From positions 1 to 45,250 of the IMG/VR virus record IMGVR_UViG_3300031885_003865: a DNA stretch of 45,250 nucleotides. One strand, written 5' to 3'. The notes under the pieces were generated by a model that worked only from the letters and a program-made list of their open reading frames with translations, was not told the DNA's origin and ran no database searches. The position numbers were made by a program, and so were the translations under genes. Within the stretch, counting starts at the first letter, position 1. The number at the start of each line of letters is the position of its first letter. The stretch comes from a virus. Shown one piece after another: positions 1 through 45,250 of the stretch.

Positions 1-1179
1 TCAGGTCGCTGACCCGTCCCGTTGCGTGTCTGGTGCGCATTCGGCGAGCGCCGCGTCGAAGGCCTGCGCGGCCCCGTGCTGAAGGTCCGGCATAACGTGG
101 CTGTAGGTGTCAAGCGTCACCCTGATCTGCGAGTGGCCGAGACGGTCGGCCACGACCTTGGGGTGGACCCCCTGGCGCAGGAGCACCGTGGCGTGCAGGT
201 GCCTGAGATCGTGGAAGCGCAGGTGGCCGGCGCCCGCCCGTGCGATCAGGCGTTCAAAGCCATGGGCGAACGTCCGGGGGTCCCAGGGGCGGCCGTCCGC
301 GAGGCAGACGACCAAGTCGTGGCCCCGGTAGGCGGGACCGAGCTGTCTGCGGTGGCCGTCCTGCTCCTGGCGATGGACACGCAGCGCGGTGACGGTCGAC
401 GCCGGCAGGGCCACCCGCCGACGGGCCCGTGACGTCTTCGGCTGGGCGAACGCCCAGCGGCTTCCCACCGCAATGAGCGTCTGGCGGATCTCCGCCGTGC
501 AGCGGCCAAGGTCCACGTCCGACCAGCGCAGGCCGAGTATCTCCCCTCGCCGGAGGCCGGTGCTGACCGCCAGGAAAACGGGGACGTATAGGCGAGTCCC
601 ACGAGCGGCATCGAGAAGGCGGACGGCGACACCGGTATCCAGTACGGGGAACTCGCGCCGCTGGAGGCTCGGGGGCTGCACTGCCTCGGCCGCGTTGCGG
701 GTCACGAGCTGGAGCCTCGCCGCGTGGCGCAGCGCCCGGAACAGGATGGCGTGGGAGTACTGGACCGTGCGGTGGCTCAAGCCCTCGCCGCGGCCGTCCG
801 CCCGCCCTGACGCGAGCTGCTGCTGGAGCCAGTGCTGGACGTGAAGCGGGGTCAGCGCGGTCAAGGGCAGATGGCCCAGGGCCGGAATGATGTGGGAGCG
901 TACGATGCCGGCGTAGCTCAGCCAAGTGGTGCGGCTGACCGTCGAGGCCTTGTGGGCCAACCAGTCCTCGAGATACTGCGCCAGCGTCAAACGGGTGGGC
1001 TCGGCGTACTGCTGCGTGTTGAGCTGGTGCAGCAGCTCGCCCAGGCATCGCTCCGCGTCTCTCTTCGTGCCCTTCACCGAGTGCCACTTCTGGCGGCGCT
1101 TCCCCGTGGCGGGGTCGGGCGGCAGGTCGACGACCACCGCCCAGGAGCGCTCGCCGCGCTGGCGGATGTGACCTCTCAT
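1..1179 (-). CDS. int: tyrosine recombinase, phage integrase
   Basis: Site-specific recombinase that would integrate and excise the phage genome. The 392-residue length is normal for a full Firmicutes phage integrase. An N-terminal arm-binding region (about 1-65) is followed by a SAM-like core-binding domain (about 66-165) and the catalytic domain. The expected active-site set is visible: R210 in TGLRRGE, K248 in PKTSR, H323 and R326 in HDLRHLH, H349 in LGHSQ, and the nucleophile Y359 in DTYSHV. The start is an ATG preceded on the minus strand by AGGGGGC. The stop lies at the first three bases of the window, so the gene is complete. It is the last gene of the leftward lysogeny cluster. An excisionase candidate lies across the switch at 4767. 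I could not recognise attP in the 140 bases upstream of the gene; it may lie beyond the left edge. Confidence 0.96.
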   Translation of the reverse strand: MRGHIRQRGERSWAVVVDLPPDPATGKRRQKWHSVKGTKRDAERCLGELLHQLNTQQYAEPTRLTLAQYLEDWLAHKASTVSRTTWLSYAGIVRSHIIPALGHLPLTALTPLHVQHWLQQQLASGRADGRGEGLSHRTVQYSHAILFRALRHAARLQLVTRNAAEAVQPPSLQRREFPVLDTGVAVRLLDAARGTRLYVPVFLAVSTGLRRGEILGLRWSDVDLGRCTAEIRQTLIAVGSRWAFAQPKTSRARRRVALPASTVTALRVHRQEQDGHRRQLGPAYRGHDLVVCLADGRPWDPRTFAHGFERLIARAGAGHLRFHDLRHLHATVLLRQGVHPKVVADRLGHSQIRVTLDTYSHVMPDLQHGAAQAFDAALAECAPDTQRDGSAT

Positions 1180-1320
1180 CGTGGATGCCCCCTATGAACC
1201 TGCCTCTCAGCTGGGTTGAGGGCTAGAAGACGCCGGACCTGTAACTGAAGGCTTGCGCGGGGCCATCAGCACAGGATTGGTGGACACGGCAATAGCCCGG
1301 TGCATCTGCGGGTATGGTCT

Positions 1321-2283
1321 TCACATTCCAAGCGCCTCAGGCACACACCACTGACGCTTAAGCTCTTCAAGGAGATCGTGTGGAAATGCGGCCGGCCATC
1401 GACTTTCAGTCTTCATCGGGGCACGATCAAGAAGGGCGAAGACCAGGATGGACTCCGGCTGCAAAATCATCGGGCTCCAAGCGAGCTGAAGAGTTGATTC
1501 GCTGGAAAAAACGCGCTCTAGGGCCTCTCTATTGCTATCAACAAATGCATTCAATTCGGACTCCACTTCGTTCCCATATGTATCTAACACCAGCGGCATC
1601 AATGCACACAGAAAATCCATCGAGAGCTCGCGATCATAGTCGGAGGCGGCTAGCTGGACGAAGTGTTCCTCAAGTAGATTTAAGATTCTTAGCGGTTCGC
1701 TCTCGGGCAACTCCGCCACCCTCTTCCTGACCTCGTCGAACTGCGCGTCTGCTACCTCCAACAGAGCGCTAAGGGTATTGAGGCGTCGCCGAACGTTGAG
1801 GGGTATCTTGTCACTACCTTTGTAAGCGAGTACGTGTGAGATCTCGGCCCAAGCATTCTCTCCAATTGATCTTAGCTGGATCTCGCAGGGGAGTATACGT
1901 TCGCCCTCCGACACCATTATATCATAATGGATGCCTGAATAGCCTAGGCTCCAAGGACTCAGCTCTGCTCGCTTGTCGTCTTCTCTCGTTACCTCAAAGG
2001 TGGTTCTAATCAATTCCCTGACAGCATCCGTATCCGATACGAAGTACGTCACAAGACGAACTCCGGCCTTGTCCGTCAATTCATCGTATGTGATTTGTTT
2101 TCGGATTAGCTTGCGAAGCATCGATGCTGTTTCTTTGACCCTGTGAGACACAGTAGCCAAGATGCACCTTGCTCTCAGGGCTTCTCGAATAGTCGTTTCG
2201 GTCTTCTCGGCCACATCTGCGTAAAGTCGCCGCTCCTCCTCCCATCTTGCTTTAGCTGCCGCCAATTCCGCTGCCATGCTCAT
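1321..2283 (-). CDS. RelA/SpoT synthetase-domain protein (alarmone-type nucleotide pyrophosphotransferase), candidate defence/toxin effector
   Basis: The protein (320 aa) carries a single RelA_SpoT synthetase domain (PF04607-like, about residues 35-160) without the HD hydrolase, TGS or ACT domains of housekeeping Rel. Visible landmarks are SHRVKETASMLRKL (about 46-59; the family has R/K-K-S-x-x-S here), DKAGVRLV (71-78, Mg-binding D71), GYSGIHYDI (114-122) and CEIQLRS with AWAEISHVLAYK (133-155), which matches the family E-x-Q-x-R...W-A-x-x-E-H motif. A helical C-terminal half of about 160 residues is unassigned. Such stand-alone domains make (p)ppGpp or (p)ppApp, or pyrophosphorylate tRNA (toxSAS/CapRel). 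Which chemistry applies here is inference. The gene starts inside the stop of the upstream NdpA-like gene (ATGA overlap), implying co-translation. Codon use and base composition are AT-richer than the phage, a sign of separate origin. Confidence 0.85.
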   Translation of the reverse strand: MSMAAELAAAKARWEEERRLYADVAEKTETTIREALRARCILATVSHRVKETASMLRKLIRKQITYDELTDKAGVRLVTYFVSDTDAVRELIRTTFEVTREDDKRAELSPWSLGYSGIHYDIMVSEGERILPCEIQLRSIGENAWAEISHVLAYKGSDKIPLNVRRRLNTLSALLEVADAQFDEVRKRVAELPESEPLRILNLLEEHFVQLAASDYDRELSMDFLCALMPLVLDTYGNEVESELNAFVDSNREALERVFSSESTLQLAWSPMILQPESILVFALLDRAPMKTESRWPAAFPHDLLEELKRQWCVPEALGM

Positions 2284-3332
2284 CTGCGACCAACCCTTTT
2301 CAGCTCATCCTCGACTATGGCTCGGACTGTGCGCCCGCAGAGTTTTTGGACACGGAAAGTATCACGGAAGGCGCTCTCCGAGCCGACAATCGATATACCC
2401 TGTCTGAACGCGTAGTGTAACTGGCGAGCTCGGGAGCGAGCTGTCTCCAGGTCCTTGTCAAATGTCCCTTCAGGTACTCCTGCCCGCAATAGATGCTCAA
2501 TATAGGAGTCCCGAAGCTGCTCAGGGATGCACGAACGGGCAAACTCCCGCGGGTTGATTGTTGTCGATTCGCGGCTGAGTTCGGATACCAGGTGTACATA
2601 GACAGAAGACCTGTCCGTCCCGTCTTCAATTTCCTTGTTGATGAACGTTCTGGTCGCCTCGTCAAATTGTTTGGTAGCAACGTCAGGTGAGACAACCAGC
2701 TTGGCCCCAAGGAAGGTTTGCAGGTAGAAACGAGCGATATCTCCGCTGGCCATTTGATGGTCCGAGACGAGGCCCTCAGGATCGCCGTTGTGCAATCTGA
2801 ATAACCCGACCTTGAACACCCTGCCTTTTCCCGTTAGGAGGAGATCGTCCTCGATCCGCATCTCAAAGGTTCTTTGGCCGTTGACCTCAGCCGGGCGGTA
2901 ACTGATTCCGGCTTCTGGCTCCAGCTTCATCAGAGCCAAGACTGGCAGACCATCAATCGAGCAACCGGCGATTGCGAGGATTCCTGCCGGGTTTACGCGG
3001 TTTTGACACCTATAGAGGTAGCGAGCACAACTCTGGGAAGTCGCAACGAGATCACAGGCTGTGGGATCGTTGAGGTAGGAGCGCACGCATTCCGGTATAG
3101 GAGACTCGGTGTGCTCAGCCGCAAGAAACATGACTTCCCTGGACATGATGCTCGAGAGGCTTGTCTTCAGGCGGCTGAGGAAGTACTCGCGGGTCCTCGG
3201 ATCCAGCTTAGTCTCAGTCTCTGAGAGTGTACAGCGGTCCGCATCCCCAGACTCGTTCGGTTCGCAGCGGGGTACTATATGTATCACAACCCTGTTGACC
3301 TCTAGGGTGCGGAGATCTTTACGGAAGCTCAT
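2280..3332 (-). CDS. NdpA/YejK-like nucleoid-associated protein, partner of the RelA/SpoT-domain protein
   Basis: The 350-residue protein has the pattern of the 37-kDa nucleoid-associated family (NdpA/YejK, PF04245). It has an N-terminal strand with IHIVPR, a helical segment near 60-90, a Sq-x-x-A-x-x-LY-like stretch (SQSCARYLYRCQ), then strands ILAIAGCSIDGLPVLALMKLE. The last third contains ARFYLQTFLGA, resembling the family's conserved FLG segment. Family members bind nucleoid DNA; some resemble DNA-binding subunits in phage-defence loci. The start chosen is the ATG at 3332, with GGTGG seven bases upstream; a GTG 11 codons earlier lacks a good site. It is translationally coupled to the Rel-domain gene. 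I infer that it senses phage DNA or tethers the Rel enzyme, but nothing in the sequence proves this. The family call rests on pattern, not search. Confidence 0.6.
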   Translation of the reverse strand: MSFRKDLRTLEVNRVVIHIVPRCEPNESGDADRCTLSETETKLDPRTREYFLSRLKTSLSSIMSREVMFLAAEHTESPIPECVRSYLNDPTACDLVATSQSCARYLYRCQNRVNPAGILAIAGCSIDGLPVLALMKLEPEAGISYRPAEVNGQRTFEMRIEDDLLLTGKGRVFKVGLFRLHNGDPEGLVSDHQMASGDIARFYLQTFLGAKLVVSPDVATKQFDEATRTFINKEIEDGTDRSSVYVHLVSELSRESTTINPREFARSCIPEQLRDSYIEHLLRAGVPEGTFDKDLETARSRARQLHYAFRQGISIVGSESAFRDTFRVQKLCGRTVRAIVEDELKRVGRR

Positions 3333-3366
3333 TCTTTCACCACCCCAAAGTGAATGCAGGTCCACG

Positions 3367-3380
3367 CTGAAACCTTTCAG
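3367..3380. promoter_or_regulatory. 14-bp palindrome upstream of the Rel/NdpA cassette, candidate operator
   Basis: CTGAAACCTTTCAG has perfect 6-base arms (CTGAAA/TTTCAG) around two bases. It lies 35 bases upstream of the NdpA-like start, in the only gap between the cassette and immA. The position suits an autorepressor or operator site. I did not find a convincing -35/-10 pair next to it, so the cassette may also ride on the repressor transcript. Confidence 0.35.
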
Positions 3381-3492
3381 CCCGCCGGGACTTTTCTATT
3401 GGTCGTTACTCATTAGCCCACCGCCCTCCACTCCACAGACAATCACCGGCTTGCCCCAGTTTCGCTGCTATCTGCGCTAGCGCTGGCGCTCC

Positions 3493-3960
3493 TCACGCCT
3501 CCGCTGCCCCGACCGCCCCGCTCCTCCGCAGCAGGGCCACGCGCTGCGGCAACTGCAGCACGGCCCTCACGAACGCCGGGGTCACGCCGAACTCTTCCGC
3601 CAGGTCCTCCACGCCGGCACCTCGGCGGAGCTCGTCGACGACCTCGAGCTCCGGCATGAGGGCTTGTCCCGCCCACGCCAGCGCCCGTTTCTCGGCGCGC
3701 CCGAGCAGCACACGCCCCAGGTACGTCTTGTATGGCATCGCCACGTGCTCGCCGGCCGAGGTGAAGTGGTGCCCCAGCTCCTCGGCCAGGACGCAGCGCA
3801 GTAGGCGCTCGTTGGCCGCGAGGGTGGTGTTCAGGCCGATGGCGGGGGGTAGAAGTGGTTCAGCGAAGTAGTAGCCGAGCAGGGCCTCGGCGAAGGGATG
3901 GAATTCTACGACGATTCCCGCCTGGTCGGCCAGGTTGAACAGCCGTTCCGTCGGGACGAT
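3493..3960 (-). CDS. ImmA/IrrE-family metallopeptidase (anti-repressor protease) with no conventional start codon
   Basis: The translated frame from 3960 reads IVPTERLFNLADQAGIVVEF, a typical ImmA/IrrE N-terminus. It continues through LAEELGHHFTS (zinc site; the first His of HExxH is Glu here, a variant I recall in phage relatives), the later GRAEKRALAWAGQALMP helix, and the C-terminal AEEFGVTPAFVRAVLQLP segment usual for Peptidase_M78 (PF06114). The first ATG/GTG/TTG in frame is GTG at 3744, which would delete the metal site. Upstream of it the frame has only ATC (3960) and CTG codons back to a TAG at 3961-3963. GAGGGTGA sits about seven bases before the ATC, so an ATC start, a CTG start or a sequencing indel is possible. 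The partner would be the XRE repressor immediately upstream; ImmA proteases cleave such repressors to trigger induction. Confidence 0.8.
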   Translation of the reverse strand: MVPTERLFNLADQAGIVVEFHPFAEALLGYYFAEPLLPPAIGLNTTLAANERLLRCVLAEELGHHFTSAGEHVAMPYKTYLGRVLLGRAEKRALAWAGQALMPELEVVDELRRGAGVEDLAEEFGVTPAFVRAVLQLPQRVALLRRSGAVGAAEA

Positions 3961-3995
3961 CTACCGTCACCCTCTGACGCTTGCCGTCCTGGCGC

Positions 3996-4346
3996 CTATT
4001 TCTCGTCCTGCCCCTTGTCCTTCTTCGGGCCGTACTTGCGCCGGATGAACTCCTTGAAGTCCTCGATAGACTTGAGTGCCTCGGGAGGAAGCTCTTTGTC
4101 GTAGCCGTCGGAGCGGGAGGTGGCGGCGGTCTGGACGGGGCCGCGGACCTCGGTGCGGCCGAGGAGGTAGTCGACGGTTACCCCGAAGAAGGCGGCTATC
4201 TTCGTCAGTGTCTCCTGGTTGGGCTCCTTGTTGCGCTCGTACCCGGCCACCGTAGGCCTGCTTACCCCCAGATAAGCCGCCAGCTCTGCCTGAGTCGTGT
4301 CGCGGGCGGCCCGCAACTCCTTAAGGCGTCTGGCGAATGACTTCAA
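3996..4346 (-). CDS. XRE-family phage repressor (CI-like)
   Basis: The 116-residue protein has an N-terminal helix-turn-helix (about 5-60: LKELRAARDTTQAELAAYLG, then VSRPTVAGYERNKEPN and TLTKIAAFFGVTVDYLLG) and a short charged C-terminus without a LexA-type peptidase. This fits a repressor inactivated by a separate protease, namely the ImmA next to it. The start is a TTG at 4346, with GGGAGG eight bases upstream. The frame continues open upstream but crosses the operators and lacks a better site. It is transcribed leftward from a promoter whose -35 is covered by an operator, so autoregulation is likely. Confidence 0.9.
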   Translation of the reverse strand: MKSFARRLKELRAARDTTQAELAAYLGVSRPTVAGYERNKEPNQETLTKIAAFFGVTVDYLLGRTEVRGPVQTAATSRSDGYDKELPPEALKSIEDFKEFIRRKYGPKKDKGQDEK

Positions 4347-4367
4347 GGGCCTTCCCTCCCATCCACC

Positions 4368-4396
4368 ATGATACCACAGGCCGTTGCCACCTGCAA
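4368..4396 (-). promoter_or_regulatory. leftward promoter of the repressor gene
   Basis: Read on the minus strand, TTGCAG (4391-4396) and TATCAT (4368-4373) are separated by 17 bases. The -35 hexamer lies inside the operator at 4383-4397, so repressor binding there would block RNA polymerase. The -10 ends about 22 bases from the TTG start. Confidence 0.65.
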
Positions 4397-4397
4397 C
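4383..4397. promoter_or_regulatory. operator 1, GTTGC-N5-GCAAC
   Basis: A perfect inverted repeat GTTGC-cacct-GCAAC overlapping the -35 of the repressor promoter. It has the same arms and spacing as the two sites at 4452-4493. Confidence 0.75.
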
Positions 4398-4445
4398 GTA
4401 TGTCGGCGAGCGAAACTTTTTCTTCCCCGCCCCCTTCCCACCCCC

Positions 4446-4475
4446 TTGACAGGTTGCCAAACGCAACCCTATAAT
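4446..4475 (+). promoter_or_regulatory. rightward early promoter (PR-like)
   Basis: TTGACA (4446-4451) and TATAAT (4470-4475), both exact consensus hexamers, lie 18 bases apart, with the 18-base spacer almost filled by a perfect operator. It would drive the Cro-like gene at 4519 and the early genes beyond. It is the strongest promoter seen in the window. Confidence 0.88.
4452..4468. promoter_or_regulatory. operator 2, GGTTGC-N5-GCAACC
   Basis: A perfect 6-base-arm palindrome in the spacer of the rightward promoter. Occupancy would directly exclude sigma factor binding. Its centre is 70 bases from operator 1. Confidence 0.8.
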
Positions 4476-4478
4476 AAT

Positions 4479-4493
4479 GTTGCAAAGGTCAAC
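4479..4493. promoter_or_regulatory. operator 3, GTTGC-N5-TCAAC (one mismatch)
   Basis: It lies just downstream of the -10, 26 bases centre-to-centre from operator 2. The same 5-base spacing is kept and only one arm base differs, so it is probably a weaker third site, as in lambda OR. Confidence 0.6.
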
Positions 4494-4518
4494 ACAGGAT
4501 CCAGAGGGAGGGGCTACG

Positions 4519-4770
4519 GTGCCGAGTAGGCTCAAGCAACTCCGAATGGCAAAGGAACTCACGCAGGATGAGGCGGCCCGTGCCGTCGGGATCTCGAGGC
4601 CGTTCTTTACGCAGCTCGAGAGGGGCAGCCGTTCACCCTCCTTCGACGTTGCCGTTCGCATCGCCCGGTTCTTCAACGTGCCTGTTGAGCGGGTTTTTTT
4701 GCCCATGAGCGTTGCCATTGGGAACGTTGAGGGCCAGGAGCCCGCTGCCCCCGGGGAGGGAGCCGCATGA
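4519..4770 (+). CDS. Cro-like XRE helix-turn-helix regulator
   Basis: First gene of the rightward operon. The 83-residue product is almost entirely one XRE domain: RLKQLRMAKELTQDEAARAV, ISRPFFTQLERGSRSPSFD, then VAVRIARFFNVPVERVF. The GTG at 4519 was chosen because GAGGGAGGGG lies just upstream; an ATG at 4477 would start on top of the promoter and operator. By position it should oppose the leftward repressor or set early transcription. It overlaps the next gene by ATGA. Confidence 0.85.
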   Translation: MPSRLKQLRMAKELTQDEAARAVGISRPFFTQLERGSRSPSFDVAVRIARFFNVPVERVFLPMSVAIGNVEGQEPAAPGEGAA

Positions 4771-5027
4771 CCATCAAGCAGCTCCCGCGCCTGTTCCTCT
4801 CCCTTGAGGAGGCGGCCCGCGCCTACGGCCTGGGTCTGACCCTGGCATACGAGCTGGCCGCCCGGAACCCGGCCAAGCTGCCGTTCCCGGTGTACAACGT
4901 CGGCACCCAGCGGCGAGGCAGCTACCGGGTCCCGTTGGGGATCGCTGCCCAGAGGCTGGGCATGAGCAAGACGGCCCTTATCGCATGGCTCAGGGCCAAT
5001 CCGTCCCACCCCGCAAGGTCAGCGTAA
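4767..5027 (+). CDS. small DNA-binding protein, excisionase/MerR-like
   Basis: The 86-residue protein resembles phage excisionases and AlpA-type wing-helix proteins. LFLSLEEAARAYGLGLTLAYELAAR forms the helix-turn-helix, and a wing with YRVPLGIAAQRLGMS follows. In the family such proteins bend attachment-site DNA and direct the integrase to excise. It overlaps the Cro-like gene by four bases (ATGA), so it is translated with it. The integrase lies on the far side of the switch. A plain early regulator is the alternative. Confidence 0.6.
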   Translation: MTIKQLPRLFLSLEEAARAYGLGLTLAYELAARNPAKLPFPVYNVGTQRRGSYRVPLGIAAQRLGMSKTALIAWLRANPSHPARSA

Positions 5028-5054
5028 CGCCAAGCAAGGGAAGGGGGTGAAGGC

Positions 5055-5228
5055 ATGTCCGAGTCGACGGTTGCGTGTGCCGGATGCGGTGCGCAAATGG
5101 ACGTCTCCTGGAACTTCTGCGAACAGTGCGGCCGCAAGTTGCGCGACGTGTGCCCACAGTGCTGGAAGCTCGACCACAAGCCCGGTCGGTGTGCGACCGC
5201 CACTTGCGGCGAGCCCCAGCCGGCTTAG
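5055..5228 (+). CDS. 57-residue zinc-ribbon protein
   Basis: This short frame starts at an ATG 8 bases after GGGGGTGA. It encodes three CxxC knuckles (CAGC, CEQC, CPQC) and two more cysteines near the end, so one or two zinc ribbons are likely. It has no catalytic motif. Its stop overlaps the stop of a minus-strand zinc-ribbon gene (5225-5455) by four bases. The role is unknown; small ribbons of this type in phages often bind host polymerase or nucleic acid, which is only a suggestion. Confidence 0.7.
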   Translation: MSESTVACAGCGAQMDVSWNFCEQCGRKLRDVCPQCWKLDHKPGRCATATCGEPQPA

Positions 5229-5455
5229 AACGGCGCTTCGTCCACCGCGTCAAGCAAGTCTCTTAGCTTAGTTGGGGCTCCACAGCTCTCACAGAACTTG
5301 AGGCGCGATGGAAGCGTATCGACCGGGCAGTCATCGTTTAGGCAGCGGTTGAGGACAGGGCTTCCGCAATTCCGGCAGTACTGTGCGCCTTCTGACATCT
5401 CGGCATTGCCGCATTTGAGGCACTTGGGAACCCGAGGCGAATCGTCATCGGCCAA
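5225..5455 (-). CDS. double zinc-ribbon protein, minus strand
   Basis: The 76-residue reading starts at TTG 5455, which has GGAGGTG at ideal distance. A longer upstream reading to 5611 is low-complexity and runs under the opposite gene's leader. It contains CLKC, CRNC, a C-x4-C (CLNDDC) and CESC, that is two treble-clef or ribbon units. It sits alone on the minus strand inside a rightward early operon and converges with another zinc-ribbon gene. It must have its own promoter in 5456-5589, where I could not identify one. Function unknown. Confidence 0.65.
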   Translation of the reverse strand: MADDDSPRVPKCLKCGNAEMSEGAQYCRNCGSPVLNRCLNDDCPVDTLPSRLKFCESCGAPTKLRDLLDAVDEAPF

Positions 5456-5589
5456 GACTTCACCTCCTCCGCCCGAAGAGTCGCCCTCACCCCCCAAGGA
5501 TAGGGGGATTCGACGGGCGGGGGAGGGGTTCCTGGAAAGAGCGTACCACCTGCCCCTTGGGACGACAACGCGCGAGAGGAGGTGAAACC

Positions 5590-6147
5590 GTGCAACGCAG
5601 TCAGGTTCCACCCGAAGCCATCACCGCGGGGGACGTCCTCCGGCGCTACCGCCGCGAAGCGCGCCTGACCCAGGCCGGCGTCGCCGGCACGATCGGCGTG
5701 AGCGAGTCGGCCGAGCGCAGCTACGAGCTCGGCGACAACATGCCCGCCGACGTCGCAGACCGCGCGGCCCACGCCCTGGGCGCCCCCGAGATTACATTCG
5801 CCCTCTGTGACCAATGCAGCGCCAATTGGCTCTTCGCGTTCCTGCCGGGCGTCGATACTCACCCGGCCGCGCAGGTGCTCAACGTCGCCGAAGAGACGCG
5901 GGAGGCGGGCGAGGCCATGGCCCGGCTCGACGTCCGCAATCCGGCGGCGCAGGACGGGCCCGCGCGCCAGGCCGTCGAGCGGACCATCGATCACCTGTTC
6001 GACCTGGTCCCGGCGGCGGCGATCGCCATCGCGTCCCTGTGCCGGACCTACGGGCTCGACATGCGGGCCCTGCACCGCCGGCACCGGGCCAAGCTCCAGG
6101 CCCGCGGCTACACCAGAACCCGCAGCGAGGAGGCTGACGTGGCGTGA
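5590..6147 (+). CDS. helix-turn-helix phage regulatory protein
   Basis: The 185-residue protein begins at a GTG preceded by GAGAGGAGGTG, an excellent site. Residues about 10-60 form an XRE-like domain (DVLRRYRREARLTQAGVAGT, then IGVSESAERSYELGDNMP). A helical, alanine-rich region follows and a basic tail (HRRHRAKLQARGYTRTRSEE). A CDQC pair lies near residue 75. It resembles phage CII/Cox-style regulators only in general design. The first early-operon gene after the inverted zinc-ribbon gene, it may be a second regulator of the lysis-lysogeny choice. Confidence 0.6.
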   Translation: MQRSQVPPEAITAGDVLRRYRREARLTQAGVAGTIGVSESAERSYELGDNMPADVADRAAHALGAPEITFALCDQCSANWLFAFLPGVDTHPAAQVLNVAEETREAGEAMARLDVRNPAAQDGPARQAVERTIDHLFDLVPAAAIAIASLCRTYGLDMRALHRRHRAKLQARGYTRTRSEEADVA

Positions 6148-6317
6148 GCGCTCAGGGTACGCCCGAAGTCGCCGTCGCCAAGGACTTGACCGCCGACAGC
6201 TCGAGGCGTTCAAGGCGCGCGGCGGCGCGCAGGCGTGGAGCCTCTATGGAACCTGAAGCGACGAGCGACGAGGCGGAGCTCGTGATACGGCTCCTGACAT
6301 GGGGCGACACAGGCTGA
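6144..6317 (+). CDS. small unknown protein
   Basis: A 57-codon frame whose GTG start overlaps the previous stop (GTGA). It has an arginine/serine/alanine-rich first half, then an acidic amphipathic end (DEAELVIRLLTWGD). An internal ATG at 6246 is an alternative start. No family recognised. Support comes only from the coupled overlap and the tight packing before the next gene. Confidence 0.4.
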   Translation: MSAQGTPEVAVAKDLTADSSRRSRRAAARRRGASMEPEATSDEAELVIRLLTWGDTG

Positions 6318-6330
6318 GGAGGTGAACCAG

Positions 6331-6537
6331 ATGCGACGGCTGCTGATGCTCGAGCTCGACTGCGGCCAGTGCCCGGCGCCCACGCCCTGCACCAACGCCG
6401 CGGGGGTCCGGCGCTGCGCCGCGCGGGCGGGCGCCCCGGTAGTCGAGCGCGAGGTCGTGGATCTGGACGTGATGGTGGCGGAATTGAAGCCGGCGCCGGG
6501 GCTGGCGCCCGCGGGCTGCGGGGGTGTGGCGGCATGA
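6331..6537 (+). CDS. small cysteine-containing early protein
   Basis: 68 residues from the ATG at 6331, which lies eight bases from GAGGAGG; a GTG at 6322 overlaps that site. The sequence MLELDCGQCPAPTPCTNAAG has CxxC plus a further Cys, with two more later (CAAR, GCGG), so metal binding is possible. It overlaps the next gene by ATGA. Function unknown. Confidence 0.6.
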   Translation: MRRLLMLELDCGQCPAPTPCTNAAGVRRCAARAGAPVVEREVVDLDVMVAELKPAPGLAPAGCGGVAA

Positions 6538-6842
6538 GCCGGGCGCCAATCAACGACGCGACCCTGCGGCAGATCGGCCGCCAGGTGGCGGAGATCAACT
6601 ACCGTACCGACCCCGCCATCGGCGGCGACCCGAACTACGCGATGTTCTGGCAGCGCGGCACAGCCGAGGCGCAGGCGCTCGTCGACGAGCTCGTCGCGGA
6701 CCTGGCCGGCGGTGGCCGCGCCGCGAGACTCCTCGCGAAGGCGATCCTCGATGAGTGGCGGGCCGAACAGCGCGACCAGGCCAAGGGCTGCCTGGCTGGC
6801 ACCATGACCGGCCAGCTGCTCGAGGAGTTGGGCATCGGGTAG
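6534..6842 (+). CDS. unknown early phage protein
   Basis: A 102-residue, mostly helical acidic protein with no recognised domain (TLRQIGRQVAEINYRT, then FWQRGTAEAQALVDELVADL). The ATGA overlap with the upstream gene and the high third-position GC support it. After its stop, about 100 bases contain an 11-codon mini-frame (6858-6893) with its own CGGAGGG, before the strong site of the next gene. Confidence 0.6.
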   Translation: MSRAPINDATLRQIGRQVAEINYRTDPAIGGDPNYAMFWQRGTAEAQALVDELVADLAGGGRAARLLAKAILDEWRAEQRDQAKGCLAGTMTGQLLEELGIG

Positions 6843-6943
6843 ACGGAGGGCTGGCGGATGAACCCCGCCAGCCCCCCAGACCGGGACGCATGAACCACCT
6901 CCATTGTACCCTGCGGCGCGGTGGAGGTCAAGGAGGGAAATTC

Positions 6944-7273
6944 ATGGATCGACAGCAGGTGATCGACCGGCTGCTGAAGCTGCCCCAGGAGATCGAGGAG
7001 ACCGAAGTGGCACTGCTCGACGCTCAGGTCGGGGCGCTGGCGGCGAAGGAAGCGGTGACCGACCGGGAAGCCGAGCTCCTCGTGTCTGGTGTCATCGACG
7101 GCAAGAACGCGGAGACGCGCTCGGCGCAGGTGCGCGCGGCCACGGATGTGGAGCGCCTCGCGGCGCGCGAGGCCGAGAACGCCGTCTCCAGGTGTCGCAT
7201 CCGGTTCACGGCGCTGTGCAACGAGTTCAAGGCGTTGATCGCCGCGACTGCCCTCATCCGGGAGGTGGCGTAG
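6944..7273 (+). CDS. coiled-coil early protein preceding the recombination module
   Basis: 109 residues, almost wholly helical with heptad-like spacing (LLKLPQEIEETEVALLDAQV and later repeats). The start ATG follows AGGAGGGAAATTC. It abuts the next gene without a gap. Small coiled-coil proteins often precede phage annealing or recombination genes and may be accessory factors, but no motif proves it. Confidence 0.6.
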   Translation: MDRQQVIDRLLKLPQEIEETEVALLDAQVGALAAKEAVTDREAELLVSGVIDGKNAETRSAQVRAATDVERLAAREAENAVSRCRIRFTALCNEFKALIAATALIREVA

Positions 7274-8290
7274 GTGGGCGAGCAAACCGCTCTGGCGCTC
7301 AGGCTGGACCAGGACAAGGTCAACGTCGTCGTGCCGACCCTGTACACGGAAGACATCTCGCCGTTTCTGCGTCTCGTGGTGCAGGAGTTGCGGGTCAACC
7401 CCGACCCGGTCTACGGCGATGTCCACTACATCGAGCGGTATGTGAAAACCGAGGGGGGCGGCGGGAAGCAAGTCGCCGGCTTCATGCTCACGGCGGCCAA
7501 GGTATCCCAGTTCGCGGCCGCCGCCAACCTCCAGATCAACTACCGCGAATCGGGGGTCGTCGAGGACACGCCGACGCGCGTCAAGGCCGTGTGCGTCGGT
7601 GCCGTCCAGGACGCGACCGGCGATTGGCGCATCCTCCAGGCGACCAAAGCCCTCGACCTCGAGCAACTCGTCAAATCGGTCGGCGAGAAGCAGGCGCAGC
7701 AGAAGTGGCTCTTCCGGTACGAGATCGTGGAGACTGGTGCGCGGCTGCGCCTCGTCCGTGCCGCCTTGGGCCTCAAGACGGCATACTCCCACGACGAGAT
7801 CGCCAAGCCGTTTGCGATCGTGAGGGTGACGCCCCGGCTGGACGCCCCCGAGATGCGCGAGGCCATGCTCAGGCGGGCGGCTGCGTCATCGAGCGAGGTA
7901 TTCGGGGGCCCGCGGCCGGCTGCCCTGGCCGCGCCGGCGTCCCGGGGGCCGGTGGTCGATCTCGACGCCGGCCAGGTCGACAACGGGCTGCCCGAAAGTC
8001 CCGACATCCCGGCCGGCCGGCCGCCCATCGGCGACCCGCCGGGTGGTCCAGGAGCTGCGCCCGAGCCCTCGGCTTCCGGCGGTGCCGGACTCTTCCCGAA
8101 TGGCTCCCCGGCACCGGCCAACGGGCAAGCGCCCTCCGGCGCCCCGCGCCGCGCCGCCGCGCCCGCCGGCCACTGCTCAAACTGCGGTGTCGCCATCCCC
8201 GCAGCCGTCGTCGAATTCTCGACGCGGCGCTTCCACCGCGCCCTGTGCCGGGAGTGCCAGGCGGAGCAGAAGGCAGGCGGCGACTCATGA
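7274..8290 (+). CDS. putative phage recombination/ssDNA-annealing protein with C-terminal zinc finger
   Basis: The 338-residue product has a folded first 210 residues (strand-rich, ending LGLKTAYSHDEIAKPFAIVR). A proline/glycine/alanine-rich linker (about 225-295) follows, then a zinc finger CSNCGVAI...FHRALCRECQ. I recall the same fold-linker-finger layout, with a C-terminal CxxCG...lCxxCQ knuckle, in annealing proteins of Firmicutes phages. Its place immediately before SbcD- and SbcC-like genes, overlapping the former, supports a recombination role. I cannot assign it to RecT, Erf or Rad52 by motif. GTG start directly after the previous stop. Confidence 0.5.
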   Translation: MGEQTALALRLDQDKVNVVVPTLYTEDISPFLRLVVQELRVNPDPVYGDVHYIERYVKTEGGGGKQVAGFMLTAAKVSQFAAAANLQINYRESGVVEDTPTRVKAVCVGAVQDATGDWRILQATKALDLEQLVKSVGEKQAQQKWLFRYEIVETGARLRLVRAALGLKTAYSHDEIAKPFAIVRVTPRLDAPEMREAMLRRAAASSSEVFGGPRPAALAAPASRGPVVDLDAGQVDNGLPESPDIPAGRPPIGDPPGGPGAAPEPSASGGAGLFPNGSPAPANGQAPSGAPRRAAAPAGHCSNCGVAIPAAVVEFSTRRFHRALCRECQAEQKAGGDS

Positions 8291-9525
8291 AACTACTTCA
8301 CACCGCCGACTTGCACGCATTCCCCCGGCCACTTGCGGGCCTTGACCGGCGCGACGAGTGGCGCCGGTGCGCCAGCTTCATCCGGGAGTACGTCGCGGAG
8401 CAGGGGGTCGACCTGGTCGTCGTCGCCGGCGACCTCTTCGACCGGCCGCGCCCCGACCCAGAAGAGTTCCTGGCGGTCTACGACTTCCTGAAGGCCCTCG
8501 CCGCCGCCGGCGCCGAGGTGGTGGCCGTGCCCGGCACGCCGTCCCATGACGGTGACGGGCCCGACCGCCTCGGCCCGACAACCCTCCTGGCGTCCATCCT
8601 GGGCTGGCCAGCCGCGGGGCGGTACTCGGTCGACCCTGGACTTCTCAGCATCGAGCTGCGGTGCGGCTCCCCCGCGGTCGTCGGCGTCCTGCCGGGCGTG
8701 TCGCGGTCGTGGCTTGCCAGCCGCGACGAGTTCAAGGATCTCAGCCCCGTCGCGCTCAATGCGGAACTCGCGGCCCGACTCGGCAACGTCATCGGCGGGC
8801 TGGCGGCCAGCGCCGCGTCCGCGCCCGGGCCGCACATCCTCATCGGCCACCTGTCGGTCGACGGCTGCGTGGCCAGCTCGGACGAGTCGATTCGCATGAC
8901 CGCCGAGCCGGTCCTGGCGCTCGGTGACCTGCCCGACGCCTTCGGGGCGGTATGCCTCGGCCACATCCACGGGCCCCAGATTCTCCAGCAGCGCGGCCCC
9001 TGGGTGGGCTACTGCGGCTCGTGGATCCGCAAGGACTTCTCGGAGGAGGACGACGACAGGGGCTTCTGCGTCTTGGGCTTCGACGACCGGACCGGCGGGC
9101 TGGAGCGGGTCGAGTTCGTGGACCTGCCCGCTGCCCGGCTCCTGACCGTCGAGGCCGATGTCCGCGGTGCGACCGACCCACAGCAAGACCTCGCGAACCT
9201 CGTTGCGTCCTCGATTCCCACGGACGCGGACGACGAGGCGCGCCCCATCCTCCGCGTGCGGTGCCGGGCCACGGAGGACCAGTTGAAGCTGCTTTCCCCG
9301 CGCGCTCTCCAGGAGGCGGCCAAGGCCGCCGGTGCGCTGCATTTCGCCGGCCTGATCCCCAACATCGAGCGCGCCACGCGGGCGCGCGCCGAGGGTGTGA
9401 CCGAAGAGCTCTCGCCCCTCTCGGCCCTCGACTCGTACATCTCCGCCTCCCCCGATCTTCAGCCCGACCGCGAGGCACTCGTGGAGCGCGCGCGACCCCT
9501 GGTTGAGGAGGTGAGCCGCGGGTGA
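8287..9525 (+). CDS. sbcD: SbcD/Mre11-like metallophosphoesterase nuclease
   Basis: A 412-residue calcineurin-like nuclease subunit. Motif I HTADLH (D8, H10), motif II GDLFDR (D49), motif IV GHLS and motif V GHIHGP are present. Motif III, normally GNHD, reads GTPSHDG (83-89): the usual metal-bridging Asn is missing while His87 and Asp88 remain. A capping domain with LLTVEADVRG follows, and a C-terminal helix probably docks on SbcC. It overlaps both neighbours by four bases (ATGA before, GTGA after). With the SbcC-like ATPase it would resect ends or open hairpins during phage recombination and replication. Confidence 0.88.
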   Translation: MKLLHTADLHAFPRPLAGLDRRDEWRRCASFIREYVAEQGVDLVVVAGDLFDRPRPDPEEFLAVYDFLKALAAAGAEVVAVPGTPSHDGDGPDRLGPTTLLASILGWPAAGRYSVDPGLLSIELRCGSPAVVGVLPGVSRSWLASRDEFKDLSPVALNAELAARLGNVIGGLAASAASAPGPHILIGHLSVDGCVASSDESIRMTAEPVLALGDLPDAFGAVCLGHIHGPQILQQRGPWVGYCGSWIRKDFSEEDDDRGFCVLGFDDRTGGLERVEFVDLPAARLLTVEADVRGATDPQQDLANLVASSIPTDADDEARPILRVRCRATEDQLKLLSPRALQEAAKAAGALHFAGLIPNIERATRARAEGVTEELSPLSALDSYISASPDLQPDREALVERARPLVEEVSRG

Positions 9526-11663
9526 GACTCCAGGATTTGAAGCTCCGCAACTTCCTGAGCTACGGCGCGGCGGACGTGCCGCTGCGCGAGATCAATATGG
9601 CCGCCCTGGTCGGCGAGAACGGCGCCGGGAAGTCCGCGCTTCTCGACGCCGTCACGTTCGCCGTTTACGGCTGCGGGCGGGCGGCCACCGTCGACGACTT
9701 CATCCGCCGGGGCGAGCGCGTGATGGGCGTCGAGCTCGTGTTCGCCCTGGGCGGGGACGAGTACCGTGTAGTGCGCTCGCGCGGGCTGCAAGGCGGCGGG
9801 AAGTCGGCCCTCGAGCTCGCGCGGCGCGGCGAGGACGGGGGCTGGGTGCCGCTCACCGCGGAGAGCATCCGGCAGACCGAGGAGCGCATTCGCCAGCTCC
9901 TGCGCATGGATTATGAGACCTTCGTGGCGTCGTGCTTCGTGCTCCAGGGGCGGGCGGATGAGTTCACGGCCCGGACACCCGCCGAACGCAAGGCGGTGCT
10001 GGCGTCGGTCCTCGGGCTCGACCTCTACGACGACCTTCAGGCCGCCGCCAAGCAGGAGGCGCGCGCCCGTCAGGGCAGAGCCGACGCTGCGGGCCGCGAG
10101 CTCGATTCGGTTGAGGCGCAACTCGTGGAGCGCCCCGGGCTCGAGGAGCGCCAGGTGGCGGTGGCCGCCCGGGTGAGCGAGCTCACCGGGCAGATGGCGA
10201 CGGCGGAGACGGGACTCGGCGAGGCCCAGCGTGCCGCCGCCCTCGTCGAGTCGAAGGCCGCCGGCGTGACCGCGCTTCAGGAGCGCCTGGCGTCCGTGCG
10301 CCGGGAGATCGTCTCCCTCGAGGAACAGAAGAACGCCACGCCGGCCCGCCGTGAGCGGTTGGTCAAGATCCTCGACCGGCGCGACGACATCCTGAAGGCG
10401 GGCCGGGCCGAGGCGGACGTCAAGGCGTCCCTGGCCGAGCTGGAGCTGAAGGCGGACAGGGACCGCGCGCTCCGCGGCGGGCTGCAAACGGCGAGCGACG
10501 CCCTGGCCGGCTGGCAGCGGCAGCACGAGGGGAGGCTTGCTACCCTCCGGGCCCGCGTCGAGAGCGCAAGGCGCCAAGCCAGCCTCCTGGAGGATGTGCA
10601 GTGTGATCGCCGCGACTGCCGTTTCCTCGTCGAGGCTTTCGCGGCCGCCGACGGGCTGCTTGCCCTGGGCGAGACCCTGGCCGCCGAGGAGGGGGCCACG
10701 TCGTCCCACCTGGCGCAGATCGAGGGCCTCCAAGTGGAACTCGTCGGGGTCGGGTACGACCCCGAGGCTCACCGCCGGCTCCGCGCCCAGGCGGGAGAGC
10801 TCGAGCGGTGGACGAGGCTGAGGCCCGAGCTCGACCAGGCCGAGGCGGCCTTGCCGGACCTCGACACCCAGGAAAAGGCACTCGGCGAGACCATCGACCA
10901 GCGTCGCGCCGACGCCGGCCGTCTCGAGGCCGAGCTCCGGGAGGCGGAAGCCCACGCGGGGGCAGTCAAGGCCGCCCAGGCTCGCCTCAAGGAAGCTGGC
11001 CAGCAGGTGGACAACCTGCGGCGGTGCCTTGCCTCCGAGCAGCGGGCTCTGGGCGAGGTCGAGGGGCGGCTCAGGGTGCTCGACGAGCTGGCCGGCCGGC
11101 AGGACGGCCTGCGCCAGGAGGTCGCCCGGGAGACGCGCGAGGTGACTCTCTACGGCCGCTTGGCCGTCGCGTTCGGCAGAAACGGCGTACCGGCCCTCAT
11201 CATCGAGAACGCCATCCCGCAGATCGAGGTCCTCGCCAACGACCTCCTCGGCCGCATGACGGGCGGCCGGATGTCGGTGCGCCTGGTGACCCAGCGCGAG
11301 ACCAAGACGGCCGGGGTGGTCGAAACGCTGGACATCATCATCGCCGACGAGCTCGGCGAGCGCCCGTACGCCATGTGGTCGGGCGCCGAGCGTTTCGAGG
11401 TCGACATCAGCTTGCGGGTTGCCATCTCGAAGTTCCTCGCCCGCCGCGCCGGCACCCGGCTTGAGGTCTTGGTCATCGACGAGGGCATTGGTGCGCTCGA
11501 CGGTGCCGGTCGGCTCCGGTTCCTCGACGCCATCCAGACCGTTGCGTCGGACTTCAGCCAGGTCCTGGTGATCACGCACATCGACGAGGTCAAGGACGCC
11601 TTCCCCCAGCGCATCGAGGTGACGAAGGGCGCCGACGGCTCCCAGGCGAGGGTGGTGGCGTGA
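9522..11663 (+). CDS. sbcC: SbcC/Rad50-like ATPase
   Basis: 713 residues, shorter than bacterial SbcC but typical of phage homologues (T4 gp46-like). Walker A GENGAGKS is at 31-38 and a Q-loop lies near SCFVLQG. A long coiled coil (about 175-340 and 380-540) is broken at its centre by CDRRDC (C361, C366). ABC signature WSGAE is near 618, Walker B VLVIDEGIGALD near 650, and the switch His is in VITHID. Rad50 hooks are normally CxxC, so the C-x4-C spacing is unusual. The gene is translationally coupled to SbcD, its obligate partner. Confidence 0.92.
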   Translation: MRLQDLKLRNFLSYGAADVPLREINMAALVGENGAGKSALLDAVTFAVYGCGRAATVDDFIRRGERVMGVELVFALGGDEYRVVRSRGLQGGGKSALELARRGEDGGWVPLTAESIRQTEERIRQLLRMDYETFVASCFVLQGRADEFTARTPAERKAVLASVLGLDLYDDLQAAAKQEARARQGRADAAGRELDSVEAQLVERPGLEERQVAVAARVSELTGQMATAETGLGEAQRAAALVESKAAGVTALQERLASVRREIVSLEEQKNATPARRERLVKILDRRDDILKAGRAEADVKASLAELELKADRDRALRGGLQTASDALAGWQRQHEGRLATLRARVESARRQASLLEDVQCDRRDCRFLVEAFAAADGLLALGETLAAEEGATSSHLAQIEGLQVELVGVGYDPEAHRRLRAQAGELERWTRLRPELDQAEAALPDLDTQEKALGETIDQRRADAGRLEAELREAEAHAGAVKAAQARLKEAGQQVDNLRRCLASEQRALGEVEGRLRVLDELAGRQDGLRQEVARETREVTLYGRLAVAFGRNGVPALIIENAIPQIEVLANDLLGRMTGGRMSVRLVTQRETKTAGVVETLDIIIADELGERPYAMWSGAERFEVDISLRVAISKFLARRAGTRLEVLVIDEGIGALDGAGRLRFLDAIQTVASDFSQVLVITHIDEVKDAFPQRIEVTKGADGSQARVVA

Positions 11664-11664
11664 C

Positions 11665-12363
11665 ATGGGGGACACGTACACGGTCGAGGAGGCTCCTGCA
11701 GCGCTCGTGCGCGAAATCGCCGAGTGGTGCCCGGAGCTCGTGGCCGGGCCGGAGCAGCGCATTCCCGCCTATGTCGCCGGTGGCTTCATCCGCGCGTTTA
11801 TGGCCGGGGAGCCAAGGACGGACCTCGATCTCTTCTGCGAGTCCAAGACTGACGCGCGGGTCACGTGGGATCGTTTGGGGGCGGCCGGTTACAGGCGCGT
11901 CTTCTCCTCGCCGCTCGCCGAAACCCTCGCGCCTCCCGGGCTCCATCCCGGGCGGGTCGTCCAGGTGGTGCTGCACACGTGCGCCCCGCCGGCGGCCATG
12001 CTCTCGACGTTCGACTTCACTGTGTGCTGCGCGGCCCTGACGTTCGACTGGCCGGCAGGTCAGGCCCGGCTTCTCCTTCACCCGGAGTTCTACCGTCACC
12101 TCGCCGGGCGCTTGCTTGTTTACCAGCCCGGGGCGCCGCGGCCCATCAGTTCAGTCAAGCGCGTCTGCAAGTACGTCCGCCGCGGGTACCGGATACCCGA
12201 GGAGTCGCTCCTCGCGCTCCTGCAGGCGGTATCGACAATGGTGAAGTGGGACGACCCCTCGAGCGTCAGGGCGATGGGCGCGCTCTACTGCGCCGAGACG
12301 GAGGCGGTGCCGGATCTGCCGGCGGCGCCGGCAACGTCCTCTGGCGGCACAACGGCGGGCTGA
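11665..12363 (+). CDS. nucleotidyltransferase-fold protein
   Basis: The 232-residue protein starts one base after the sbcC stop. YVAGGFIRA (GG at 39-40) followed by TDLDLF (D53, D55) is the signature of polymerase-beta-like nucleotidyltransferases (poly(A)/CCA-adding type). D117 in LSTFDFTVCC can be the third carboxylate. After it, a helical part (SSVKRVCKYVRRGY) could bind RNA or another substrate. Substrate unknown: a phage tRNA-repair or nucleotide-modifying enzyme, or a toxin-like nucleotidyltransferase, are options. All three catalytic carboxylates appear intact. Confidence 0.6.
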   Translation: MGDTYTVEEAPAALVREIAEWCPELVAGPEQRIPAYVAGGFIRAFMAGEPRTDLDLFCESKTDARVTWDRLGAAGYRRVFSSPLAETLAPPGLHPGRVVQVVLHTCAPPAAMLSTFDFTVCCAALTFDWPAGQARLLLHPEFYRHLAGRLLVYQPGAPRPISSVKRVCKYVRRGYRIPEESLLALLQAVSTMVKWDDPSSVRAMGALYCAETEAVPDLPAAPATSSGGTTAG

Positions 12364-12414
12364 TCGAAGCGACAGACCAGCATGATTGGACATCACAAGC
12401 GGGGGTGACGTGAA

Positions 12415-12876
12415 GTGTTCAAGATCGAGTTCGAGACTGGCGACGAGGACTTCGAGGACCGCATCGTAGAACGCGCCGCCGGGCGGCTGGTTGAGCAGTT
12501 CTCCGAGGACGCCCAGGACAAGCTCCGCCACATGGTCGAGGAGAAGGCGGCGGTCGTCGTCGAGGAGGCCATCCGCAAGGTCGCCAGCGAGCAGTGGGTC
12601 GAGACAAACCGCTACGGCGAACCGACCGGCGCCAAGACCAGCCTGGCCGACCTGGTCCGCCAGCAGCTCACCAAGGAAACGTCGGCTAGGTACGGGGCGG
12701 AGTCTAAGACCTTCGTTCAGACGACCATCGACAACGTGGTCGCGGGGGTCCTGAGGCAGGAGTTCAGGCCGATCATCGACGAGGCGTGCGCCCAACTTCG
12801 CAAGCAGCTGGGCGAGGCTTTCGCGGGCAGCGTGAAGGATGCCATTGCGCAGATCATGGGCGTGCGTCTGACCTGA
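12415..12876 (+). CDS. unknown helical phage protein
   Basis: 153 residues from a GTG preceded by GGGGGTGACGTG. It is charged and mostly alpha-helical, with probable coiled-coil (AQDKLRHMVEEKAAVVVEEA) and a C-terminal helical pair. No catalytic motif or known family. It stands alone between short gaps in the early operon. Confidence 0.6.
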   Translation: MFKIEFETGDEDFEDRIVERAAGRLVEQFSEDAQDKLRHMVEEKAAVVVEEAIRKVASEQWVETNRYGEPTGAKTSLADLVRQQLTKETSARYGAESKTFVQTTIDNVVAGVLRQEFRPIIDEACAQLRKQLGEAFAGSVKDAIAQIMGVRLT

Positions 12877-12918
12877 CCGGCCCCCGCCCGCTACCTTGAT
12901 GGAAAGGGGGTGACATGC

Positions 12919-13206
12919 GTGGTGGACTTCGGCGCGCTCAGCCTGTTCGCAATCCTGCGGCTCCTCAAGGACGACCCGTCTATCGACGGCCTCAAGGCGG
13001 GGACGTTGCTCAAAGTCACCGACTGGGAAGCCGCCAGTCAGGAACTCTACGTCGAAACGCGCGACGGGCAAGTGTTCATCTTCTGCGGCGACGACCCCGA
13101 CGATGCGGCCCTGCTCGAAGGGACGGACTTGACGGACTTCCCGCCCGAGGACGAGGTGCCGCCGGCGCCGCCGGTGGTCGAGGGTGCGGCGGCGGAGGCA
13201 AAGTAA
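12919..13206 (+). CDS. unknown acidic early protein
   Basis: About 95 residues. The GTG at 12919 (or the next codon, GTG 12922) was chosen because AAAGGGGGTG lies seven bases upstream. A compact mixed fold (LFAILRLLKDDPSIDG, LYVETRDGQVFIFCGD) is followed by an acidic, proline-rich tail. No family recognised. Confidence 0.55.
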   Translation: MVDFGALSLFAILRLLKDDPSIDGLKAGTLLKVTDWEAASQELYVETRDGQVFIFCGDDPDDAALLEGTDLTDFPPEDEVPPAPPVVEGAAAEAK

Positions 13207-13308
13207 CGCCCGGCATTGGCGGGCGGGGCGGCCGTGCCCTCACGCGGCGTCCAGCGCGTAGCCTGAGCAGGGCCCCGCCCGCCACAAGGACCGAAAGGAG
13301 CTGACCCA

Positions 13309-13542
13309 GTGAACAGGCCGCTGCTCATCATTGATCGCTTCGAGGGCGACCAGGCCGTCCTGGAGTGCACGTGGGCCGACGGCACGACGTCGACCGAGAA
13401 CTGGCCCCGCGGACTCCTGCCGGGGACAGCCAAGGAGGGGGACGTGCTGACGATCAGCGTCTGCGTGGACGAGGAAGCCACAGCGGTACGCCGGCGCGCG
13501 GCTCAGGAGGCCACCGACCGGCTGATGGAGCGGCGCCGGTAA
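13309..13542 (+). CDS. DUF3006-family protein
   Basis: The 77-residue sequence fits DUF3006 (PF11213). It opens with LIIDRFEGDQAVLEC, has an acidic sheet, then LPGTAKEGDVLTI and a C-terminal helix (RRAAQEATDRLMERRR). Members are common in Firmicutes and their phages, and their function is not established. GTG start with AGGAGCTG. Followed by two GC-rich hairpins. Confidence 0.75.
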   Translation: MNRPLLIIDRFEGDQAVLECTWADGTTSTENWPRGLLPGTAKEGDVLTISVCVDEEATAVRRRAAQEATDRLMERRR

Positions 13543-13552
13543 GGCGACCGCG

Positions 13553-13583
13553 GGCCCGCCCCGAGAAGGGGGCGGGGCGGGCC
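13553..13583. terminator. GC-rich hairpin after the DUF3006 gene
   Basis: A perfect 10-bp stem (GGCCCGCCCC / GGGGCGGGCC) with an 11-base loop, 11 bases after the stop. No T-run follows, so it may act as a weak or factor-assisted terminator or as an mRNA 3' barrier. Confidence 0.5.
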
Positions 13584-13600
13584 TCTGCGACCGGAGTGCA

Positions 13601-13650
13601 TGACCCCTTGCCCTGGCCTCGCCGCCCGGCGAGGGTAGGGGAGGGGGTCA
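13601..13650. repeat. long imperfect inverted repeat before the DUF5131 gene
   Basis: Two 23-base arms (13601-13623 and 13628-13650) pair at 19 of 23 positions across a 4-base loop. It starts and ends with TGACCCC/GGGGTCA. A third GGGGGTCA lies at 13664-13671, touching the next gene's ATG. It could be a structured leader, a protein-binding site or a small mobile-element remnant. Confidence 0.6.
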
Positions 13651-13671
13651 AGGGACCAGACGAAGGGGGTC

Positions 13672-14628
13672 ATGACGGTGGGACGGACGGGCATCCCCTA
13701 CCTGGACTGGATGTGCTCCTGCGTGCACGGCTGCACGCCGGAGTCGGAGGGCTGCGCGAACTGCTTCGCCCGGCGCACGGCGGAGACGCGGCTTCGTGGA
13801 CGGGGCGGGTATCCGGTGGATGAGCCGTTCCGGGTCACCCTGAACCCCGCCGCGTTGGACGAGCTCTATGGAATGCGCAAGGCCCGCAGGGTCGGCATCG
13901 CGTTCATGGGCGACCTATTCCACCCCGATGTCCCGGACTCGTTCATCCAGGAAGCCTTCGACGCCGCCTACGAGTACATCCGGCGGACCGGCGGCACCGT
14001 CCTCTTCCTGACGAAGCGCGCGAGGCGGATGCGCGACCTGTTCGTCGCCTTCTGCTCTGCCGCCGGCGGAATTCCGGAGGCGTCGGAGCGGCTGTGGCTG
14101 GGGGTCAGCGCCGAAAACCAGAGGCGGGCGGACGAGCGCATACCCCTCCTCCTTGATATCCGCCGCCTGCTGCCGCGGCCAGGCGAGTTGACGCTGTATG
14201 CGTCACTGGAGCCGCTGCTGGGGGACGTCGACCTGGCGCCCTACCTAGCCAAGACGGTCGAGGTCGTCGGCGCCGATGGCGAGGTCCACTACCGCCGCCC
14301 CGAGGGCGACCCGCTTCTGCAGGAGGCGCGGCGGACGCCGGGGGTCACGCTCCGAGAAGCGCCACGGCTTGACTGGGTAGTCGCCGGCGGCGAGACAGGG
14401 CCAGGTGCCCGGCCCGTCGAGGCCTCCTGGGTGATTGACGTGCAGAACCAGGCTGCGCGGCACGGGGTGCCGTTCTTCTTCAAGGGGTGGGGACCAACCG
14501 TCCCGGGCCGGGCGCTCTTCGGTCGCACGTGGGACGAGCTCCCGGTCATCGCCCCGACACCGACCCCGCCGGGCGCACACATCGAATTGGCGGTTGAGCC
14601 AAAACCATACCGGCCCGAGGAGGGATAG
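13672..14628 (+). CDS. DUF5131 (phage Gp37/Gp68) family protein
   Basis: 318 residues matching the Gp37/Gp68 family (PF07505). The N-terminus has TGIPYLDWMCSCVHGCTPES with EGCANCFARR (C15, C17, C21, C28, C31). Later features are GIAFMGDLFHPDVP, TKRARRM, LWLGVSAENQ, LYASLEPLLGD, and DWVVAGGETGPGARP followed by VPFFFKGWG. The cysteine cluster and TIM-barrel-like pattern suggest a radical-SAM-like relative, but no reaction is established. The ATG follows GAAGGGGGTC. It may form a pair with the following glucosaminidase gene, two bases away. Confidence 0.9.
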   Translation: MTVGRTGIPYLDWMCSCVHGCTPESEGCANCFARRTAETRLRGRGGYPVDEPFRVTLNPAALDELYGMRKARRVGIAFMGDLFHPDVPDSFIQEAFDAAYEYIRRTGGTVLFLTKRARRMRDLFVAFCSAAGGIPEASERLWLGVSAENQRRADERIPLLLDIRRLLPRPGELTLYASLEPLLGDVDLAPYLAKTVEVVGADGEVHYRRPEGDPLLQEARRTPGVTLREAPRLDWVVAGGETGPGARPVEASWVIDVQNQAARHGVPFFFKGWGPTVPGRALFGRTWDELPVIAPTPTPPGAHIELAVEPKPYRPEEG

Positions 14629-14630
14629 CC

Positions 14631-15356
14631 GTGCGCTGGACGCCCTGGCGCCAGGTCGCCCTGTGCCTGCTGACGCTTCTGGCCATTGCTTTGCTGACGG
14701 CCCTGGGACAAGCGTTGCTGGAGTCGGTCGGCGCGCCCGGGCCGCAGTCGCCCGCCGCGCCGGCGCGGCTGGAGTGCGCGGCCGCCAGCCGGGCCCCCGC
14801 GGGGGCGGAGGCCTCCACGCCGCCGGCCGCGGCGCGCCGCGTGACCCTCACCGCTCGGGGGGCCCGCGAGCTCGACCCGGCCACGTGGGACCTCGGCCGC
14901 CCCGTGGCGGTGCCGGAGGCGGCCCTCCGGGCGTACCTCGCCGGCACGCCCCTGGAGGACCTGGCGCCGGCGTTCCTGGAGGCCCAGGCCGAGCACGGGG
15001 TGGATGCGATCGCGCTCACGGCGGTCGCGGTCCTGGAGTCGGGCTGGGGCCGGTGGCCGCTCGGTCCCGGCGGGAACAACGTCACGGGCTACGGCGCGGC
15101 GGACAGCGACCCCGTCCGTCTGGCGCGCGGGTTCGACTCCCGCGAGGCGTGCATCGACACGACCGCCGCCCTTCTTGGTGGCGACTACCTTGCGGCAGAC
15201 GGACGGTGGTTCACCGGCGTCACGGTGGCGGCGGTCGGCCGGCACTACGCCACCGACCCTGCATGGGGTTCCAAGGTTGCCGCCATCATGCGGGAGATCC
15301 TGGCCACGTGGGTCGAGCTCGAGCTGCAGAATGACCGCGGCGCGGCCGCGGCGTGA
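14631..15356 (+). CDS. membrane-anchored N-acetylglucosaminidase (lysin-type)
   Basis: 241 residues. A single N-terminal hydrophobic helix (about 8-30) serves as a signal anchor, followed by an Ala/Pro-rich linker. Then comes a glucosaminidase domain (PF01832-like, about 95-230): VLESGWG carries the catalytic E136, with GNNVTGY and VGRHYATDPAWGSKV as family landmarks. It would cut peptidoglycan glycan strands outside the membrane. It sits among early genes, far from the holin-like genes at the right end, and it is the only muralytic enzyme visible in the window. GTG start with GAGGAGGG. Confidence 0.8.
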   Translation: MRWTPWRQVALCLLTLLAIALLTALGQALLESVGAPGPQSPAAPARLECAAASRAPAGAEASTPPAAARRVTLTARGARELDPATWDLGRPVAVPEAALRAYLAGTPLEDLAPAFLEAQAEHGVDAIALTAVAVLESGWGRWPLGPGGNNVTGYGAADSDPVRLARGFDSREACIDTTAALLGGDYLAADGRWFTGVTVAAVGRHYATDPAWGSKVAAIMREILATWVELELQNDRGAAAA

Positions 15357-15363
15357 GGGGGTA

Positions 15364-15780
15364 GTGGACGTCGATACGACGGTGGACGTGAAAACGAGGA
15401 TTGCGGAGGTCAATGTTGCGGAGAGGGCCATCCTGGCGAAGGTCGGCGTCATTGTCAGGGAGCTGCGGCTGTGCCCGTTCTGCGGGTGGGGCGTGCTCGT
15501 CGTGGCCGAGTCTGGCGGCCGGGTGCGGGTCTACCTGAGCCGACCGCCCGAGGCGGCGGAAGATGAGGCGCGGCGTGACTGCGTCTGGCTGCCGCGCGAC
15601 GCGGATGCCACTGCAGAGGGCGTGGCCGCTGCGATCAACCAGTGGGCGCGGGAGCAGCGCGCGGCGGCCTGGGCGGCGGCGGCCGAAGCCGCGACGGGCG
15701 GCGGCCCGTGCGCGGCAGTGGGCGACCTCGGCGCCCAGCCCGGGGGCCCGTGCGGCGGTGACGATGATGAGCGCCTGTGA
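15364..15780 (+). CDS. unknown protein with single CPFCG knuckle
   Basis: 138 residues from a GTG preceded by GAGGGGG. A helical start (VDVKTRIAEVNVAERAILAK) leads to ELRLCPFCGWGVLVVAESGG, half of a zinc ribbon, then an alanine-rich helix and a glycine/acidic tail with two cysteines. Function unknown. High third-position GC supports coding. Confidence 0.55.
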   Translation: MDVDTTVDVKTRIAEVNVAERAILAKVGVIVRELRLCPFCGWGVLVVAESGGRVRVYLSRPPEAAEDEARRDCVWLPRDADATAEGVAAAINQWAREQRAAAWAAAAEAATGGGPCAAVGDLGAQPGGPCGGDDDERL

Positions 15781-15814
15781 CCAGGGCGGCGATGGGCGGA
15801 GGGAACCGGGGAAC

Positions 15815-15997
15815 GTGGCCGACATGGACGAGCCCGCCGAGACGGCCGCGGCGCGGCTGATCCTCGCGGGGTTCTGGGGCTGGTTCGAGCGCGTCGTGAC
15901 GGGCCGGCACGCCGACTGGGTCGCCTGGGCGCTGATTGCGGGCGCAATCGCGTACTGGGCGGCGAACATCGCCTGGTCGTTACTGGAGCGGCGGTAG
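15815..15997 (+). CDS. small single-span membrane protein
   Basis: About 60 residues from GTG 15815 (GGAGGG upstream; ATG 15824 and ATG 15767 are alternatives). A cytoplasmic helix (ETAAARLILAGFWGWFERVV) precedes a hydrophobic span WVAWALIAGAIAYWAANIAW and a basic end (LLERR). Function unknown; possibly a partner of the membrane-anchored glucosaminidase two genes upstream. Confidence 0.5.
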   Translation: MADMDEPAETAAARLILAGFWGWFERVVTGRHADWVAWALIAGAIAYWAANIAWSLLERR

Positions 15998-16018
15998 CAG
16001 GGGGGGCGGAGCCTATCC

Positions 16019-17326
16019 ATGCCGACGCCTAAGGGAGAACTGAACGACTTCACGCGGCTGTGGAACCCTCTTCGCGAAGCTCTGCGGCGCGCCGAGCTAT
16101 CCGGCCGGCGGCGCAGGGTGGTGGACGCCATCATCGACGCGAGCTTCGGCTGGAACAGGACGGAGACGGGGCCGCTCTCCTATTCCGACCTCGAGGCCGC
16201 AACGGGCATCCCGCGGCGCAAGGTGGGCGAGCACGTCACGACCCTGGTGGCGATGGGAGTGGTCAGGCGCGTCCAAGACCCAGGGGCGGCGCGCCAGAAG
16301 AGCTCGTACCGGCTCGTCAAGGACTTCCGGTTGTGGTTGCCCAGCGTCCTCGACCTGTCGCGGATGAGCCCCACCGCGATGCGCCTGGTCGCGGAGGAGT
16401 GCGGTGACGCCACCCCGACGGAGGCTGACAGTCCCCCCAATCGGCACAGTGCCGCTGAGGGGGACTGTGCCGCCCAGGGGGACTGTACGGTGCCGCCTGC
16501 GGGGACTGTACGGTGCCGCCCAGGGGCACAGTCCGGCCCCGCAAATTCAGGCGTGACGCAGGCGCGCGGGGGGCCTAAAGACAGGATCAAAGACAGCTCT
16601 AAAGACAGGGAGATCTCTCCCCCAGATCCCCCCCGGCCTTCCCTCGAGGAGCTCAGGGCCCGGTACACCCCGGAGCAGCTCACTGCCATCCACGACTACT
16701 GGGACGTCCAGCGGCTGAACCGGAAGAGCGGGCATGTGGCTCCGGGAGTGGTGCTCAACGAGATGCAGTATTGGGCGCGGTATCCGCCCGACCTGGTGGC
16801 CAGAGCGCTCGCGGTCCACCTGGCCGGCCACGAGGAGAAGTCCGAGCGCTACACCCGCGGCATCCTACGCGGGCTGAAGCGCGAGGAGGAGGCGAGGGAG
16901 CGTGCACGTGGGCGGGGCGGAGGCGTTGGGGCCCATCCTGGAGCGGGTGATGCAGGGCTTCGTCCGGCGCAAGGAGGAGGCGCTGATGCGCCTCGAGGCC
17001 GAGATTACCACTCGGGGCGGCTTGCACGCCGCGGCCAGGGCGCTCTACCCGCACCTGGTGGCGGGAGCGGAGCCGGGGTACCAGCTCGACCCGGCCCGGG
17101 TCCTGAGCTACGAGGGGGCGGAGCGGCAGCTGCGGGAGCACTGCCAGAACTGCCAGGGGGACGTGCCGGACCACTGGGCGTGCGAGTACCCGCGGCTCAC
17201 GACGTCGGGGGCGGTACTGCGCAAGCCGTGTCCCACCAGGCGGGCCTTCAGGAACCGCGAGAGGTACAGCCGCCTCCTGGGGGCGGCCAGACTGCCGGCG
17301 CGCTTCGCCCGCCGGACCCTCGATGA
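16019..17326 (+). CDS. phage replication protein O-like initiator, C-terminal reading extends over dnaC
   Basis: Residues about 8-95 match Phage_rep_O (PF04492): NDFTRLWNPLREALRRAELS, a winged helix with LSYSDLEAATGIPRRKVGEH, then VVRRVQDPG. The middle (137-200) is encoded by the iteron origin and is low-complexity. A second helical domain (about 210-285: LTAIHDYWDVQRLNRKSG, LARALAVHL-like helices, GILRGLKREEEARE) probably binds the helicase loader. Beyond about residue 294 the frame runs 425 bases inside the dnaC-like gene. There it loses the GC-rich third-position pattern, so the last 140 residues are probably not selected protein. The initiator would melt its internal origin and recruit the DnaC-like loader. 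ATG with GGCGGAG upstream. Confidence 0.85.
   Translation: MPTPKGELNDFTRLWNPLREALRRAELSGRRRRVVDAIIDASFGWNRTETGPLSYSDLEAATGIPRRKVGEHVTTLVAMGVVRRVQDPGAARQKSSYRLVKDFRLWLPSVLDLSRMSPTAMRLVAEECGDATPTEADSPPNRHSAAEGDCAAQGDCTVPPAGTVRCRPGAQSGPANSGVTQARGGPKDRIKDSSKDREISPPDPPRPSLEELRARYTPEQLTAIHDYWDVQRLNRKSGHVAPGVVLNEMQYWARYPPDLVARALAVHLAGHEEKSERYTRGILRGLKREEEARERARGRGGGVGAHPGAGDAGLRPAQGGGADAPRGRDYHSGRLARRGQGALPAPGGGSGAGVPARPGPGPELRGGGAAAAGALPELPGGRAGPLGVRVPAAHDVGGGTAQAVSHQAGLQEPREVQPPPGGGQTAGALRPPDPR
16427..16534. repeat. iteron cluster, probable replication origin inside the initiator gene
   Basis: Six copies of an ACTGT core lie in 108 bases. Direct copies are GGGGGACTGTGCCGCC (16459), GGGGGACTGTACGGTGCCGCC minus its end bases (16477) and GGGGACTGTACGGTGCCGCC (16501). 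Inverted copies are at 16427 (GACAGTCCCCC), 16443 (GGCACAGTGCC) and 16527 (CACAGTCC). Iterons in the middle of an O-like gene reproduce the lambda arrangement. Confidence 0.8.
16577..16608 (+). repeat. three 12-base-phased AAAGACAG direct repeats next to the iterons
   Basis: AAAGACAG begins at 16577, 16589 and 16601, exactly 12 bases apart. The stretch is locally AT-richer than its surroundings and encodes KDRIKDSSKDRE. It could be the unwinding element of the origin or a second binding array. Confidence 0.65.
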
Positions 17327-17867
17327 CTTCGAGGAGCGCGACGAGGACTCCCGCGGGGCGCTCGCTGCGGCTCGGCACCTGGTGGAGAGGTGGGGCGAGC
17401 CCGGGCTCAAGGGCCTTCTCGTCCTGGGGTCCAACGGGACCGGCAAGACGCACCTCGCCGCGGGCATCATGCAGGCGCTGATGGCGCGGGGGGTCGCCAC
17501 CAGGTTCTACACCGGCATTGAGCTCACCGACGAGTTCATCGCCGCGGCGCGCCGGTGGCAGCTCCGGGAGCTCTCCGACGCGCTGGCGACCGTGCCGCTT
17601 CTGGTCCTCGACGACCTCGGCAAGGAGTTCTTCAGGACGGTCGACGCCGAGGAGCGCGAGGCCTCGGCCTTCGCCCTGAGCCGGCTATTCGAGGTCATCA
17701 ACGGGCGGTACGAGGAGGAGCGCGTGACGGTCGTCACCAGCAACCTCAGCGAGGATGAGATCGCGCGGCGCTACGGGCGGGCGGTCTTCTCCAGGATGGC
17801 CGAGACAATGAGGCTGGTGCCGCTCGCCGGCGAGGACCGGCGCTGGCGGGGCAGCGGGGAGGTGTAG
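16902..17867 (+). CDS. DnaC/DnaI-like AAA+ helicase loader
   Basis: 321 residues with an N-terminal domain carrying a cysteine cluster (HCQNCQ, about 80-83; WAC near 94; KPC near 110), likely zinc-binding as in DnaI. An AAA+ ATPase follows: Walker A GSNGTGKT (176-183), Walker B LLVLDDLGKE (about 233-242), sensor I TVVTSNLS and arginine-finger region SRMAETMRLV. It would load the host replicative helicase at the phage origin. The GTG at 16902 follows GAGGAGGAGG inside the end of the initiator gene. No phage helicase is visible nearby, so the host DnaB-type helicase is probably used. Confidence 0.92.
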   Translation: MHVGGAEALGPILERVMQGFVRRKEEALMRLEAEITTRGGLHAAARALYPHLVAGAEPGYQLDPARVLSYEGAERQLREHCQNCQGDVPDHWACEYPRLTTSGAVLRKPCPTRRAFRNRERYSRLLGAARLPARFARRTLDDFEERDEDSRGALAAARHLVERWGEPGLKGLLVLGSNGTGKTHLAAGIMQALMARGVATRFYTGIELTDEFIAAARRWQLRELSDALATVPLLVLDDLGKEFFRTVDAEEREASAFALSRLFEVINGRYEEERVTVVTSNLSEDEIARRYGRAVFSRMAETMRLVPLAGEDRRWRGSGEV

Positions 17868-17870
17868 GCG

Positions 17871-18086
17871 GTGAGGCGGGGTCCGTATAGGCGGCTCCAC
17901 TTCCACCAGCGGGCCAGCCGCGACGTGCGCCGCGACGTCGCCGCCGGCTTGAACACGCTCCTACACCTGGGCGCCACCGTGGGCGCGGACGGCGGGATCC
18001 ACGTTCTCCTGCGCGGCGGCCGAGAGGCGGTATGCTCGGCGTGCGCAAGGGGCGGCTGGGAAGTGGAGCTGCGACAGAGGTTGTAG
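17871..18086 (+). CDS. unknown small basic protein
   Basis: 71 residues, three bases after the loader gene, GTG start after GGGGAGGTG. Histidine- and arginine-rich N-terminus (RRLHFHQRASRDVRRD), then GGIHVLLRGGREAVCSAC with one CxxC. Possibly nucleic-acid binding. No family recognised. Confidence 0.5.
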   Translation: MRRGPYRRLHFHQRASRDVRRDVAAGLNTLLHLGATVGADGGIHVLLRGGREAVCSACARGGWEVELRQRL

Positions 18087-18124
18087 GGCTCGGAGCCGAG
18101 CCAAATTGAACGGAGGTGCGAGTC

Positions 18125-18913
18125 ATGGGGTCCAGAACCGCGTCGTTCGTGGCGGTGGTCCGCCAGATCACGATGGCGAACAAGCGGGAGGGACAGGTGT
18201 TCAGAATCCTGCTCGACTATGCCAGCGTGAAGGGTGAGACCCTGGAGACCCTGACCAAGTTCGGCGACGACGAGCAGGTGCGCGTCGTGATCCAGCCCAC
18301 GCAGGTGAGCATGGACGAGCTGCCACGGGTCGAGAAAGAGCGCCTCGGCCTGTTCGCGCAGGACGGCGCCGGGCCGGAGCATCCGGCCGCCGCTGCCCAG
18401 GTGGCCGGCGGGGAGGAGCGGGGGGACGGGGACACCGCCCCGGTTGACGCCAGCGGCCCGCCGCGGGACCTCGCGGAGGCCGACGGAGGGGGCGGCTCGT
18501 CGGGCGCAGCAGCCGATGACGCCGCGGCGAGTGCAGCTGAGGGCCCGGAAGGGCGCGCCAGCGCCGGCTCTGGCCCCGCTGAGGTCGGCGGCTTCATGGA
18601 GGACCACCGCCCGGAGATCGAGGACCTCCTGGGGGCCGGCACGCCGGACTCAACGATGAGCATGCCCCTCACGCACTTCGCCGCCGAGCTGGCGGTACTC
18701 GGATGCCGTGCCTCCTACGATGACGTGCGGGTCGCCATCGGTCGTACGGGCTACCTTGCCCTCGAGCGGTCAGGCCGCGGGTACCGGGTGAGGTTGACCG
18801 CGATCGAGGACCTGCAGGCAGCAGGCGACGATGGCGACGGTCCGGTCGTCAGCGCCGTGCCGCCTGCCCCGGTGGAGCTGGCGGCCGCGCCCGCGGGGGG
18901 TGCGGCGGAATGA
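18125..18913 (+). CDS. ParB-adjacent protein with C-terminal domain shared with the gene after parB
   Basis: 262 residues, ATG 18125 with CGGAGGTG. An N-terminal folded part (about 1-70: REGQVFRILLDYASVKGETL, VRVVIQP) joins, through a long Gly/Ala/acidic linker, a C-terminal winged-helix-like domain (about 178-232: LTHFAAELAVLGCRASYDDV, IGRTGYLALERSGRGYRVRL). The latter matches the 20562-21008 protein at 16 of 33 positions. It overlaps parB by four bases, so the three genes form one translational unit. I infer a DNA-binding or ParB-partner role. Confidence 0.65.
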   Translation: MGSRTASFVAVVRQITMANKREGQVFRILLDYASVKGETLETLTKFGDDEQVRVVIQPTQVSMDELPRVEKERLGLFAQDGAGPEHPAAAAQVAGGEERGDGDTAPVDASGPPRDLAEADGGGGSSGAAADDAAASAAEGPEGRASAGSGPAEVGGFMEDHRPEIEDLLGAGTPDSTMSMPLTHFAAELAVLGCRASYDDVRVAIGRTGYLALERSGRGYRVRLTAIEDLQAAGDDGDGPVVSAVPPAPVELAAAPAGGAAE

Positions 18914-20565
18914 CGGACCACGGCCGCCGCGGAGGCCTCCTAGACACCCTTGGCGCGACGCCGTTGAGCAGCCCCGTCGACGCCGGCGGGAAGGTGCTGG
19001 GCATCCCTCTCAACAGCATCCTGGTCGGTCGGAACGTCCGGCGCAACTTCGACGCGGCAGCCATGCAGCAGCTCACCGATAGCGTCAGACGCGTCGGCGT
19101 GCTGCAGCCCATCCTCGTTCGCCCCGCTGGCGACGGTTCTCCCGTGCTCTACATCCTCGTCTGTGGCGAGCGCCGGCTGAGGGCCGCCGAGGCGGCCGGT
19201 CTGGCCGCGATACCAGCCGTGGTGCGTGATCTCGACGACTCTGCGGCGCGGGAAGCGATGCTCATGGAGAACCTCCAGCGCCGCGATCTGGACCCCGTGG
19301 AGGAGGCCGCTGGGTTCCAGGAGCTCCTCCAGGAACACGGCTACAAGCAGCAGGAGCTGGCCGAGCGCCTGGGTGTGTCCCAGCCGCACATCGCCAACCG
19401 CCTGCGGCTGCTGAAGTTGCCCGAGGAAGTCCGGGAGCATATTTCGCGTGAAATACTGACGCCCGGGCACGCAATGGCCCTGCTACGCCTCGAGGTGGCA
19501 CCGGCGATGCTACTCCAGTGTGCGCAGCAGCTGGTTGCGGAGGAAACGCCGGTCGCAAAAGCAGGGGACCAAGTCGACGAGATCGTGCGCCGTACCGCGA
19601 AGCCCCTCGATCCTGACCGCTACCCGCACGAGGACAAGCCGGTGTTCGACACCACGACCTGCGGCAACTGCCATGAAAGCATCAGGGTCTCCAAGTGGCA
19701 GGGAGCCTCGGACAAGACCCCGTTCTGCCTCAACGGTGAGTGCTGGAGCCGCAAGCAGACAGAGGCGCAACAGACGCAGGCGGCCGCGCTCCGGGAGAAA
19801 TTCGGCAAGGCCGCCAAGGGCGGCAAGGTGCTCACAAGAGACGCCCTTCCGCAGGACGGGGACTCCTGGAGGCAGCTCAAGCACGAGAAGGACATCGACT
19901 CGGCCGCGTGCGAGGGCTGCAAGGACCTCGCCATCGCCCAGCTCTACTCGGCAGAGCCTGAGCCCGTGTGCCTTAACCCCAAGTGCCTCCGCAGGAAAGT
20001 CGCGGCGGTCACGCGGGAGAAAAACAAGGTGGCCCGCGAGACGGCCGCGGCCGCGGTCCAGAGCGCTGTCGAGTGGGCGCGGCGGACGGCTGCGGCGGGT
20101 ATCACCAAGGACGTACTCGTGCCTCTCGCCGGGCTCGTGTTCACGAACGTCAAGGCACAATGGCAGACCGGCGTCCCGGTGCAAAAGGCTGACACCTTCT
20201 TGAGGAACCGGGGGTTGGACATCGGGAACGCTCTCTGGTGCGTCGAGAATCAGGGCTGGCCGCAGTTCAAGGCGCAGCTCGAGGCCCTGTCCGAGGAGGC
20301 CCTGCTGGCGCTGGTCCTCGAATGGGCCGCGGTCGCGCTCGGCGGCACGTGGCTCATGCGCCTGGCCATGGGGCTGGAGCCACCGAACGCCGCCGCCCCC
20401 GACGACTACGTCGGGGCGGAGGATGAGGATTGCGACGGCGACTGTGACAATTGCGACGACGACGAGTGCGACACGCGCCGCGCGGACGGCGGCAAGGAAG
20501 CCGACAACGGCGCAGACGCCGCAGCCACGGTCAACGACCCCCTGACAAAGGAGGAAATCTCATGA
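18910..20565 (+). CDS. parB: ParB/Spo0J-family protein with zinc-binding C-terminal extension
   Basis: 551 residues. The ParB N-terminal (CTPase) domain spans about 30-125 with CGERRLRAAEAAG (85-97) and MENLQRRDLDPVEEA (119-133). The central HTH is YKQQELAERLGVSQPHIANR. The C-terminal half is not the usual ParB dimer: two cysteine sets (CGNC with FCLNGECW, about 251-276; CEGC with VCLNPKCL, about 335-361) probably bind zinc. The end is an Asp/Cys run (DCDGDCDNCDDDEC). Proteins of this class bind parS and slide as CTP clamps; some phage versions are nucleases or regulators. No ParA is present. A parS-like palindrome lies inside the gene (19440-19455). It is coupled by ATGA overlaps to genes on both sides. 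Confidence 0.88.
   Translation: MTDHGRRGGLLDTLGATPLSSPVDAGGKVLGIPLNSILVGRNVRRNFDAAAMQQLTDSVRRVGVLQPILVRPAGDGSPVLYILVCGERRLRAAEAAGLAAIPAVVRDLDDSAAREAMLMENLQRRDLDPVEEAAGFQELLQEHGYKQQELAERLGVSQPHIANRLRLLKLPEEVREHISREILTPGHAMALLRLEVAPAMLLQCAQQLVAEETPVAKAGDQVDEIVRRTAKPLDPDRYPHEDKPVFDTTTCGNCHESIRVSKWQGASDKTPFCLNGECWSRKQTEAQQTQAAALREKFGKAAKGGKVLTRDALPQDGDSWRQLKHEKDIDSAACEGCKDLAIAQLYSAEPEPVCLNPKCLRRKVAAVTREKNKVARETAAAAVQSAVEWARRTAAAGITKDVLVPLAGLVFTNVKAQWQTGVPVQKADTFLRNRGLDIGNALWCVENQGWPQFKAQLEALSEEALLALVLEWAAVALGGTWLMRLAMGLEPPNAAAPDDYVGAEDEDCDGDCDNCDDDECDTRRADGGKEADNGADAAATVNDPLTKEEIS
19440..19455 (+). promoter_or_regulatory. parS-like site A (within parB)
   Basis: TATTTCGCGTGAAATA has 6-base perfect arms around GCGT. 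It has the same plan as chromosomal parS (GTTTC-ACGT-GAAAC). It encodes ISREI within the ParB linker. The 15-mer ATTTCGCGTGAAATA recurs exactly at 44710. Confidence 0.65.
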
Positions 20566-21008
20566 TCCAGCGGCAACCGGAATCCATCGTCAGGTTCAAC
20601 CTGGCGCCGCCGCCAGGCAAGGACTGGACGCGCGAGAACATCGAGCTCTACCTGCTGCAAGTGATCGCGCAGGGCGTGCGGCACATCGCGGAGCGCGTCG
20701 ACGCCCTCTCCAGGGCTGCCGACCTCGTCGAGCAGAAGAACGCCGAGCTGCGCATCGTGGAGGGCGCGCTGGAGCTGCAGCACTACCAGGCCGAGATCAA
20801 GGCCGTCTTCGCGGCGCACGGCGCGGCCACCATGCGGGCCAGCACGTTCTGCGACGCGCTGTACCGGCTCAAGCTCTTTGTCAGCGCGAGAGAGCTGCAG
20901 CGCAGCATCGTCAGGACCGACTTCCTCGCCCTGGAGCCCGCCGGCGGCGGCCACCGGGTACGACTGATCGCGGCGGAGCCGGCCGCGGCGGGGGAGGGCG
21001 CGGCGTGA
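20562..21008 (+). CDS. second ParB-adjacent protein, sharing the winged-helix-like domain
   Basis: 148 residues. An N-terminal helical coil (WTRENIELYLLQVIAQGVRH, IAERVDALSRAADLVEQK) is followed by a C-terminal domain (about 88-140: STFCDALYRLKLFVSARELQ, IVRTDFLALEPAGGGHRVRL). That domain is the same as in the protein before parB. Position and coupling (ATGA with the parB stop) suggest a duplicated ParB-partner family. No published family is recognised. Confidence 0.65.
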   Translation: MIQRQPESIVRFNLAPPPGKDWTRENIELYLLQVIAQGVRHIAERVDALSRAADLVEQKNAELRIVEGALELQHYQAEIKAVFAAHGAATMRASTFCDALYRLKLFVSARELQRSIVRTDFLALEPAGGGHRVRLIAAEPAAAGEGAA

Positions 21009-21277
21009 AGGCGACCAGCAAACGACACACAGCGGCGGCAGCCGCGCCCAGGTTGGCCGTCGCGTACCGGTACACGGTCGAGGTCCGCTACCCGTGTGAG
21101 GCGACGCGCGTCGAGCGCCACCGCTCGCCCCTGGCGACGGGGCAGGTGGTGCCCCGGCATCCAGTCTGCGAGCACCCGGAGGCCTGCCCACCGGGCGCGG
21201 CTACAAAGCACTGGTTCTGGTGGTGCTCGGCGACAGTCGTCAGCGTTGCGGAGGTAGAGGAGGCGACGACCCGGTGA
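21005..21277 (+). CDS. small protein with C/H-rich centre
   Basis: 90 residues, GTG start overlapping the previous stop. YRYTVEVRYPCEATRVERHR leads to HPVCEHPEACPPG...HWFWWCSATVV; the C/H pattern could bind one metal. It overlaps the ASCH gene by four bases. Function unknown. Confidence 0.55.
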   Translation: MKATSKRHTAAAAAPRLAVAYRYTVEVRYPCEATRVERHRSPLATGQVVPRHPVCEHPEACPPGAATKHWFWWCSATVVSVAEVEEATTR

Positions 21278-21744
21278 AAGCCATCACGCTGTGGCAGCCG
21301 TGGGCCAGCCTCGTGGCCGTCGGCGCGAAGTCGGTTGAGACCCGCTCGTGGTGGACTGCCTATCGCGGCCCGCTGGCCATCCACGCCGGCGCCGCCCTGC
21401 GCCTGGAGCACCGGGCGTTGTGCGCGGAGGAGCCGTTCAGGGCTGCCCTGCGGCGCGGCGGGCTGACCGACCCGCGTGCCCTGCCACTGGGCGGGGTGAT
21501 CGCCGTTTGTGAGCTCGTGGACTGTAGCCTGATTCGCCGCGGACCCGAGGCCTTCTTGGGCAGCAGCGAACGTATGGTCCGCCCGAGCGCCCAGGAGGTC
21601 GCGCTCGGAGACTGGACGCCTGGGCGCTATGCCTGGTGCCTGGCCAACGTTCGGGCCCTGCCGCGCCCGATATCGGCCCGCGGCCGCCAAGGCCTGTGGG
21701 AGTGGGGGGCGCCGGCGGCAATCGAGGAGATGGTGTCGGGATGA
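21274..21744 (+). CDS. ASCH-domain protein
   Basis: 156 residues matching phage ASCH proteins (PF04266). It opens MKAITLWQPWASLVAVGAKS with VETRSWWTAYRGPLAIHAG, the classic family start, and later has GGVIAVCELVDC and YAWCLANVRALPRPI. The fold binds RNA or modified nucleotides; some members are amidohydrolases or ribonucleases. The GTG start overlaps the upstream stop (GTGA). It sits between the ParB group and rusA in a tightly packed early operon. Confidence 0.88.
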   Translation: MKAITLWQPWASLVAVGAKSVETRSWWTAYRGPLAIHAGAALRLEHRALCAEEPFRAALRRGGLTDPRALPLGGVIAVCELVDCSLIRRGPEAFLGSSERMVRPSAQEVALGDWTPGRYAWCLANVRALPRPISARGRQGLWEWGAPAAIEEMVSG

Positions 21745-22226
21745 TTGGGGCAAGCCGCGACGAGCCGACCGGATCCCTCTTTCCTTTGGCTGAGCCCGCC
21801 GCGCGGCGGAGGGCGGGGGACGGCTGCCCGGGCGAGATCGCCTTCACGGTCTTCGGCGTCGCCGTCCCCAAGGCGCGGGCGCGCACTGTGAAACTCCCCA
21901 ACGGGCAGATCAGCAGCTACACGCCCGCGAAGACTCGCGAGTGGGAGCGCTGGATACGAGCCCAGGCGGTGGTAGTGAAGCCGCCCGAACCCCTGGACGG
22001 CCCGCTGACCCTGGAGGCGACCTTCTACCTGCCGCGGCCGAAGTCGGTGCCGCGGAGCCGCCGCTACCCGGAGGTGAAGCCCGACCTCGACAACCTCCTC
22101 AAGGCGGTCAAGGACGCCCTCCGGGGGCTCATCTACCTGGACGATTCCCGGATCGTGGAGGTGAGGGCGAGGAAGCTGTATGATGCGGCGCCGCGGGTCG
22201 AGGTAAGGGTGACGCCGGCGGCGTAG
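21741..22226 (+). CDS. rusA: RusA-family Holliday junction resolvase
   Basis: 161 residues, with an N-terminal extension of about 30 residues before the core IAFTVFGVAVPKARART. The core ends in KPDLDNLLKAVKDAL with IYLDDSRIVE. The acidic catalytic residues D115, D117 and the DD pair near 135 are all present. It cuts four-way junctions in recombination intermediates or before packaging. The ATGA overlap with the ASCH gene shows co-translation. It complements the SbcCD/annealing module upstream. Confidence 0.93.
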   Translation: MIGASRDEPTGSLFPLAEPAARRRAGDGCPGEIAFTVFGVAVPKARARTVKLPNGQISSYTPAKTREWERWIRAQAVVVKPPEPLDGPLTLEATFYLPRPKSVPRSRRYPEVKPDLDNLLKAVKDALRGLIYLDDSRIVEVRARKLYDAAPRVEVRVTPAA

Positions 22227-22243
22227 GGGGAGGCGGCACGGCG

Positions 22244-22987
22244 GTGGTCCAAAGGCGGTTCCCGGAGACGGTGGCACAGCTCCTGCTGCCTGAGGAAGCC
22301 TACGAGCCTGGACTAGGCGGACCCAGGCCGGCCACCAGCGAGGAGGCGGCTGGGCGACCGCCGCGGCCGACCTGGTTGCCGGTGGTCGAGGCCGGGGGAG
22401 GCTCCGGCGATCGGCGGCTCCCTCGCCCCGCCCGTGCTGCCGCGGTGCCTGAGGCCAAACCCGGCCCGGCCGCCCAGGTTGAGCCGGTCGCCGGGGCGCT
22501 ATCGCTCGCGCCGCCCGCACCAGAGGCGGCGGTGGAGCCGGTCCCGCCGGTGCCCCGCGCCGAGGTCGGGGTCGGGGCCGCCGAGACCTCGGTCGCAACC
22601 TCGCCACTCGAGCCCTGCCCGCGCCGCCCGGGGCGGAGTTGGCTGGCGCGCCCGGGGAGGCCCCGACGGGTCCCGGCGGGCCACGGGGTGCTCCGCGCGC
22701 TGGCGCGGTTGGACCTCGAGCTGCGACGGTGGGGGCGCTGCCGGCAGGAGGGGGATGAACGCAGGGAGGTGAGCCAAGTGCAGCGGCCCGAGTACGACGC
22801 CTTCGTGCTGTTCAGATGCAACGTCGAGAAGAGGATGCCGGCGGACTCACCGAGCCATCGGGAGCGCAAGCCATGCATGGGAGCCGAGCCGGAGCAGTGC
22901 CCGCACGCCCGCTGGGTGCCAGGGTTGCGCTGGTATGGCTGCAGGCCGAGGAGTGTTCAGGCATTCCGTCGGCAGGAGAGCGCGTAG
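22244..22987 (+). CDS. low-complexity protein with cysteine-containing C-terminus
   Basis: 247-residue frame. The first 170 residues are Pro/Ala/Glu-rich with a short folded start (RRFPETVAQLLLPEEAY). The last 70 (RPEYDAFVLFRCNVEKRMP, KPCMGAEPEQCPHARWVPG, WYGCRP) have four cysteines and look folded. A GTG at 22779 preceded by GGGAGGTG could start this part as a separate gene. Family unknown. The third-position GC pattern supports coding throughout. It is the last gene of the early rightward operon, before a strong hairpin. Confidence 0.5.
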   Translation: MVQRRFPETVAQLLLPEEAYEPGLGGPRPATSEEAAGRPPRPTWLPVVEAGGGSGDRRLPRPARAAAVPEAKPGPAAQVEPVAGALSLAPPAPEAAVEPVPPVPRAEVGVGAAETSVATSPLEPCPRRPGRSWLARPGRPRRVPAGHGVLRALARLDLELRRWGRCRQEGDERREVSQVQRPEYDAFVLFRCNVEKRMPADSPSHRERKPCMGAEPEQCPHARWVPGLRWYGCRPRSVQAFRRQESA

Positions 22988-23307
22988 GTCGGGGGCGCGG
23001 ACGGGGACGACAACTGAATAGCACGCCCCGCGCGAGAGCCTCCGCGCGGGGCGTATCCGCCCGCTAGAGGATAATGCGGACGGTATGTCAAACTCCTGTA
23101 AGTGGCCGGTGTGCCCATCCAGCAAGCAGGCAGGCGGGGGGAACTCTGCGGCAATTCCCAGTGGCTGCGGCGACGCGGATGCCGGGGGATGTCAGGCATC
23201 ACACAATAGGCACCGCCCTCATCGGAGCAATTAGGCGAGGTCATCGTTAAGATCCAAGAGGGCAAGTCATATGGGTGGACAGGTTCGAGAGAGAAAGGGT
23301 GGGGTGA
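22988..23307. other. 320-base intergenic stretch at the end of the early operon
   Basis: It holds a strong hairpin (23023-23054), a weaker 6-bp stem GATGCC/GGCATC (23178-23200), and AT-richer sequence leading to the membrane-protein gene at 23308. No convincing promoter hexamers or open reading frame. The drop in GC begins here and continues to about 23690. Confidence 0.6.
23023..23054. terminator. hairpin ending the early operon
   Basis: A perfect 12-bp stem ACGCCCCGCGCG / CGCGCGGGGCGT with an 8-base loop, 36 bases after the last stop. No T-run follows, so it is a strong hairpin that may terminate with help or protect the mRNA end. Confidence 0.6.
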
Positions 23308-23682
23308 ATGTTAAGCTCCGTTCTGGTGGCGGTCATTCCGATCGTGATTGCTATATTCGGAGGCTTCTATCTGCAACAGCGGGCAGAGGCGAGGAGGCAG
23401 AGGATCGACCGATATGTGAAGTTCGTGAGAGAGCTTCGGGCCCTGTACGTCAAGTATGCGGGAGACACGCCGAAAAAAGAGGAACTCTTGGCCCAATATG
23501 CGGAGTTGTGGGCCTGCAGTTCGGACAGCGTTCTCCGAGCAGCAAAGGAGTTGTTCGATGGGATCCGCAAGGGCGGCGGCGGACACGAAGTTAGGATGCA
23601 GGAATTGGTGTTACGGATTCGGAGAGAGGTTCAGTGCCGTACAAAGAGCAAGCGCGAGGACTTCTTGATCTTGGCCCCCTAA
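23308..23682 (+). CDS. small membrane-anchored protein, AT-richer cargo candidate
   Basis: 124 residues, ATG after GGGGTG. One N-terminal hydrophobic span (about 3-22, VLVAVIPIVIAIFGGFYL) is followed by a basic-helical cytoplasmic domain (RIDRYVKFVRELRALYVKY, ELWACSSDSVLRAAKELFDG, VRMQELVLRIRREVQ). Such anchored helical proteins occur widely without assigned role. Its base composition is AT-richer than the neighbours, and it is isolated by a hairpin upstream and terminators downstream. This is the usual setting for a lysogeny-expressed moron. Confidence 0.65.
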   Translation: MLSSVLVAVIPIVIAIFGGFYLQQRAEARRQRIDRYVKFVRELRALYVKYAGDTPKKEELLAQYAELWACSSDSVLRAAKELFDGIRKGGGGHEVRMQELVLRIRREVQCRTKSKREDFLILAP

Positions 23683-23872
23683 GCAGGGCTCCTGAGGCCG
23701 ACGCAAAGGGGCGAGGGCGACAACTAACGCCTCGATGAAGCCGCGGACCTGATCCTCCGTGACGGGCATGCACAGCCGTTTTGCCTGCGTGGCGAACCAC
23801 TTTGCGCGAGCAGGATTTGCCGGCCCGACAGCGAAGCACCGCGTAGAGGCTCACGGTGGGCCTCTTTTTCAT
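23611..23872 (-). pseudogene. degraded minus-strand frame with apparent frameshift
   Basis: From 23872 the minus strand reads MKKRPTVSLYAVLRCRAGKS. A different phase then reads AKWFATQAKRLCMPVTEDQV with RGFIEALVVALAP, carrying strong coding-type third-position GC, to a TAA at 23611. The phase of the second block has no start codon before an internal ATG at 23769, and its end overlaps the plus-strand membrane gene. I read it as two parts of one broken gene. No family identified. Confidence 0.3.
23845..23869 (+). terminator. intrinsic terminator before the late regulator
   Basis: AGAGGC / GCCTCT stem with a 9-base loop, followed by a five-base T-run (23865-23869, overlapping the stem end). It would stop transcription from the membrane-protein gene. 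It overlaps the possible GTG start of the next gene. Confidence 0.6.
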
Positions 23873-24302
23873 TGTAGGGGGGTGCGGTGCCCTGAGCGCG
23901 CTGACTCGTCAGGTTGACTGGCTACTGCGCAGCCGGCGTTGGCTGCGCCAACTGGGGGACGCGGTCGGAGACGGGTCCCGGAGCATCGTCCTCCTCGGCC
24001 CGGGCGGGGGCAAGCCGGACCCAACGATGGCCGCCGGCGTCGCCCGCGAGGCGCTGTCCAGCGTCCTCGACGCCGTGGACCGCGCCCTCGCGCAGTTGCC
24101 GGCCGAGACCCGCCAGGTCGTCCGGCTGAGATACGACCTCGAGCTCCCCGTCAAGGAGGTGGCCAGGCGCTCGAACATGGCCCCCCGGACGGTCGCCCGC
24201 CGGCGCGACGACGCAAAGGCAATGGTGGCGCGGTTTCTAGGCACTGTCGGGAGACAAAGGTTGGCACGTTTCTGGCACGTTTTTGGCACGTTTGTGGCAT
24301 AA
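23856..24302 (+). CDS. ArpU/sigma-70 region 4-like late transcription regulator
   Basis: 148 residues from GTG 23856. That start lies inside the terminator hairpin, so a CTG at 23892, with GGGGGGTG seven bases upstream, is a serious alternative. The C-terminal half is sigma region 4-like: LDAVDRALAQLPAETRQVVR, LRYDLELPVKEVARRSNMAP, RTVARRRDDAKAMVARFLG. In Firmicutes phages ArpU-type proteins sit just before terminase and switch on late genes. This one precedes the promoter at 24320 and the packaging genes, matching that role. Confidence 0.8.
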   Translation: MGLFFIVGGCGALSALTRQVDWLLRSRRWLRQLGDAVGDGSRSIVLLGPGGGKPDPTMAAGVAREALSSVLDAVDRALAQLPAETRQVVRLRYDLELPVKEVARRSNMAPRTVARRRDDAKAMVARFLGTVGRQRLARFWHVFGTFVA

Positions 24303-24319
24303 ACGTGGCCGATTGGTGG

Positions 24320-24348
24320 CTGACATCTGGCGTGTCAAGTGGTACAAT
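24320..24348 (+). promoter_or_regulatory. candidate late promoter
   Basis: CTGACA (24320-24325) and TACAAT (24343-24348) with a 17-base spacer, 18 bases after the ArpU-like stop and 64 bases before an intrinsic terminator. It would drive the methyltransferase and morphogenesis genes if transcription passes the terminator. Confidence 0.65.
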
Positions 24349-24411
24349 GTGCTATAGTAGCCGGGGGCGTCGGGAGAGGTCCTCGGCGAGATGAAGCGAG
24401 AGCGTCGAGAG

Positions 24412-24434
24412 AGCAGCCGATGAGGCTGCTTTTT
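24412..24434 (+). terminator. intrinsic terminator or attenuator upstream of the late operon
   Basis: AGCAGCC / GGCTGCT stem (7 bp), 5-base loop and a five-T run. It lies between the promoter at 24320 and the methyltransferase start. The tract TGCTTTTTCATTTG resembles the tract of the terminator at 23845 (CCTCTTTTTCATTG). It suggests control of late genes by antitermination or attenuation. Confidence 0.7.
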
Positions 24435-24506
24435 CATTTGCCCCCGGGGCTGGCCAGGCAGGCAGGCTCATTCTTCGCAGGACGCGGCAAAGGACGGGCA
24501 ACTGGC

Positions 24507-25199
24507 ATGATCGACATCCAGCTCGTGGACTGCCTCGAGGGCCTCCGGGCCCTGGACGACCAGTCGGTGGACTACGTGTTCGCCGACCCGCCATACGGCA
24601 TCAACTTGCAGCCGCAGTTCACGGCCTGGGCGCCGGTGCCCAACGACGACCTGACGGCGGAGCGATACGAGGCCTGGATCGGCGAGGTACTCGGCGAGCT
24701 TCGGCGGGTGCTCAAGCCCAACACAGCGATGCATCTATGCGCGGGCTGGTCGACGGCCGACGTGGTGATGCGGGCCCTGCGCGGCGCGGCCTTCACGATC
24801 AAGGGCTGTGTCGTATGGGCGAAGGATAGCCCGGGCCTTGGCTGGCACCTGCGCCGGCAGCACGAGTTCGTGTTCCTGGCGTTCAAGGGCGCGCCGCCGA
24901 AGCCGGCCAGGGCGCCCAGCGACGCGTGGCATATCTCGAGGGTCCCTGGGCGCCGGCTGCTGCATATCTGTCAGAAGCCGGAAGAATTGGTTGAAAGAGC
25001 CATGCTCGTCTACACCAAGCCTGGCGACCTCGTGCTCGACCCGTTCTGCGGGTCAGGGACGACGCCGGCGGTGGCGCAGCGCCTGGGGCGGCGCTGCCTG
25101 GCGATGGAGGTCGACCCGGAAGTGTATCGGGTGGCAGTGGCGCGGGTAGCGCCCAACCCTGGCAGGCTTGACGTTGACAGCGTCAACCTGACACCCTGA
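24507..25199 (+). CDS. DNA adenine/cytosine-N4 methyltransferase (phage orphan)
   Basis: 230 residues from ATG 24507; the open frame upstream crosses the promoter and terminator. Catalytic motif DPPYGINLQ lies near 33-41, then the LRRVLKPNTAMHL region, and the SAM-binding DPFCGSGTTPAVAQRLGRRC near the C-terminus, in the beta-class order. It methylates DNA amino groups. DPPY is most usual for N6-adenine, but specificity cannot be read. No restriction partner is present, so it probably protects phage DNA against host restriction or tunes packaging or expression. First gene of the late operon. Confidence 0.9.
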   Translation: MIDIQLVDCLEGLRALDDQSVDYVFADPPYGINLQPQFTAWAPVPNDDLTAERYEAWIGEVLGELRRVLKPNTAMHLCAGWSTADVVMRALRGAAFTIKGCVVWAKDSPGLGWHLRRQHEFVFLAFKGAPPKPARAPSDAWHISRVPGRRLLHICQKPEELVERAMLVYTKPGDLVLDPFCGSGTTPAVAQRLGRRCLAMEVDPEVYRVAVARVAPNPGRLDVDSVNLTP

Positions 25200-25231
25200 C
25201 GACCCTGACATCCTGGCGGGAGGTGGCCTCG

Positions 25232-25792
25232 ATGCCGCCCGGCTACAGCTCGCGCTGCAAGGTATGCAACTCGCCTCAGCGTACCAAGGTCGAGGCGTGG
25301 GTCAAGGATGAGGGCGTCAGCTACCGCGAGGCTGCCCGCCGCTTGGCCGACCTAGGCGAGATGGTGAGCCACGAAGGCGTGCGTAACCACCTCACCGAGC
25401 ACTTCGACGTGCGGGCTGAGGCCCGCCTGCAGTACGAGGCCAGCAAGCAGCAGCTCCAGGCGGCCGGCGCCAAGGCGGTCGACGCCATCTGCGCCATCGA
25501 CGCCGTTATCGCCCGGGCGGCCCGGTTGAACGCCGCCGTCGCCGCCGCCCTGGCCGCCGTCGTGGGCGACAACGAAAAGGAGGCCCGCCGCCGCGCCGGG
25601 GATGGCTACGTTCTCCCCCGCGCGGCCGTCGAGCTCTTCACTGGCACGGCCAACGAGATCCGCCAGGGCGCCCTGGCCAAGCAGCGACTCCTGGGCGACG
25701 ACCCTGAGAGCCGCCAGGCGGATGCGCTGCAGACCTGGGCCGACCTGGTCGCAGCGGCAGCGGCGAAGGATGGGGGCTGTGACGATAGATAA
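25232..25792 (+). CDS. terS: terminase small subunit (putative)
   Basis: 186 residues from ATG 25232 (GGGAGGTG upstream; GTG 25223 overlaps that site). A short Cys pair (CKVC) precedes an HTH-like DNA-binding region (VSYREAARRLADLGEMVSHE, GVRNHLTEHF) and a long helical oligomerisation part. Identification relies on its place directly before, and overlapping, the large subunit. It would recognise the pac or cos site. Confidence 0.75.
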   Translation: MPPGYSSRCKVCNSPQRTKVEAWVKDEGVSYREAARRLADLGEMVSHEGVRNHLTEHFDVRAEARLQYEASKQQLQAAGAKAVDAICAIDAVIARAARLNAAVAAALAAVVGDNEKEARRRAGDGYVLPRAAVELFTGTANEIRQGALAKQRLLGDDPESRQADALQTWADLVAAAAAKDGGCDDR

Positions 25793-27188
25793 CCAAGCAG
25801 CACGCCAGGTACTTGACCGCGCCCAGCGCGAGCCGGCCTGGTTCTGGCAGTACGTCCTGGGCGCCGCCCCCTGGGCGAAGCAGGCCGAGATCCTCGAGGC
25901 GGTCTGGCGCCACCCCCGGGTGGCGGTGCGGTCCTGCCACGGCGCGGGCAAGTCGTGGAGCGCGGCGCGCGTGGTGCTGACGTTCCTCTGCGCCTGGCCG
26001 GACAGCATCGTCGTGACCACGGCGCCGACCGACCGCCAGGTGCGCAAGATCCTGTGGCAGGAGCTGCACAAGGCATACCGGGCGGGCAAGGTGAGGATTG
26101 GCGGGGAGCTGCTGCAGACCGAGCTCAGGTTCAGGCCAGGATGGTATGCATTTGGCTTCGCGACCGACGTCCCGGACAACTTCCAGGGCCTGCACGCCAA
26201 GCGGCTCCTGGCGGTGGTCGACGAGGCCGCCGGCGTCGAGCCGCCCATCTGGGACGCGGTCGAAGGCATTCTGACGAGCCAGGATGCTCACCTCCTGGCC
26301 ATCGGCAACCCAACCGACCCGGCAGGACCGTTCGCCAGGCTCTTTAAGGACGCGGACGTCCACAAGGTCCATATCAGCGCGTTCGACACGCCGAACCTGA
26401 CGGCGTTTGGCATCACCGAGGCGGATGTGGCCGCGGGCACCTGGGAGGCCAAGGTCGCCGGGCCGCTGCCGTACCCCGCCCTGGTGACGCCGGTGTGGGT
26501 GGCTGACAAGTACAGGCGGTGGGGGCCGACCTCGCCGATGTACCAGGCCCGCGTCAAGGGCGACTTCCCGGACGTCGGCGAGGACACGGTCATCCCGCTC
26601 TCCTGGGTCGAGGCGGCGCAGGCGCGCACGCTGGAGCCGATCAAGCCGGGCGAGCTCGGGGTCGACGTCGCCAGGTTCGGCACCGACAAGACGGTCATCG
26701 TCCATCGCTGTGGGCCGGTGGCGCGCATCCTGAGCGTCACGAGCAAGGAAGACACCATGGAGACCACCGGTCGGGTGGTCGCCGCGCTGGGCAAGACGAG
26801 CGCGACCGTGGCCAAGGTCGACGTTATCGGCGTGGGCGCCGGGGTCGTCGACCGCCTGGTGGAGCTGGGCAAGCCGGTGGCGGCCATGAACTCGGCCGAG
26901 GCGGCGGCCGACCCCGAGCGCTTCATCAACCGGCGCGCCGAGTGGTACTGGGGCCTGCGGGAGATGTTCGAGCGCGGGGAGATCGACCTCGACGGCGACG
27001 ACGAGCTGGCGGCGCAGCTCTCAAGCCTGAAGTACAAGTTCACGTCGCGTGGCCAGATCCAGATCGAGCCCAAGGAGAGCTTGAAGAAGCGCGGTTTGTC
27101 CAGCCCCGACCTCGCCGACGCGCTGATGCTGGCGATGGCTGACGGCGGGCCCCAGCCCTGGGAGTACTACGAAGAGGCCGAGGAGTAG
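25770..27188 (+). CDS. terL: terminase large subunit
   Basis: 472 residues from ATG 25770 (GTG 25779 is an alternative), overlapping terS by 23 bases. ATPase: SCHGAGKSW Walker A (about 55-63), LLAVVDEAAG Walker B (about 146-155), TTAP and IGNPTDPAG coupling motif. Nuclease: GVDVARFGTDKTV (about 297), DVIGVGAGVVDRL and SSPDLADALMLA supply the three acidic residues of the RNase H fold. It packages DNA into proheads and cuts it. Confidence 0.96.
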   Translation: MGAVTIDNQAARQVLDRAQREPAWFWQYVLGAAPWAKQAEILEAVWRHPRVAVRSCHGAGKSWSAARVVLTFLCAWPDSIVVTTAPTDRQVRKILWQELHKAYRAGKVRIGGELLQTELRFRPGWYAFGFATDVPDNFQGLHAKRLLAVVDEAAGVEPPIWDAVEGILTSQDAHLLAIGNPTDPAGPFARLFKDADVHKVHISAFDTPNLTAFGITEADVAAGTWEAKVAGPLPYPALVTPVWVADKYRRWGPTSPMYQARVKGDFPDVGEDTVIPLSWVEAAQARTLEPIKPGELGVDVARFGTDKTVIVHRCGPVARILSVTSKEDTMETTGRVVAALGKTSATVAKVDVIGVGAGVVDRLVELGKPVAAMNSAEAAADPERFINRRAEWYWGLREMFERGEIDLDGDDELAAQLSSLKYKFTSRGQIQIEPKESLKKRGLSSPDLADALMLAMADGGPQPWEYYEEAEE

Positions 27189-27207
27189 AGAGCGAGGTGA
27201 GCGCGAC

Positions 27208-28776
27208 GTGGCAAACCTGGTGCAGAGGATCGCCGGGCGACTCCTGGGGGTCCACCCTGACCTCCTGAGCGGCGCCAGCGTCAGCGCCCTGGTGGAGGCC
27301 ATTGCCGAGCTGCAGGACGATCAGCGGGGCTGGCGCCTGGTGGGCGACGGCGCGGGCGTGCAGGAGATCGACCCGACGCGCCTGCGCGAGCTGCAGCGTC
27401 AGGTGCAAGAGGTGTGGGCGCGTAACCCTCTCGCTGGCCAGGTGCTCGAGCTCAAGCGCAACTTCGTCTTGGGTGCCGGCGTGAGCTTCGCGGCCGAGGA
27501 CCCCGCCGTCCAGGAGGCGCTCAGGGCGTTCTGGGACGACGACCGCAACAGGATGATCCTCGCCCAGCGCGAGTGGTTCGACTCGCTGCAGCTCTTCGGC
27601 GAGCTGTGCATCAGGTTCTTCCCGGAGATCACCGGGGAGGCCCAGGTGCGGCTGATACCGCCCCTGGAGATCGCCCACGTGGTGACCAAGTCCGAGGACC
27701 GTGCAGTCCTCACGCATGTTGTTCGGGAGTGGACCGAACGTCAGTTTGATACAGTGTCAATGACTTGGCGCAGCAACGTTGAGCACTCCGGCACCCAAGG
27801 CGAGCTCATCAAGGGCAATGAGGTCTTCTGGCTATCGATCAATCACCCGCCGGGGTGGGTGCGAGGGATACCGCCGCTTTACCGCGCCCTGCCCTGGCTG
27901 AAGGCGTACGAGGAGTGGCTCAAGGACCGGGCGCGCTGGAACAAGGCCCGCTCGGCTTACGCCTGGCACAAGCAAATCAAGGGGCCGCTCGGGCAGCAAC
28001 TTGCGAACTTGGCCAAGGCGACGGCCCAGAAGGTCGGCGGCGCGCTCCGCGGGCTGGCGGGCACCCCAGCCGACCTTAAGCCGCCCAAGTCGGGGAGCGT
28101 CATCGTCTCGAGCGAGAACGTGGACTGGAAGCTCATCAATGCCCAGGTCGGCGCGGGCGACGCCGGCGAGGACGGCCGCGCGCTCAAGATGATGATCTGC
28201 GCGGCCACGAACGTGATGGAACACTACTTCGGCGATGCGTCCGTGGCGAACCTGGCCAGCGCCCAGGCGATGGAGCTGCCGATGCGCCGCGAGTACGAGT
28301 ATTTGCAGGGCCTGATGGCCTGGGTGCTGCACGCCGTGTTCCGCCGCGTGATCGCTGCCCAAGTCAAGGCGGGGCGGCTTCCCGAGCAGATCGCCGTCGT
28401 CAAGCGCCGGTGGCGGGATGGTATCACCGTCGAGGACAAGGTCGAGAAGGCCGCCGTCGACTGCTACATCGACATCAACTTCCCGGCGCTCAAGCAAGAG
28501 GAGCGGGCGCAGTTGGTGCAGGCCGCCAACTCCGAGCTACAAATGGGCGTCAAGTCACGGGCGACCGTCGCAAGCGAGCTGGGCGTCGAGGATTGGGACC
28601 AGGAGCAGGCGCTGATCGCCAAGGAGCGCGAGGAGCGGCTGGCCTGGGCGCGCGAGGAGATGAGCGTCACGTACCCGCCGTTTAGAGACGACGGGGGCGG
28701 CCGGGGTGGCGGCGGGGGCCAGGGCGAGAAGGACAAGCAGGACGACGACAAGGGCGGCGGCAAGGGTGAGAACTGA
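27208..28776 (+). CDS. portal protein
   Basis: 522 residues, GTG start with GAGGTGAG. Sequence landmarks are ARNPLAGQVLELKRNFVLGA, EWFDSLQLFGELCIRF, VRGIPPLYRALPWLKAYEEW, VSSENVDWKLINAQ and a late AQAMELPMRREYEYLQGLM. These fit SPP1/HK97-type portals of Firmicutes phages, which form the dodecameric DNA gate. The C-terminus is Gly/Asp/Lys-rich. It ends on the start codon of the next gene (TGATG). Confidence 0.9.
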   Translation: MANLVQRIAGRLLGVHPDLLSGASVSALVEAIAELQDDQRGWRLVGDGAGVQEIDPTRLRELQRQVQEVWARNPLAGQVLELKRNFVLGAGVSFAAEDPAVQEALRAFWDDDRNRMILAQREWFDSLQLFGELCIRFFPEITGEAQVRLIPPLEIAHVVTKSEDRAVLTHVVREWTERQFDTVSMTWRSNVEHSGTQGELIKGNEVFWLSINHPPGWVRGIPPLYRALPWLKAYEEWLKDRARWNKARSAYAWHKQIKGPLGQQLANLAKATAQKVGGALRGLAGTPADLKPPKSGSVIVSSENVDWKLINAQVGAGDAGEDGRALKMMICAATNVMEHYFGDASVANLASAQAMELPMRREYEYLQGLMAWVLHAVFRRVIAAQVKAGRLPEQIAVVKRRWRDGITVEDKVEKAAVDCYIDINFPALKQEERAQLVQAANSELQMGVKSRATVASELGVEDWDQEQALIAKEREERLAWAREEMSVTYPPFRDDGGGRGGGGGQGEKDKQDDDKGGGKGEN

Positions 28777-29636
28777 TGGCCGCCCTGCGGCAGGATGAGC
28801 TGCGGCGGCTGGCGGCGCGGTACGACAGCCAGCTGGCGACGCTCGAGCGCCGGTACCTGCGCGAGCTCCTGAGTGAGCTGCGCGTGGCGCGGGCGGCGAT
28901 TCACGAGAAGCTGCTGCAGGCCGACATCGCCGCATACGAAACGTGGCGGCTAACCGCGCTCGAGTACGACATCGACCGCATCATCGCCGCCGCGCAATGG
29001 CGCGTCGTGCGCGCGGTGCAGGACCACGTGGCCCAATCCGCGGCCGCGGGCGACCGGTACGCCGTCGCCGCGCTGGGGCTGGGTGGCACCGTGGCGGGCA
29101 GTTTCGGGGTGGTCAACGCCGGGGCGCTGGCGCACCTCGTGAGTTACCAGTACGGGCTCATCAGGGGCATCACCGACCAGGTCAGGAACGAGATCAAGCG
29201 CCAACTCTTGCAGGGCGTGCTGCAGGGCGAGTCGATCCCAAAGATCGCCCAGCGCCTGGTCAAGGGGACGGCGCTCGAGCGCGGGGTGTGGCCGACGGTC
29301 GAGACGCGCGCCGAGGTCATCGCGCGCACAGAGACGATCAGGGCCTACGCCCAGGCCGCTCGGTGGCAGTATCAGCGTTACGGCGTCAAAAGGGTGGTGT
29401 GGCTCACCGGGCGGGACGAGCGGGTGTGCGAGTGGTGCGCGCCGCTCGACGGCCAGCTCTTCCCGGTCGACGCGCTACCAGGCGGCGGGCCGCCTCTCCA
29501 CCCGCAGTGCCGGTGCATGGTCGCGCCGGACATTGCCGAGTCGGAGGACGAGGCGCGGGCGCGGGACGACGAGGCGGCGACGAACCTCAAGCAGGCCCAG
29601 GAGAGATTCAAGGCCAAGAAGGGGGCGCGCAAGTGA
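28776..29636 (+). CDS. SPP1 gp7/Mu F-like minor head protein
   Basis: 286 residues. The C-terminal half carries the signature: ARTETIRAYAQAARWQYQRY, VWLTGRDERVCEWCAPLDGQ, GGPPLHPQCRCMVAP (PF04233). The N-terminal half is helical. The family is carried in the capsid and influences DNA ejection. Position after the portal is normal. It overlaps neighbours by one and four bases. Confidence 0.93.
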   Translation: MAALRQDELRRLAARYDSQLATLERRYLRELLSELRVARAAIHEKLLQADIAAYETWRLTALEYDIDRIIAAAQWRVVRAVQDHVAQSAAAGDRYAVAALGLGGTVAGSFGVVNAGALAHLVSYQYGLIRGITDQVRNEIKRQLLQGVLQGESIPKIAQRLVKGTALERGVWPTVETRAEVIARTETIRAYAQAARWQYQRYGVKRVVWLTGRDERVCEWCAPLDGQLFPVDALPGGGPPLHPQCRCMVAPDIAESEDEARARDDEAATNLKQAQERFKAKKGARK

Positions 29637-30955
29637 GTCGGCAGCTGAAGCTACCGCTCGTCGAGGCGATGAGCTACGAGGACCGGCGCGCCGCGATTTA
29701 TGCGGCTCTTTCGAGCGCTGACAGCAAGTTTTCGCCCGAGATCGTTGAGACCCACGACGACTACGTCATCGTGCACGACTGGCAGTCGGAGCCGCAGCGC
29801 CACTACCGCATCGCTTACACCGTCGCCGAGGACGATTCAATCACGCTCGGCGAGCGCGTTGAAGTCGAGGTGACCTATAAGCCCGTCACCCAGGAGGCGG
29901 CACGGGGCCTCGCCGCTGGCGGCGACCTCGACGTGCTGCGCGAGGTCACGCGCCTGACCGAGGCGACCGCGGCTGACGCCGACGGCAAGGTGTGGCGGGT
30001 GACCATCATCCGGCCAGGTTGGTCCGAGAACAACCGCTACTACAGCCGGGACGTCCTGGCGGGCGCGGCGCGCCTCGTCGAGGGCGCCAAGGCCTACGCT
30101 GACCACCCCACCGAGACCGAGCTGCGCGAGCGCCCCGAGCGGAGCGTGCGCGACATCGTCGGCCACTACTCCGGCGCGCGCCAGGAGGGCGACGGCCGCG
30201 TGACCGCCGACCTGCACGTGCTGGAGTCGGCGGCCTGGCTCAAGGCGATCCTGCGCGAGGCGCCGCGCCTCGTCGGCATCTCGATCAACGCGCTGGGCAA
30301 GACCAGCAGCGGCATCGCCGAGGGACGCAGCGGCGTCCTGGTCGACGCCATCGGGCGCATCCAGGGGGCCGATGTTGTTACGGAACCGGCGGCGGGCGGG
30401 TCCATCGACCGCCTCGTCGCTAGCAAGAGAAGGGAGACTGAGGACGTGGAGTTCAAGGACATCACGCTCGAGGCCCTGCGTCAGAACCGGCCCGACCTGG
30501 TCAAGGTGGTCGGGGAGCAGGTGCTCAAGGAGGCGCGACCGGCGGCGGAGGAGGCCGTGAAGCCCTTGCGCGAGGCACTGGAGGCGGCGCAAAAGACGAA
30601 CGCCGCACTCGGCGCCCGGGTCGTGCAGCTCGAGGCGCGCGACATCGTCAGCGCCCGCCTGGGTAAGTCGAACCTGCCCGAGGCGGCCAGGGCGCGGGTG
30701 CGCCAGCTCGTCGAGGCCTCGACGCCGCTTAAGGCGGATGGGGCACTCGACGTCGAGGCGTTGGACAAGCAGCTGGGCGGGGCCATCATCGCTGAGCAGG
30801 AGTACATCAAGCAGGTCGGCGGGTCGGCGGTGCGCGGCGCGGGGGCGGGGGACGTCACCCCTGGCGCAGTCGTGACCGAGGCGGCGACCAAGGCGGAAGC
30901 GGCACTCGATGCGGCCTTTGGCATCCAGGCGCCGGCGGCGGTCGCCGCCAAGTAG
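29633..30955 (+). CDS. prohead protease fused to scaffold
   Basis: 440 residues from the GTG that overlaps the previous stop (GTGA). An N-terminal unique domain (about 1-85) is followed by a protease-like region (about 110-265: VWRVTIIRPGWSENNRYYSR, AKAYADHP, VGHYSG, LVGISINALGKTSSG, GADVVTEPAAGGSIDRLV) typical of phage maturation proteases. After about residue 270 comes a long scaffold-type coiled coil (EAVKPLREALEAAQKTNAAL). Protease and scaffold are separate genes in many phages; here they are one chain that probably self-cleaves. Confidence 0.8.
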   Translation: MSRQLKLPLVEAMSYEDRRAAIYAALSSADSKFSPEIVETHDDYVIVHDWQSEPQRHYRIAYTVAEDDSITLGERVEVEVTYKPVTQEAARGLAAGGDLDVLREVTRLTEATAADADGKVWRVTIIRPGWSENNRYYSRDVLAGAARLVEGAKAYADHPTETELRERPERSVRDIVGHYSGARQEGDGRVTADLHVLESAAWLKAILREAPRLVGISINALGKTSSGIAEGRSGVLVDAIGRIQGADVVTEPAAGGSIDRLVASKRRETEDVEFKDITLEALRQNRPDLVKVVGEQVLKEARPAAEEAVKPLREALEAAQKTNAALGARVVQLEARDIVSARLGKSNLPEAARARVRQLVEASTPLKADGALDVEALDKQLGGAIIAEQEYIKQVGGSAVRGAGAGDVTPGAVVTEAATKAEAALDAAFGIQAPAAVAAK

Positions 30956-31000
30956 GTCCGTCATCGAGGTTGAGCACAAGCACCCGGGAGGTGAGCAGTT

Positions 31001-31357
31001 GTGGCAACGAACCATGTTCAAGATGGCCAATACCTGCGCCTGGTCGTCACGGCCGATCCCGAGTTGGCGCCCGTGGCCTCCGGCGATCCCGTCGCCGTCG
31101 GCCAGATCGCCGGCGTGGCGCTCGTCGACAGCGACGCCGCCGGTGAGTCGACCGTCGATACCGCGGGCGTCTACGAACTCGCGGTCGAGGGCGTCAACGG
31201 TGAGGCCGACTCGGCCGTGGCGATCGGCGATGCCCTTTACTACGTCGCCCTCGGCGATCCACCGCTCTCGAAGACGTCGACCGGCGTGCTCTTTGGGCAC
31301 GCCCTGGGGACCGTCGCAGAGGGCGCGACCGCGACCATCGCGGTCAAGTTGAAGTAG
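31001..31357 (+). CDS. capsid decoration/stabilisation protein (DUF2190-like)
   Basis: 118 residues of beta-rich sequence: GQYLRLVVTADPELAPVASG, VGQIAGVALVDSD, YELAVEG, VAIGDALYYVALGDPPLSKT, FGHALGTVAEGATATIAVKL. This is the DUF2190 (PF09956) pattern of capsid cement proteins located before the major capsid gene. GTG with GGGAGGTG. Confidence 0.85.
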   Translation: MATNHVQDGQYLRLVVTADPELAPVASGDPVAVGQIAGVALVDSDAAGESTVDTAGVYELAVEGVNGEADSAVAIGDALYYVALGDPPLSKTSTGVLFGHALGTVAEGATATIAVKLK

Positions 31358-31400
31358 CGGCCCGAGTCCGACGCGACTATCAGTTCAGGGGGTGAACCGG

Positions 31401-32444
31401 GTGCGCGAGAAATTGAGGAGCGCCGCCGAAACGCTCCTGCGCTTCGCCGAGGCGGTGGAGCGCCGGGGCCTGCGGGCTGGCTACGAGGTGCTGGCCGAGG
31501 CCGAGACCACGAGCGATTTCCCAATCCTCCTTTCGAACGAGATTGGGAAGGTCCTTCAGCAGGCGTATCGCGCGGTGCCTGACGAGTGGCAGCGCGTCAC
31601 GCAGCAGGTCGACGTCCCCGACTTCAAGGAGCGCAAGGCGGTCAGGATCAGCGAGGCCGAGGATCTCCTGCCCATTGCGGAAATGGGCGAGTACATCGAT
31701 TCGACCCTCTCCGAGTCGGCGGAGGGCTATCGGGTCGGCAAGTTCGGCCGCGAGTTCGGCGTTTCTTGGGAAACGATCGTCAACGACGACCTCAGGGCCA
31801 TCATCCGTCAGCCGGAGCGGTTCGGGCGCGCGGCGGCGGCGCTGGTCAACGCCCTGACGTGGAGCATCCTGGCCAATGGCCACGACGAGACGTTGGTGCC
31901 GATGTACGACGGCAAGGCGCTATTCAGCGCCGACCACGGGAACCTCATCGACGACGCGCTCTCGGAGACCGGGATGCAGGCCGCCCTGGCGGCCATCCGC
32001 CGCCAGACCGACGACAAGGGGCGGCCGATCACGTTTCCTGGGCGTTTCACGCTCGTGGTTCCAGTGGAGCTGCAGTTCCCAGCGCGCAAGATCCTCGAAT
32101 CCGTTGCGTCCACCATCTCGGCCGGCAACTCCGGTATCATCAACCCGGCCCAGGGCGTGGCGGACCTGATCTTGGTGCCCTGGCTCACGGACGCCAACGA
32201 CTGGTACCTCATCGCGTCGCCGGCCGACATCGACACCATCTACGTCGCGTTTCTCTCCATCGTCGGTCGTTCGCCGCAGCTCTTCATCCAAGAGCCCGGC
32301 TGGCGCTTTGTCGGCGGCGGCGTGCCCGACGTCCGCCAGGGCGTTGGCCAGACCAGCGACGTCGCCAAGTACCGTGTCCGCCACGTCGTAGGCGTCAAGC
32401 CCATCGACTGGCGCGGGATGGTCAAGTCACAGGTCGGGGCGTAG
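31401..32444 (+). CDS. major capsid protein (Mu gpT-like)
   Basis: 347 residues from GTG 31401 (AGGGGGTG upstream; GTG 31392 overlaps it). The N-terminal helix (LREKLRSA-like) is followed by a strand-rich core with FGREFGVSWETIVNDDLRAI, ALTWSILANGHDE, GKALFSADHGNLID, ITFPGRFTLVVPVELQFPAR and DWYLIASPADIDTIYVAFL. The SADHGNL stretch and order match Mu gpT-type major head subunits. Several hundred copies would form the shell. Confidence 0.9.
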   Translation: MREKLRSAAETLLRFAEAVERRGLRAGYEVLAEAETTSDFPILLSNEIGKVLQQAYRAVPDEWQRVTQQVDVPDFKERKAVRISEAEDLLPIAEMGEYIDSTLSESAEGYRVGKFGREFGVSWETIVNDDLRAIIRQPERFGRAAAALVNALTWSILANGHDETLVPMYDGKALFSADHGNLIDDALSETGMQAALAAIRRQTDDKGRPITFPGRFTLVVPVELQFPARKILESVASTISAGNSGIINPAQGVADLILVPWLTDANDWYLIASPADIDTIYVAFLSIVGRSPQLFIQEPGWRFVGGGVPDVRQGVGQTSDVAKYRVRHVVGVKPIDWRGMVKSQVGA

Positions 32445-32448
32445 CACG

Positions 32449-32682
32449 ATGGCCATCACGCGGCGGCCGGTCAACCTGACCGAGGAGGCGCTGGTCGGGC
32501 AGCTCGAGGAGTCGAAACGGACGAACGAACTGCTGGGCCAGCTTGTCGAGGAGCAGCGCCAGAGCGCCCGGGTGACCGGCGAGCTGGTGGCGCTGCTCAA
32601 GAAGAGGGGGCGGGAGAATGTCGGACCTGGACCTGCTAAGGCAAAACGTCCGGGACCAGGAAGACCCGCCTCAGTTTCGTGA
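32449..32682 (+). CDS. small coiled-coil protein after the capsid gene
   Basis: 77 residues with a helix/coiled-coil (LTEEALVGQLEESKRTNELL, QLVEEQRQSARVTGEL) and a basic Pro/Gly-rich tail. The last 65 bases also encode the start of the next gene in another frame. Function unknown; possibly a head accessory. Confidence 0.6.
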   Translation: MAITRRPVNLTEEALVGQLEESKRTNELLGQLVEEQRQSARVTGELVALLKKRGRENVGPGPAKAKRPGPGRPASVS

Positions 32683-32929
32683 TGAGATCCTGGCGGGGCT
32701 GCTGGCCAGGTACAGCGGTGACGTCAACTTGGCCAGCGCCCACGTATGGGTGTTGCGCGCCGGCGACGCGAGCTTAAGGAACTTCAGGTTCAACGTCGAC
32801 GGCCGCAGCGTGGACAAGTCCATGACGGCCCAGGAGTGCCGGGAGCAGGCGGCGATGTTCCGCCAGATGGCCGCCGGCGCCGGCGAGGAGATCGTGGAGG
32901 TCGACTGGACCAACGCGTTTGACGTGTAG
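32618..32929 (+). CDS. head-tail connector candidate 1
   Basis: 103 residues, ATG preceded by AGAGGGGGCGGGAGA inside the previous gene. Features are FRDEILAGLLARYSGDVNLA, FRFNVDGRSVDKSMTAQECR and a helix ending in VEVDWTNAFDV. Size, helical start and place after the capsid gene suggest an adaptor (SPP1 gp15-like role), without a recognised family signature. Confidence 0.6.
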   Translation: MSDLDLLRQNVRDQEDPPQFRDEILAGLLARYSGDVNLASAHVWVLRAGDASLRNFRFNVDGRSVDKSMTAQECREQAAMFRQMAAGAGEEIVEVDWTNAFDV

Positions 32930-32941
32930 GGGGTGGGCGCC

Positions 32942-33313
32942 GTGTTGACCAGCGACGACGTCGATTACATCAGGGAGTGCCTGGCGGACGTCGCCGGTGA
33001 CGTCGAGGCGCCCATCACCTACCGCACGTTCGAGGCGCGCGAGGCGGGCGACGCCGCCCTGGGCATCCCCGACGAGCTGACGTTTGAGGACGAGGAGACC
33101 GCCGCCTGCGTGCGCGAGCTCACCCTGCAGCAGGTCGCCCTGGCCGGCGGCAGGTACGAGCTTGGCGACATCGAGGCGACGATCAGGCGCGGGACGGCGC
33201 CGGCCTATGGCGACCGTTTGGCCTGGGGCGGCCGCGAGTTTGGGGTTGTCGAGGTCCGGGAGGTGCGGCTGGGCGCTGTGGTCGCCTGGCGGGTGAGGTG
33301 CAAGCGGCTGTGA
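32942..33313 (+). CDS. head-tail connector candidate 2 (stopper-like)
   Basis: About 123 residues from GTG 32942 (GGGGGTG upstream). The N-terminal helix DVDYIRECLADVAGDV precedes a beta-rich part (RYELGDIEATIRRGTAPAYG, FGVVEVREVRLGAVVAWRVR) that resembles head-closure/stopper proteins. It overlaps the next gene by four bases. Assigned mainly by order. Confidence 0.6.
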   Translation: MLTSDDVDYIRECLADVAGDVEAPITYRTFEAREAGDAALGIPDELTFEDEETAACVRELTLQQVALAGGRYELGDIEATIRRGTAPAYGDRLAWGGREFGVVEVREVRLGAVVAWRVRCKRL

Positions 33314-33891
33314 GCGCCATCTTCGAGATCCGCGCGACCGGCTTCCAGGAAGCGCTGCAGCGCTTGCGGGCGGTGCCGCAGCTCGTGCGCGTCAACGCCG
33401 AGGCGGCCGTGGCGGCGACCGTCATGCAGGGCGCGCGTTGGATCATGGAGGATACGCCGGTCGACACCGGCCGGCTGCGGGCCTCGATAGGCGGCAACCT
33501 GGTGCCCAGTACCGAGGGGCGGGGCGGGGCGGCCGAAGGGCGGGGGCAGTCGGCCACCGAGCTGCGCGGGCTCACCGGCGTCATTGGCACCAACGTCGAG
33601 TACGCGGTGCACGTCGAGTACGGCCACGTCGCGCGGGGGCCGCGGCAGCTGACGGCCCGGCAGCGAGCTTACCTGTTCGCCGTGGGCATCCTGGTCCGCG
33701 GCCCTGGCGGCCGGGTGCTCCTCGGCGACATCAACCGGCGCATCAACAGGCGCGCCGGCATCACCTTCCGCGTCAAGGGCAAGGGCATGTTCAGAAAAAA
33801 CATCCCGCGCATCCGGGAGTACTTCCTGGGCCGTATGAACCGGGCGGTGGCGGCGGCTGCGGCCGGCCAGACGCTGGGACTGGAGGGCTGA
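33310..33891 (+). CDS. HK97 gp10-like tail completion protein
   Basis: 193 residues, GTG overlapping the previous stop. FEIRATGFQEALQRLRAVPQ, ARWIMEDTPVDTGRLRASIG and VEYAVHVEYGHVARGP are the HK97 gp10 signature (PVDTGRLR...YVEYG). A basic insertion (NRRINRRAGITFRVKGKGMF) enlarges it. It helps join tail to head. Confidence 0.88.
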   Translation: MSAIFEIRATGFQEALQRLRAVPQLVRVNAEAAVAATVMQGARWIMEDTPVDTGRLRASIGGNLVPSTEGRGGAAEGRGQSATELRGLTGVIGTNVEYAVHVEYGHVARGPRQLTARQRAYLFAVGILVRGPGGRVLLGDINRRINRRAGITFRVKGKGMFRKNIPRIREYFLGRMNRAVAAAAAGQTLGLEG

Positions 33892-33894
33892 GGC

Positions 33895-34407
33895 ATGGAG
33901 AACACCATGGTCACCATCGTCAAGTACTTGCAGGACAACCACGCCGCCCTCGGCCTGGCCGGCCCGGAGGACGTGCTCACCACCTCGCGGCCTACCCGCG
34001 ACATGCCGGCGCTGTCCGTGACCGTCACGCCCCTGCGCACGATGCCCGCTGGCGGCCCCGGGCCGGCTGGGTTGTGGGTCGTGGCCGGCACCAGGGCCGA
34101 GCAGTTCCTGACCGTGCTCGAGCTCGAGTGCCGCCACCAGGGCGACGCGGCCGCAGGCGACGTGTACTGGAACACCGTCCGCCGGCTGCGCGACGCGGCG
34201 GAGACTCTGCTGGCGGGGCCGACGAAGGCCGGCCTTGGGATGGAGCGCAAGGACTGGACCGACCCTGAAGAGCCGGTCGTGGCCGGGCGCATCAGGTTCG
34301 AGTACCAGAGCGACGAGGCCTTGGACGACCCGGAGCGGCCGGCCGTGCGCTCGTGGTACCTGACCTACGAGGTACGCTGGTGGCGGCCCATCCCAGAGGC
34401 CGTCTGA
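33895..34407 (+). CDS. tail terminator-like protein
   Basis: 170 residues, ATG three bases after the previous stop region. MVTIVKYLQDNHAALGLAGP, LELECRHQGDAAAGDVYWNT and EVRWWRPIPEA give an alpha/beta pattern like minor tail/terminator proteins, and the location before the tail tube gene is correct. No decisive motif. Confidence 0.65.
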   Translation: MENTMVTIVKYLQDNHAALGLAGPEDVLTTSRPTRDMPALSVTVTPLRTMPAGGPGPAGLWVVAGTRAEQFLTVLELECRHQGDAAAGDVYWNTVRRLRDAAETLLAGPTKAGLGMERKDWTDPEEPVVAGRIRFEYQSDEALDDPERPAVRSWYLTYEVRWWRPIPEAV

Positions 34408-34422
34408 GCGGAGGTGGTGACG

Positions 34423-34602
34423 TTGACCAGGCGCTGCAAGTGTGGCTTCGTGTTCAGATTCGCGCGCGAGCCCCGCCGCGCAGTCGAGGTGATCTGCCCG
34501 ACGTGCGGCCGGCGCCAGAAGATGGCGCCGCGGCCGGCCACCAAGGGCGGCGGGGACCAGTCTGCCAAGAACCCGGAGGTGAAGGTCGATGCGGAAGCTT
34601 GA
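34423..34602 (+). CDS. small zinc-ribbon protein in the tail module
   Basis: 59 residues from TTG 34423, chosen because GGAGG lies eight bases upstream; two GTG codons at 34414 and 34417 overlap that site. CKCGFVFRF...VICPTCGRR is a zinc ribbon, then a basic, disordered tail. It overlaps the tail tube gene by 14 bases. Role unknown. Confidence 0.6.
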   Translation: MTRRCKCGFVFRFAREPRRAVEVICPTCGRRQKMAPRPATKGGGDQSAKNPEVKVDAEA

Positions 34603-35272
34603 GCAGCTCAAGACGTGTGAGCTGGGCCTGATCTGCACTGCCGAGTGTTGGGGGCTCATCCCCGGCGTGCAAGATTTCGGGTACGAGCCGTCGGTTGAGA
34701 TCACCGCCCACAGGAGCGGCATGGGCGCCGACGGCATCGTGGCCCTGACCGCCGCAACGGGCGGGGTCCAGGGCGGTTTCGACGTTGAGGGCGTAGAGAA
34801 CGAGGACCTGGCGCTGCGCTACATCATGCGCAAGGCCGAGGCGGATTTCGTCGGCTTCGACATCAGCCAGGCGCGGTCGTTTTTCATCTACAGCAACGTG
34901 AAGGATGAGGACGACAACCACATCCGCGGCCACTTCGTCCGCCTGGCCAGGCTGTCGAAGGTGCCGGGCAAGGTGGCGCCAGCGGCAAAGCGCCTCGACT
35001 TCCAGGCGGTGAAGGGTATCCCTTACAACAAGGCCGTCTACGCCGAGGCTTTCGAGGGCGCCGTAGAGCCGTTGACCGCCCTGACCTTGACCGAGACCGC
35101 CGTCAAGGACGAGACGGGGAGCTACGCGCTCCTCGTAATGCGCAACGGCGTGATCCTCGAGGAGACGACCGACTACACGGCCACGGCGACCGTCGTGACC
35201 CTGACCGTGGGGCTCGGGCTGACTGACAAGGCGGTCGTGGCATACTTGTACGACCCGGCGGCCGAGGAGTAA
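34589..35272 (+). CDS. major tail tube protein
   Basis: 227 residues. The core is beta-rich (IPGVQDFGYEPSVEITAHRS, GGFDVEGVENEDLALRYIMR, FFIYSNVKDEDDNHIRGHFV). A C-terminal Ig-like domain (ALTLTETAVKDETGSYALLV, TATATVVTLTVGLGLTDKAV) is common on siphovirus tubes. Order before chaperones and tape measure fits. Followed by a GC-rich hairpin, as expected for a highly expressed gene. Confidence 0.8.
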   Translation: MRKLEQLKTCELGLICTAECWGLIPGVQDFGYEPSVEITAHRSGMGADGIVALTAATGGVQGGFDVEGVENEDLALRYIMRKAEADFVGFDISQARSFFIYSNVKDEDDNHIRGHFVRLARLSKVPGKVAPAAKRLDFQAVKGIPYNKAVYAEAFEGAVEPLTALTLTETAVKDETGSYALLVMRNGVILEETTDYTATATVVTLTVGLGLTDKAVVAYLYDPAAEE

Positions 35273-35310
35273 ACCGCAGCCCGGGCGGTGGCGACCAGTG
35301 GCAAGCGAGG

Positions 35311-35337
35311 CGGGGAGGGGCTGCCCGCCCCTCCCCG
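35311..35337. terminator. hairpin after the tail tube gene
   Basis: A perfect 10-bp stem CGGGGAGGGG / CCCCTCCCCG with a 7-base loop. There is no T-run. It probably causes partial termination or stabilises the upstream mRNA. Twelve bases downstream begins parS-like site B. Confidence 0.5.
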
Positions 35338-35349
35338 GTGCCTAGCGAG

Positions 35350-35365
35350 ATTTTGCGTGAAATAT
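35350..35365 (+). promoter_or_regulatory. parS-like site B
   Basis: ATTTTGCGTGAAATAT in the gap between tail tube and tail chaperone genes. It differs from site C at one base (T for C at position 5), and the match extends further to TCG. Same strand orientation as sites A and C. Confidence 0.55.
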
Positions 35366-35383
35366 CGAGAGGAGGAAGCGGCG

Positions 35384-36097
35384 ATGCCCAGGCCCGACGA
35401 CGACACCGTTGCCCGTCGCACCGAAGAGTTCGCCTCCGGGACGTACCAGCCCGAGATCCCCGGCCTCGACGGCCTGATGTTCGTGGCCCTGACCCTGCGC
35501 GACCGCGGCGTCGCCAGCCGCGCGTACTCGGCGCGCCTCATGGAGCTGCACAAAGCTGGCGGGATGTACTCGCGGGCCCTCCTGGGCGAGGTCCTCCGCC
35601 AACGATGCGCGGAGGCCGGGATCGATCCCGTCTGCACGCAGCGCTGGCTCAAGGTCCTGCGTCGGCTGTTCGACCAAGCGGCCGACCTCGGGGCGCCCCC
35701 GCGGCTGACTGCGGCGGAGGTGGCTCGCCTGGCGCCCGAGGAGCGTGAGCAGCACCTGGTGGCCTTGGCCGAGTACAACGACCGCCTCGCGGCGCACATC
35801 GAGGGCGCGCTCACCGACGACGAGCGCCTGCTGCGCGACCAGGTGCGCCAGGTGGAGACGCTGGAGCGCGAGCTCGAGCGCTACACTTACGAGCATCACG
35901 CGCGTGCGCACCAGTACAACGTCGAGCTGCAGCTCGGCTGCCGGCGGGCGGACGCCCCGGAGCGGCCGTACTTCGCCGACGTGGCCGCGGTAGAGGCGCT
36001 GGCGGAGCGGAGCCCGGAGGTGCTGCGCCAGCTCTACGTCGCCTGGCGCGAGTGGCGGGAGGGGCGGCACCCGGATTTTTCCTCGCGTGCGTCCTGA
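35384..36097 (+). CDS. tail assembly chaperone (gpG-like)
   Basis: 237 residues, ATG with GAGGAGG. Helical, acidic protein (GLDGLMFVALTLRDRGVASR, VARLAPEEREQHLVALAEYN, ELERYTYEHHARAHQYNVEL). Located between tail tube and tape measure and overlapping a second frame by 46 bases, it fits the G part of the lambda G/GT pair. It would coat the tape measure during tail assembly. Near its end GATTTTTCC provides a slippage site. Confidence 0.65.
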   Translation: MPRPDDDTVARRTEEFASGTYQPEIPGLDGLMFVALTLRDRGVASRAYSARLMELHKAGGMYSRALLGEVLRQRCAEAGIDPVCTQRWLKVLRRLFDQAADLGAPPRLTAAEVARLAPEEREQHLVALAEYNDRLAAHIEGALTDDERLLRDQVRQVETLERELERYTYEHHARAHQYNVELQLGCRRADAPERPYFADVAAVEALAERSPEVLRQLYVAWREWREGRHPDFSSRAS

Positions 36098-36450
36098 CGC
36101 CGGCTTGGCAGCGGCTCTGGGGCGCGGCGAGGGCGGCGGGGGCGCCGCCGTTCCCCGGCGCCGCGGCCGAGTGGTCGACGGACCAGCTGGGCCTCGTGCG
36201 CCTGACCCAGGAGGTCGAGCGCCTCGTACAGGCGCTGTCGTGGCGCCAGGTGGACGTGACCGAGTTCCTCGGCGCCCACGAGCGCGAGCTCGAGACGCAC
36301 GAGGGGCTGAGACGGCTGGTCGAGTGGGCCGAGCGGCGCGACGGGGACGGAGCGGGTGCGGGCGGCGAGACGCCGGCTAGGGCGCCGGGCGAGTACGCCC
36401 AGGGGTGGCGGGCCGACCTGGCGGGGCGGCGGCAGGGTGCTACGGGGTAG
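36052..36450 (+). CDS. tail chaperone T part, probably made by -1 frameshift
   Basis: The -1 frame relative to the gpG-like gene is open beyond the slippage site to 36450. It reads GFFLACVLTPAWQRLWGAAR, then QLGLVRLTQEVERLVQALSW and a C-terminal acidic-to-basic tail. The listed GTG at 36052 has only a weak GGAG-like site, so expression as a GT fusion (about 360 residues) is more likely than independent initiation. It converges with the minus-strand gene by 11 bases. Confidence 0.6.
   Translation: MAGGAAPGFFLACVLTPAWQRLWGAARAAGAPPFPGAAAEWSTDQLGLVRLTQEVERLVQALSWRQVDVTEFLGAHERELETHEGLRRLVEWAERRDGDGAGAGGETPARAPGEYAQGWRADLAGRRQGATG
36075..36082 (+). other. candidate -1 ribosomal frameshift site
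   Basis: Zero frame reads CCG GAT TTT TCC. Five consecutive T allow the TTT tRNA to re-pair one base back, giving GGA TTT TTC CTC in the T frame. It lies 13-20 bases before the zero-frame stop, the usual place in tail chaperone genes. Confidence 0.55.
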
Positions 36451-36799
36451 GCGGCGCGGGCGGGGCGGGCGCCGGCGGTTCGGTGAACTGGCCCAGGGGC
36501 ATGGCCGCGCGCGTCGCGGCGTCGAACCGCGAGCGGACGTGGCACTCCTTGCAGACCCACGTGGCGGTGTCCAGGGTCAGTTCCTCGGGGCGGGCGCACG
36601 CGGGGCAGGCCACCTTGGCGAACTCGGGGGCGGGGATGAAAAGCGAACGTACGCCTTCTACGATGTTCCATAGCAGTCCTATTCCCAGCAACGGCAGCCC
36701 CACGAAGGGCAAGAACGGTGACAGAATGCATCCCAAGCCGGCCGCGCCGATGCCGACTCCAGGGAATTTCTTGTTGGACATCCATTCGTCGCGTCTCAA
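36440..36799 (-). CDS. inverted membrane plus zinc-ribbon protein (moron candidate)
   Basis: The only minus-strand gene in the late region. The TTG at 36799 has AAGGAGGTG at ideal spacing; an ATG six codons later is an alternative. 119 residues: two closely spaced hydrophobic stretches (about 14-45, GVGIGAAGLGCILSPFLPFV, GLPLLGIGLLWNIVEGV), then a zinc ribbon (CPAC...CKEC, about 66-87) and a proline-rich end. The topology suggests an inner-membrane protein with a cytoplasmic zinc domain. Such inserted reverse genes are often lysogeny-expressed; superinfection exclusion is a possibility, not shown. The tape-measure leader overlaps its probable promoter region. Confidence 0.75.
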   Translation of the reverse strand: MRRDEWMSNKKFPGVGIGAAGLGCILSPFLPFVGLPLLGIGLLWNIVEGVRSLFIPAPEFAKVACPACARPEELTLDTATWVCKECHVRSRFDAATRAAMPLGQFTEPPAPAPPAPPTP

Positions 36800-36850
36800 G
36801 GCCTGACACCTCCTTCTTGGTATTTCGCAACTGAAAGGGGAGATCCTGCT

Positions 36851-39800
36851 GTGCCCGCCGATCAAGGGATCCGGCTGAATGTGAGCGCGGATGTCCAGCA
36901 GGTTGACGGCTTCACGACGGCGGTGGGCCGTCTGCAGACCAGTGCCGACGGCCTTTACCGAGTCCTGGGGCAGCTTGGCGTCATTTACGCGATGCAGCGC
37001 GCATTTGTCGCCCTCACTCGGTCTGGGAGCACAACGGAGTATGCCTTTGTGCGCCTGGCGGTGACCGCCGGCGAGAGCCGTACCAGTCTCGAGGCCCTCG
37101 CGCGGACGATGGTCGGTAGTATCTACGGCCCCCAGGCCATGGCCGCCGCGATGACAGACCTGGCCGTGGCCGGCGCCGACGTCCGCGAGATTTATGCCAG
37201 CCTCCCGGCCGCCATCGATTGGGCCACCGCCAGCGGCCAGGCGCTCGAGACGGCGACCGCCGGCCTGATCGACGTCGCGGAGGCGTTCGGGGTGGAGTTC
37301 GAGCAGGCGCAGGAGGTCGCCGACCTCTTCGCGGCCGCGATGCAGAGTTGCGACATCCGCGCCGCCGAGCTCGGCCCGGCCCTGGCGACGGTGGGGCCCG
37401 CCGCCCGCCTGGCTGGCCAGGACATGGCCGAAATGACGGCTGCCATGAGCGCGATGTCCAGCATCGGCATCGACGCCGTCAACGGCGCATCCGCGCTCAA
37501 ATACGCCTTGATGGAGCTCAGCAACCCCAGCGAGCAGGCGCGCAAGTTGCTGGAGTCGCTGGGAATCGAGCTTCACGATAGCGCCGGCCGGTTGAAGCAC
37601 TGGTCGGACCTGGTCGGCGAGTTCCAGGCCAAACTCGCCGGGTTGACCGACGAGGCGCGCTCGCAGGCGCTGATCACCATCCTGGGCCTGCGCGGCGTGC
37701 AGGCCATGGCGGCGTCGCTTGACGCCGGCTCCGAGTCTCTCCGCCAAATGGCAGGAGCGTTGGAGGTTGCGGACGGCGCCGCACTCAGGACAGCACAAAC
37801 GATGCGCGGCACGTTCGCGGGAGCGACGCGACAGGCCGGGGCCAATCTTGAGCGACTGGCGGCTGCCGTGTTCAGCGACGTCGAGCCTGCGCTGACTGGT
37901 CTGCTGGGGCTCCTTAGCACGCTCATGGCGGGGTTCAACGCGCTTGAGCCGGCGGGCCGCGGCGCCATTGAACTCTTGGTCGGCGGTGCGGGATTGGCCG
38001 TGGCCTTAAAGATGGTGTATACAACGCTGAAGCAACTCCTGGCGACCCTTGGCATAGCTAGCGCAACATTGAAGGCCATCAGTTGGCCGGTGAGCATCGT
38101 TGCCGGCCTCATCACGGCCCTTCTGTACGCCAAGGGCGCCCAGGTCCAGGCCGCGCGCGCCGCCGAGGAGCACGACCGGTCGATCCTCGACCTCGCGAAG
38201 GCCTTGGAGAAGGCCGAGACCCGCCTGGCGGCGGCCAAGAAGGGCACCGACGAGTACAAGGCCGCCAGCGACGAGCTCCTCAAGGTCAAGCAGGACATCG
38301 CCACGCTGATGCCCGAGATGGCCACCGCGTTTGACACCGAGGGCAAGGCGGTCGACATCCTGGCGGACAAGTACCGCCAGCTCGCCGCCGAGGCCGAGGC
38401 GTCCATGCGCGCGCGGCTGCGTGACCAGATCGCGGCGGCGCGCGCGAAGCAGGTGCAGCTCGCGGAGGATGCCCGCCGCCTGCGTCGCGGCGACGTCGAG
38501 GGCGCGGGGGGACTGGGCGTCGACACCCCGGCCAAGATCGAGGCGCAGACCAAGGCAGCCCTGGAGCTCGAGCGCCAGGCGCGCGAGACGGCCGCCGAGG
38601 TCGAGCGCCTCTACGCCATCCTCGAGGGCCTCGGCGGCGGCGCGGCGCTTGAGGCGCGCTACGAGCGCATCCACCCGCCGCGCCCTCCTCGGGAAGTCCC
38701 TGGCGACAAAAACCCCTTCAGTGACCAGGAGAACGAGGCCATCGCCAAACAGATCGCCCTCTTCGACCACCTGGTGGCCATCGGCGACGCCCGCGTAGAC
38801 ACCCTGCGCGAGCAGCTCGACTGGCTGGGGCTCCTGCGCTTGGAGATGGGCACGTCCTGGGAGCTCGAAGAACTCATCGCCCAGAAGCGGCGCGAGTACG
38901 CCCAGCAGGGCAGCGACGCTTACAAAGAGTGGCTCCAGGCGATGGAGGAGGCCGACCTGGCCTTCGTCGACAAGCAGGTCGAGGCGGCGCGCCGCGGCCT
39001 CGGGGCCCGCATCGACGCCCTGCGCAAGGCATCGGCCGCGGAGCTCGCCATCCGCCAGGAGATCGAAAAGATCGACCGCCAGCTCGAGGCCGAGGATCGC
39101 CAGGAGCGCACGCGCGAGTTTGAGGCGTCGTTGGCCGACCTCCAGGCCGAGGTGGACAAAGTCCGCGCCGACTACGACCGCCAGATCGCGGCCGTCAAGG
39201 GCGAGCGCCAGGTGCGCATCGTGGCCGGCGAGCGGCGCCTGACCTGGGACGAGGGCCGGGTGGCCGAACTGGAGGCCGAGCGCGCCGAGCGTCTGGCCGA
39301 GATGGAGAAGCAGCGCCAAGACCTCGTGCGCGACCGCGAGCGCGAACTGCATCGCCAGCAGATGGAGGACCGCAAGACCGAACTCCAGGAGCGCCTTGAG
39401 CAGCTGCAGGCGGGCCGCGAGCGCGAGATCGAGCAGCTTGAGAAAAACTTGCAGGTCGTCGCTGACTACTGGGCGCGCCAGCGCGAGCTGACCCAGCTGG
39501 CGTACAAGCAGATTCTCCGCGATCTCGAGCTCAAGCAGGACGCCGAGCGCAAGATGTGGCTCGATCATTATGATGCGCTGCTTGGCGATTTCCGGCACTA
39601 CCTCGCCGAGCGCCGGCGCCTCGCGGCAGAGGCAAATGCCGCCGCGGGCGCCGGCTCAACTGGTGGCGGCGGGGGCGGGACTGCAACGACCGGCTCGACC
39701 GCGGCGGCGCAGGGGGCCAGTAGCAGCGCCGGCGGGTCCGCGGGCGCCAGCGGTGCGGCGGCGGTCGCCGGGACCGCCAGCCGAGGCGGCCTAACCGTGA

Positions 39801-39925
39801 TCCAGAATGTGACCGTGCACCTGCCGGCGGCGACCCCCGACACGCTGCGGCAGTGGGGCCTGGGCGAGGCAGATCGCCAGTTTCGCGCCCAGGGGTATTT
39901 CGACCGCGGCGGCGCGCGGCGATAG
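36851..39925 (+). CDS. tape measure protein
   Basis: 1024 residues, GTG with AAAGGGGAG. The N-terminal third matches phage tape measures (TP901-type): VDGFTTAVGRLQTSADGLYR, DMAEMTAAMSAMSSIGIDAV, ASALKYALMELSNPSEQARK, and a hydrophobic segment (about 355-430) with VALKMVYTTLKQLLATLGIA. From about residue 430 to 925 it is a very long charged coiled coil (ERAERLAEMEKQRQDLVRDR). The C-terminus is Gly/Ser/Ala-rich with a folded end (LTVIQNVTVHLPAATPDTLR). Its length sets tail length, roughly 150 nm by the usual 1.5 Angstrom per residue rule. Confidence 0.95.
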   Translation: MPADQGIRLNVSADVQQVDGFTTAVGRLQTSADGLYRVLGQLGVIYAMQRAFVALTRSGSTTEYAFVRLAVTAGESRTSLEALARTMVGSIYGPQAMAAAMTDLAVAGADVREIYASLPAAIDWATASGQALETATAGLIDVAEAFGVEFEQAQEVADLFAAAMQSCDIRAAELGPALATVGPAARLAGQDMAEMTAAMSAMSSIGIDAVNGASALKYALMELSNPSEQARKLLESLGIELHDSAGRLKHWSDLVGEFQAKLAGLTDEARSQALITILGLRGVQAMAASLDAGSESLRQMAGALEVADGAALRTAQTMRGTFAGATRQAGANLERLAAAVFSDVEPALTGLLGLLSTLMAGFNALEPAGRGAIELLVGGAGLAVALKMVYTTLKQLLATLGIASATLKAISWPVSIVAGLITALLYAKGAQVQAARAAEEHDRSILDLAKALEKAETRLAAAKKGTDEYKAASDELLKVKQDIATLMPEMATAFDTEGKAVDILADKYRQLAAEAEASMRARLRDQIAAARAKQVQLAEDARRLRRGDVEGAGGLGVDTPAKIEAQTKAALELERQARETAAEVERLYAILEGLGGGAALEARYERIHPPRPPREVPGDKNPFSDQENEAIAKQIALFDHLVAIGDARVDTLREQLDWLGLLRLEMGTSWELEELIAQKRREYAQQGSDAYKEWLQAMEEADLAFVDKQVEAARRGLGARIDALRKASAAELAIRQEIEKIDRQLEAEDRQERTREFEASLADLQAEVDKVRADYDRQIAAVKGERQVRIVAGERRLTWDEGRVAELEAERAERLAEMEKQRQDLVRDRERELHRQQMEDRKTELQERLEQLQAGREREIEQLEKNLQVVADYWARQRELTQLAYKQILRDLELKQDAERKMWLDHYDALLGDFRHYLAERRRLAAEANAAAGAGSTGGGGGGTATTGSTAAAQGASSSAGGSAGASGAAAVAGTASRGGLTVIQNVTVHLPAATPDTLRQWGLGEADRQFRAQGYFDRGGARR

Positions 39926-39937
39926 GGAGGAATAACG

Positions 39938-42463
39938 ATGGCGCAGCTTTTCACCGGCACCGCAGTCAGCTTCCACGAGCGGCCTTACTCCCAAGCCGTG
40001 GCCGAGCCCGACGGCAGCAAGCTCTACATCCTCGCGTGGAACGGCTCGGTGGCCAAGCTCGCCACCAGCACGAACCACGGTGTGACCTGGCAGTTCGAGG
40101 ATACGCCAATCACGGTGACCGGGTACGACCGGGGCGTCTCGCGCGGCCGCGACGGCAACGTCTGGGTCTGGTCCAGCCCGACCAAGGGCTACATCAACAT
40201 CTGGCAGCGCACCGGCGCCGACCAGTACACGCTCGTCGTCGCCAACTACCAGTTCACAACCTACGCAAACGACGTCTACGGCATCCACGTACTCATAGCG
40301 TCCACCGGCGACATGCACCTGCTGTGGTGCGAGGCGCCGGGCGGGTCGCCGGCGTACACGTTCTATCACCGCAAACGGAACGGCGGGGCCTGGGGCTCGG
40401 CAACAGTCGTCTGGAGCGCCGACGCTGGCGGGTCAGGCAACAGCTGGAAGGGCAGGGTCCACGTTTGTATTGGCAAGGACAATATCGTCCACGCCGGCGG
40501 GGCGAAGTATGCCAACCCGGGATCGGCGTGGTTCTATTCGTACTATGACACCTCATGGCATGGCGGCTCCGTGCCCAGCGACACACTGGCGGGCAACGCA
40601 CCAGCATTGTCCCTCGGTTGCATCGTCCCCGATGAGGCCACGGGCGACGTCTACTGGCTGCGGGTCTACAATGGCTCAACGTACACCGTGGGTCTCTACC
40701 GCCGCCAGCCAGGGCAGGCGTGGGCGAAGCTGGCCACCCTGACCGATGTGGCCGACGTGGCGGGGCTCGCCGGCCTGTGCTGGCACCGACGCCGCGGCGA
40801 ACTCGCCGTCATCTACCAGCGCTCGGATACCGGTGCGGTCGCGCTGCGCTGGTGGCGCGGTGGCGCGCTCACGGCGCACCGTACCCTGAACTCCGAGACG
40901 CCGCGCACCGACGGCGGCGCCATCATCCCCGACACGCAGTGGGATATCGTCATCGCGTACAACAAGACGGCCACGTTCATCGCCATCGCCGACACGTACG
41001 TGGTGTCGGTCGCCCCGACGGTGTCGGTGACGGCGCCGGCGGGCACGGAGGCCGATCCGGCAGTGCTCAGCAACGTGATCTCGCTCATGGCTCTGTCCGG
41101 CGTTTACTCCAGCGACGTCGTTCCCATGGCATCGAGGCGTCATCGTGTCTTCGACGAGGACGACAACCCCATTTGGGACTCGGGCATCATCGCCGCCAGC
41201 GCGCCGACGGGCGGCTCGGTGGTGGTAGCGGTGCCCGCGGGGGTGCTGAAATACGGTCAGGTCTACTGGTGGCAGTGGTGGGCGCAGGACACGGCCGGGT
41301 ACGAGTCGGCCTGGTCGTCAGCCGGCTGGTTCTTGGGCGAGGTGACGGCGCCGGCGATGACGCTAACGCCCGAGGCCGCCCAGGCGCGCATCCGCGTCGA
41401 CGCCATCCTGGCGGCCGAGTGCCTGGCGGGCTTTCGGGTCTACCGCGGTCTAACCGCGGGTGGGCTCGTGCGGCACAATCTACTCCTGGTGCCGGCGGTC
41501 GAGGTGCGTCGCAACCTCCTCGCGCGCGAGGAGAGCGACCTCGAGGCCGGCATCAACGGGTGGATCAGCAACCACTCGACCGTCTCGATCGCGCACGATG
41601 TCACCTCGGCGTGGCAGGGCTGTGGCTCGCTGAAAGTGACGTGCTCCGATGTCGTGAACTTCCACGGCGTGCGCGGGACGCTGCATGACGTGCAACCCGG
41701 GCGCCGGTACGTCGGCAGCGCTTGGGTCACCGGGGTCGGCCACGTGCGCATAGGTCTAAGGACGCCAGCAGGGCCCTGGATTTCCATTCAGAACCAGCCG
41801 CTTGTTCTGAATGGCCAGTACCAGGCGACATACGTTGCCGGAACCATCCCCGAGGGCATCACGCAAGTGGGGGTGGATGTTGTCCAGTACGAAACGGCCT
41901 CGCCGGCCGTCTTCTGGGTCGACGGTGTTCAGCTCGAGCAGTTGGACGCCGGCGGCCCCGACGACTGGCTTCCTGGCGGCGTGGCCGAACTCGCCGGCGA
42001 GTTCCTCGACGACGTCGCCGCCTGCGGCCAGGCGTACTACTACGCCGCCAGCGCCGTCGCCGACGACGGGTACGAGTCGGCCCTCTGCGCTGCCGCCCAG
42101 GCGTCGGTTACGTTCGTGGGCACCTGGCTCGACGACCTCAGACTGCCGGTGGCCCCGACCGGGTTCGAGGTCCAGGAGGAGTTCACAGGCTCCATTGCCC
42201 CAGCCCTGGGGCGGCCTTACCCGGTCGTCTTCCGCCGCCAGGCGGGGCGGCGGCTGTACCTCGCCGGGACATGCCTGGACAAGGCGGACAAGGACGCCCT
42301 GGCGGCCATCCTGCGCGCGCCGGGGCCGCACCGCTACGTCGACCCTCTGGGCGAGGCCTTGCGCGTCGAGGTCGCGGCGCCGGTGCGGTTCTCGCAAGTG
42401 CGGCCATACGACCCCGACCAGCTCATCTACAGTTGGTCGGCTGAACTGGTGGAGGTGTTCTAG
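39938..42463 (+). CDS. distal tail/receptor-binding protein with propeller, FN3-like, carbohydrate-binding and Dit-like parts
   Basis: 841 residues, ATG with GGGAGG. N-terminal 1-340 has repeated WxWS/TxDG-type strands of a sialidase-like beta-propeller (GSKLYILAWNGSVAKLATST, GDMHLLWCEAPGG, GDVYWLRVYNGS, RGELAVIYQRSDTGAVALRW). About 345-470 is FN3-like (PTVSVTAPAGTEADPAVLSN, YWWQWWAQDTAGYESAWSS). About 520-670 resembles a CBM4/9-type module (NLLAREESDLEAGINGWISN, GSLKVTCSD, VFWVDGVQLEQL). The C-terminal 110 residues (FEVQEEFTGSIAPALGRPYP, YSWSAELVEVF) look like a tail-tip (Dit/baseplate) anchor. It probably recognises cell-surface glycans. Confidence 0.75.
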   Translation: MAQLFTGTAVSFHERPYSQAVAEPDGSKLYILAWNGSVAKLATSTNHGVTWQFEDTPITVTGYDRGVSRGRDGNVWVWSSPTKGYINIWQRTGADQYTLVVANYQFTTYANDVYGIHVLIASTGDMHLLWCEAPGGSPAYTFYHRKRNGGAWGSATVVWSADAGGSGNSWKGRVHVCIGKDNIVHAGGAKYANPGSAWFYSYYDTSWHGGSVPSDTLAGNAPALSLGCIVPDEATGDVYWLRVYNGSTYTVGLYRRQPGQAWAKLATLTDVADVAGLAGLCWHRRRGELAVIYQRSDTGAVALRWWRGGALTAHRTLNSETPRTDGGAIIPDTQWDIVIAYNKTATFIAIADTYVVSVAPTVSVTAPAGTEADPAVLSNVISLMALSGVYSSDVVPMASRRHRVFDEDDNPIWDSGIIAASAPTGGSVVVAVPAGVLKYGQVYWWQWWAQDTAGYESAWSSAGWFLGEVTAPAMTLTPEAAQARIRVDAILAAECLAGFRVYRGLTAGGLVRHNLLLVPAVEVRRNLLAREESDLEAGINGWISNHSTVSIAHDVTSAWQGCGSLKVTCSDVVNFHGVRGTLHDVQPGRRYVGSAWVTGVGHVRIGLRTPAGPWISIQNQPLVLNGQYQATYVAGTIPEGITQVGVDVVQYETASPAVFWVDGVQLEQLDAGGPDDWLPGGVAELAGEFLDDVAACGQAYYYAASAVADDGYESALCAAAQASVTFVGTWLDDLRLPVAPTGFEVQEEFTGSIAPALGRPYPVVFRRQAGRRLYLAGTCLDKADKDALAAILRAPGPHRYVDPLGEALRVEVAAPVRFSQVRPYDPDQLIYSWSAELVEVF
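41784..41814. repeat. perfect inverted repeat inside the tail-tip gene
   Basis: CCATTCAGAAC and GTTCTGAATGG (11-bp perfect arms) around a 9-base loop, in the carbohydrate-binding module. The arms are AT-richer than their surroundings. Confidence 0.65.
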
Positions 42464-42464
42464 G

Positions 42465-44444
42465 ATGCAGGCAGTGTCGACGGAGTTTCAGGACTACGTC
42501 CAGGCGCCGGGCACGAAGCAGTTCCTGATCAAGGCCGAGATCTGGTCGGCCGACGAGAGCGAACTGCTGCTTGAAATCGACGACATCAACTGGAACAGCG
42601 ACGGCCTGGCCCCGGTGAAGGCGACGGCCCGCAGCTGCAGTATCGGCGCCGACCGCGCCGCCGAGTGCCGGCGCACGTGCACGCTCGTCATCAACAACGA
42701 GCAGGGGTGGCTTTCCCCTGACGATGCCGCGCCGGCGGATTGGCCGTTCGCCGAAAACAACGTCCTGAAGGTTTGGGAGGGCTACCGGCTGCCGAGCGGC
42801 GCTGACGAGCTCCTGCCCGTCTTCTGGGGGCTCCTGGACCCGGCGGCGGTGCCCGTGGAGACGAGCTCGGAAAGCGCGATCACCGTCGTGGCGAGGTCGG
42901 TCGAGAAGCGCCTGGCGCAGCAGAAGTTCGCCGACACGACGGTCTACGTGGACAACCCCAGCGAGTCGGCAAACTACGCCTCGCCCGCCCAGGGCGCCAG
43001 CGCCACAGCAAGCTCGTCGCTGGCCGCGGGGCAGCCCCTGCAGCCGGGCGCCCGCGTGACGGCGCGGGCCTACGCCACCGTCCTCGGCCAGAAGGCGGCG
43101 GTGGCGGCGCCGGCCTCGTGCCGCCTGGCCCTCGACGGCTCGACGGGCACGGCCCTGGAGCACAGTTACGTCGCCGTGGGCCTGACTGCGCTCGAGCTCG
43201 TCCTGCTCGTCGACTTGCGGTGTGTCGAGTCGGTGCAGTCCCTGACGCCGCGGCTGGGCGAGGGCACGACGGCCACCAGCCTGCGGACCTCGAGCGACGG
43301 CCTGACGTGGACCGAGCGCGACCCGGCCGGCATGGGTGCGGCGTCGTTCCGGTTCGGCGAGCTCACGGTGGAGGCGCCGGCGGCCGGCGGACAAGCCACC
43401 GTCGTCATCCAGGAGGTCGAGGTCCTCGCCGGGGCCGCCTACCCGGCCTCCAATGCCATCGACGGCGACTCCGCGACCACCTGGCGGCCGGCGCCCGGCG
43501 ACCTCGACCGCACCCTGGCGATCGCGTTTGGCACCGCTCGCACGTTTAACGTCGTTTACCTCTCCTGGGGAGCAACGCTGGTCGACCAGGACAACCTCGT
43601 GACGTACCAGGTCCTCAACGGCGGCACCGGCGCCGTGCTCGTCGACCAGGCGGAGCCGGTGTGCGGCCTGGTCGAGCACGTGGTTGGGGCGACCTGCTCT
43701 TCGATCCAGGTCCACGTCCTGACGGCGGCGGGCCTGGTGGCCCTGCGCCACGTCGAGGTCCTGCAGGTTACCGCTACCAACACGGTCAGCTACCTGCTCG
43801 GTGACCTGGCGGCCCAGGCGGGCATCGCCCGCCAAGACATCCAGCCCAGCCGCCTCTACCGCGCGAATTTGACGTGCCAGCTTGGCGAGTCCTACATCCA
43901 GCACGCGCGCGACATCGCCGCCGCGGCCGCCTGGGAGCTTTACGGCGACCCCGAGGGCTACCTGGTGGCGCGGCCGGCGCCGGGAAACCCGACGGACGTT
44001 GCCGCCCGGTACGAGGCCGGCGCGGCCAACCTCATCGGCGGCTTCGCGCGCGAGCCTGGCAGCCAGGCCGTGTTCAACCACGTCGTGGTATTGGCCAAGC
44101 TGCCGGGGCAGACCGTCCGCGGCGAGGCCCAGGACAGCTCCGCCGGGTCGCCAACGTGCACCCAGCGTCTCGGCGACCGCGTGCTGGTCGTCGAGGACCC
44201 GGGCTGCGACACCCAGCGCAAGGCCGACGCACGGGCGCTCGTCGAGCTGTGGCGTAACTGCCAGTGGCGGAGCGCGGTCTCGTTCTCGGCGGTGGCCAAC
44301 CCCGCGCACGAGGCCGGCGACGTACTCGAGGTGGTGGAGGGCACGACCCGGGTCGCGGGGCTGTACGTTCTAGAGTCGTTCGAGTTGTCGATGACGCCGG
44401 CGGAGTTCAGCATGAGCTGCCGCTGCGCGCCGCTGGGGGTGTAG
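42465..44444 (+). CDS. baseplate hub/tail protein with inserted discoidin-like domain
   Basis: 659 residues from ATG 42465, GGAGGTG upstream. The first about 150 residues (KQFLIKAEIWSADESELLLE, CTLVINNEQGWLSP, VFWGLLDPAAVPVETSSESA, ITVVARSVEKRLAQQ) and the last 230 (NTVSYLLGDLAAQAGIARQD, DVLEVVEGTTRVAGLYVLES) fit Firmicutes tail hub/XkdQ-like proteins. Between them, about 320-450, YPASNAIDGDSATTWRPAPG is the start of an F5/8 type C (discoidin) fold, probably surface-exposed and glycan-binding. No peptidoglycan-cleaving domain was seen in it. Confidence 0.7.
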   Translation: MQAVSTEFQDYVQAPGTKQFLIKAEIWSADESELLLEIDDINWNSDGLAPVKATARSCSIGADRAAECRRTCTLVINNEQGWLSPDDAAPADWPFAENNVLKVWEGYRLPSGADELLPVFWGLLDPAAVPVETSSESAITVVARSVEKRLAQQKFADTTVYVDNPSESANYASPAQGASATASSSLAAGQPLQPGARVTARAYATVLGQKAAVAAPASCRLALDGSTGTALEHSYVAVGLTALELVLLVDLRCVESVQSLTPRLGEGTTATSLRTSSDGLTWTERDPAGMGAASFRFGELTVEAPAAGGQATVVIQEVEVLAGAAYPASNAIDGDSATTWRPAPGDLDRTLAIAFGTARTFNVVYLSWGATLVDQDNLVTYQVLNGGTGAVLVDQAEPVCGLVEHVVGATCSSIQVHVLTAAGLVALRHVEVLQVTATNTVSYLLGDLAAQAGIARQDIQPSRLYRANLTCQLGESYIQHARDIAAAAAWELYGDPEGYLVARPAPGNPTDVAARYEAGAANLIGGFAREPGSQAVFNHVVVLAKLPGQTVRGEAQDSSAGSPTCTQRLGDRVLVVEDPGCDTQRKADARALVELWRNCQWRSAVSFSAVANPAHEAGDVLEVVEGTTRVAGLYVLESFELSMTPAEFSMSCRCAPLGV

Positions 44445-44447
44445 CGG

Positions 44448-44687
44448 GTGAGTGACGTGACGCAGATGGAGGCGGTGGCGCGGCAGGTCGCGCGTGGAGG
44501 GGCGCGCCTCGACATCGCCGTGGTGGCGTCGGTGGTCGGGACCTCGGCACGGCTGTACCTCGACGGCTCGACCGCGGCGGCCAGCGAGGCCGTGCCGTGC
44601 CTGGCGCACTATACGCCGGCGGCCGGCCACCGCGTGCTGGTGGCGTTCCAGGCCGGCCGGCCGCTGGCGGTGCTGGGCAAGTTCTGA
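44448..44687 (+). CDS. small OB-fold-like baseplate protein
   Basis: 79 residues, GTG after GGGGGTGTAG. A helical start (MEAVARQVARGGA) is followed by a five-strand pattern: LDIAVVASVVGTSARLYLDG, VPCLAHYTPAAGHRVLVAFQ, GRPLAVLGKF. This resembles short baseplate spike/OB-fold proteins that follow the hub gene in Bacillus-type phages. Assigned by pattern and order. Confidence 0.65.
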   Translation: MSDVTQMEAVARQVARGGARLDIAVVASVVGTSARLYLDGSTAAASEAVPCLAHYTPAAGHRVLVAFQAGRPLAVLGKF

Positions 44688-44709
44688 GGCGGTGCTTGCC
44701 GGCAGGCTC

Positions 44710-44725
44710 ATTTCGCGTGAAATAT
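44710..44725 (+). promoter_or_regulatory. parS-like site C
   Basis: ATTTCGCGTGAAATAT in the 69-base gap before the holin-like genes. The first 15 bases are identical to site A in parB, and all but one base match site B. Confidence 0.65.
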
Positions 44726-44756
44726 CGGGCGAGGCAGGGCGGGAGGAGGGAGCGGG

Positions 44757-44966
44757 GTGGAACTCGGGGACCTCATTAACCTGGTCGGCAATATCGGCGT
44801 GGGCGGTGTGGTGGCCTTGATCGTGGTGCTGCGCCTGGAGCCCGGCATGGCCAAGCTGGCGGAGGTGGTCCAGCACCTGACCATCATCGTCGCCCGTGTA
44901 TCGGGCCAGGACTACGACGAAGTCGTTAGGGAGTTTGGCGTCAACGGGGGGAAGCGGCGGCGATGA
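44757..44966 (+). CDS. YvrJ-like small membrane protein, holin candidate
   Basis: 69 residues, GTG with GGAGGAGGG. One span (about 4-24, DLINLVGNIGVGGVVALIVV) is followed by an amphipathic helix (AKLAEVVQHLTIIVARVSGQ) and a basic end. Length and layout match YvrJ (PF12841)/BhlA-type proteins near phage lysis genes. It overlaps the next gene by ATGA. Confidence 0.65.
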   Translation: MELGDLINLVGNIGVGGVVALIVVLRLEPGMAKLAEVVQHLTIIVARVSGQDYDEVVREFGVNGGKRRR

Positions 44967-45250
44967 AGATCACCGGCTTCTGGGACGACAAGGACGGGTT
45001 GACCGTGTCCGACGCCATCGCCCTCCTGATGGCCGTGGTCGCTGCCTGCCTGTGGCTGGGGGTCTACAGCAAGTTCCGCGGCGCCGGGCTGGAGGAAACC
45101 GACATCGAGTTTGCCCGGCAGGTGCTGATGCCGCTGACGCTGGGCCTGATGGGCGCGGTCAGCGCGCTCAGGGCCCTGAAGTTGCCCGTCCGCCTCAAGC
45201 GGACGGCGGGCAGGAACGGGGGGAATGATGATGCCGCAGCCACCGGGTAA
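44963..45250 (+). CDS. two-span membrane protein, holin candidate
   Basis: 95 residues. Two hydrophobic stretches, about 16-36 (VSDAIALLMAVVAACLWLGV) and about 55-70 (LMPLTLGLMGAVSALRAL), lie around an acidic loop (GLEETDIEF), then a basic tail. It pairs with the previous small membrane protein and probably forms the holin/antiholin set. The stop codon is the last three bases of the window; an endolysin may follow beyond it. Confidence 0.65.
   Translation: MKITGFWDDKDGLTVSDAIALLMAVVAACLWLGVYSKFRGAGLEETDIEFARQVLMPLTLGLMGAVSALRALKLPVRLKRTAGRNGGNDDAAATG

Follow-up and report, generated by a model that had tools for sequence, protein, structure and literature searches.

Pairs of a ParB protein and its DNA site serve as centromeres in plasmids and in phage P1. 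Other ParB-family clamps have roles beyond partition, and KorB and VirB are described as CTP clamps that regulate transcription (PMC11790492, PMC10770331). The recognition code of ParB and Noc was experimentally measured (PMC7383237). Orphan phage ParB-CTPase proteins were surveyed in PMC12704722, the available sections of which report no ParA-binding motif in these proteins, as in the protein studied here, and describe no DNA sites for them.

The ParB-type protein P0001 and its described counterparts

The window, that is, the whole 45,250-nucleotide stretch of virus DNA analysed here, encodes a lone ParB/Noc-type protein (P0001) in a replication module, with a helicase loader on one side and a RusA resolvase on the other (Table 1).

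Table 1. Features located in the window and the basis of their assignment
Feature	Positions	Strand	Basis or remark
Tyrosine integrase	1..1179	-	Domain search; temperate phage
Replication protein O-like gene, upstream of parB	16019..17326	+	Context
DnaC-like helicase loader	16902..17867	+	Similarity to contig G030; start over-extended
parB, lone ParB/Noc-type protein P0001 (551 codons)	18910..20565	+	Pfam ParB_N and HTH_ParB over cut-off; modelled core, fold match
ParB N-terminal CTPase domain of P0001 (GERRLRA, ENLQRRD)	19015..19278	+	Domain search, motifs
HTH_ParB DNA-binding domain of P0001, with specificity residues Q158, R164, K169, G186	19285..19581	+
In-gene candidate loading site ATTTCGCGTGAAAT	19441..19454	.	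Codons of I-S-R-E-I within parB; same codons hold the site in distant relatives
Zinc-ligand module 1 of P0001 (C251, C254, C273, C278)	19660..19743	+	Invariant in 13-14 relatives
Zinc-ligand module 2 of P0001 (C334, C337, C354, C359)	19909..19986	+	Conserved
RusA-like Holliday junction resolvase, downstream of parB	21636..22226	+	Cluster similarity to contig G033
Candidate loading-site copy ATTTTGCGTGAAAT, one half degenerate	35350..35363	.	In gap 35273-35383
Candidate loading site ATTTCGCGTGAAAT	44710..44723	.	In gap 44688-44756

P0001 matched the Pfam families ParB_N (78.3 bits, cut-off 26.3) and HTH_ParB (88.1 bits, cut-off 22.6), and parB_part in an NCBIfam-type profile search (146.3 bits, cut-off 58.45). 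Its core was confidently modelled, with ParB, Noc and KorB as fold matches, and the CTP-pocket motifs GERRxRA and ENLQRxD, on which the initial annotation had made its reading depend, were intact. By its domains and CTP motifs, P0001 belongs with the ParB/Noc CTP-clamp superfamily, its clamp activity being predicted from sequence. The annotation label "ParB-like nuclease" was set aside, because the HTH, the CTP motifs and the co-varying sites described below argue for a clamp instead. The extra zinc domains proposed initially are present as two conserved ligand modules (C251-x2-C254...C273-x4-C278 and C334-x2-C337...C354-x4-C359). In a fold search, the C-terminal model matched no solved fold below E = 0.9.

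Noc and its NBS sites, the nucleoid occlusion system of Bacillus, share with P0001 a ParB-type CTPase core and an orphan state without ParA, and with the phage system dispersed 16-bp palindromes, Q173 reading A1, and K/R at 179 and 184 (Caulobacter numbering, in which Q158, R164, K169 and G186 of P0001 are positions 173, 179, 184 and 201). The best NCBIfam core match of P0001 was nucleoid_noc (TIGR04285; 175 bits). A Noc-like action, in which the clamp would tie phage DNA to the membrane or block host division, is nevertheless highly unlikely: the score lies below the Noc cut-off of 315, G replaces R201, and the site is of the A6/G6 type, not C6. Moreover, no Noc-type N-terminal amphipathic helix was found in the P0001 model, in which residues 1-26 are disordered, and most relatives begin at the ParB domain without an N-terminal extension. 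The zinc modules and the phage location also distinguish P0001 from Noc.

The PRTRC system ParB of plasmids (TIGR03734) matched P0001 at about 30% identity across residues 39-388, a span that takes in the zinc region. Unlike that protein, P0001 scored below the TIGR03734 cut-off and is encoded on a phage, and no PRTRC ThiF was found in the window's record or in 16 related records. KorB of RK2 resembles P0001 as a ParB-family clamp, and its several operators are likewise dispersed over a mobile element, but it is unlike the phage system in operator sequence, in C-terminus and in having KorA as its partner. The KorB domain match on P0001 was weak (25.6 bits against a cut-off of 22.3) and overlapped the far higher-scoring HTH_ParB.

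Chromosomal ParB-parS systems share the CTP motifs, HTH_ParB and inner base A6 with the phage system, which differs in its outer base (A, not G), its genome-wide spread of sites, its C-terminus, and the lack of ParA and of a ParA-binding motif. The window's record contains no ParA-type ATPase, in agreement with the initial reading of a ParB without ParA. No ParA family exceeded the cut-off in 30 records, some of which may be fragments (the window's and 29 others with the motif), while the search control was positive in 14 of 14 genomes. P0001 lacks the ParA-binding motif [LFI]G[KR]G[LFI], as do 33 of 35 viral Q173 ParBs; the motif was present in 68 of the 80 chromosomal ParBs among the matches listed. 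P0001 and its sites do not fit a ParABS system: the record has no ParA, the protein no ParA-binding motif, and the sites are not canonical parS. That a host or unseen ParA partitions phage DNA or an extrachromosomal prophage, for which the plasmid and P1 centromeres are the precedent, is highly unlikely, and is the least likely of the proposed roles because neither ParA nor its binding motif was found; the tyrosine integrase also speaks against it.

Candidate loading sites in the window and in related phages

The three palindromes of the initial annotation are real: ATTTCGCGTGAAATA occurs exactly at 19441-19455 (within parB) and 44710-44724, and ATTTTGCGTGAAATA, with one mismatch, at 35350-35364. 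Allowing up to 3 mismatches, 5 strand-hits were counted in the window against 0.13 expected from shuffled sequence; in 100 shuffles a count of 5 never came up. Two sites are intergenic, as had been claimed. The one at 35350 is preceded by a stop at 35272 and followed by an ATG at 35384, with an RBS-like AGGAGG in the same interval; GTG 35288, where the automatic ORF begins, is probably an over-extended start. The site at 44710 comes after a stop at 44687 and before a GTG at 44757. The 35350 copy has TATTTTGCGTGAAATA in common with another phage contig (G008). The claim of a spread over the phage genome held for the dispersal of the sites, over a source record that is a linear virus contig and not an established complete genome.

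The canonical parS arms claimed initially (TGTTTCACGTGAAACA, GTTTC-N4-GAAAC) were rejected for these sites because their outermost arm base, a specificity position, is A:T, not G:C. The palindrome is a hybrid of parS and the Noc site, with outer base A and inner base A or G (A6/G6). For the in-gene copy, the codon string had P = 1.5e-5 given the peptide and the codon use of the window. A de novo search for repeated palindromes did not recover the site at 65-70% GC, including in the window, because GC palindromes swamp it there; in many moderate-GC contigs it was the top palindrome.

As a single protein query, P0001 gave no match in IMG/VR, and relatives were reached via alignment. Scanning IMG/VR with the 16-mer alone led to distant zinc-domain ParBs, about 30-45% identical. 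The scan yielded 58 stretches, against 9 for a reversed-motif control; several contigs had 2-4 motif copies, and no control contig had two sites. HTH_ParB over cut-off was encoded by 10 of 29 motif contigs, compared with none of 9 control contigs. The expected clustering of the motif in phages was thus seen in these multi-copy relatives, and its scarcity in hosts was likewise borne out: it was absent from 15 whole genomes with chromosomal ParBs and found in 1 of 399 Bacillota genomes, where 3 copies lie on a contig encoding a 38%-identical ParB. A phage-specific ParB-site pair, as predicted from sequence, is strongly supported. The cultured phages Hedwig, Bowser, VarioGold and Maja, with more distant lone ParBs, had no repeated TTYC-N4-GRAA sites.

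The site occupies the same parB codons (I-S-R-x-I) in 14 family members, and relatives found by protein alone also carry it there. At least 5 of the 7 palindromic pairs were present in this register in 19 of 36 viral Q173 ParBs versus 1 of 45 other viral ParBs, and in 3 of the 80 chromosomal ParBs among the matches listed from a genome-contig scan (no prophages). On some relatives' contigs, e.g., G024, the in-gene site is the only one.

Outside parB, 49 of 53 sites lie beyond predicted genes. The clamp might control transcription, sliding from the late-operon and parB sites to promoters and repressing phage genes, as KorB does, or relieving their silencing, as VirB does. Besides these two precedents (PMC11790492, PMC10770331), sites fall in late-operon gaps and, in G010 and G018, directly precede small-terminase genes, and the position of parB among early genes would give the right timing for a late-gene switch. 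However, many sites lie where no promoter would be expected, in 20-70 bp gaps that separate genes of the same direction, and the gene families flanking sites differ from phage to phage with no conserved positions. We regard this role as possible but rather unlikely. Even spacing of the sites was weak (combined P = 0.011, mainly from one contig).

The sites co-vary with the protein

The published ParB/Noc code (PMC7383237) predicts the hybrid site of the window from Q158, R164, K169 and G186 of P0001. Among viral Q173 ParBs, outer base A1 was observed 43 times against 0.3 expected, and G1 2 times against 0.3. Chromosomal R173 loci among the matches listed gave the reverse (G1, 123 against 0.3; A1, 1 against 0.6), and viral ParBs with another residue 173 gave A1 once against 0.3. 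The contrast between R173 with G1 and Q173 with A1 is a single deep split on the tree and therefore counts as one evolutionary event. For residue 201 and inner base 6, the pairings were R with C (16/16), G with A (38/44), S with A (37/48), A with G (8/8) and T with T (9/14), the classes besides G and S comprising one or two phages each. Phage G048, for example, combines R201 with a C6 site; further phage pairs were L144 with ATTTCCNNGGAAAT and L145 with ATTTCGTGAGAAAT.

These data bear on whether the sites are relics, an in-gene parS having arrived with a captured host parB and the other copies being neutral. In three chromosomal ParBs (L202, L221 and L267), the homologous codons (V-S-R-G-T) do contain GTTTCACGTGGAAC. 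Still, the phage sites changed in step with the protein and have persisted in gaps across phages with ParBs of only about 30-45% identity, which makes a relic origin very improbable.

Proposed role of the clamp

The best explanation, which we favour with moderate confidence, is a phage-encoded ParB/Noc-type CTP clamp with its own loading sites, most likely organising the replicating DNA of the phage. P0001 would bind the hybrid palindrome via its HTH, close on CTP and slide away; with several loading points spaced about 5-15 kb, the clamp would cover most of the phage genome. Because its gene sits in the replication module, the protein is probably produced early, during lytic growth or following induction. 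Gene order and ParB/Noc biology suggest that its most likely job would be to organise and separate the phage's own replicating DNA without a ParA motor, perhaps recruiting host SMC or another partner via the tandem zinc module found in place of the usual C-terminal domain. Through the in-gene site, ParB probably loads onto its own gene and dampens it.

More tentatively, P0001 may represent a widespread phage class of ParA-independent clamps: lone, mostly zinc-domain ParBs with private, dispersed sites that diverged with the protein (A1 throughout; G, S, A, T and R at residue 201 with A, A, G, T and C at base 6), mostly with a site in parB, and covering the genome of the virus as it replicates. 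Orphan phage ParBs, so far sequences with no known function, would gain concrete candidate DNA targets, and a ParB clamp role without ParA would become directly testable. The many natural protein-site pairs would add new residue-base combinations to the ParB/Noc recognition code and may be usable as orthogonal DNA-labelling pairs. Together, the sites would map clamp loading across the whole genome of a virus.

ParB protein P0001 and its sites

The lone ParB/Noc-type protein of the window, P0001 (551 aa), far exceeded the curated cut-offs for both ParB_N and HTH_ParB, and its CTP motifs were intact. A confident structure model of the core matched ParB, Noc, and KorB structures, with no ordered N-terminal extension. 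The nearest NCBIfam family for the core was nucleoid_noc (175 bits, below the cut-off of 315), and residues 39-388 scored 165 bits against PRTRC_parB, below its cut-off of 278.6. The extra zinc domains proposed in the initial annotation correspond to two C-x2-C...C-x4-C modules in the C-terminal half, which were kept in 13-14 relatives; a fold search with this half found no similarity to solved folds. As also proposed, the window record contained no ParA, and neither a ParA-binding motif in P0001 nor a PRTRC ThiF partner in the record was found.

The window record, a linear virus contig, encodes integrase, terminase, portal, capsid, and tape-measure proteins and was therefore assigned to a temperate tailed phage. 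The three parS-like palindromes of the initial annotation were all recovered, two of them in intergenic gaps as described (see the table below). At up to three mismatches, five strand-hits were observed versus 0.13 in shuffled sequence. Elsewhere in the window, the phosphoesterase and ATPase genes look like an SbcCD/Mre11-Rad50 pair, the RelA/SpoT-domain and NA37 genes are possible cargo or defence genes, and the DUF5131 protein also matched the PADLOC candidate families PDC-M41B and PDC-M30B.

Motif copies and other genes of the window
Feature	Position	Strand	Remark
RelA/SpoT-domain protein	1321-2283	-	adjoins integrase, lower-GC stretch
37-kD nucleoid-associated (NA37) protein	2280-3365	-	beside integrase, lower-GC stretch
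Calcineurin-like phosphoesterase	6904-9525	+	early region
SMC/Rad50-like ATPase	9522-11663	+	early region, adjoins phosphoesterase
DUF5131 protein	13672-14628	+	above Pfam cut-off
Motif copy 1	19441		inside parB, codons I-S-R-E-I; exact ATTTCGCGTGAAATA
DNA methyltransferase	24339-25199	+	between replication and packaging genes
Motif copy 2	35350		111-bp gap, co-directional genes either side; one mismatch to ATTTCGCGTGAAATA
Motif copy 3	44710		69-bp gap, co-directional genes either side; exact ATTTCGCGTGAAATA

Distribution of the motif in viral and bacterial genomes

A search of all IMG/VR with TATTTCRCGTGAAATA returned 58 stretches, and several contigs carried 2-4 copies, the clustering in phages that the initial annotation had asked about; the reversed motif returned 9 stretches and no contig with two sites. 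HTH_ParB over cut-off was encoded on 10/29 longer motif contigs versus 0/9 reversed-motif contigs, and eight of these ten ParBs were P0001 relatives with an in-gene site and zinc-type cysteines. Family contigs, including the window, ranged from 42 to 69% GC. Four virus contigs (G007, G012, G020, G021; L111-L118) had two to four TATTTCACGTGAAATA-type sites and no ParB on the available record; G020 is probably a fragment, its layout matching that of G006.

In a panel of bacteria that may not include the host of the window phage, the 16-mer was absent from 15 whole genomes with chromosomal ParBs and present in 1/399 Bacillota genomes; the family was already defined when this test was run. The positive genome had three copies over two contigs, and its two-copy contig showed local similarity to the phage contigs and encoded a ParB of 38% identity whose gene carries the variant TATTCCACGTGAAATA.

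Sites and specificity residues of related ParBs

Viral relatives (80 loci) were found by protein alignment alone; because the search alignment was built from motif-selected contigs, these proteins do not sample the family fully independently. Distant ParBs also had the palindrome in these codons, with I-S-R-[EGK]-I encoded as ATT-TCA-CGT-G[AG]A-ATA and small variants of it; given the peptide, the codon string of the window has P = 1.5e-5 (phage GC 69%). At least 5/7 palindromic pairs in exact register occurred in 19/36 viral ParBs with Q173 (Caulobacter numbering), 1/45 other viral ParBs, and 3/80 chromosomal ParBs among the matches listed. Because these three chromosomal genes (L202, L221, L267) carry parS GTTTCACGTGGAAC at the homologous codons, encoding V-S-R-G-T, the in-gene site is probably ancestral, and both outer bases probably changed together with the protein.

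In the ParB/Noc code, R173 specifies G1 and Q173 A1 at the outermost base, R201 specifies C6 at the inner base, positions 179/184 are permissive with either K or R, and Q/K/K/G-type mutants favour sites combining features of ParB and Noc sites (PMC7383237). P0001 has Q-R-K-G, for which the code predicts the hybrid A1/A6 site seen in the window. Counting sites, whose copies on one genome are not independent, viral Q173 loci had 43 A1 (0.3 expected) and 2 G1 (0.3), and chromosomal R173 loci among the matches listed had 123 G1 (0.3) and 1 A1 (0.6); viral ParBs with another residue had one of each. Dropping the two motif-selected loci (G000 and G013, of 37 viral Q loci) left 39 A1. Since R/Q is a single deep tree split, this contrast represents one event. 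Among Q173 phages, with few phages per class, the inner base of half-sites followed residue 201: C in 16/16 for R201, A in 38/44 for G201 and in 37/48 for S201, G in 8/8 for A201, and T in 9/14 for T201.

Phage G048 (L325-L327; Q173/R201) had eight Noc-type ATTTCCNNGGAAAT sites from 5882 to 39158, about every 4.8 kb, one inside parB; G033 had ATTYCAYGTGRAAT at six sites, G053 had three identical copies of ATTTCGTGAGAAAT, and G045 had the site ATTCCGCGCGGAAT. G037 (L303-L305) was an exception to the code, with a Q173 ParB but GTTCC-type sites at 4631, 22244, and 34434. Separately, the lone ParB of phage G052 (L328-L330) had P at 173 and three CGTTTCYYRRGAAAC palindromes (4886, 19771, 47435), perhaps another specificity class.

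Site placement and proposed function

Among 68 sites placed in 22 contigs with a simple in-house gene caller, 15 lay inside parB and 53 elsewhere; 49 of the latter were outside predicted genes, though genes cover ~80% of the sequence. Most of the four exceptions (G000, G036, G045, G048) bordered the ends of genes, whose start codons could not be placed with certainty. Mean spacing was ~5-15 kb, with weak evenness except in G048. The parB neighbours were replication genes, with DnaC/DnaD-type loaders upstream and RusA resolvase downstream, which suggests early expression in lytic growth.

Comparison of these genomes establishes co-varying site-protein pairs, the in-gene site, placement in gaps, and the lack of ParA. 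A catalogue of orphan phage ParBs exists (PMC12704722); our incomplete literature search found no account of DNA sites for such ParBs, of sites dispersed along a phage genome, or of a phage parB that itself contains a conserved site. By analogy with ParB/Noc biochemistry, CTP would gate loading and sliding of a ParB clamp, and several entry points would allow clamps to cover the phage genome. We favour a role in which ParB would organise or separate replicating phage DNA, with the in-gene site probably letting it damp its own gene. The main rival explanation is that the clamp controls transcription.

Follow-up and report, generated by a model that had tools for sequence, protein, structure and literature searches.

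A phage ParB locus with parS/NBS-hybrid sites and winged-helix-like partner proteins that points to gene control

The ParB locus of the virus record IMGVR_UViG_3300031885_003865 looks more like a gene-control system around a ParB clamp than like a machine that shares out DNA at cell division. Judged from its motifs, the ParB is an orphan of the CTP-clamp type. It is encoded between the genes of two proteins which end in related winged-helix-like domains, and the downstream protein accompanies ParB also in a second phage (IMGVR_UViG_3300031885_003861). The window, i.e. the whole stretch of 45,250 bases that was analysed, represents a temperate tailed phage, in which genes for an integrase, a repressor, SbcCD-like, RepO-like and DnaC-like proteins, a terminase, a portal, a head and a tape-measure protein were recognised.

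The RepO-like (16019) and DnaC-like (16902-17867) replication genes are located directly upstream of the parB locus. Upstream of this replication block, the SbcD-like and SbcC-like genes adjoin each other (6904-11663); the early region also contains a DUF5131 gene (PF07505; 13672-14628). The locus begins with the gene of a 262-aa protein (18125-18913, + strand), which is supported by its open reading frame with ATG at 18125 and TGA at 18913, by a Shine-Dalgarno sequence (GGAGG) 8 nt 5' of the start and by a 4-base overlap with parB. A shorter form of this protein (P0001, 246 aa) starts at 18173. The parB gene (18910-20565, + strand) is followed by the gene of a 148-aa protein (20562-21008, + strand), and the GC content of the three codon positions indicates that both flanking genes are really coding. 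The genes overlap by ATGA at both junctions (18910-18913 and 20562-20565), which confirms the 4-base overlaps of the earlier note; such overlaps are ordinary and occur at 29 of 73 downstream neighbours. The reading frame behind the downstream gene may likewise share four bases with it (GTGA at 21005). In both phages, an ASCH-like gene (21220-21744, + strand, in the window) comes after the pair of ParB and downstream protein.

ParB itself belongs to its family (PF02195, 78 bits; PF17762, 88 bits; both above cut-off). It possesses the CTPase fold motifs GERRLRAA and ENLQRRDLDPVEEA (GERR at residue 86, ENxQRxDLxPxEEA at residue 120), a ParB HTH, a C-terminal extension with eight cysteines and an acidic tail; the CTP-binding and HTH motifs are intact. 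The extension (residues 251-359; 19660-19986) is common to the ParBs of PRTRC plasmids and probably binds zinc. Its FDxxxCxxC motif is also present in other viral ParBs (L009, L010, L012, L014 and L058).

Putative binding sites for this protein were found in both phages. The parS/NBS-hybrid site TATTTCGCGTGAAATA lies inside parB (19440-19455, + strand), where it covers the codons for HISREI. Its core occurs as an exact copy at 44710 and with one change at 35350: the site ATTTTGCGTGAAAT (35350-35363, + strand) is located among the tail genes, 20 nt 5' of ATG 35384, and the site ATTTCGCGTGAAAT (44710-44723, + strand) 33 nt 5' of GTG 44757. The second phage contains a pair of such sites (L008 6451-6464 and L110 11713-11726), with CATTTCACGTGGAATG inside its parB at the same codons as TATTTCGCGTGAAATA and the same 14-mer ATTTTGCGTGAAAT 3 nt 5' of a tail-region gene. 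A control search of the window and the other phage, which hold three and two sites, respectively, with the reversed pattern yielded zero matches. In each phage one of the sites stands before a tail-block gene, and the position of the sites outside parB, 3 to 33 nt before start codons, suggests that they are operators.

Bacterial parS is TGTTTCAC-GTGAAACA and the Noc-binding site NBS is TATTTCCC-GGGAAATA. The phage sites (TATTTCGC-GTGAAATA and CATTTCAC-GTGGAATG) combine A at position 1 with a parS-like core and are hybrids of parS and NBS. The specificity positions 173, 179, 184 and 201 are occupied by Q, R, K and G in both phage ParBs. According to Jalal et al., A is favoured at position 1 if Q173 is combined with a permissive lysine, R201 selects C at position 6, and the RxxG specificity set was reported to be invariant in ParB orthologs (PMC7383237). 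With Q-R-K-G and without R201, A1 without C6 would be predicted, which is what the phage sites show. The phage protein may represent a natural ParB with an intermediate ParB/Noc specificity that is matched by intermediate sites. At residue 189 (19474-19476), both phage ParBs have Met at the place of Arg204. In ParB and Noc, Arg204 is conserved and contacts parS.

The two proteins flanking ParB end in a related domain of about 75 residues (31-33% identity), which extends from 18590 to 18838 in the upstream and from 20760 to 20987 in the downstream gene (both + strand). BLASTP of the two proteins gave one meaningful HSP (21 of 68 residues identical, E = 1e-5), which was confined to the C-termini; the N-termini have no similarity to each other, as had been noticed earlier. 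The domains also stood out in a Smith-Waterman comparison with 2000 shuffled sequences, which gave z = 10.4 and p ~ 9e-7, and reversed sequences gave a background score. Furthermore, an HMM for which only the ortholog and the downstream protein itself were used independently recognised the upstream gene at 18662-18829 (E = 2.5e-5); it had no other match in this phage genome. The C-terminal motif that the earlier note described has its 16 identities, but they fall in 32 columns instead of 33, and its spacing is S-x7-I and not S-x8-I. The two copies of the domain are about 33% identical, the downstream orthologs 72%; any duplication must consequently be old or fast-evolving.

An AlphaFold2 model of the domain calculated from three sequences is a winged helix (pLDDT 83.9, pTM 0.73) with the topology H1-S1-H2-H3-S2-wing-S3, in agreement with the winged-helix-like module proposed before. 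The top Foldseek matches are winged-helix proteins, namely F93 of STIV, LOTUS domains and Cdt1, with weak E-values (0.03 at best, up to 0.2) and TM-scores of up to 0.68. No Pfam or PHROG family, including MarR and LOTUS/OST-HTH, matched the domain at E <= 10. The fold is therefore a predicted one, and these libraries do not describe the family. The model of the full-length downstream protein was too poor to be used (pLDDT 46); modelling suggests two long N-terminal helices in front of the winged-helix-like domain.

Relatives were sought among 80 viral ParB loci, only one of which, that of IMGVR_UViG_3300031885_003861, has the downstream protein (L008:7548-8015; 74% identical). The ParBs of the two phages are 47% identical. 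In the second phage, parB and the downstream gene overlap by ATGA as well and are followed by the same ASCH-type gene, and parB comes after a glucosaminidase gene instead of replication genes. A comparison of positions 1-45000 of the 49208 of this record with the listed genes of the window revealed as further shared genes only the glucosaminidase, a part of the repressor and, weakly, the tape-measure gene; there was no match to the genes for terminase, portal and capsid. As so few other genes are shared, ParB, the downstream protein and the ASCH gene form a shared module, and the link between ParB and its neighbours that had been proposed thus holds for the downstream protein, which travels with ParB in both phages. 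The dS between the phages is 0.22 for the downstream gene in comparison to 0.88 for parB and 0.60 for the ASCH gene; these values are rough, as third-position GC is near 0.9. Strong protein constraint was considered as the cause of the 74% identity and rejected, since dS is also low; a more recent common ancestor or an exchange is the likelier cause. This suggests that the downstream gene was exchanged between phages more recently than its neighbours. Among 64 proteins encoded directly behind other viral ParBs, HTH-type domains are rare, so that phage ParBs are not generally accompanied by a winged-helix partner.

The upstream protein consists of an N-terminal region of about 60 residues, an Ala/Gly-rich linker of about 77 residues and the C-terminal winged-helix-like domain. 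Profile searches gave no family match, and searches of phage records and contigs no relative. Its gene is absent from IMGVR_UViG_3300031885_003861, both beside parB, where an unrelated 65-aa ORF takes its place, and in the whole record. Hence, the duplicated flanking pair occurs only in IMGVR_UViG_3300031885_003865 among the records searched, and a dedicated pair evolved by duplication, as the earlier note had proposed, is not borne out. When the flanking proteins were looked up in phage records and in viral and genome contigs, only the second phage matched. Outside ParB neighbourhoods, the domain was not found in the searches run; those of the viral and genome contigs used short conserved peptides as query and would miss distant relatives.

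A function in partition was one of the explanations considered. The earlier note regarded the winged-helix pair as a replacement of ParA, and the presence of a ParB and its cognate sites in a phage that has no gene for ParA agrees with this. Of the components of a ParABS system, the parS-like sites are present, but neither phage has a ParA gene, and the ParA-binding motif (L/F/I)G(K/R)G(L/F/I) is absent from both ParBs. As for a ParA-type Walker ATPase in the phage, PF13614 gave no match, and PF01656 matched only a P-loop fragment of the DnaC-like gene, with a score below threshold. Neither flanking protein matched an ATPase family or contains a recognised NTPase domain, and conservation does not extend to the upstream copy. 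The presence of integrase and repressor implies lysogeny in the chromosome, and the phage therefore probably does not need plasmid-type partition. Without a motor domain in the flanking proteins, a replacement of ParA is unsupported and hardly credible. Orphan ParBs usually lack the ParA-binding motif (PMC12704722). The phage ParB might instead hijack the ParA or partition machinery of the host with the winged-helix proteins as adaptors, which would fit the resemblance of the sites to bacterial parS and of the ParB core to chromosomal Spo0J and Noc. The missing ParA-binding motif and the specificity residues, which are shifted from the RxxG set (PMC7383237), make this very unlikely.

The position of the locus directly behind replication genes, together with a site in parB itself, could point to an accessory complex for replication or DNA handling, in which ParB loads near the replication genes and the winged-helix proteins mark or organise the origin or the replicating DNA. 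On chromosomes, ParB has such a role for SMC and the origin region. Replication proteins commonly contain winged helices of this size, and Cdt1 is among the fold matches. Nevertheless, this explanation is rather improbable, as parB follows the glucosaminidase gene in the other phage and two of the three sites lie in leaders of late genes, far from the replication block. It is also conceivable, though not probable, that the winged helices were recruited independently from one unsampled phage DNA-binding family and that at least the upstream copy is unrelated to ParB, for example as a regulator of an ordinary type that is merely translated from this operon. The lack of the upstream gene in the only relative, the low identity of the copies in comparison to the orthologs and the ordinary nature of ATGA overlaps argue for such a recruitment; the abutment of both copies on parB and the restriction of the domain to ParB neighbourhoods in the searches run argue against it.

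Our preferred, albeit tentative, explanation is that a ParB clamp and a winged-helix co-regulator, in the manner of KorB and KorA, control phage genes, with the upstream protein as a lineage-specific extra. ParB would act as a CTP-dependent sliding clamp, which is loaded at a small number of hybrid sites in its own gene and in the leaders of tail and late genes, closes on CTP and then slides. The co-translated downstream protein might bind the clamp by direct contact, or its DNA, and stall or position ParB at target promoters as KorA does with KorB (PMC11790492). ParB parked in this way would silence phage genes or set their timing, and several genes could be served by few sites. In the upstream protein, the same winged helix, in diverged form, would be attached by a long flexible linker to a different head; this protein would have been added in this lineage outside any conserved three-gene core; through its related winged helix, a second activity may reach the ParB complex. 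Control by a co-regulator is favoured because the two domains are homologous and the modelled fold is a winged helix, because the sites have the A1 that the specificity residues predict, because parB and the downstream gene are passed on together between otherwise mostly unrelated phages, because the sites outside parB sit shortly before start codons, and because the CTP-binding and HTH motifs are intact in a phage with integrase and repressor and no ParA. Against it speak the one site that lies inside parB and not at a promoter, the occurrence of the downstream protein in two phages only, the poor full-length model and the outcome of the searches, which revealed no sigma-70-type promoter near the site at 35350, no operators for the winged-helix proteins in the phage and no sequence relationship to KorA. 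A more novel form of sliding-clamp control, in which the orphan ParB with its hybrid parS/NBS specificity is parked in its own gene and in late leaders by winged-helix adaptors of an undescribed family, whose different heads are joined to a common DNA-binding domain, is possible but not likely. Phage ParBs without ParA are common, and a role is known for few of them. In the two phages, the sites, the specificity residues and a linked winged-helix partner can now be named, so that the function of an orphan ParB becomes directly testable.

Among the known systems, KorB/KorA of plasmid RK2 likewise combines a CTP-clamp protein of the ParB family with a small HTH DNA-binding partner and regulates from few dispersed sites (PMC11790492). 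It differs in its sites, its C-terminal extension and the type of genome. RK2 furthermore has a ParA (IncC), which the phage lacks, and no sequence relationship was found between KorA and the phage partner.

PRTRC ParBs (TIGR03734) have the same domain order as the phage ParB, and all eight cysteines are invariant in comparison to three plasmid PRTRC ParBs; the two CxxC...Cx4C modules are present, and 17 of the best 20 plasmid matches are annotated as PRTRC ParB. However, the phage ParB reaches only 165.4 bits against a cut-off of 278.6, and the PRTRC companions ThiF and PRTRC C were not found in the phage. PRTRC E, which has the same place beside ParB, was rejected as a relative of the flanking proteins (HHalign probability <0.5%, no better than shuffles). 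Among the NCBIfam models, Noc gave the best score for the phage ParB (175 bits, below the cut-off of 315 bits). Both share Q and K among the specificity residues and A1 in the sites, whereas Noc has Q-K-K-R instead of Q-R-K-G, with R in place of G at position 201, and lacks the Cys-rich extension. With orphan phage ParBs that possess C-terminal extensions, the protein shares the lack of ParA and of the ParA-binding motif and the location on a mobile element (PMC12704722); it differs from them by the winged-helix partner linked in two phages and the second copy upstream.
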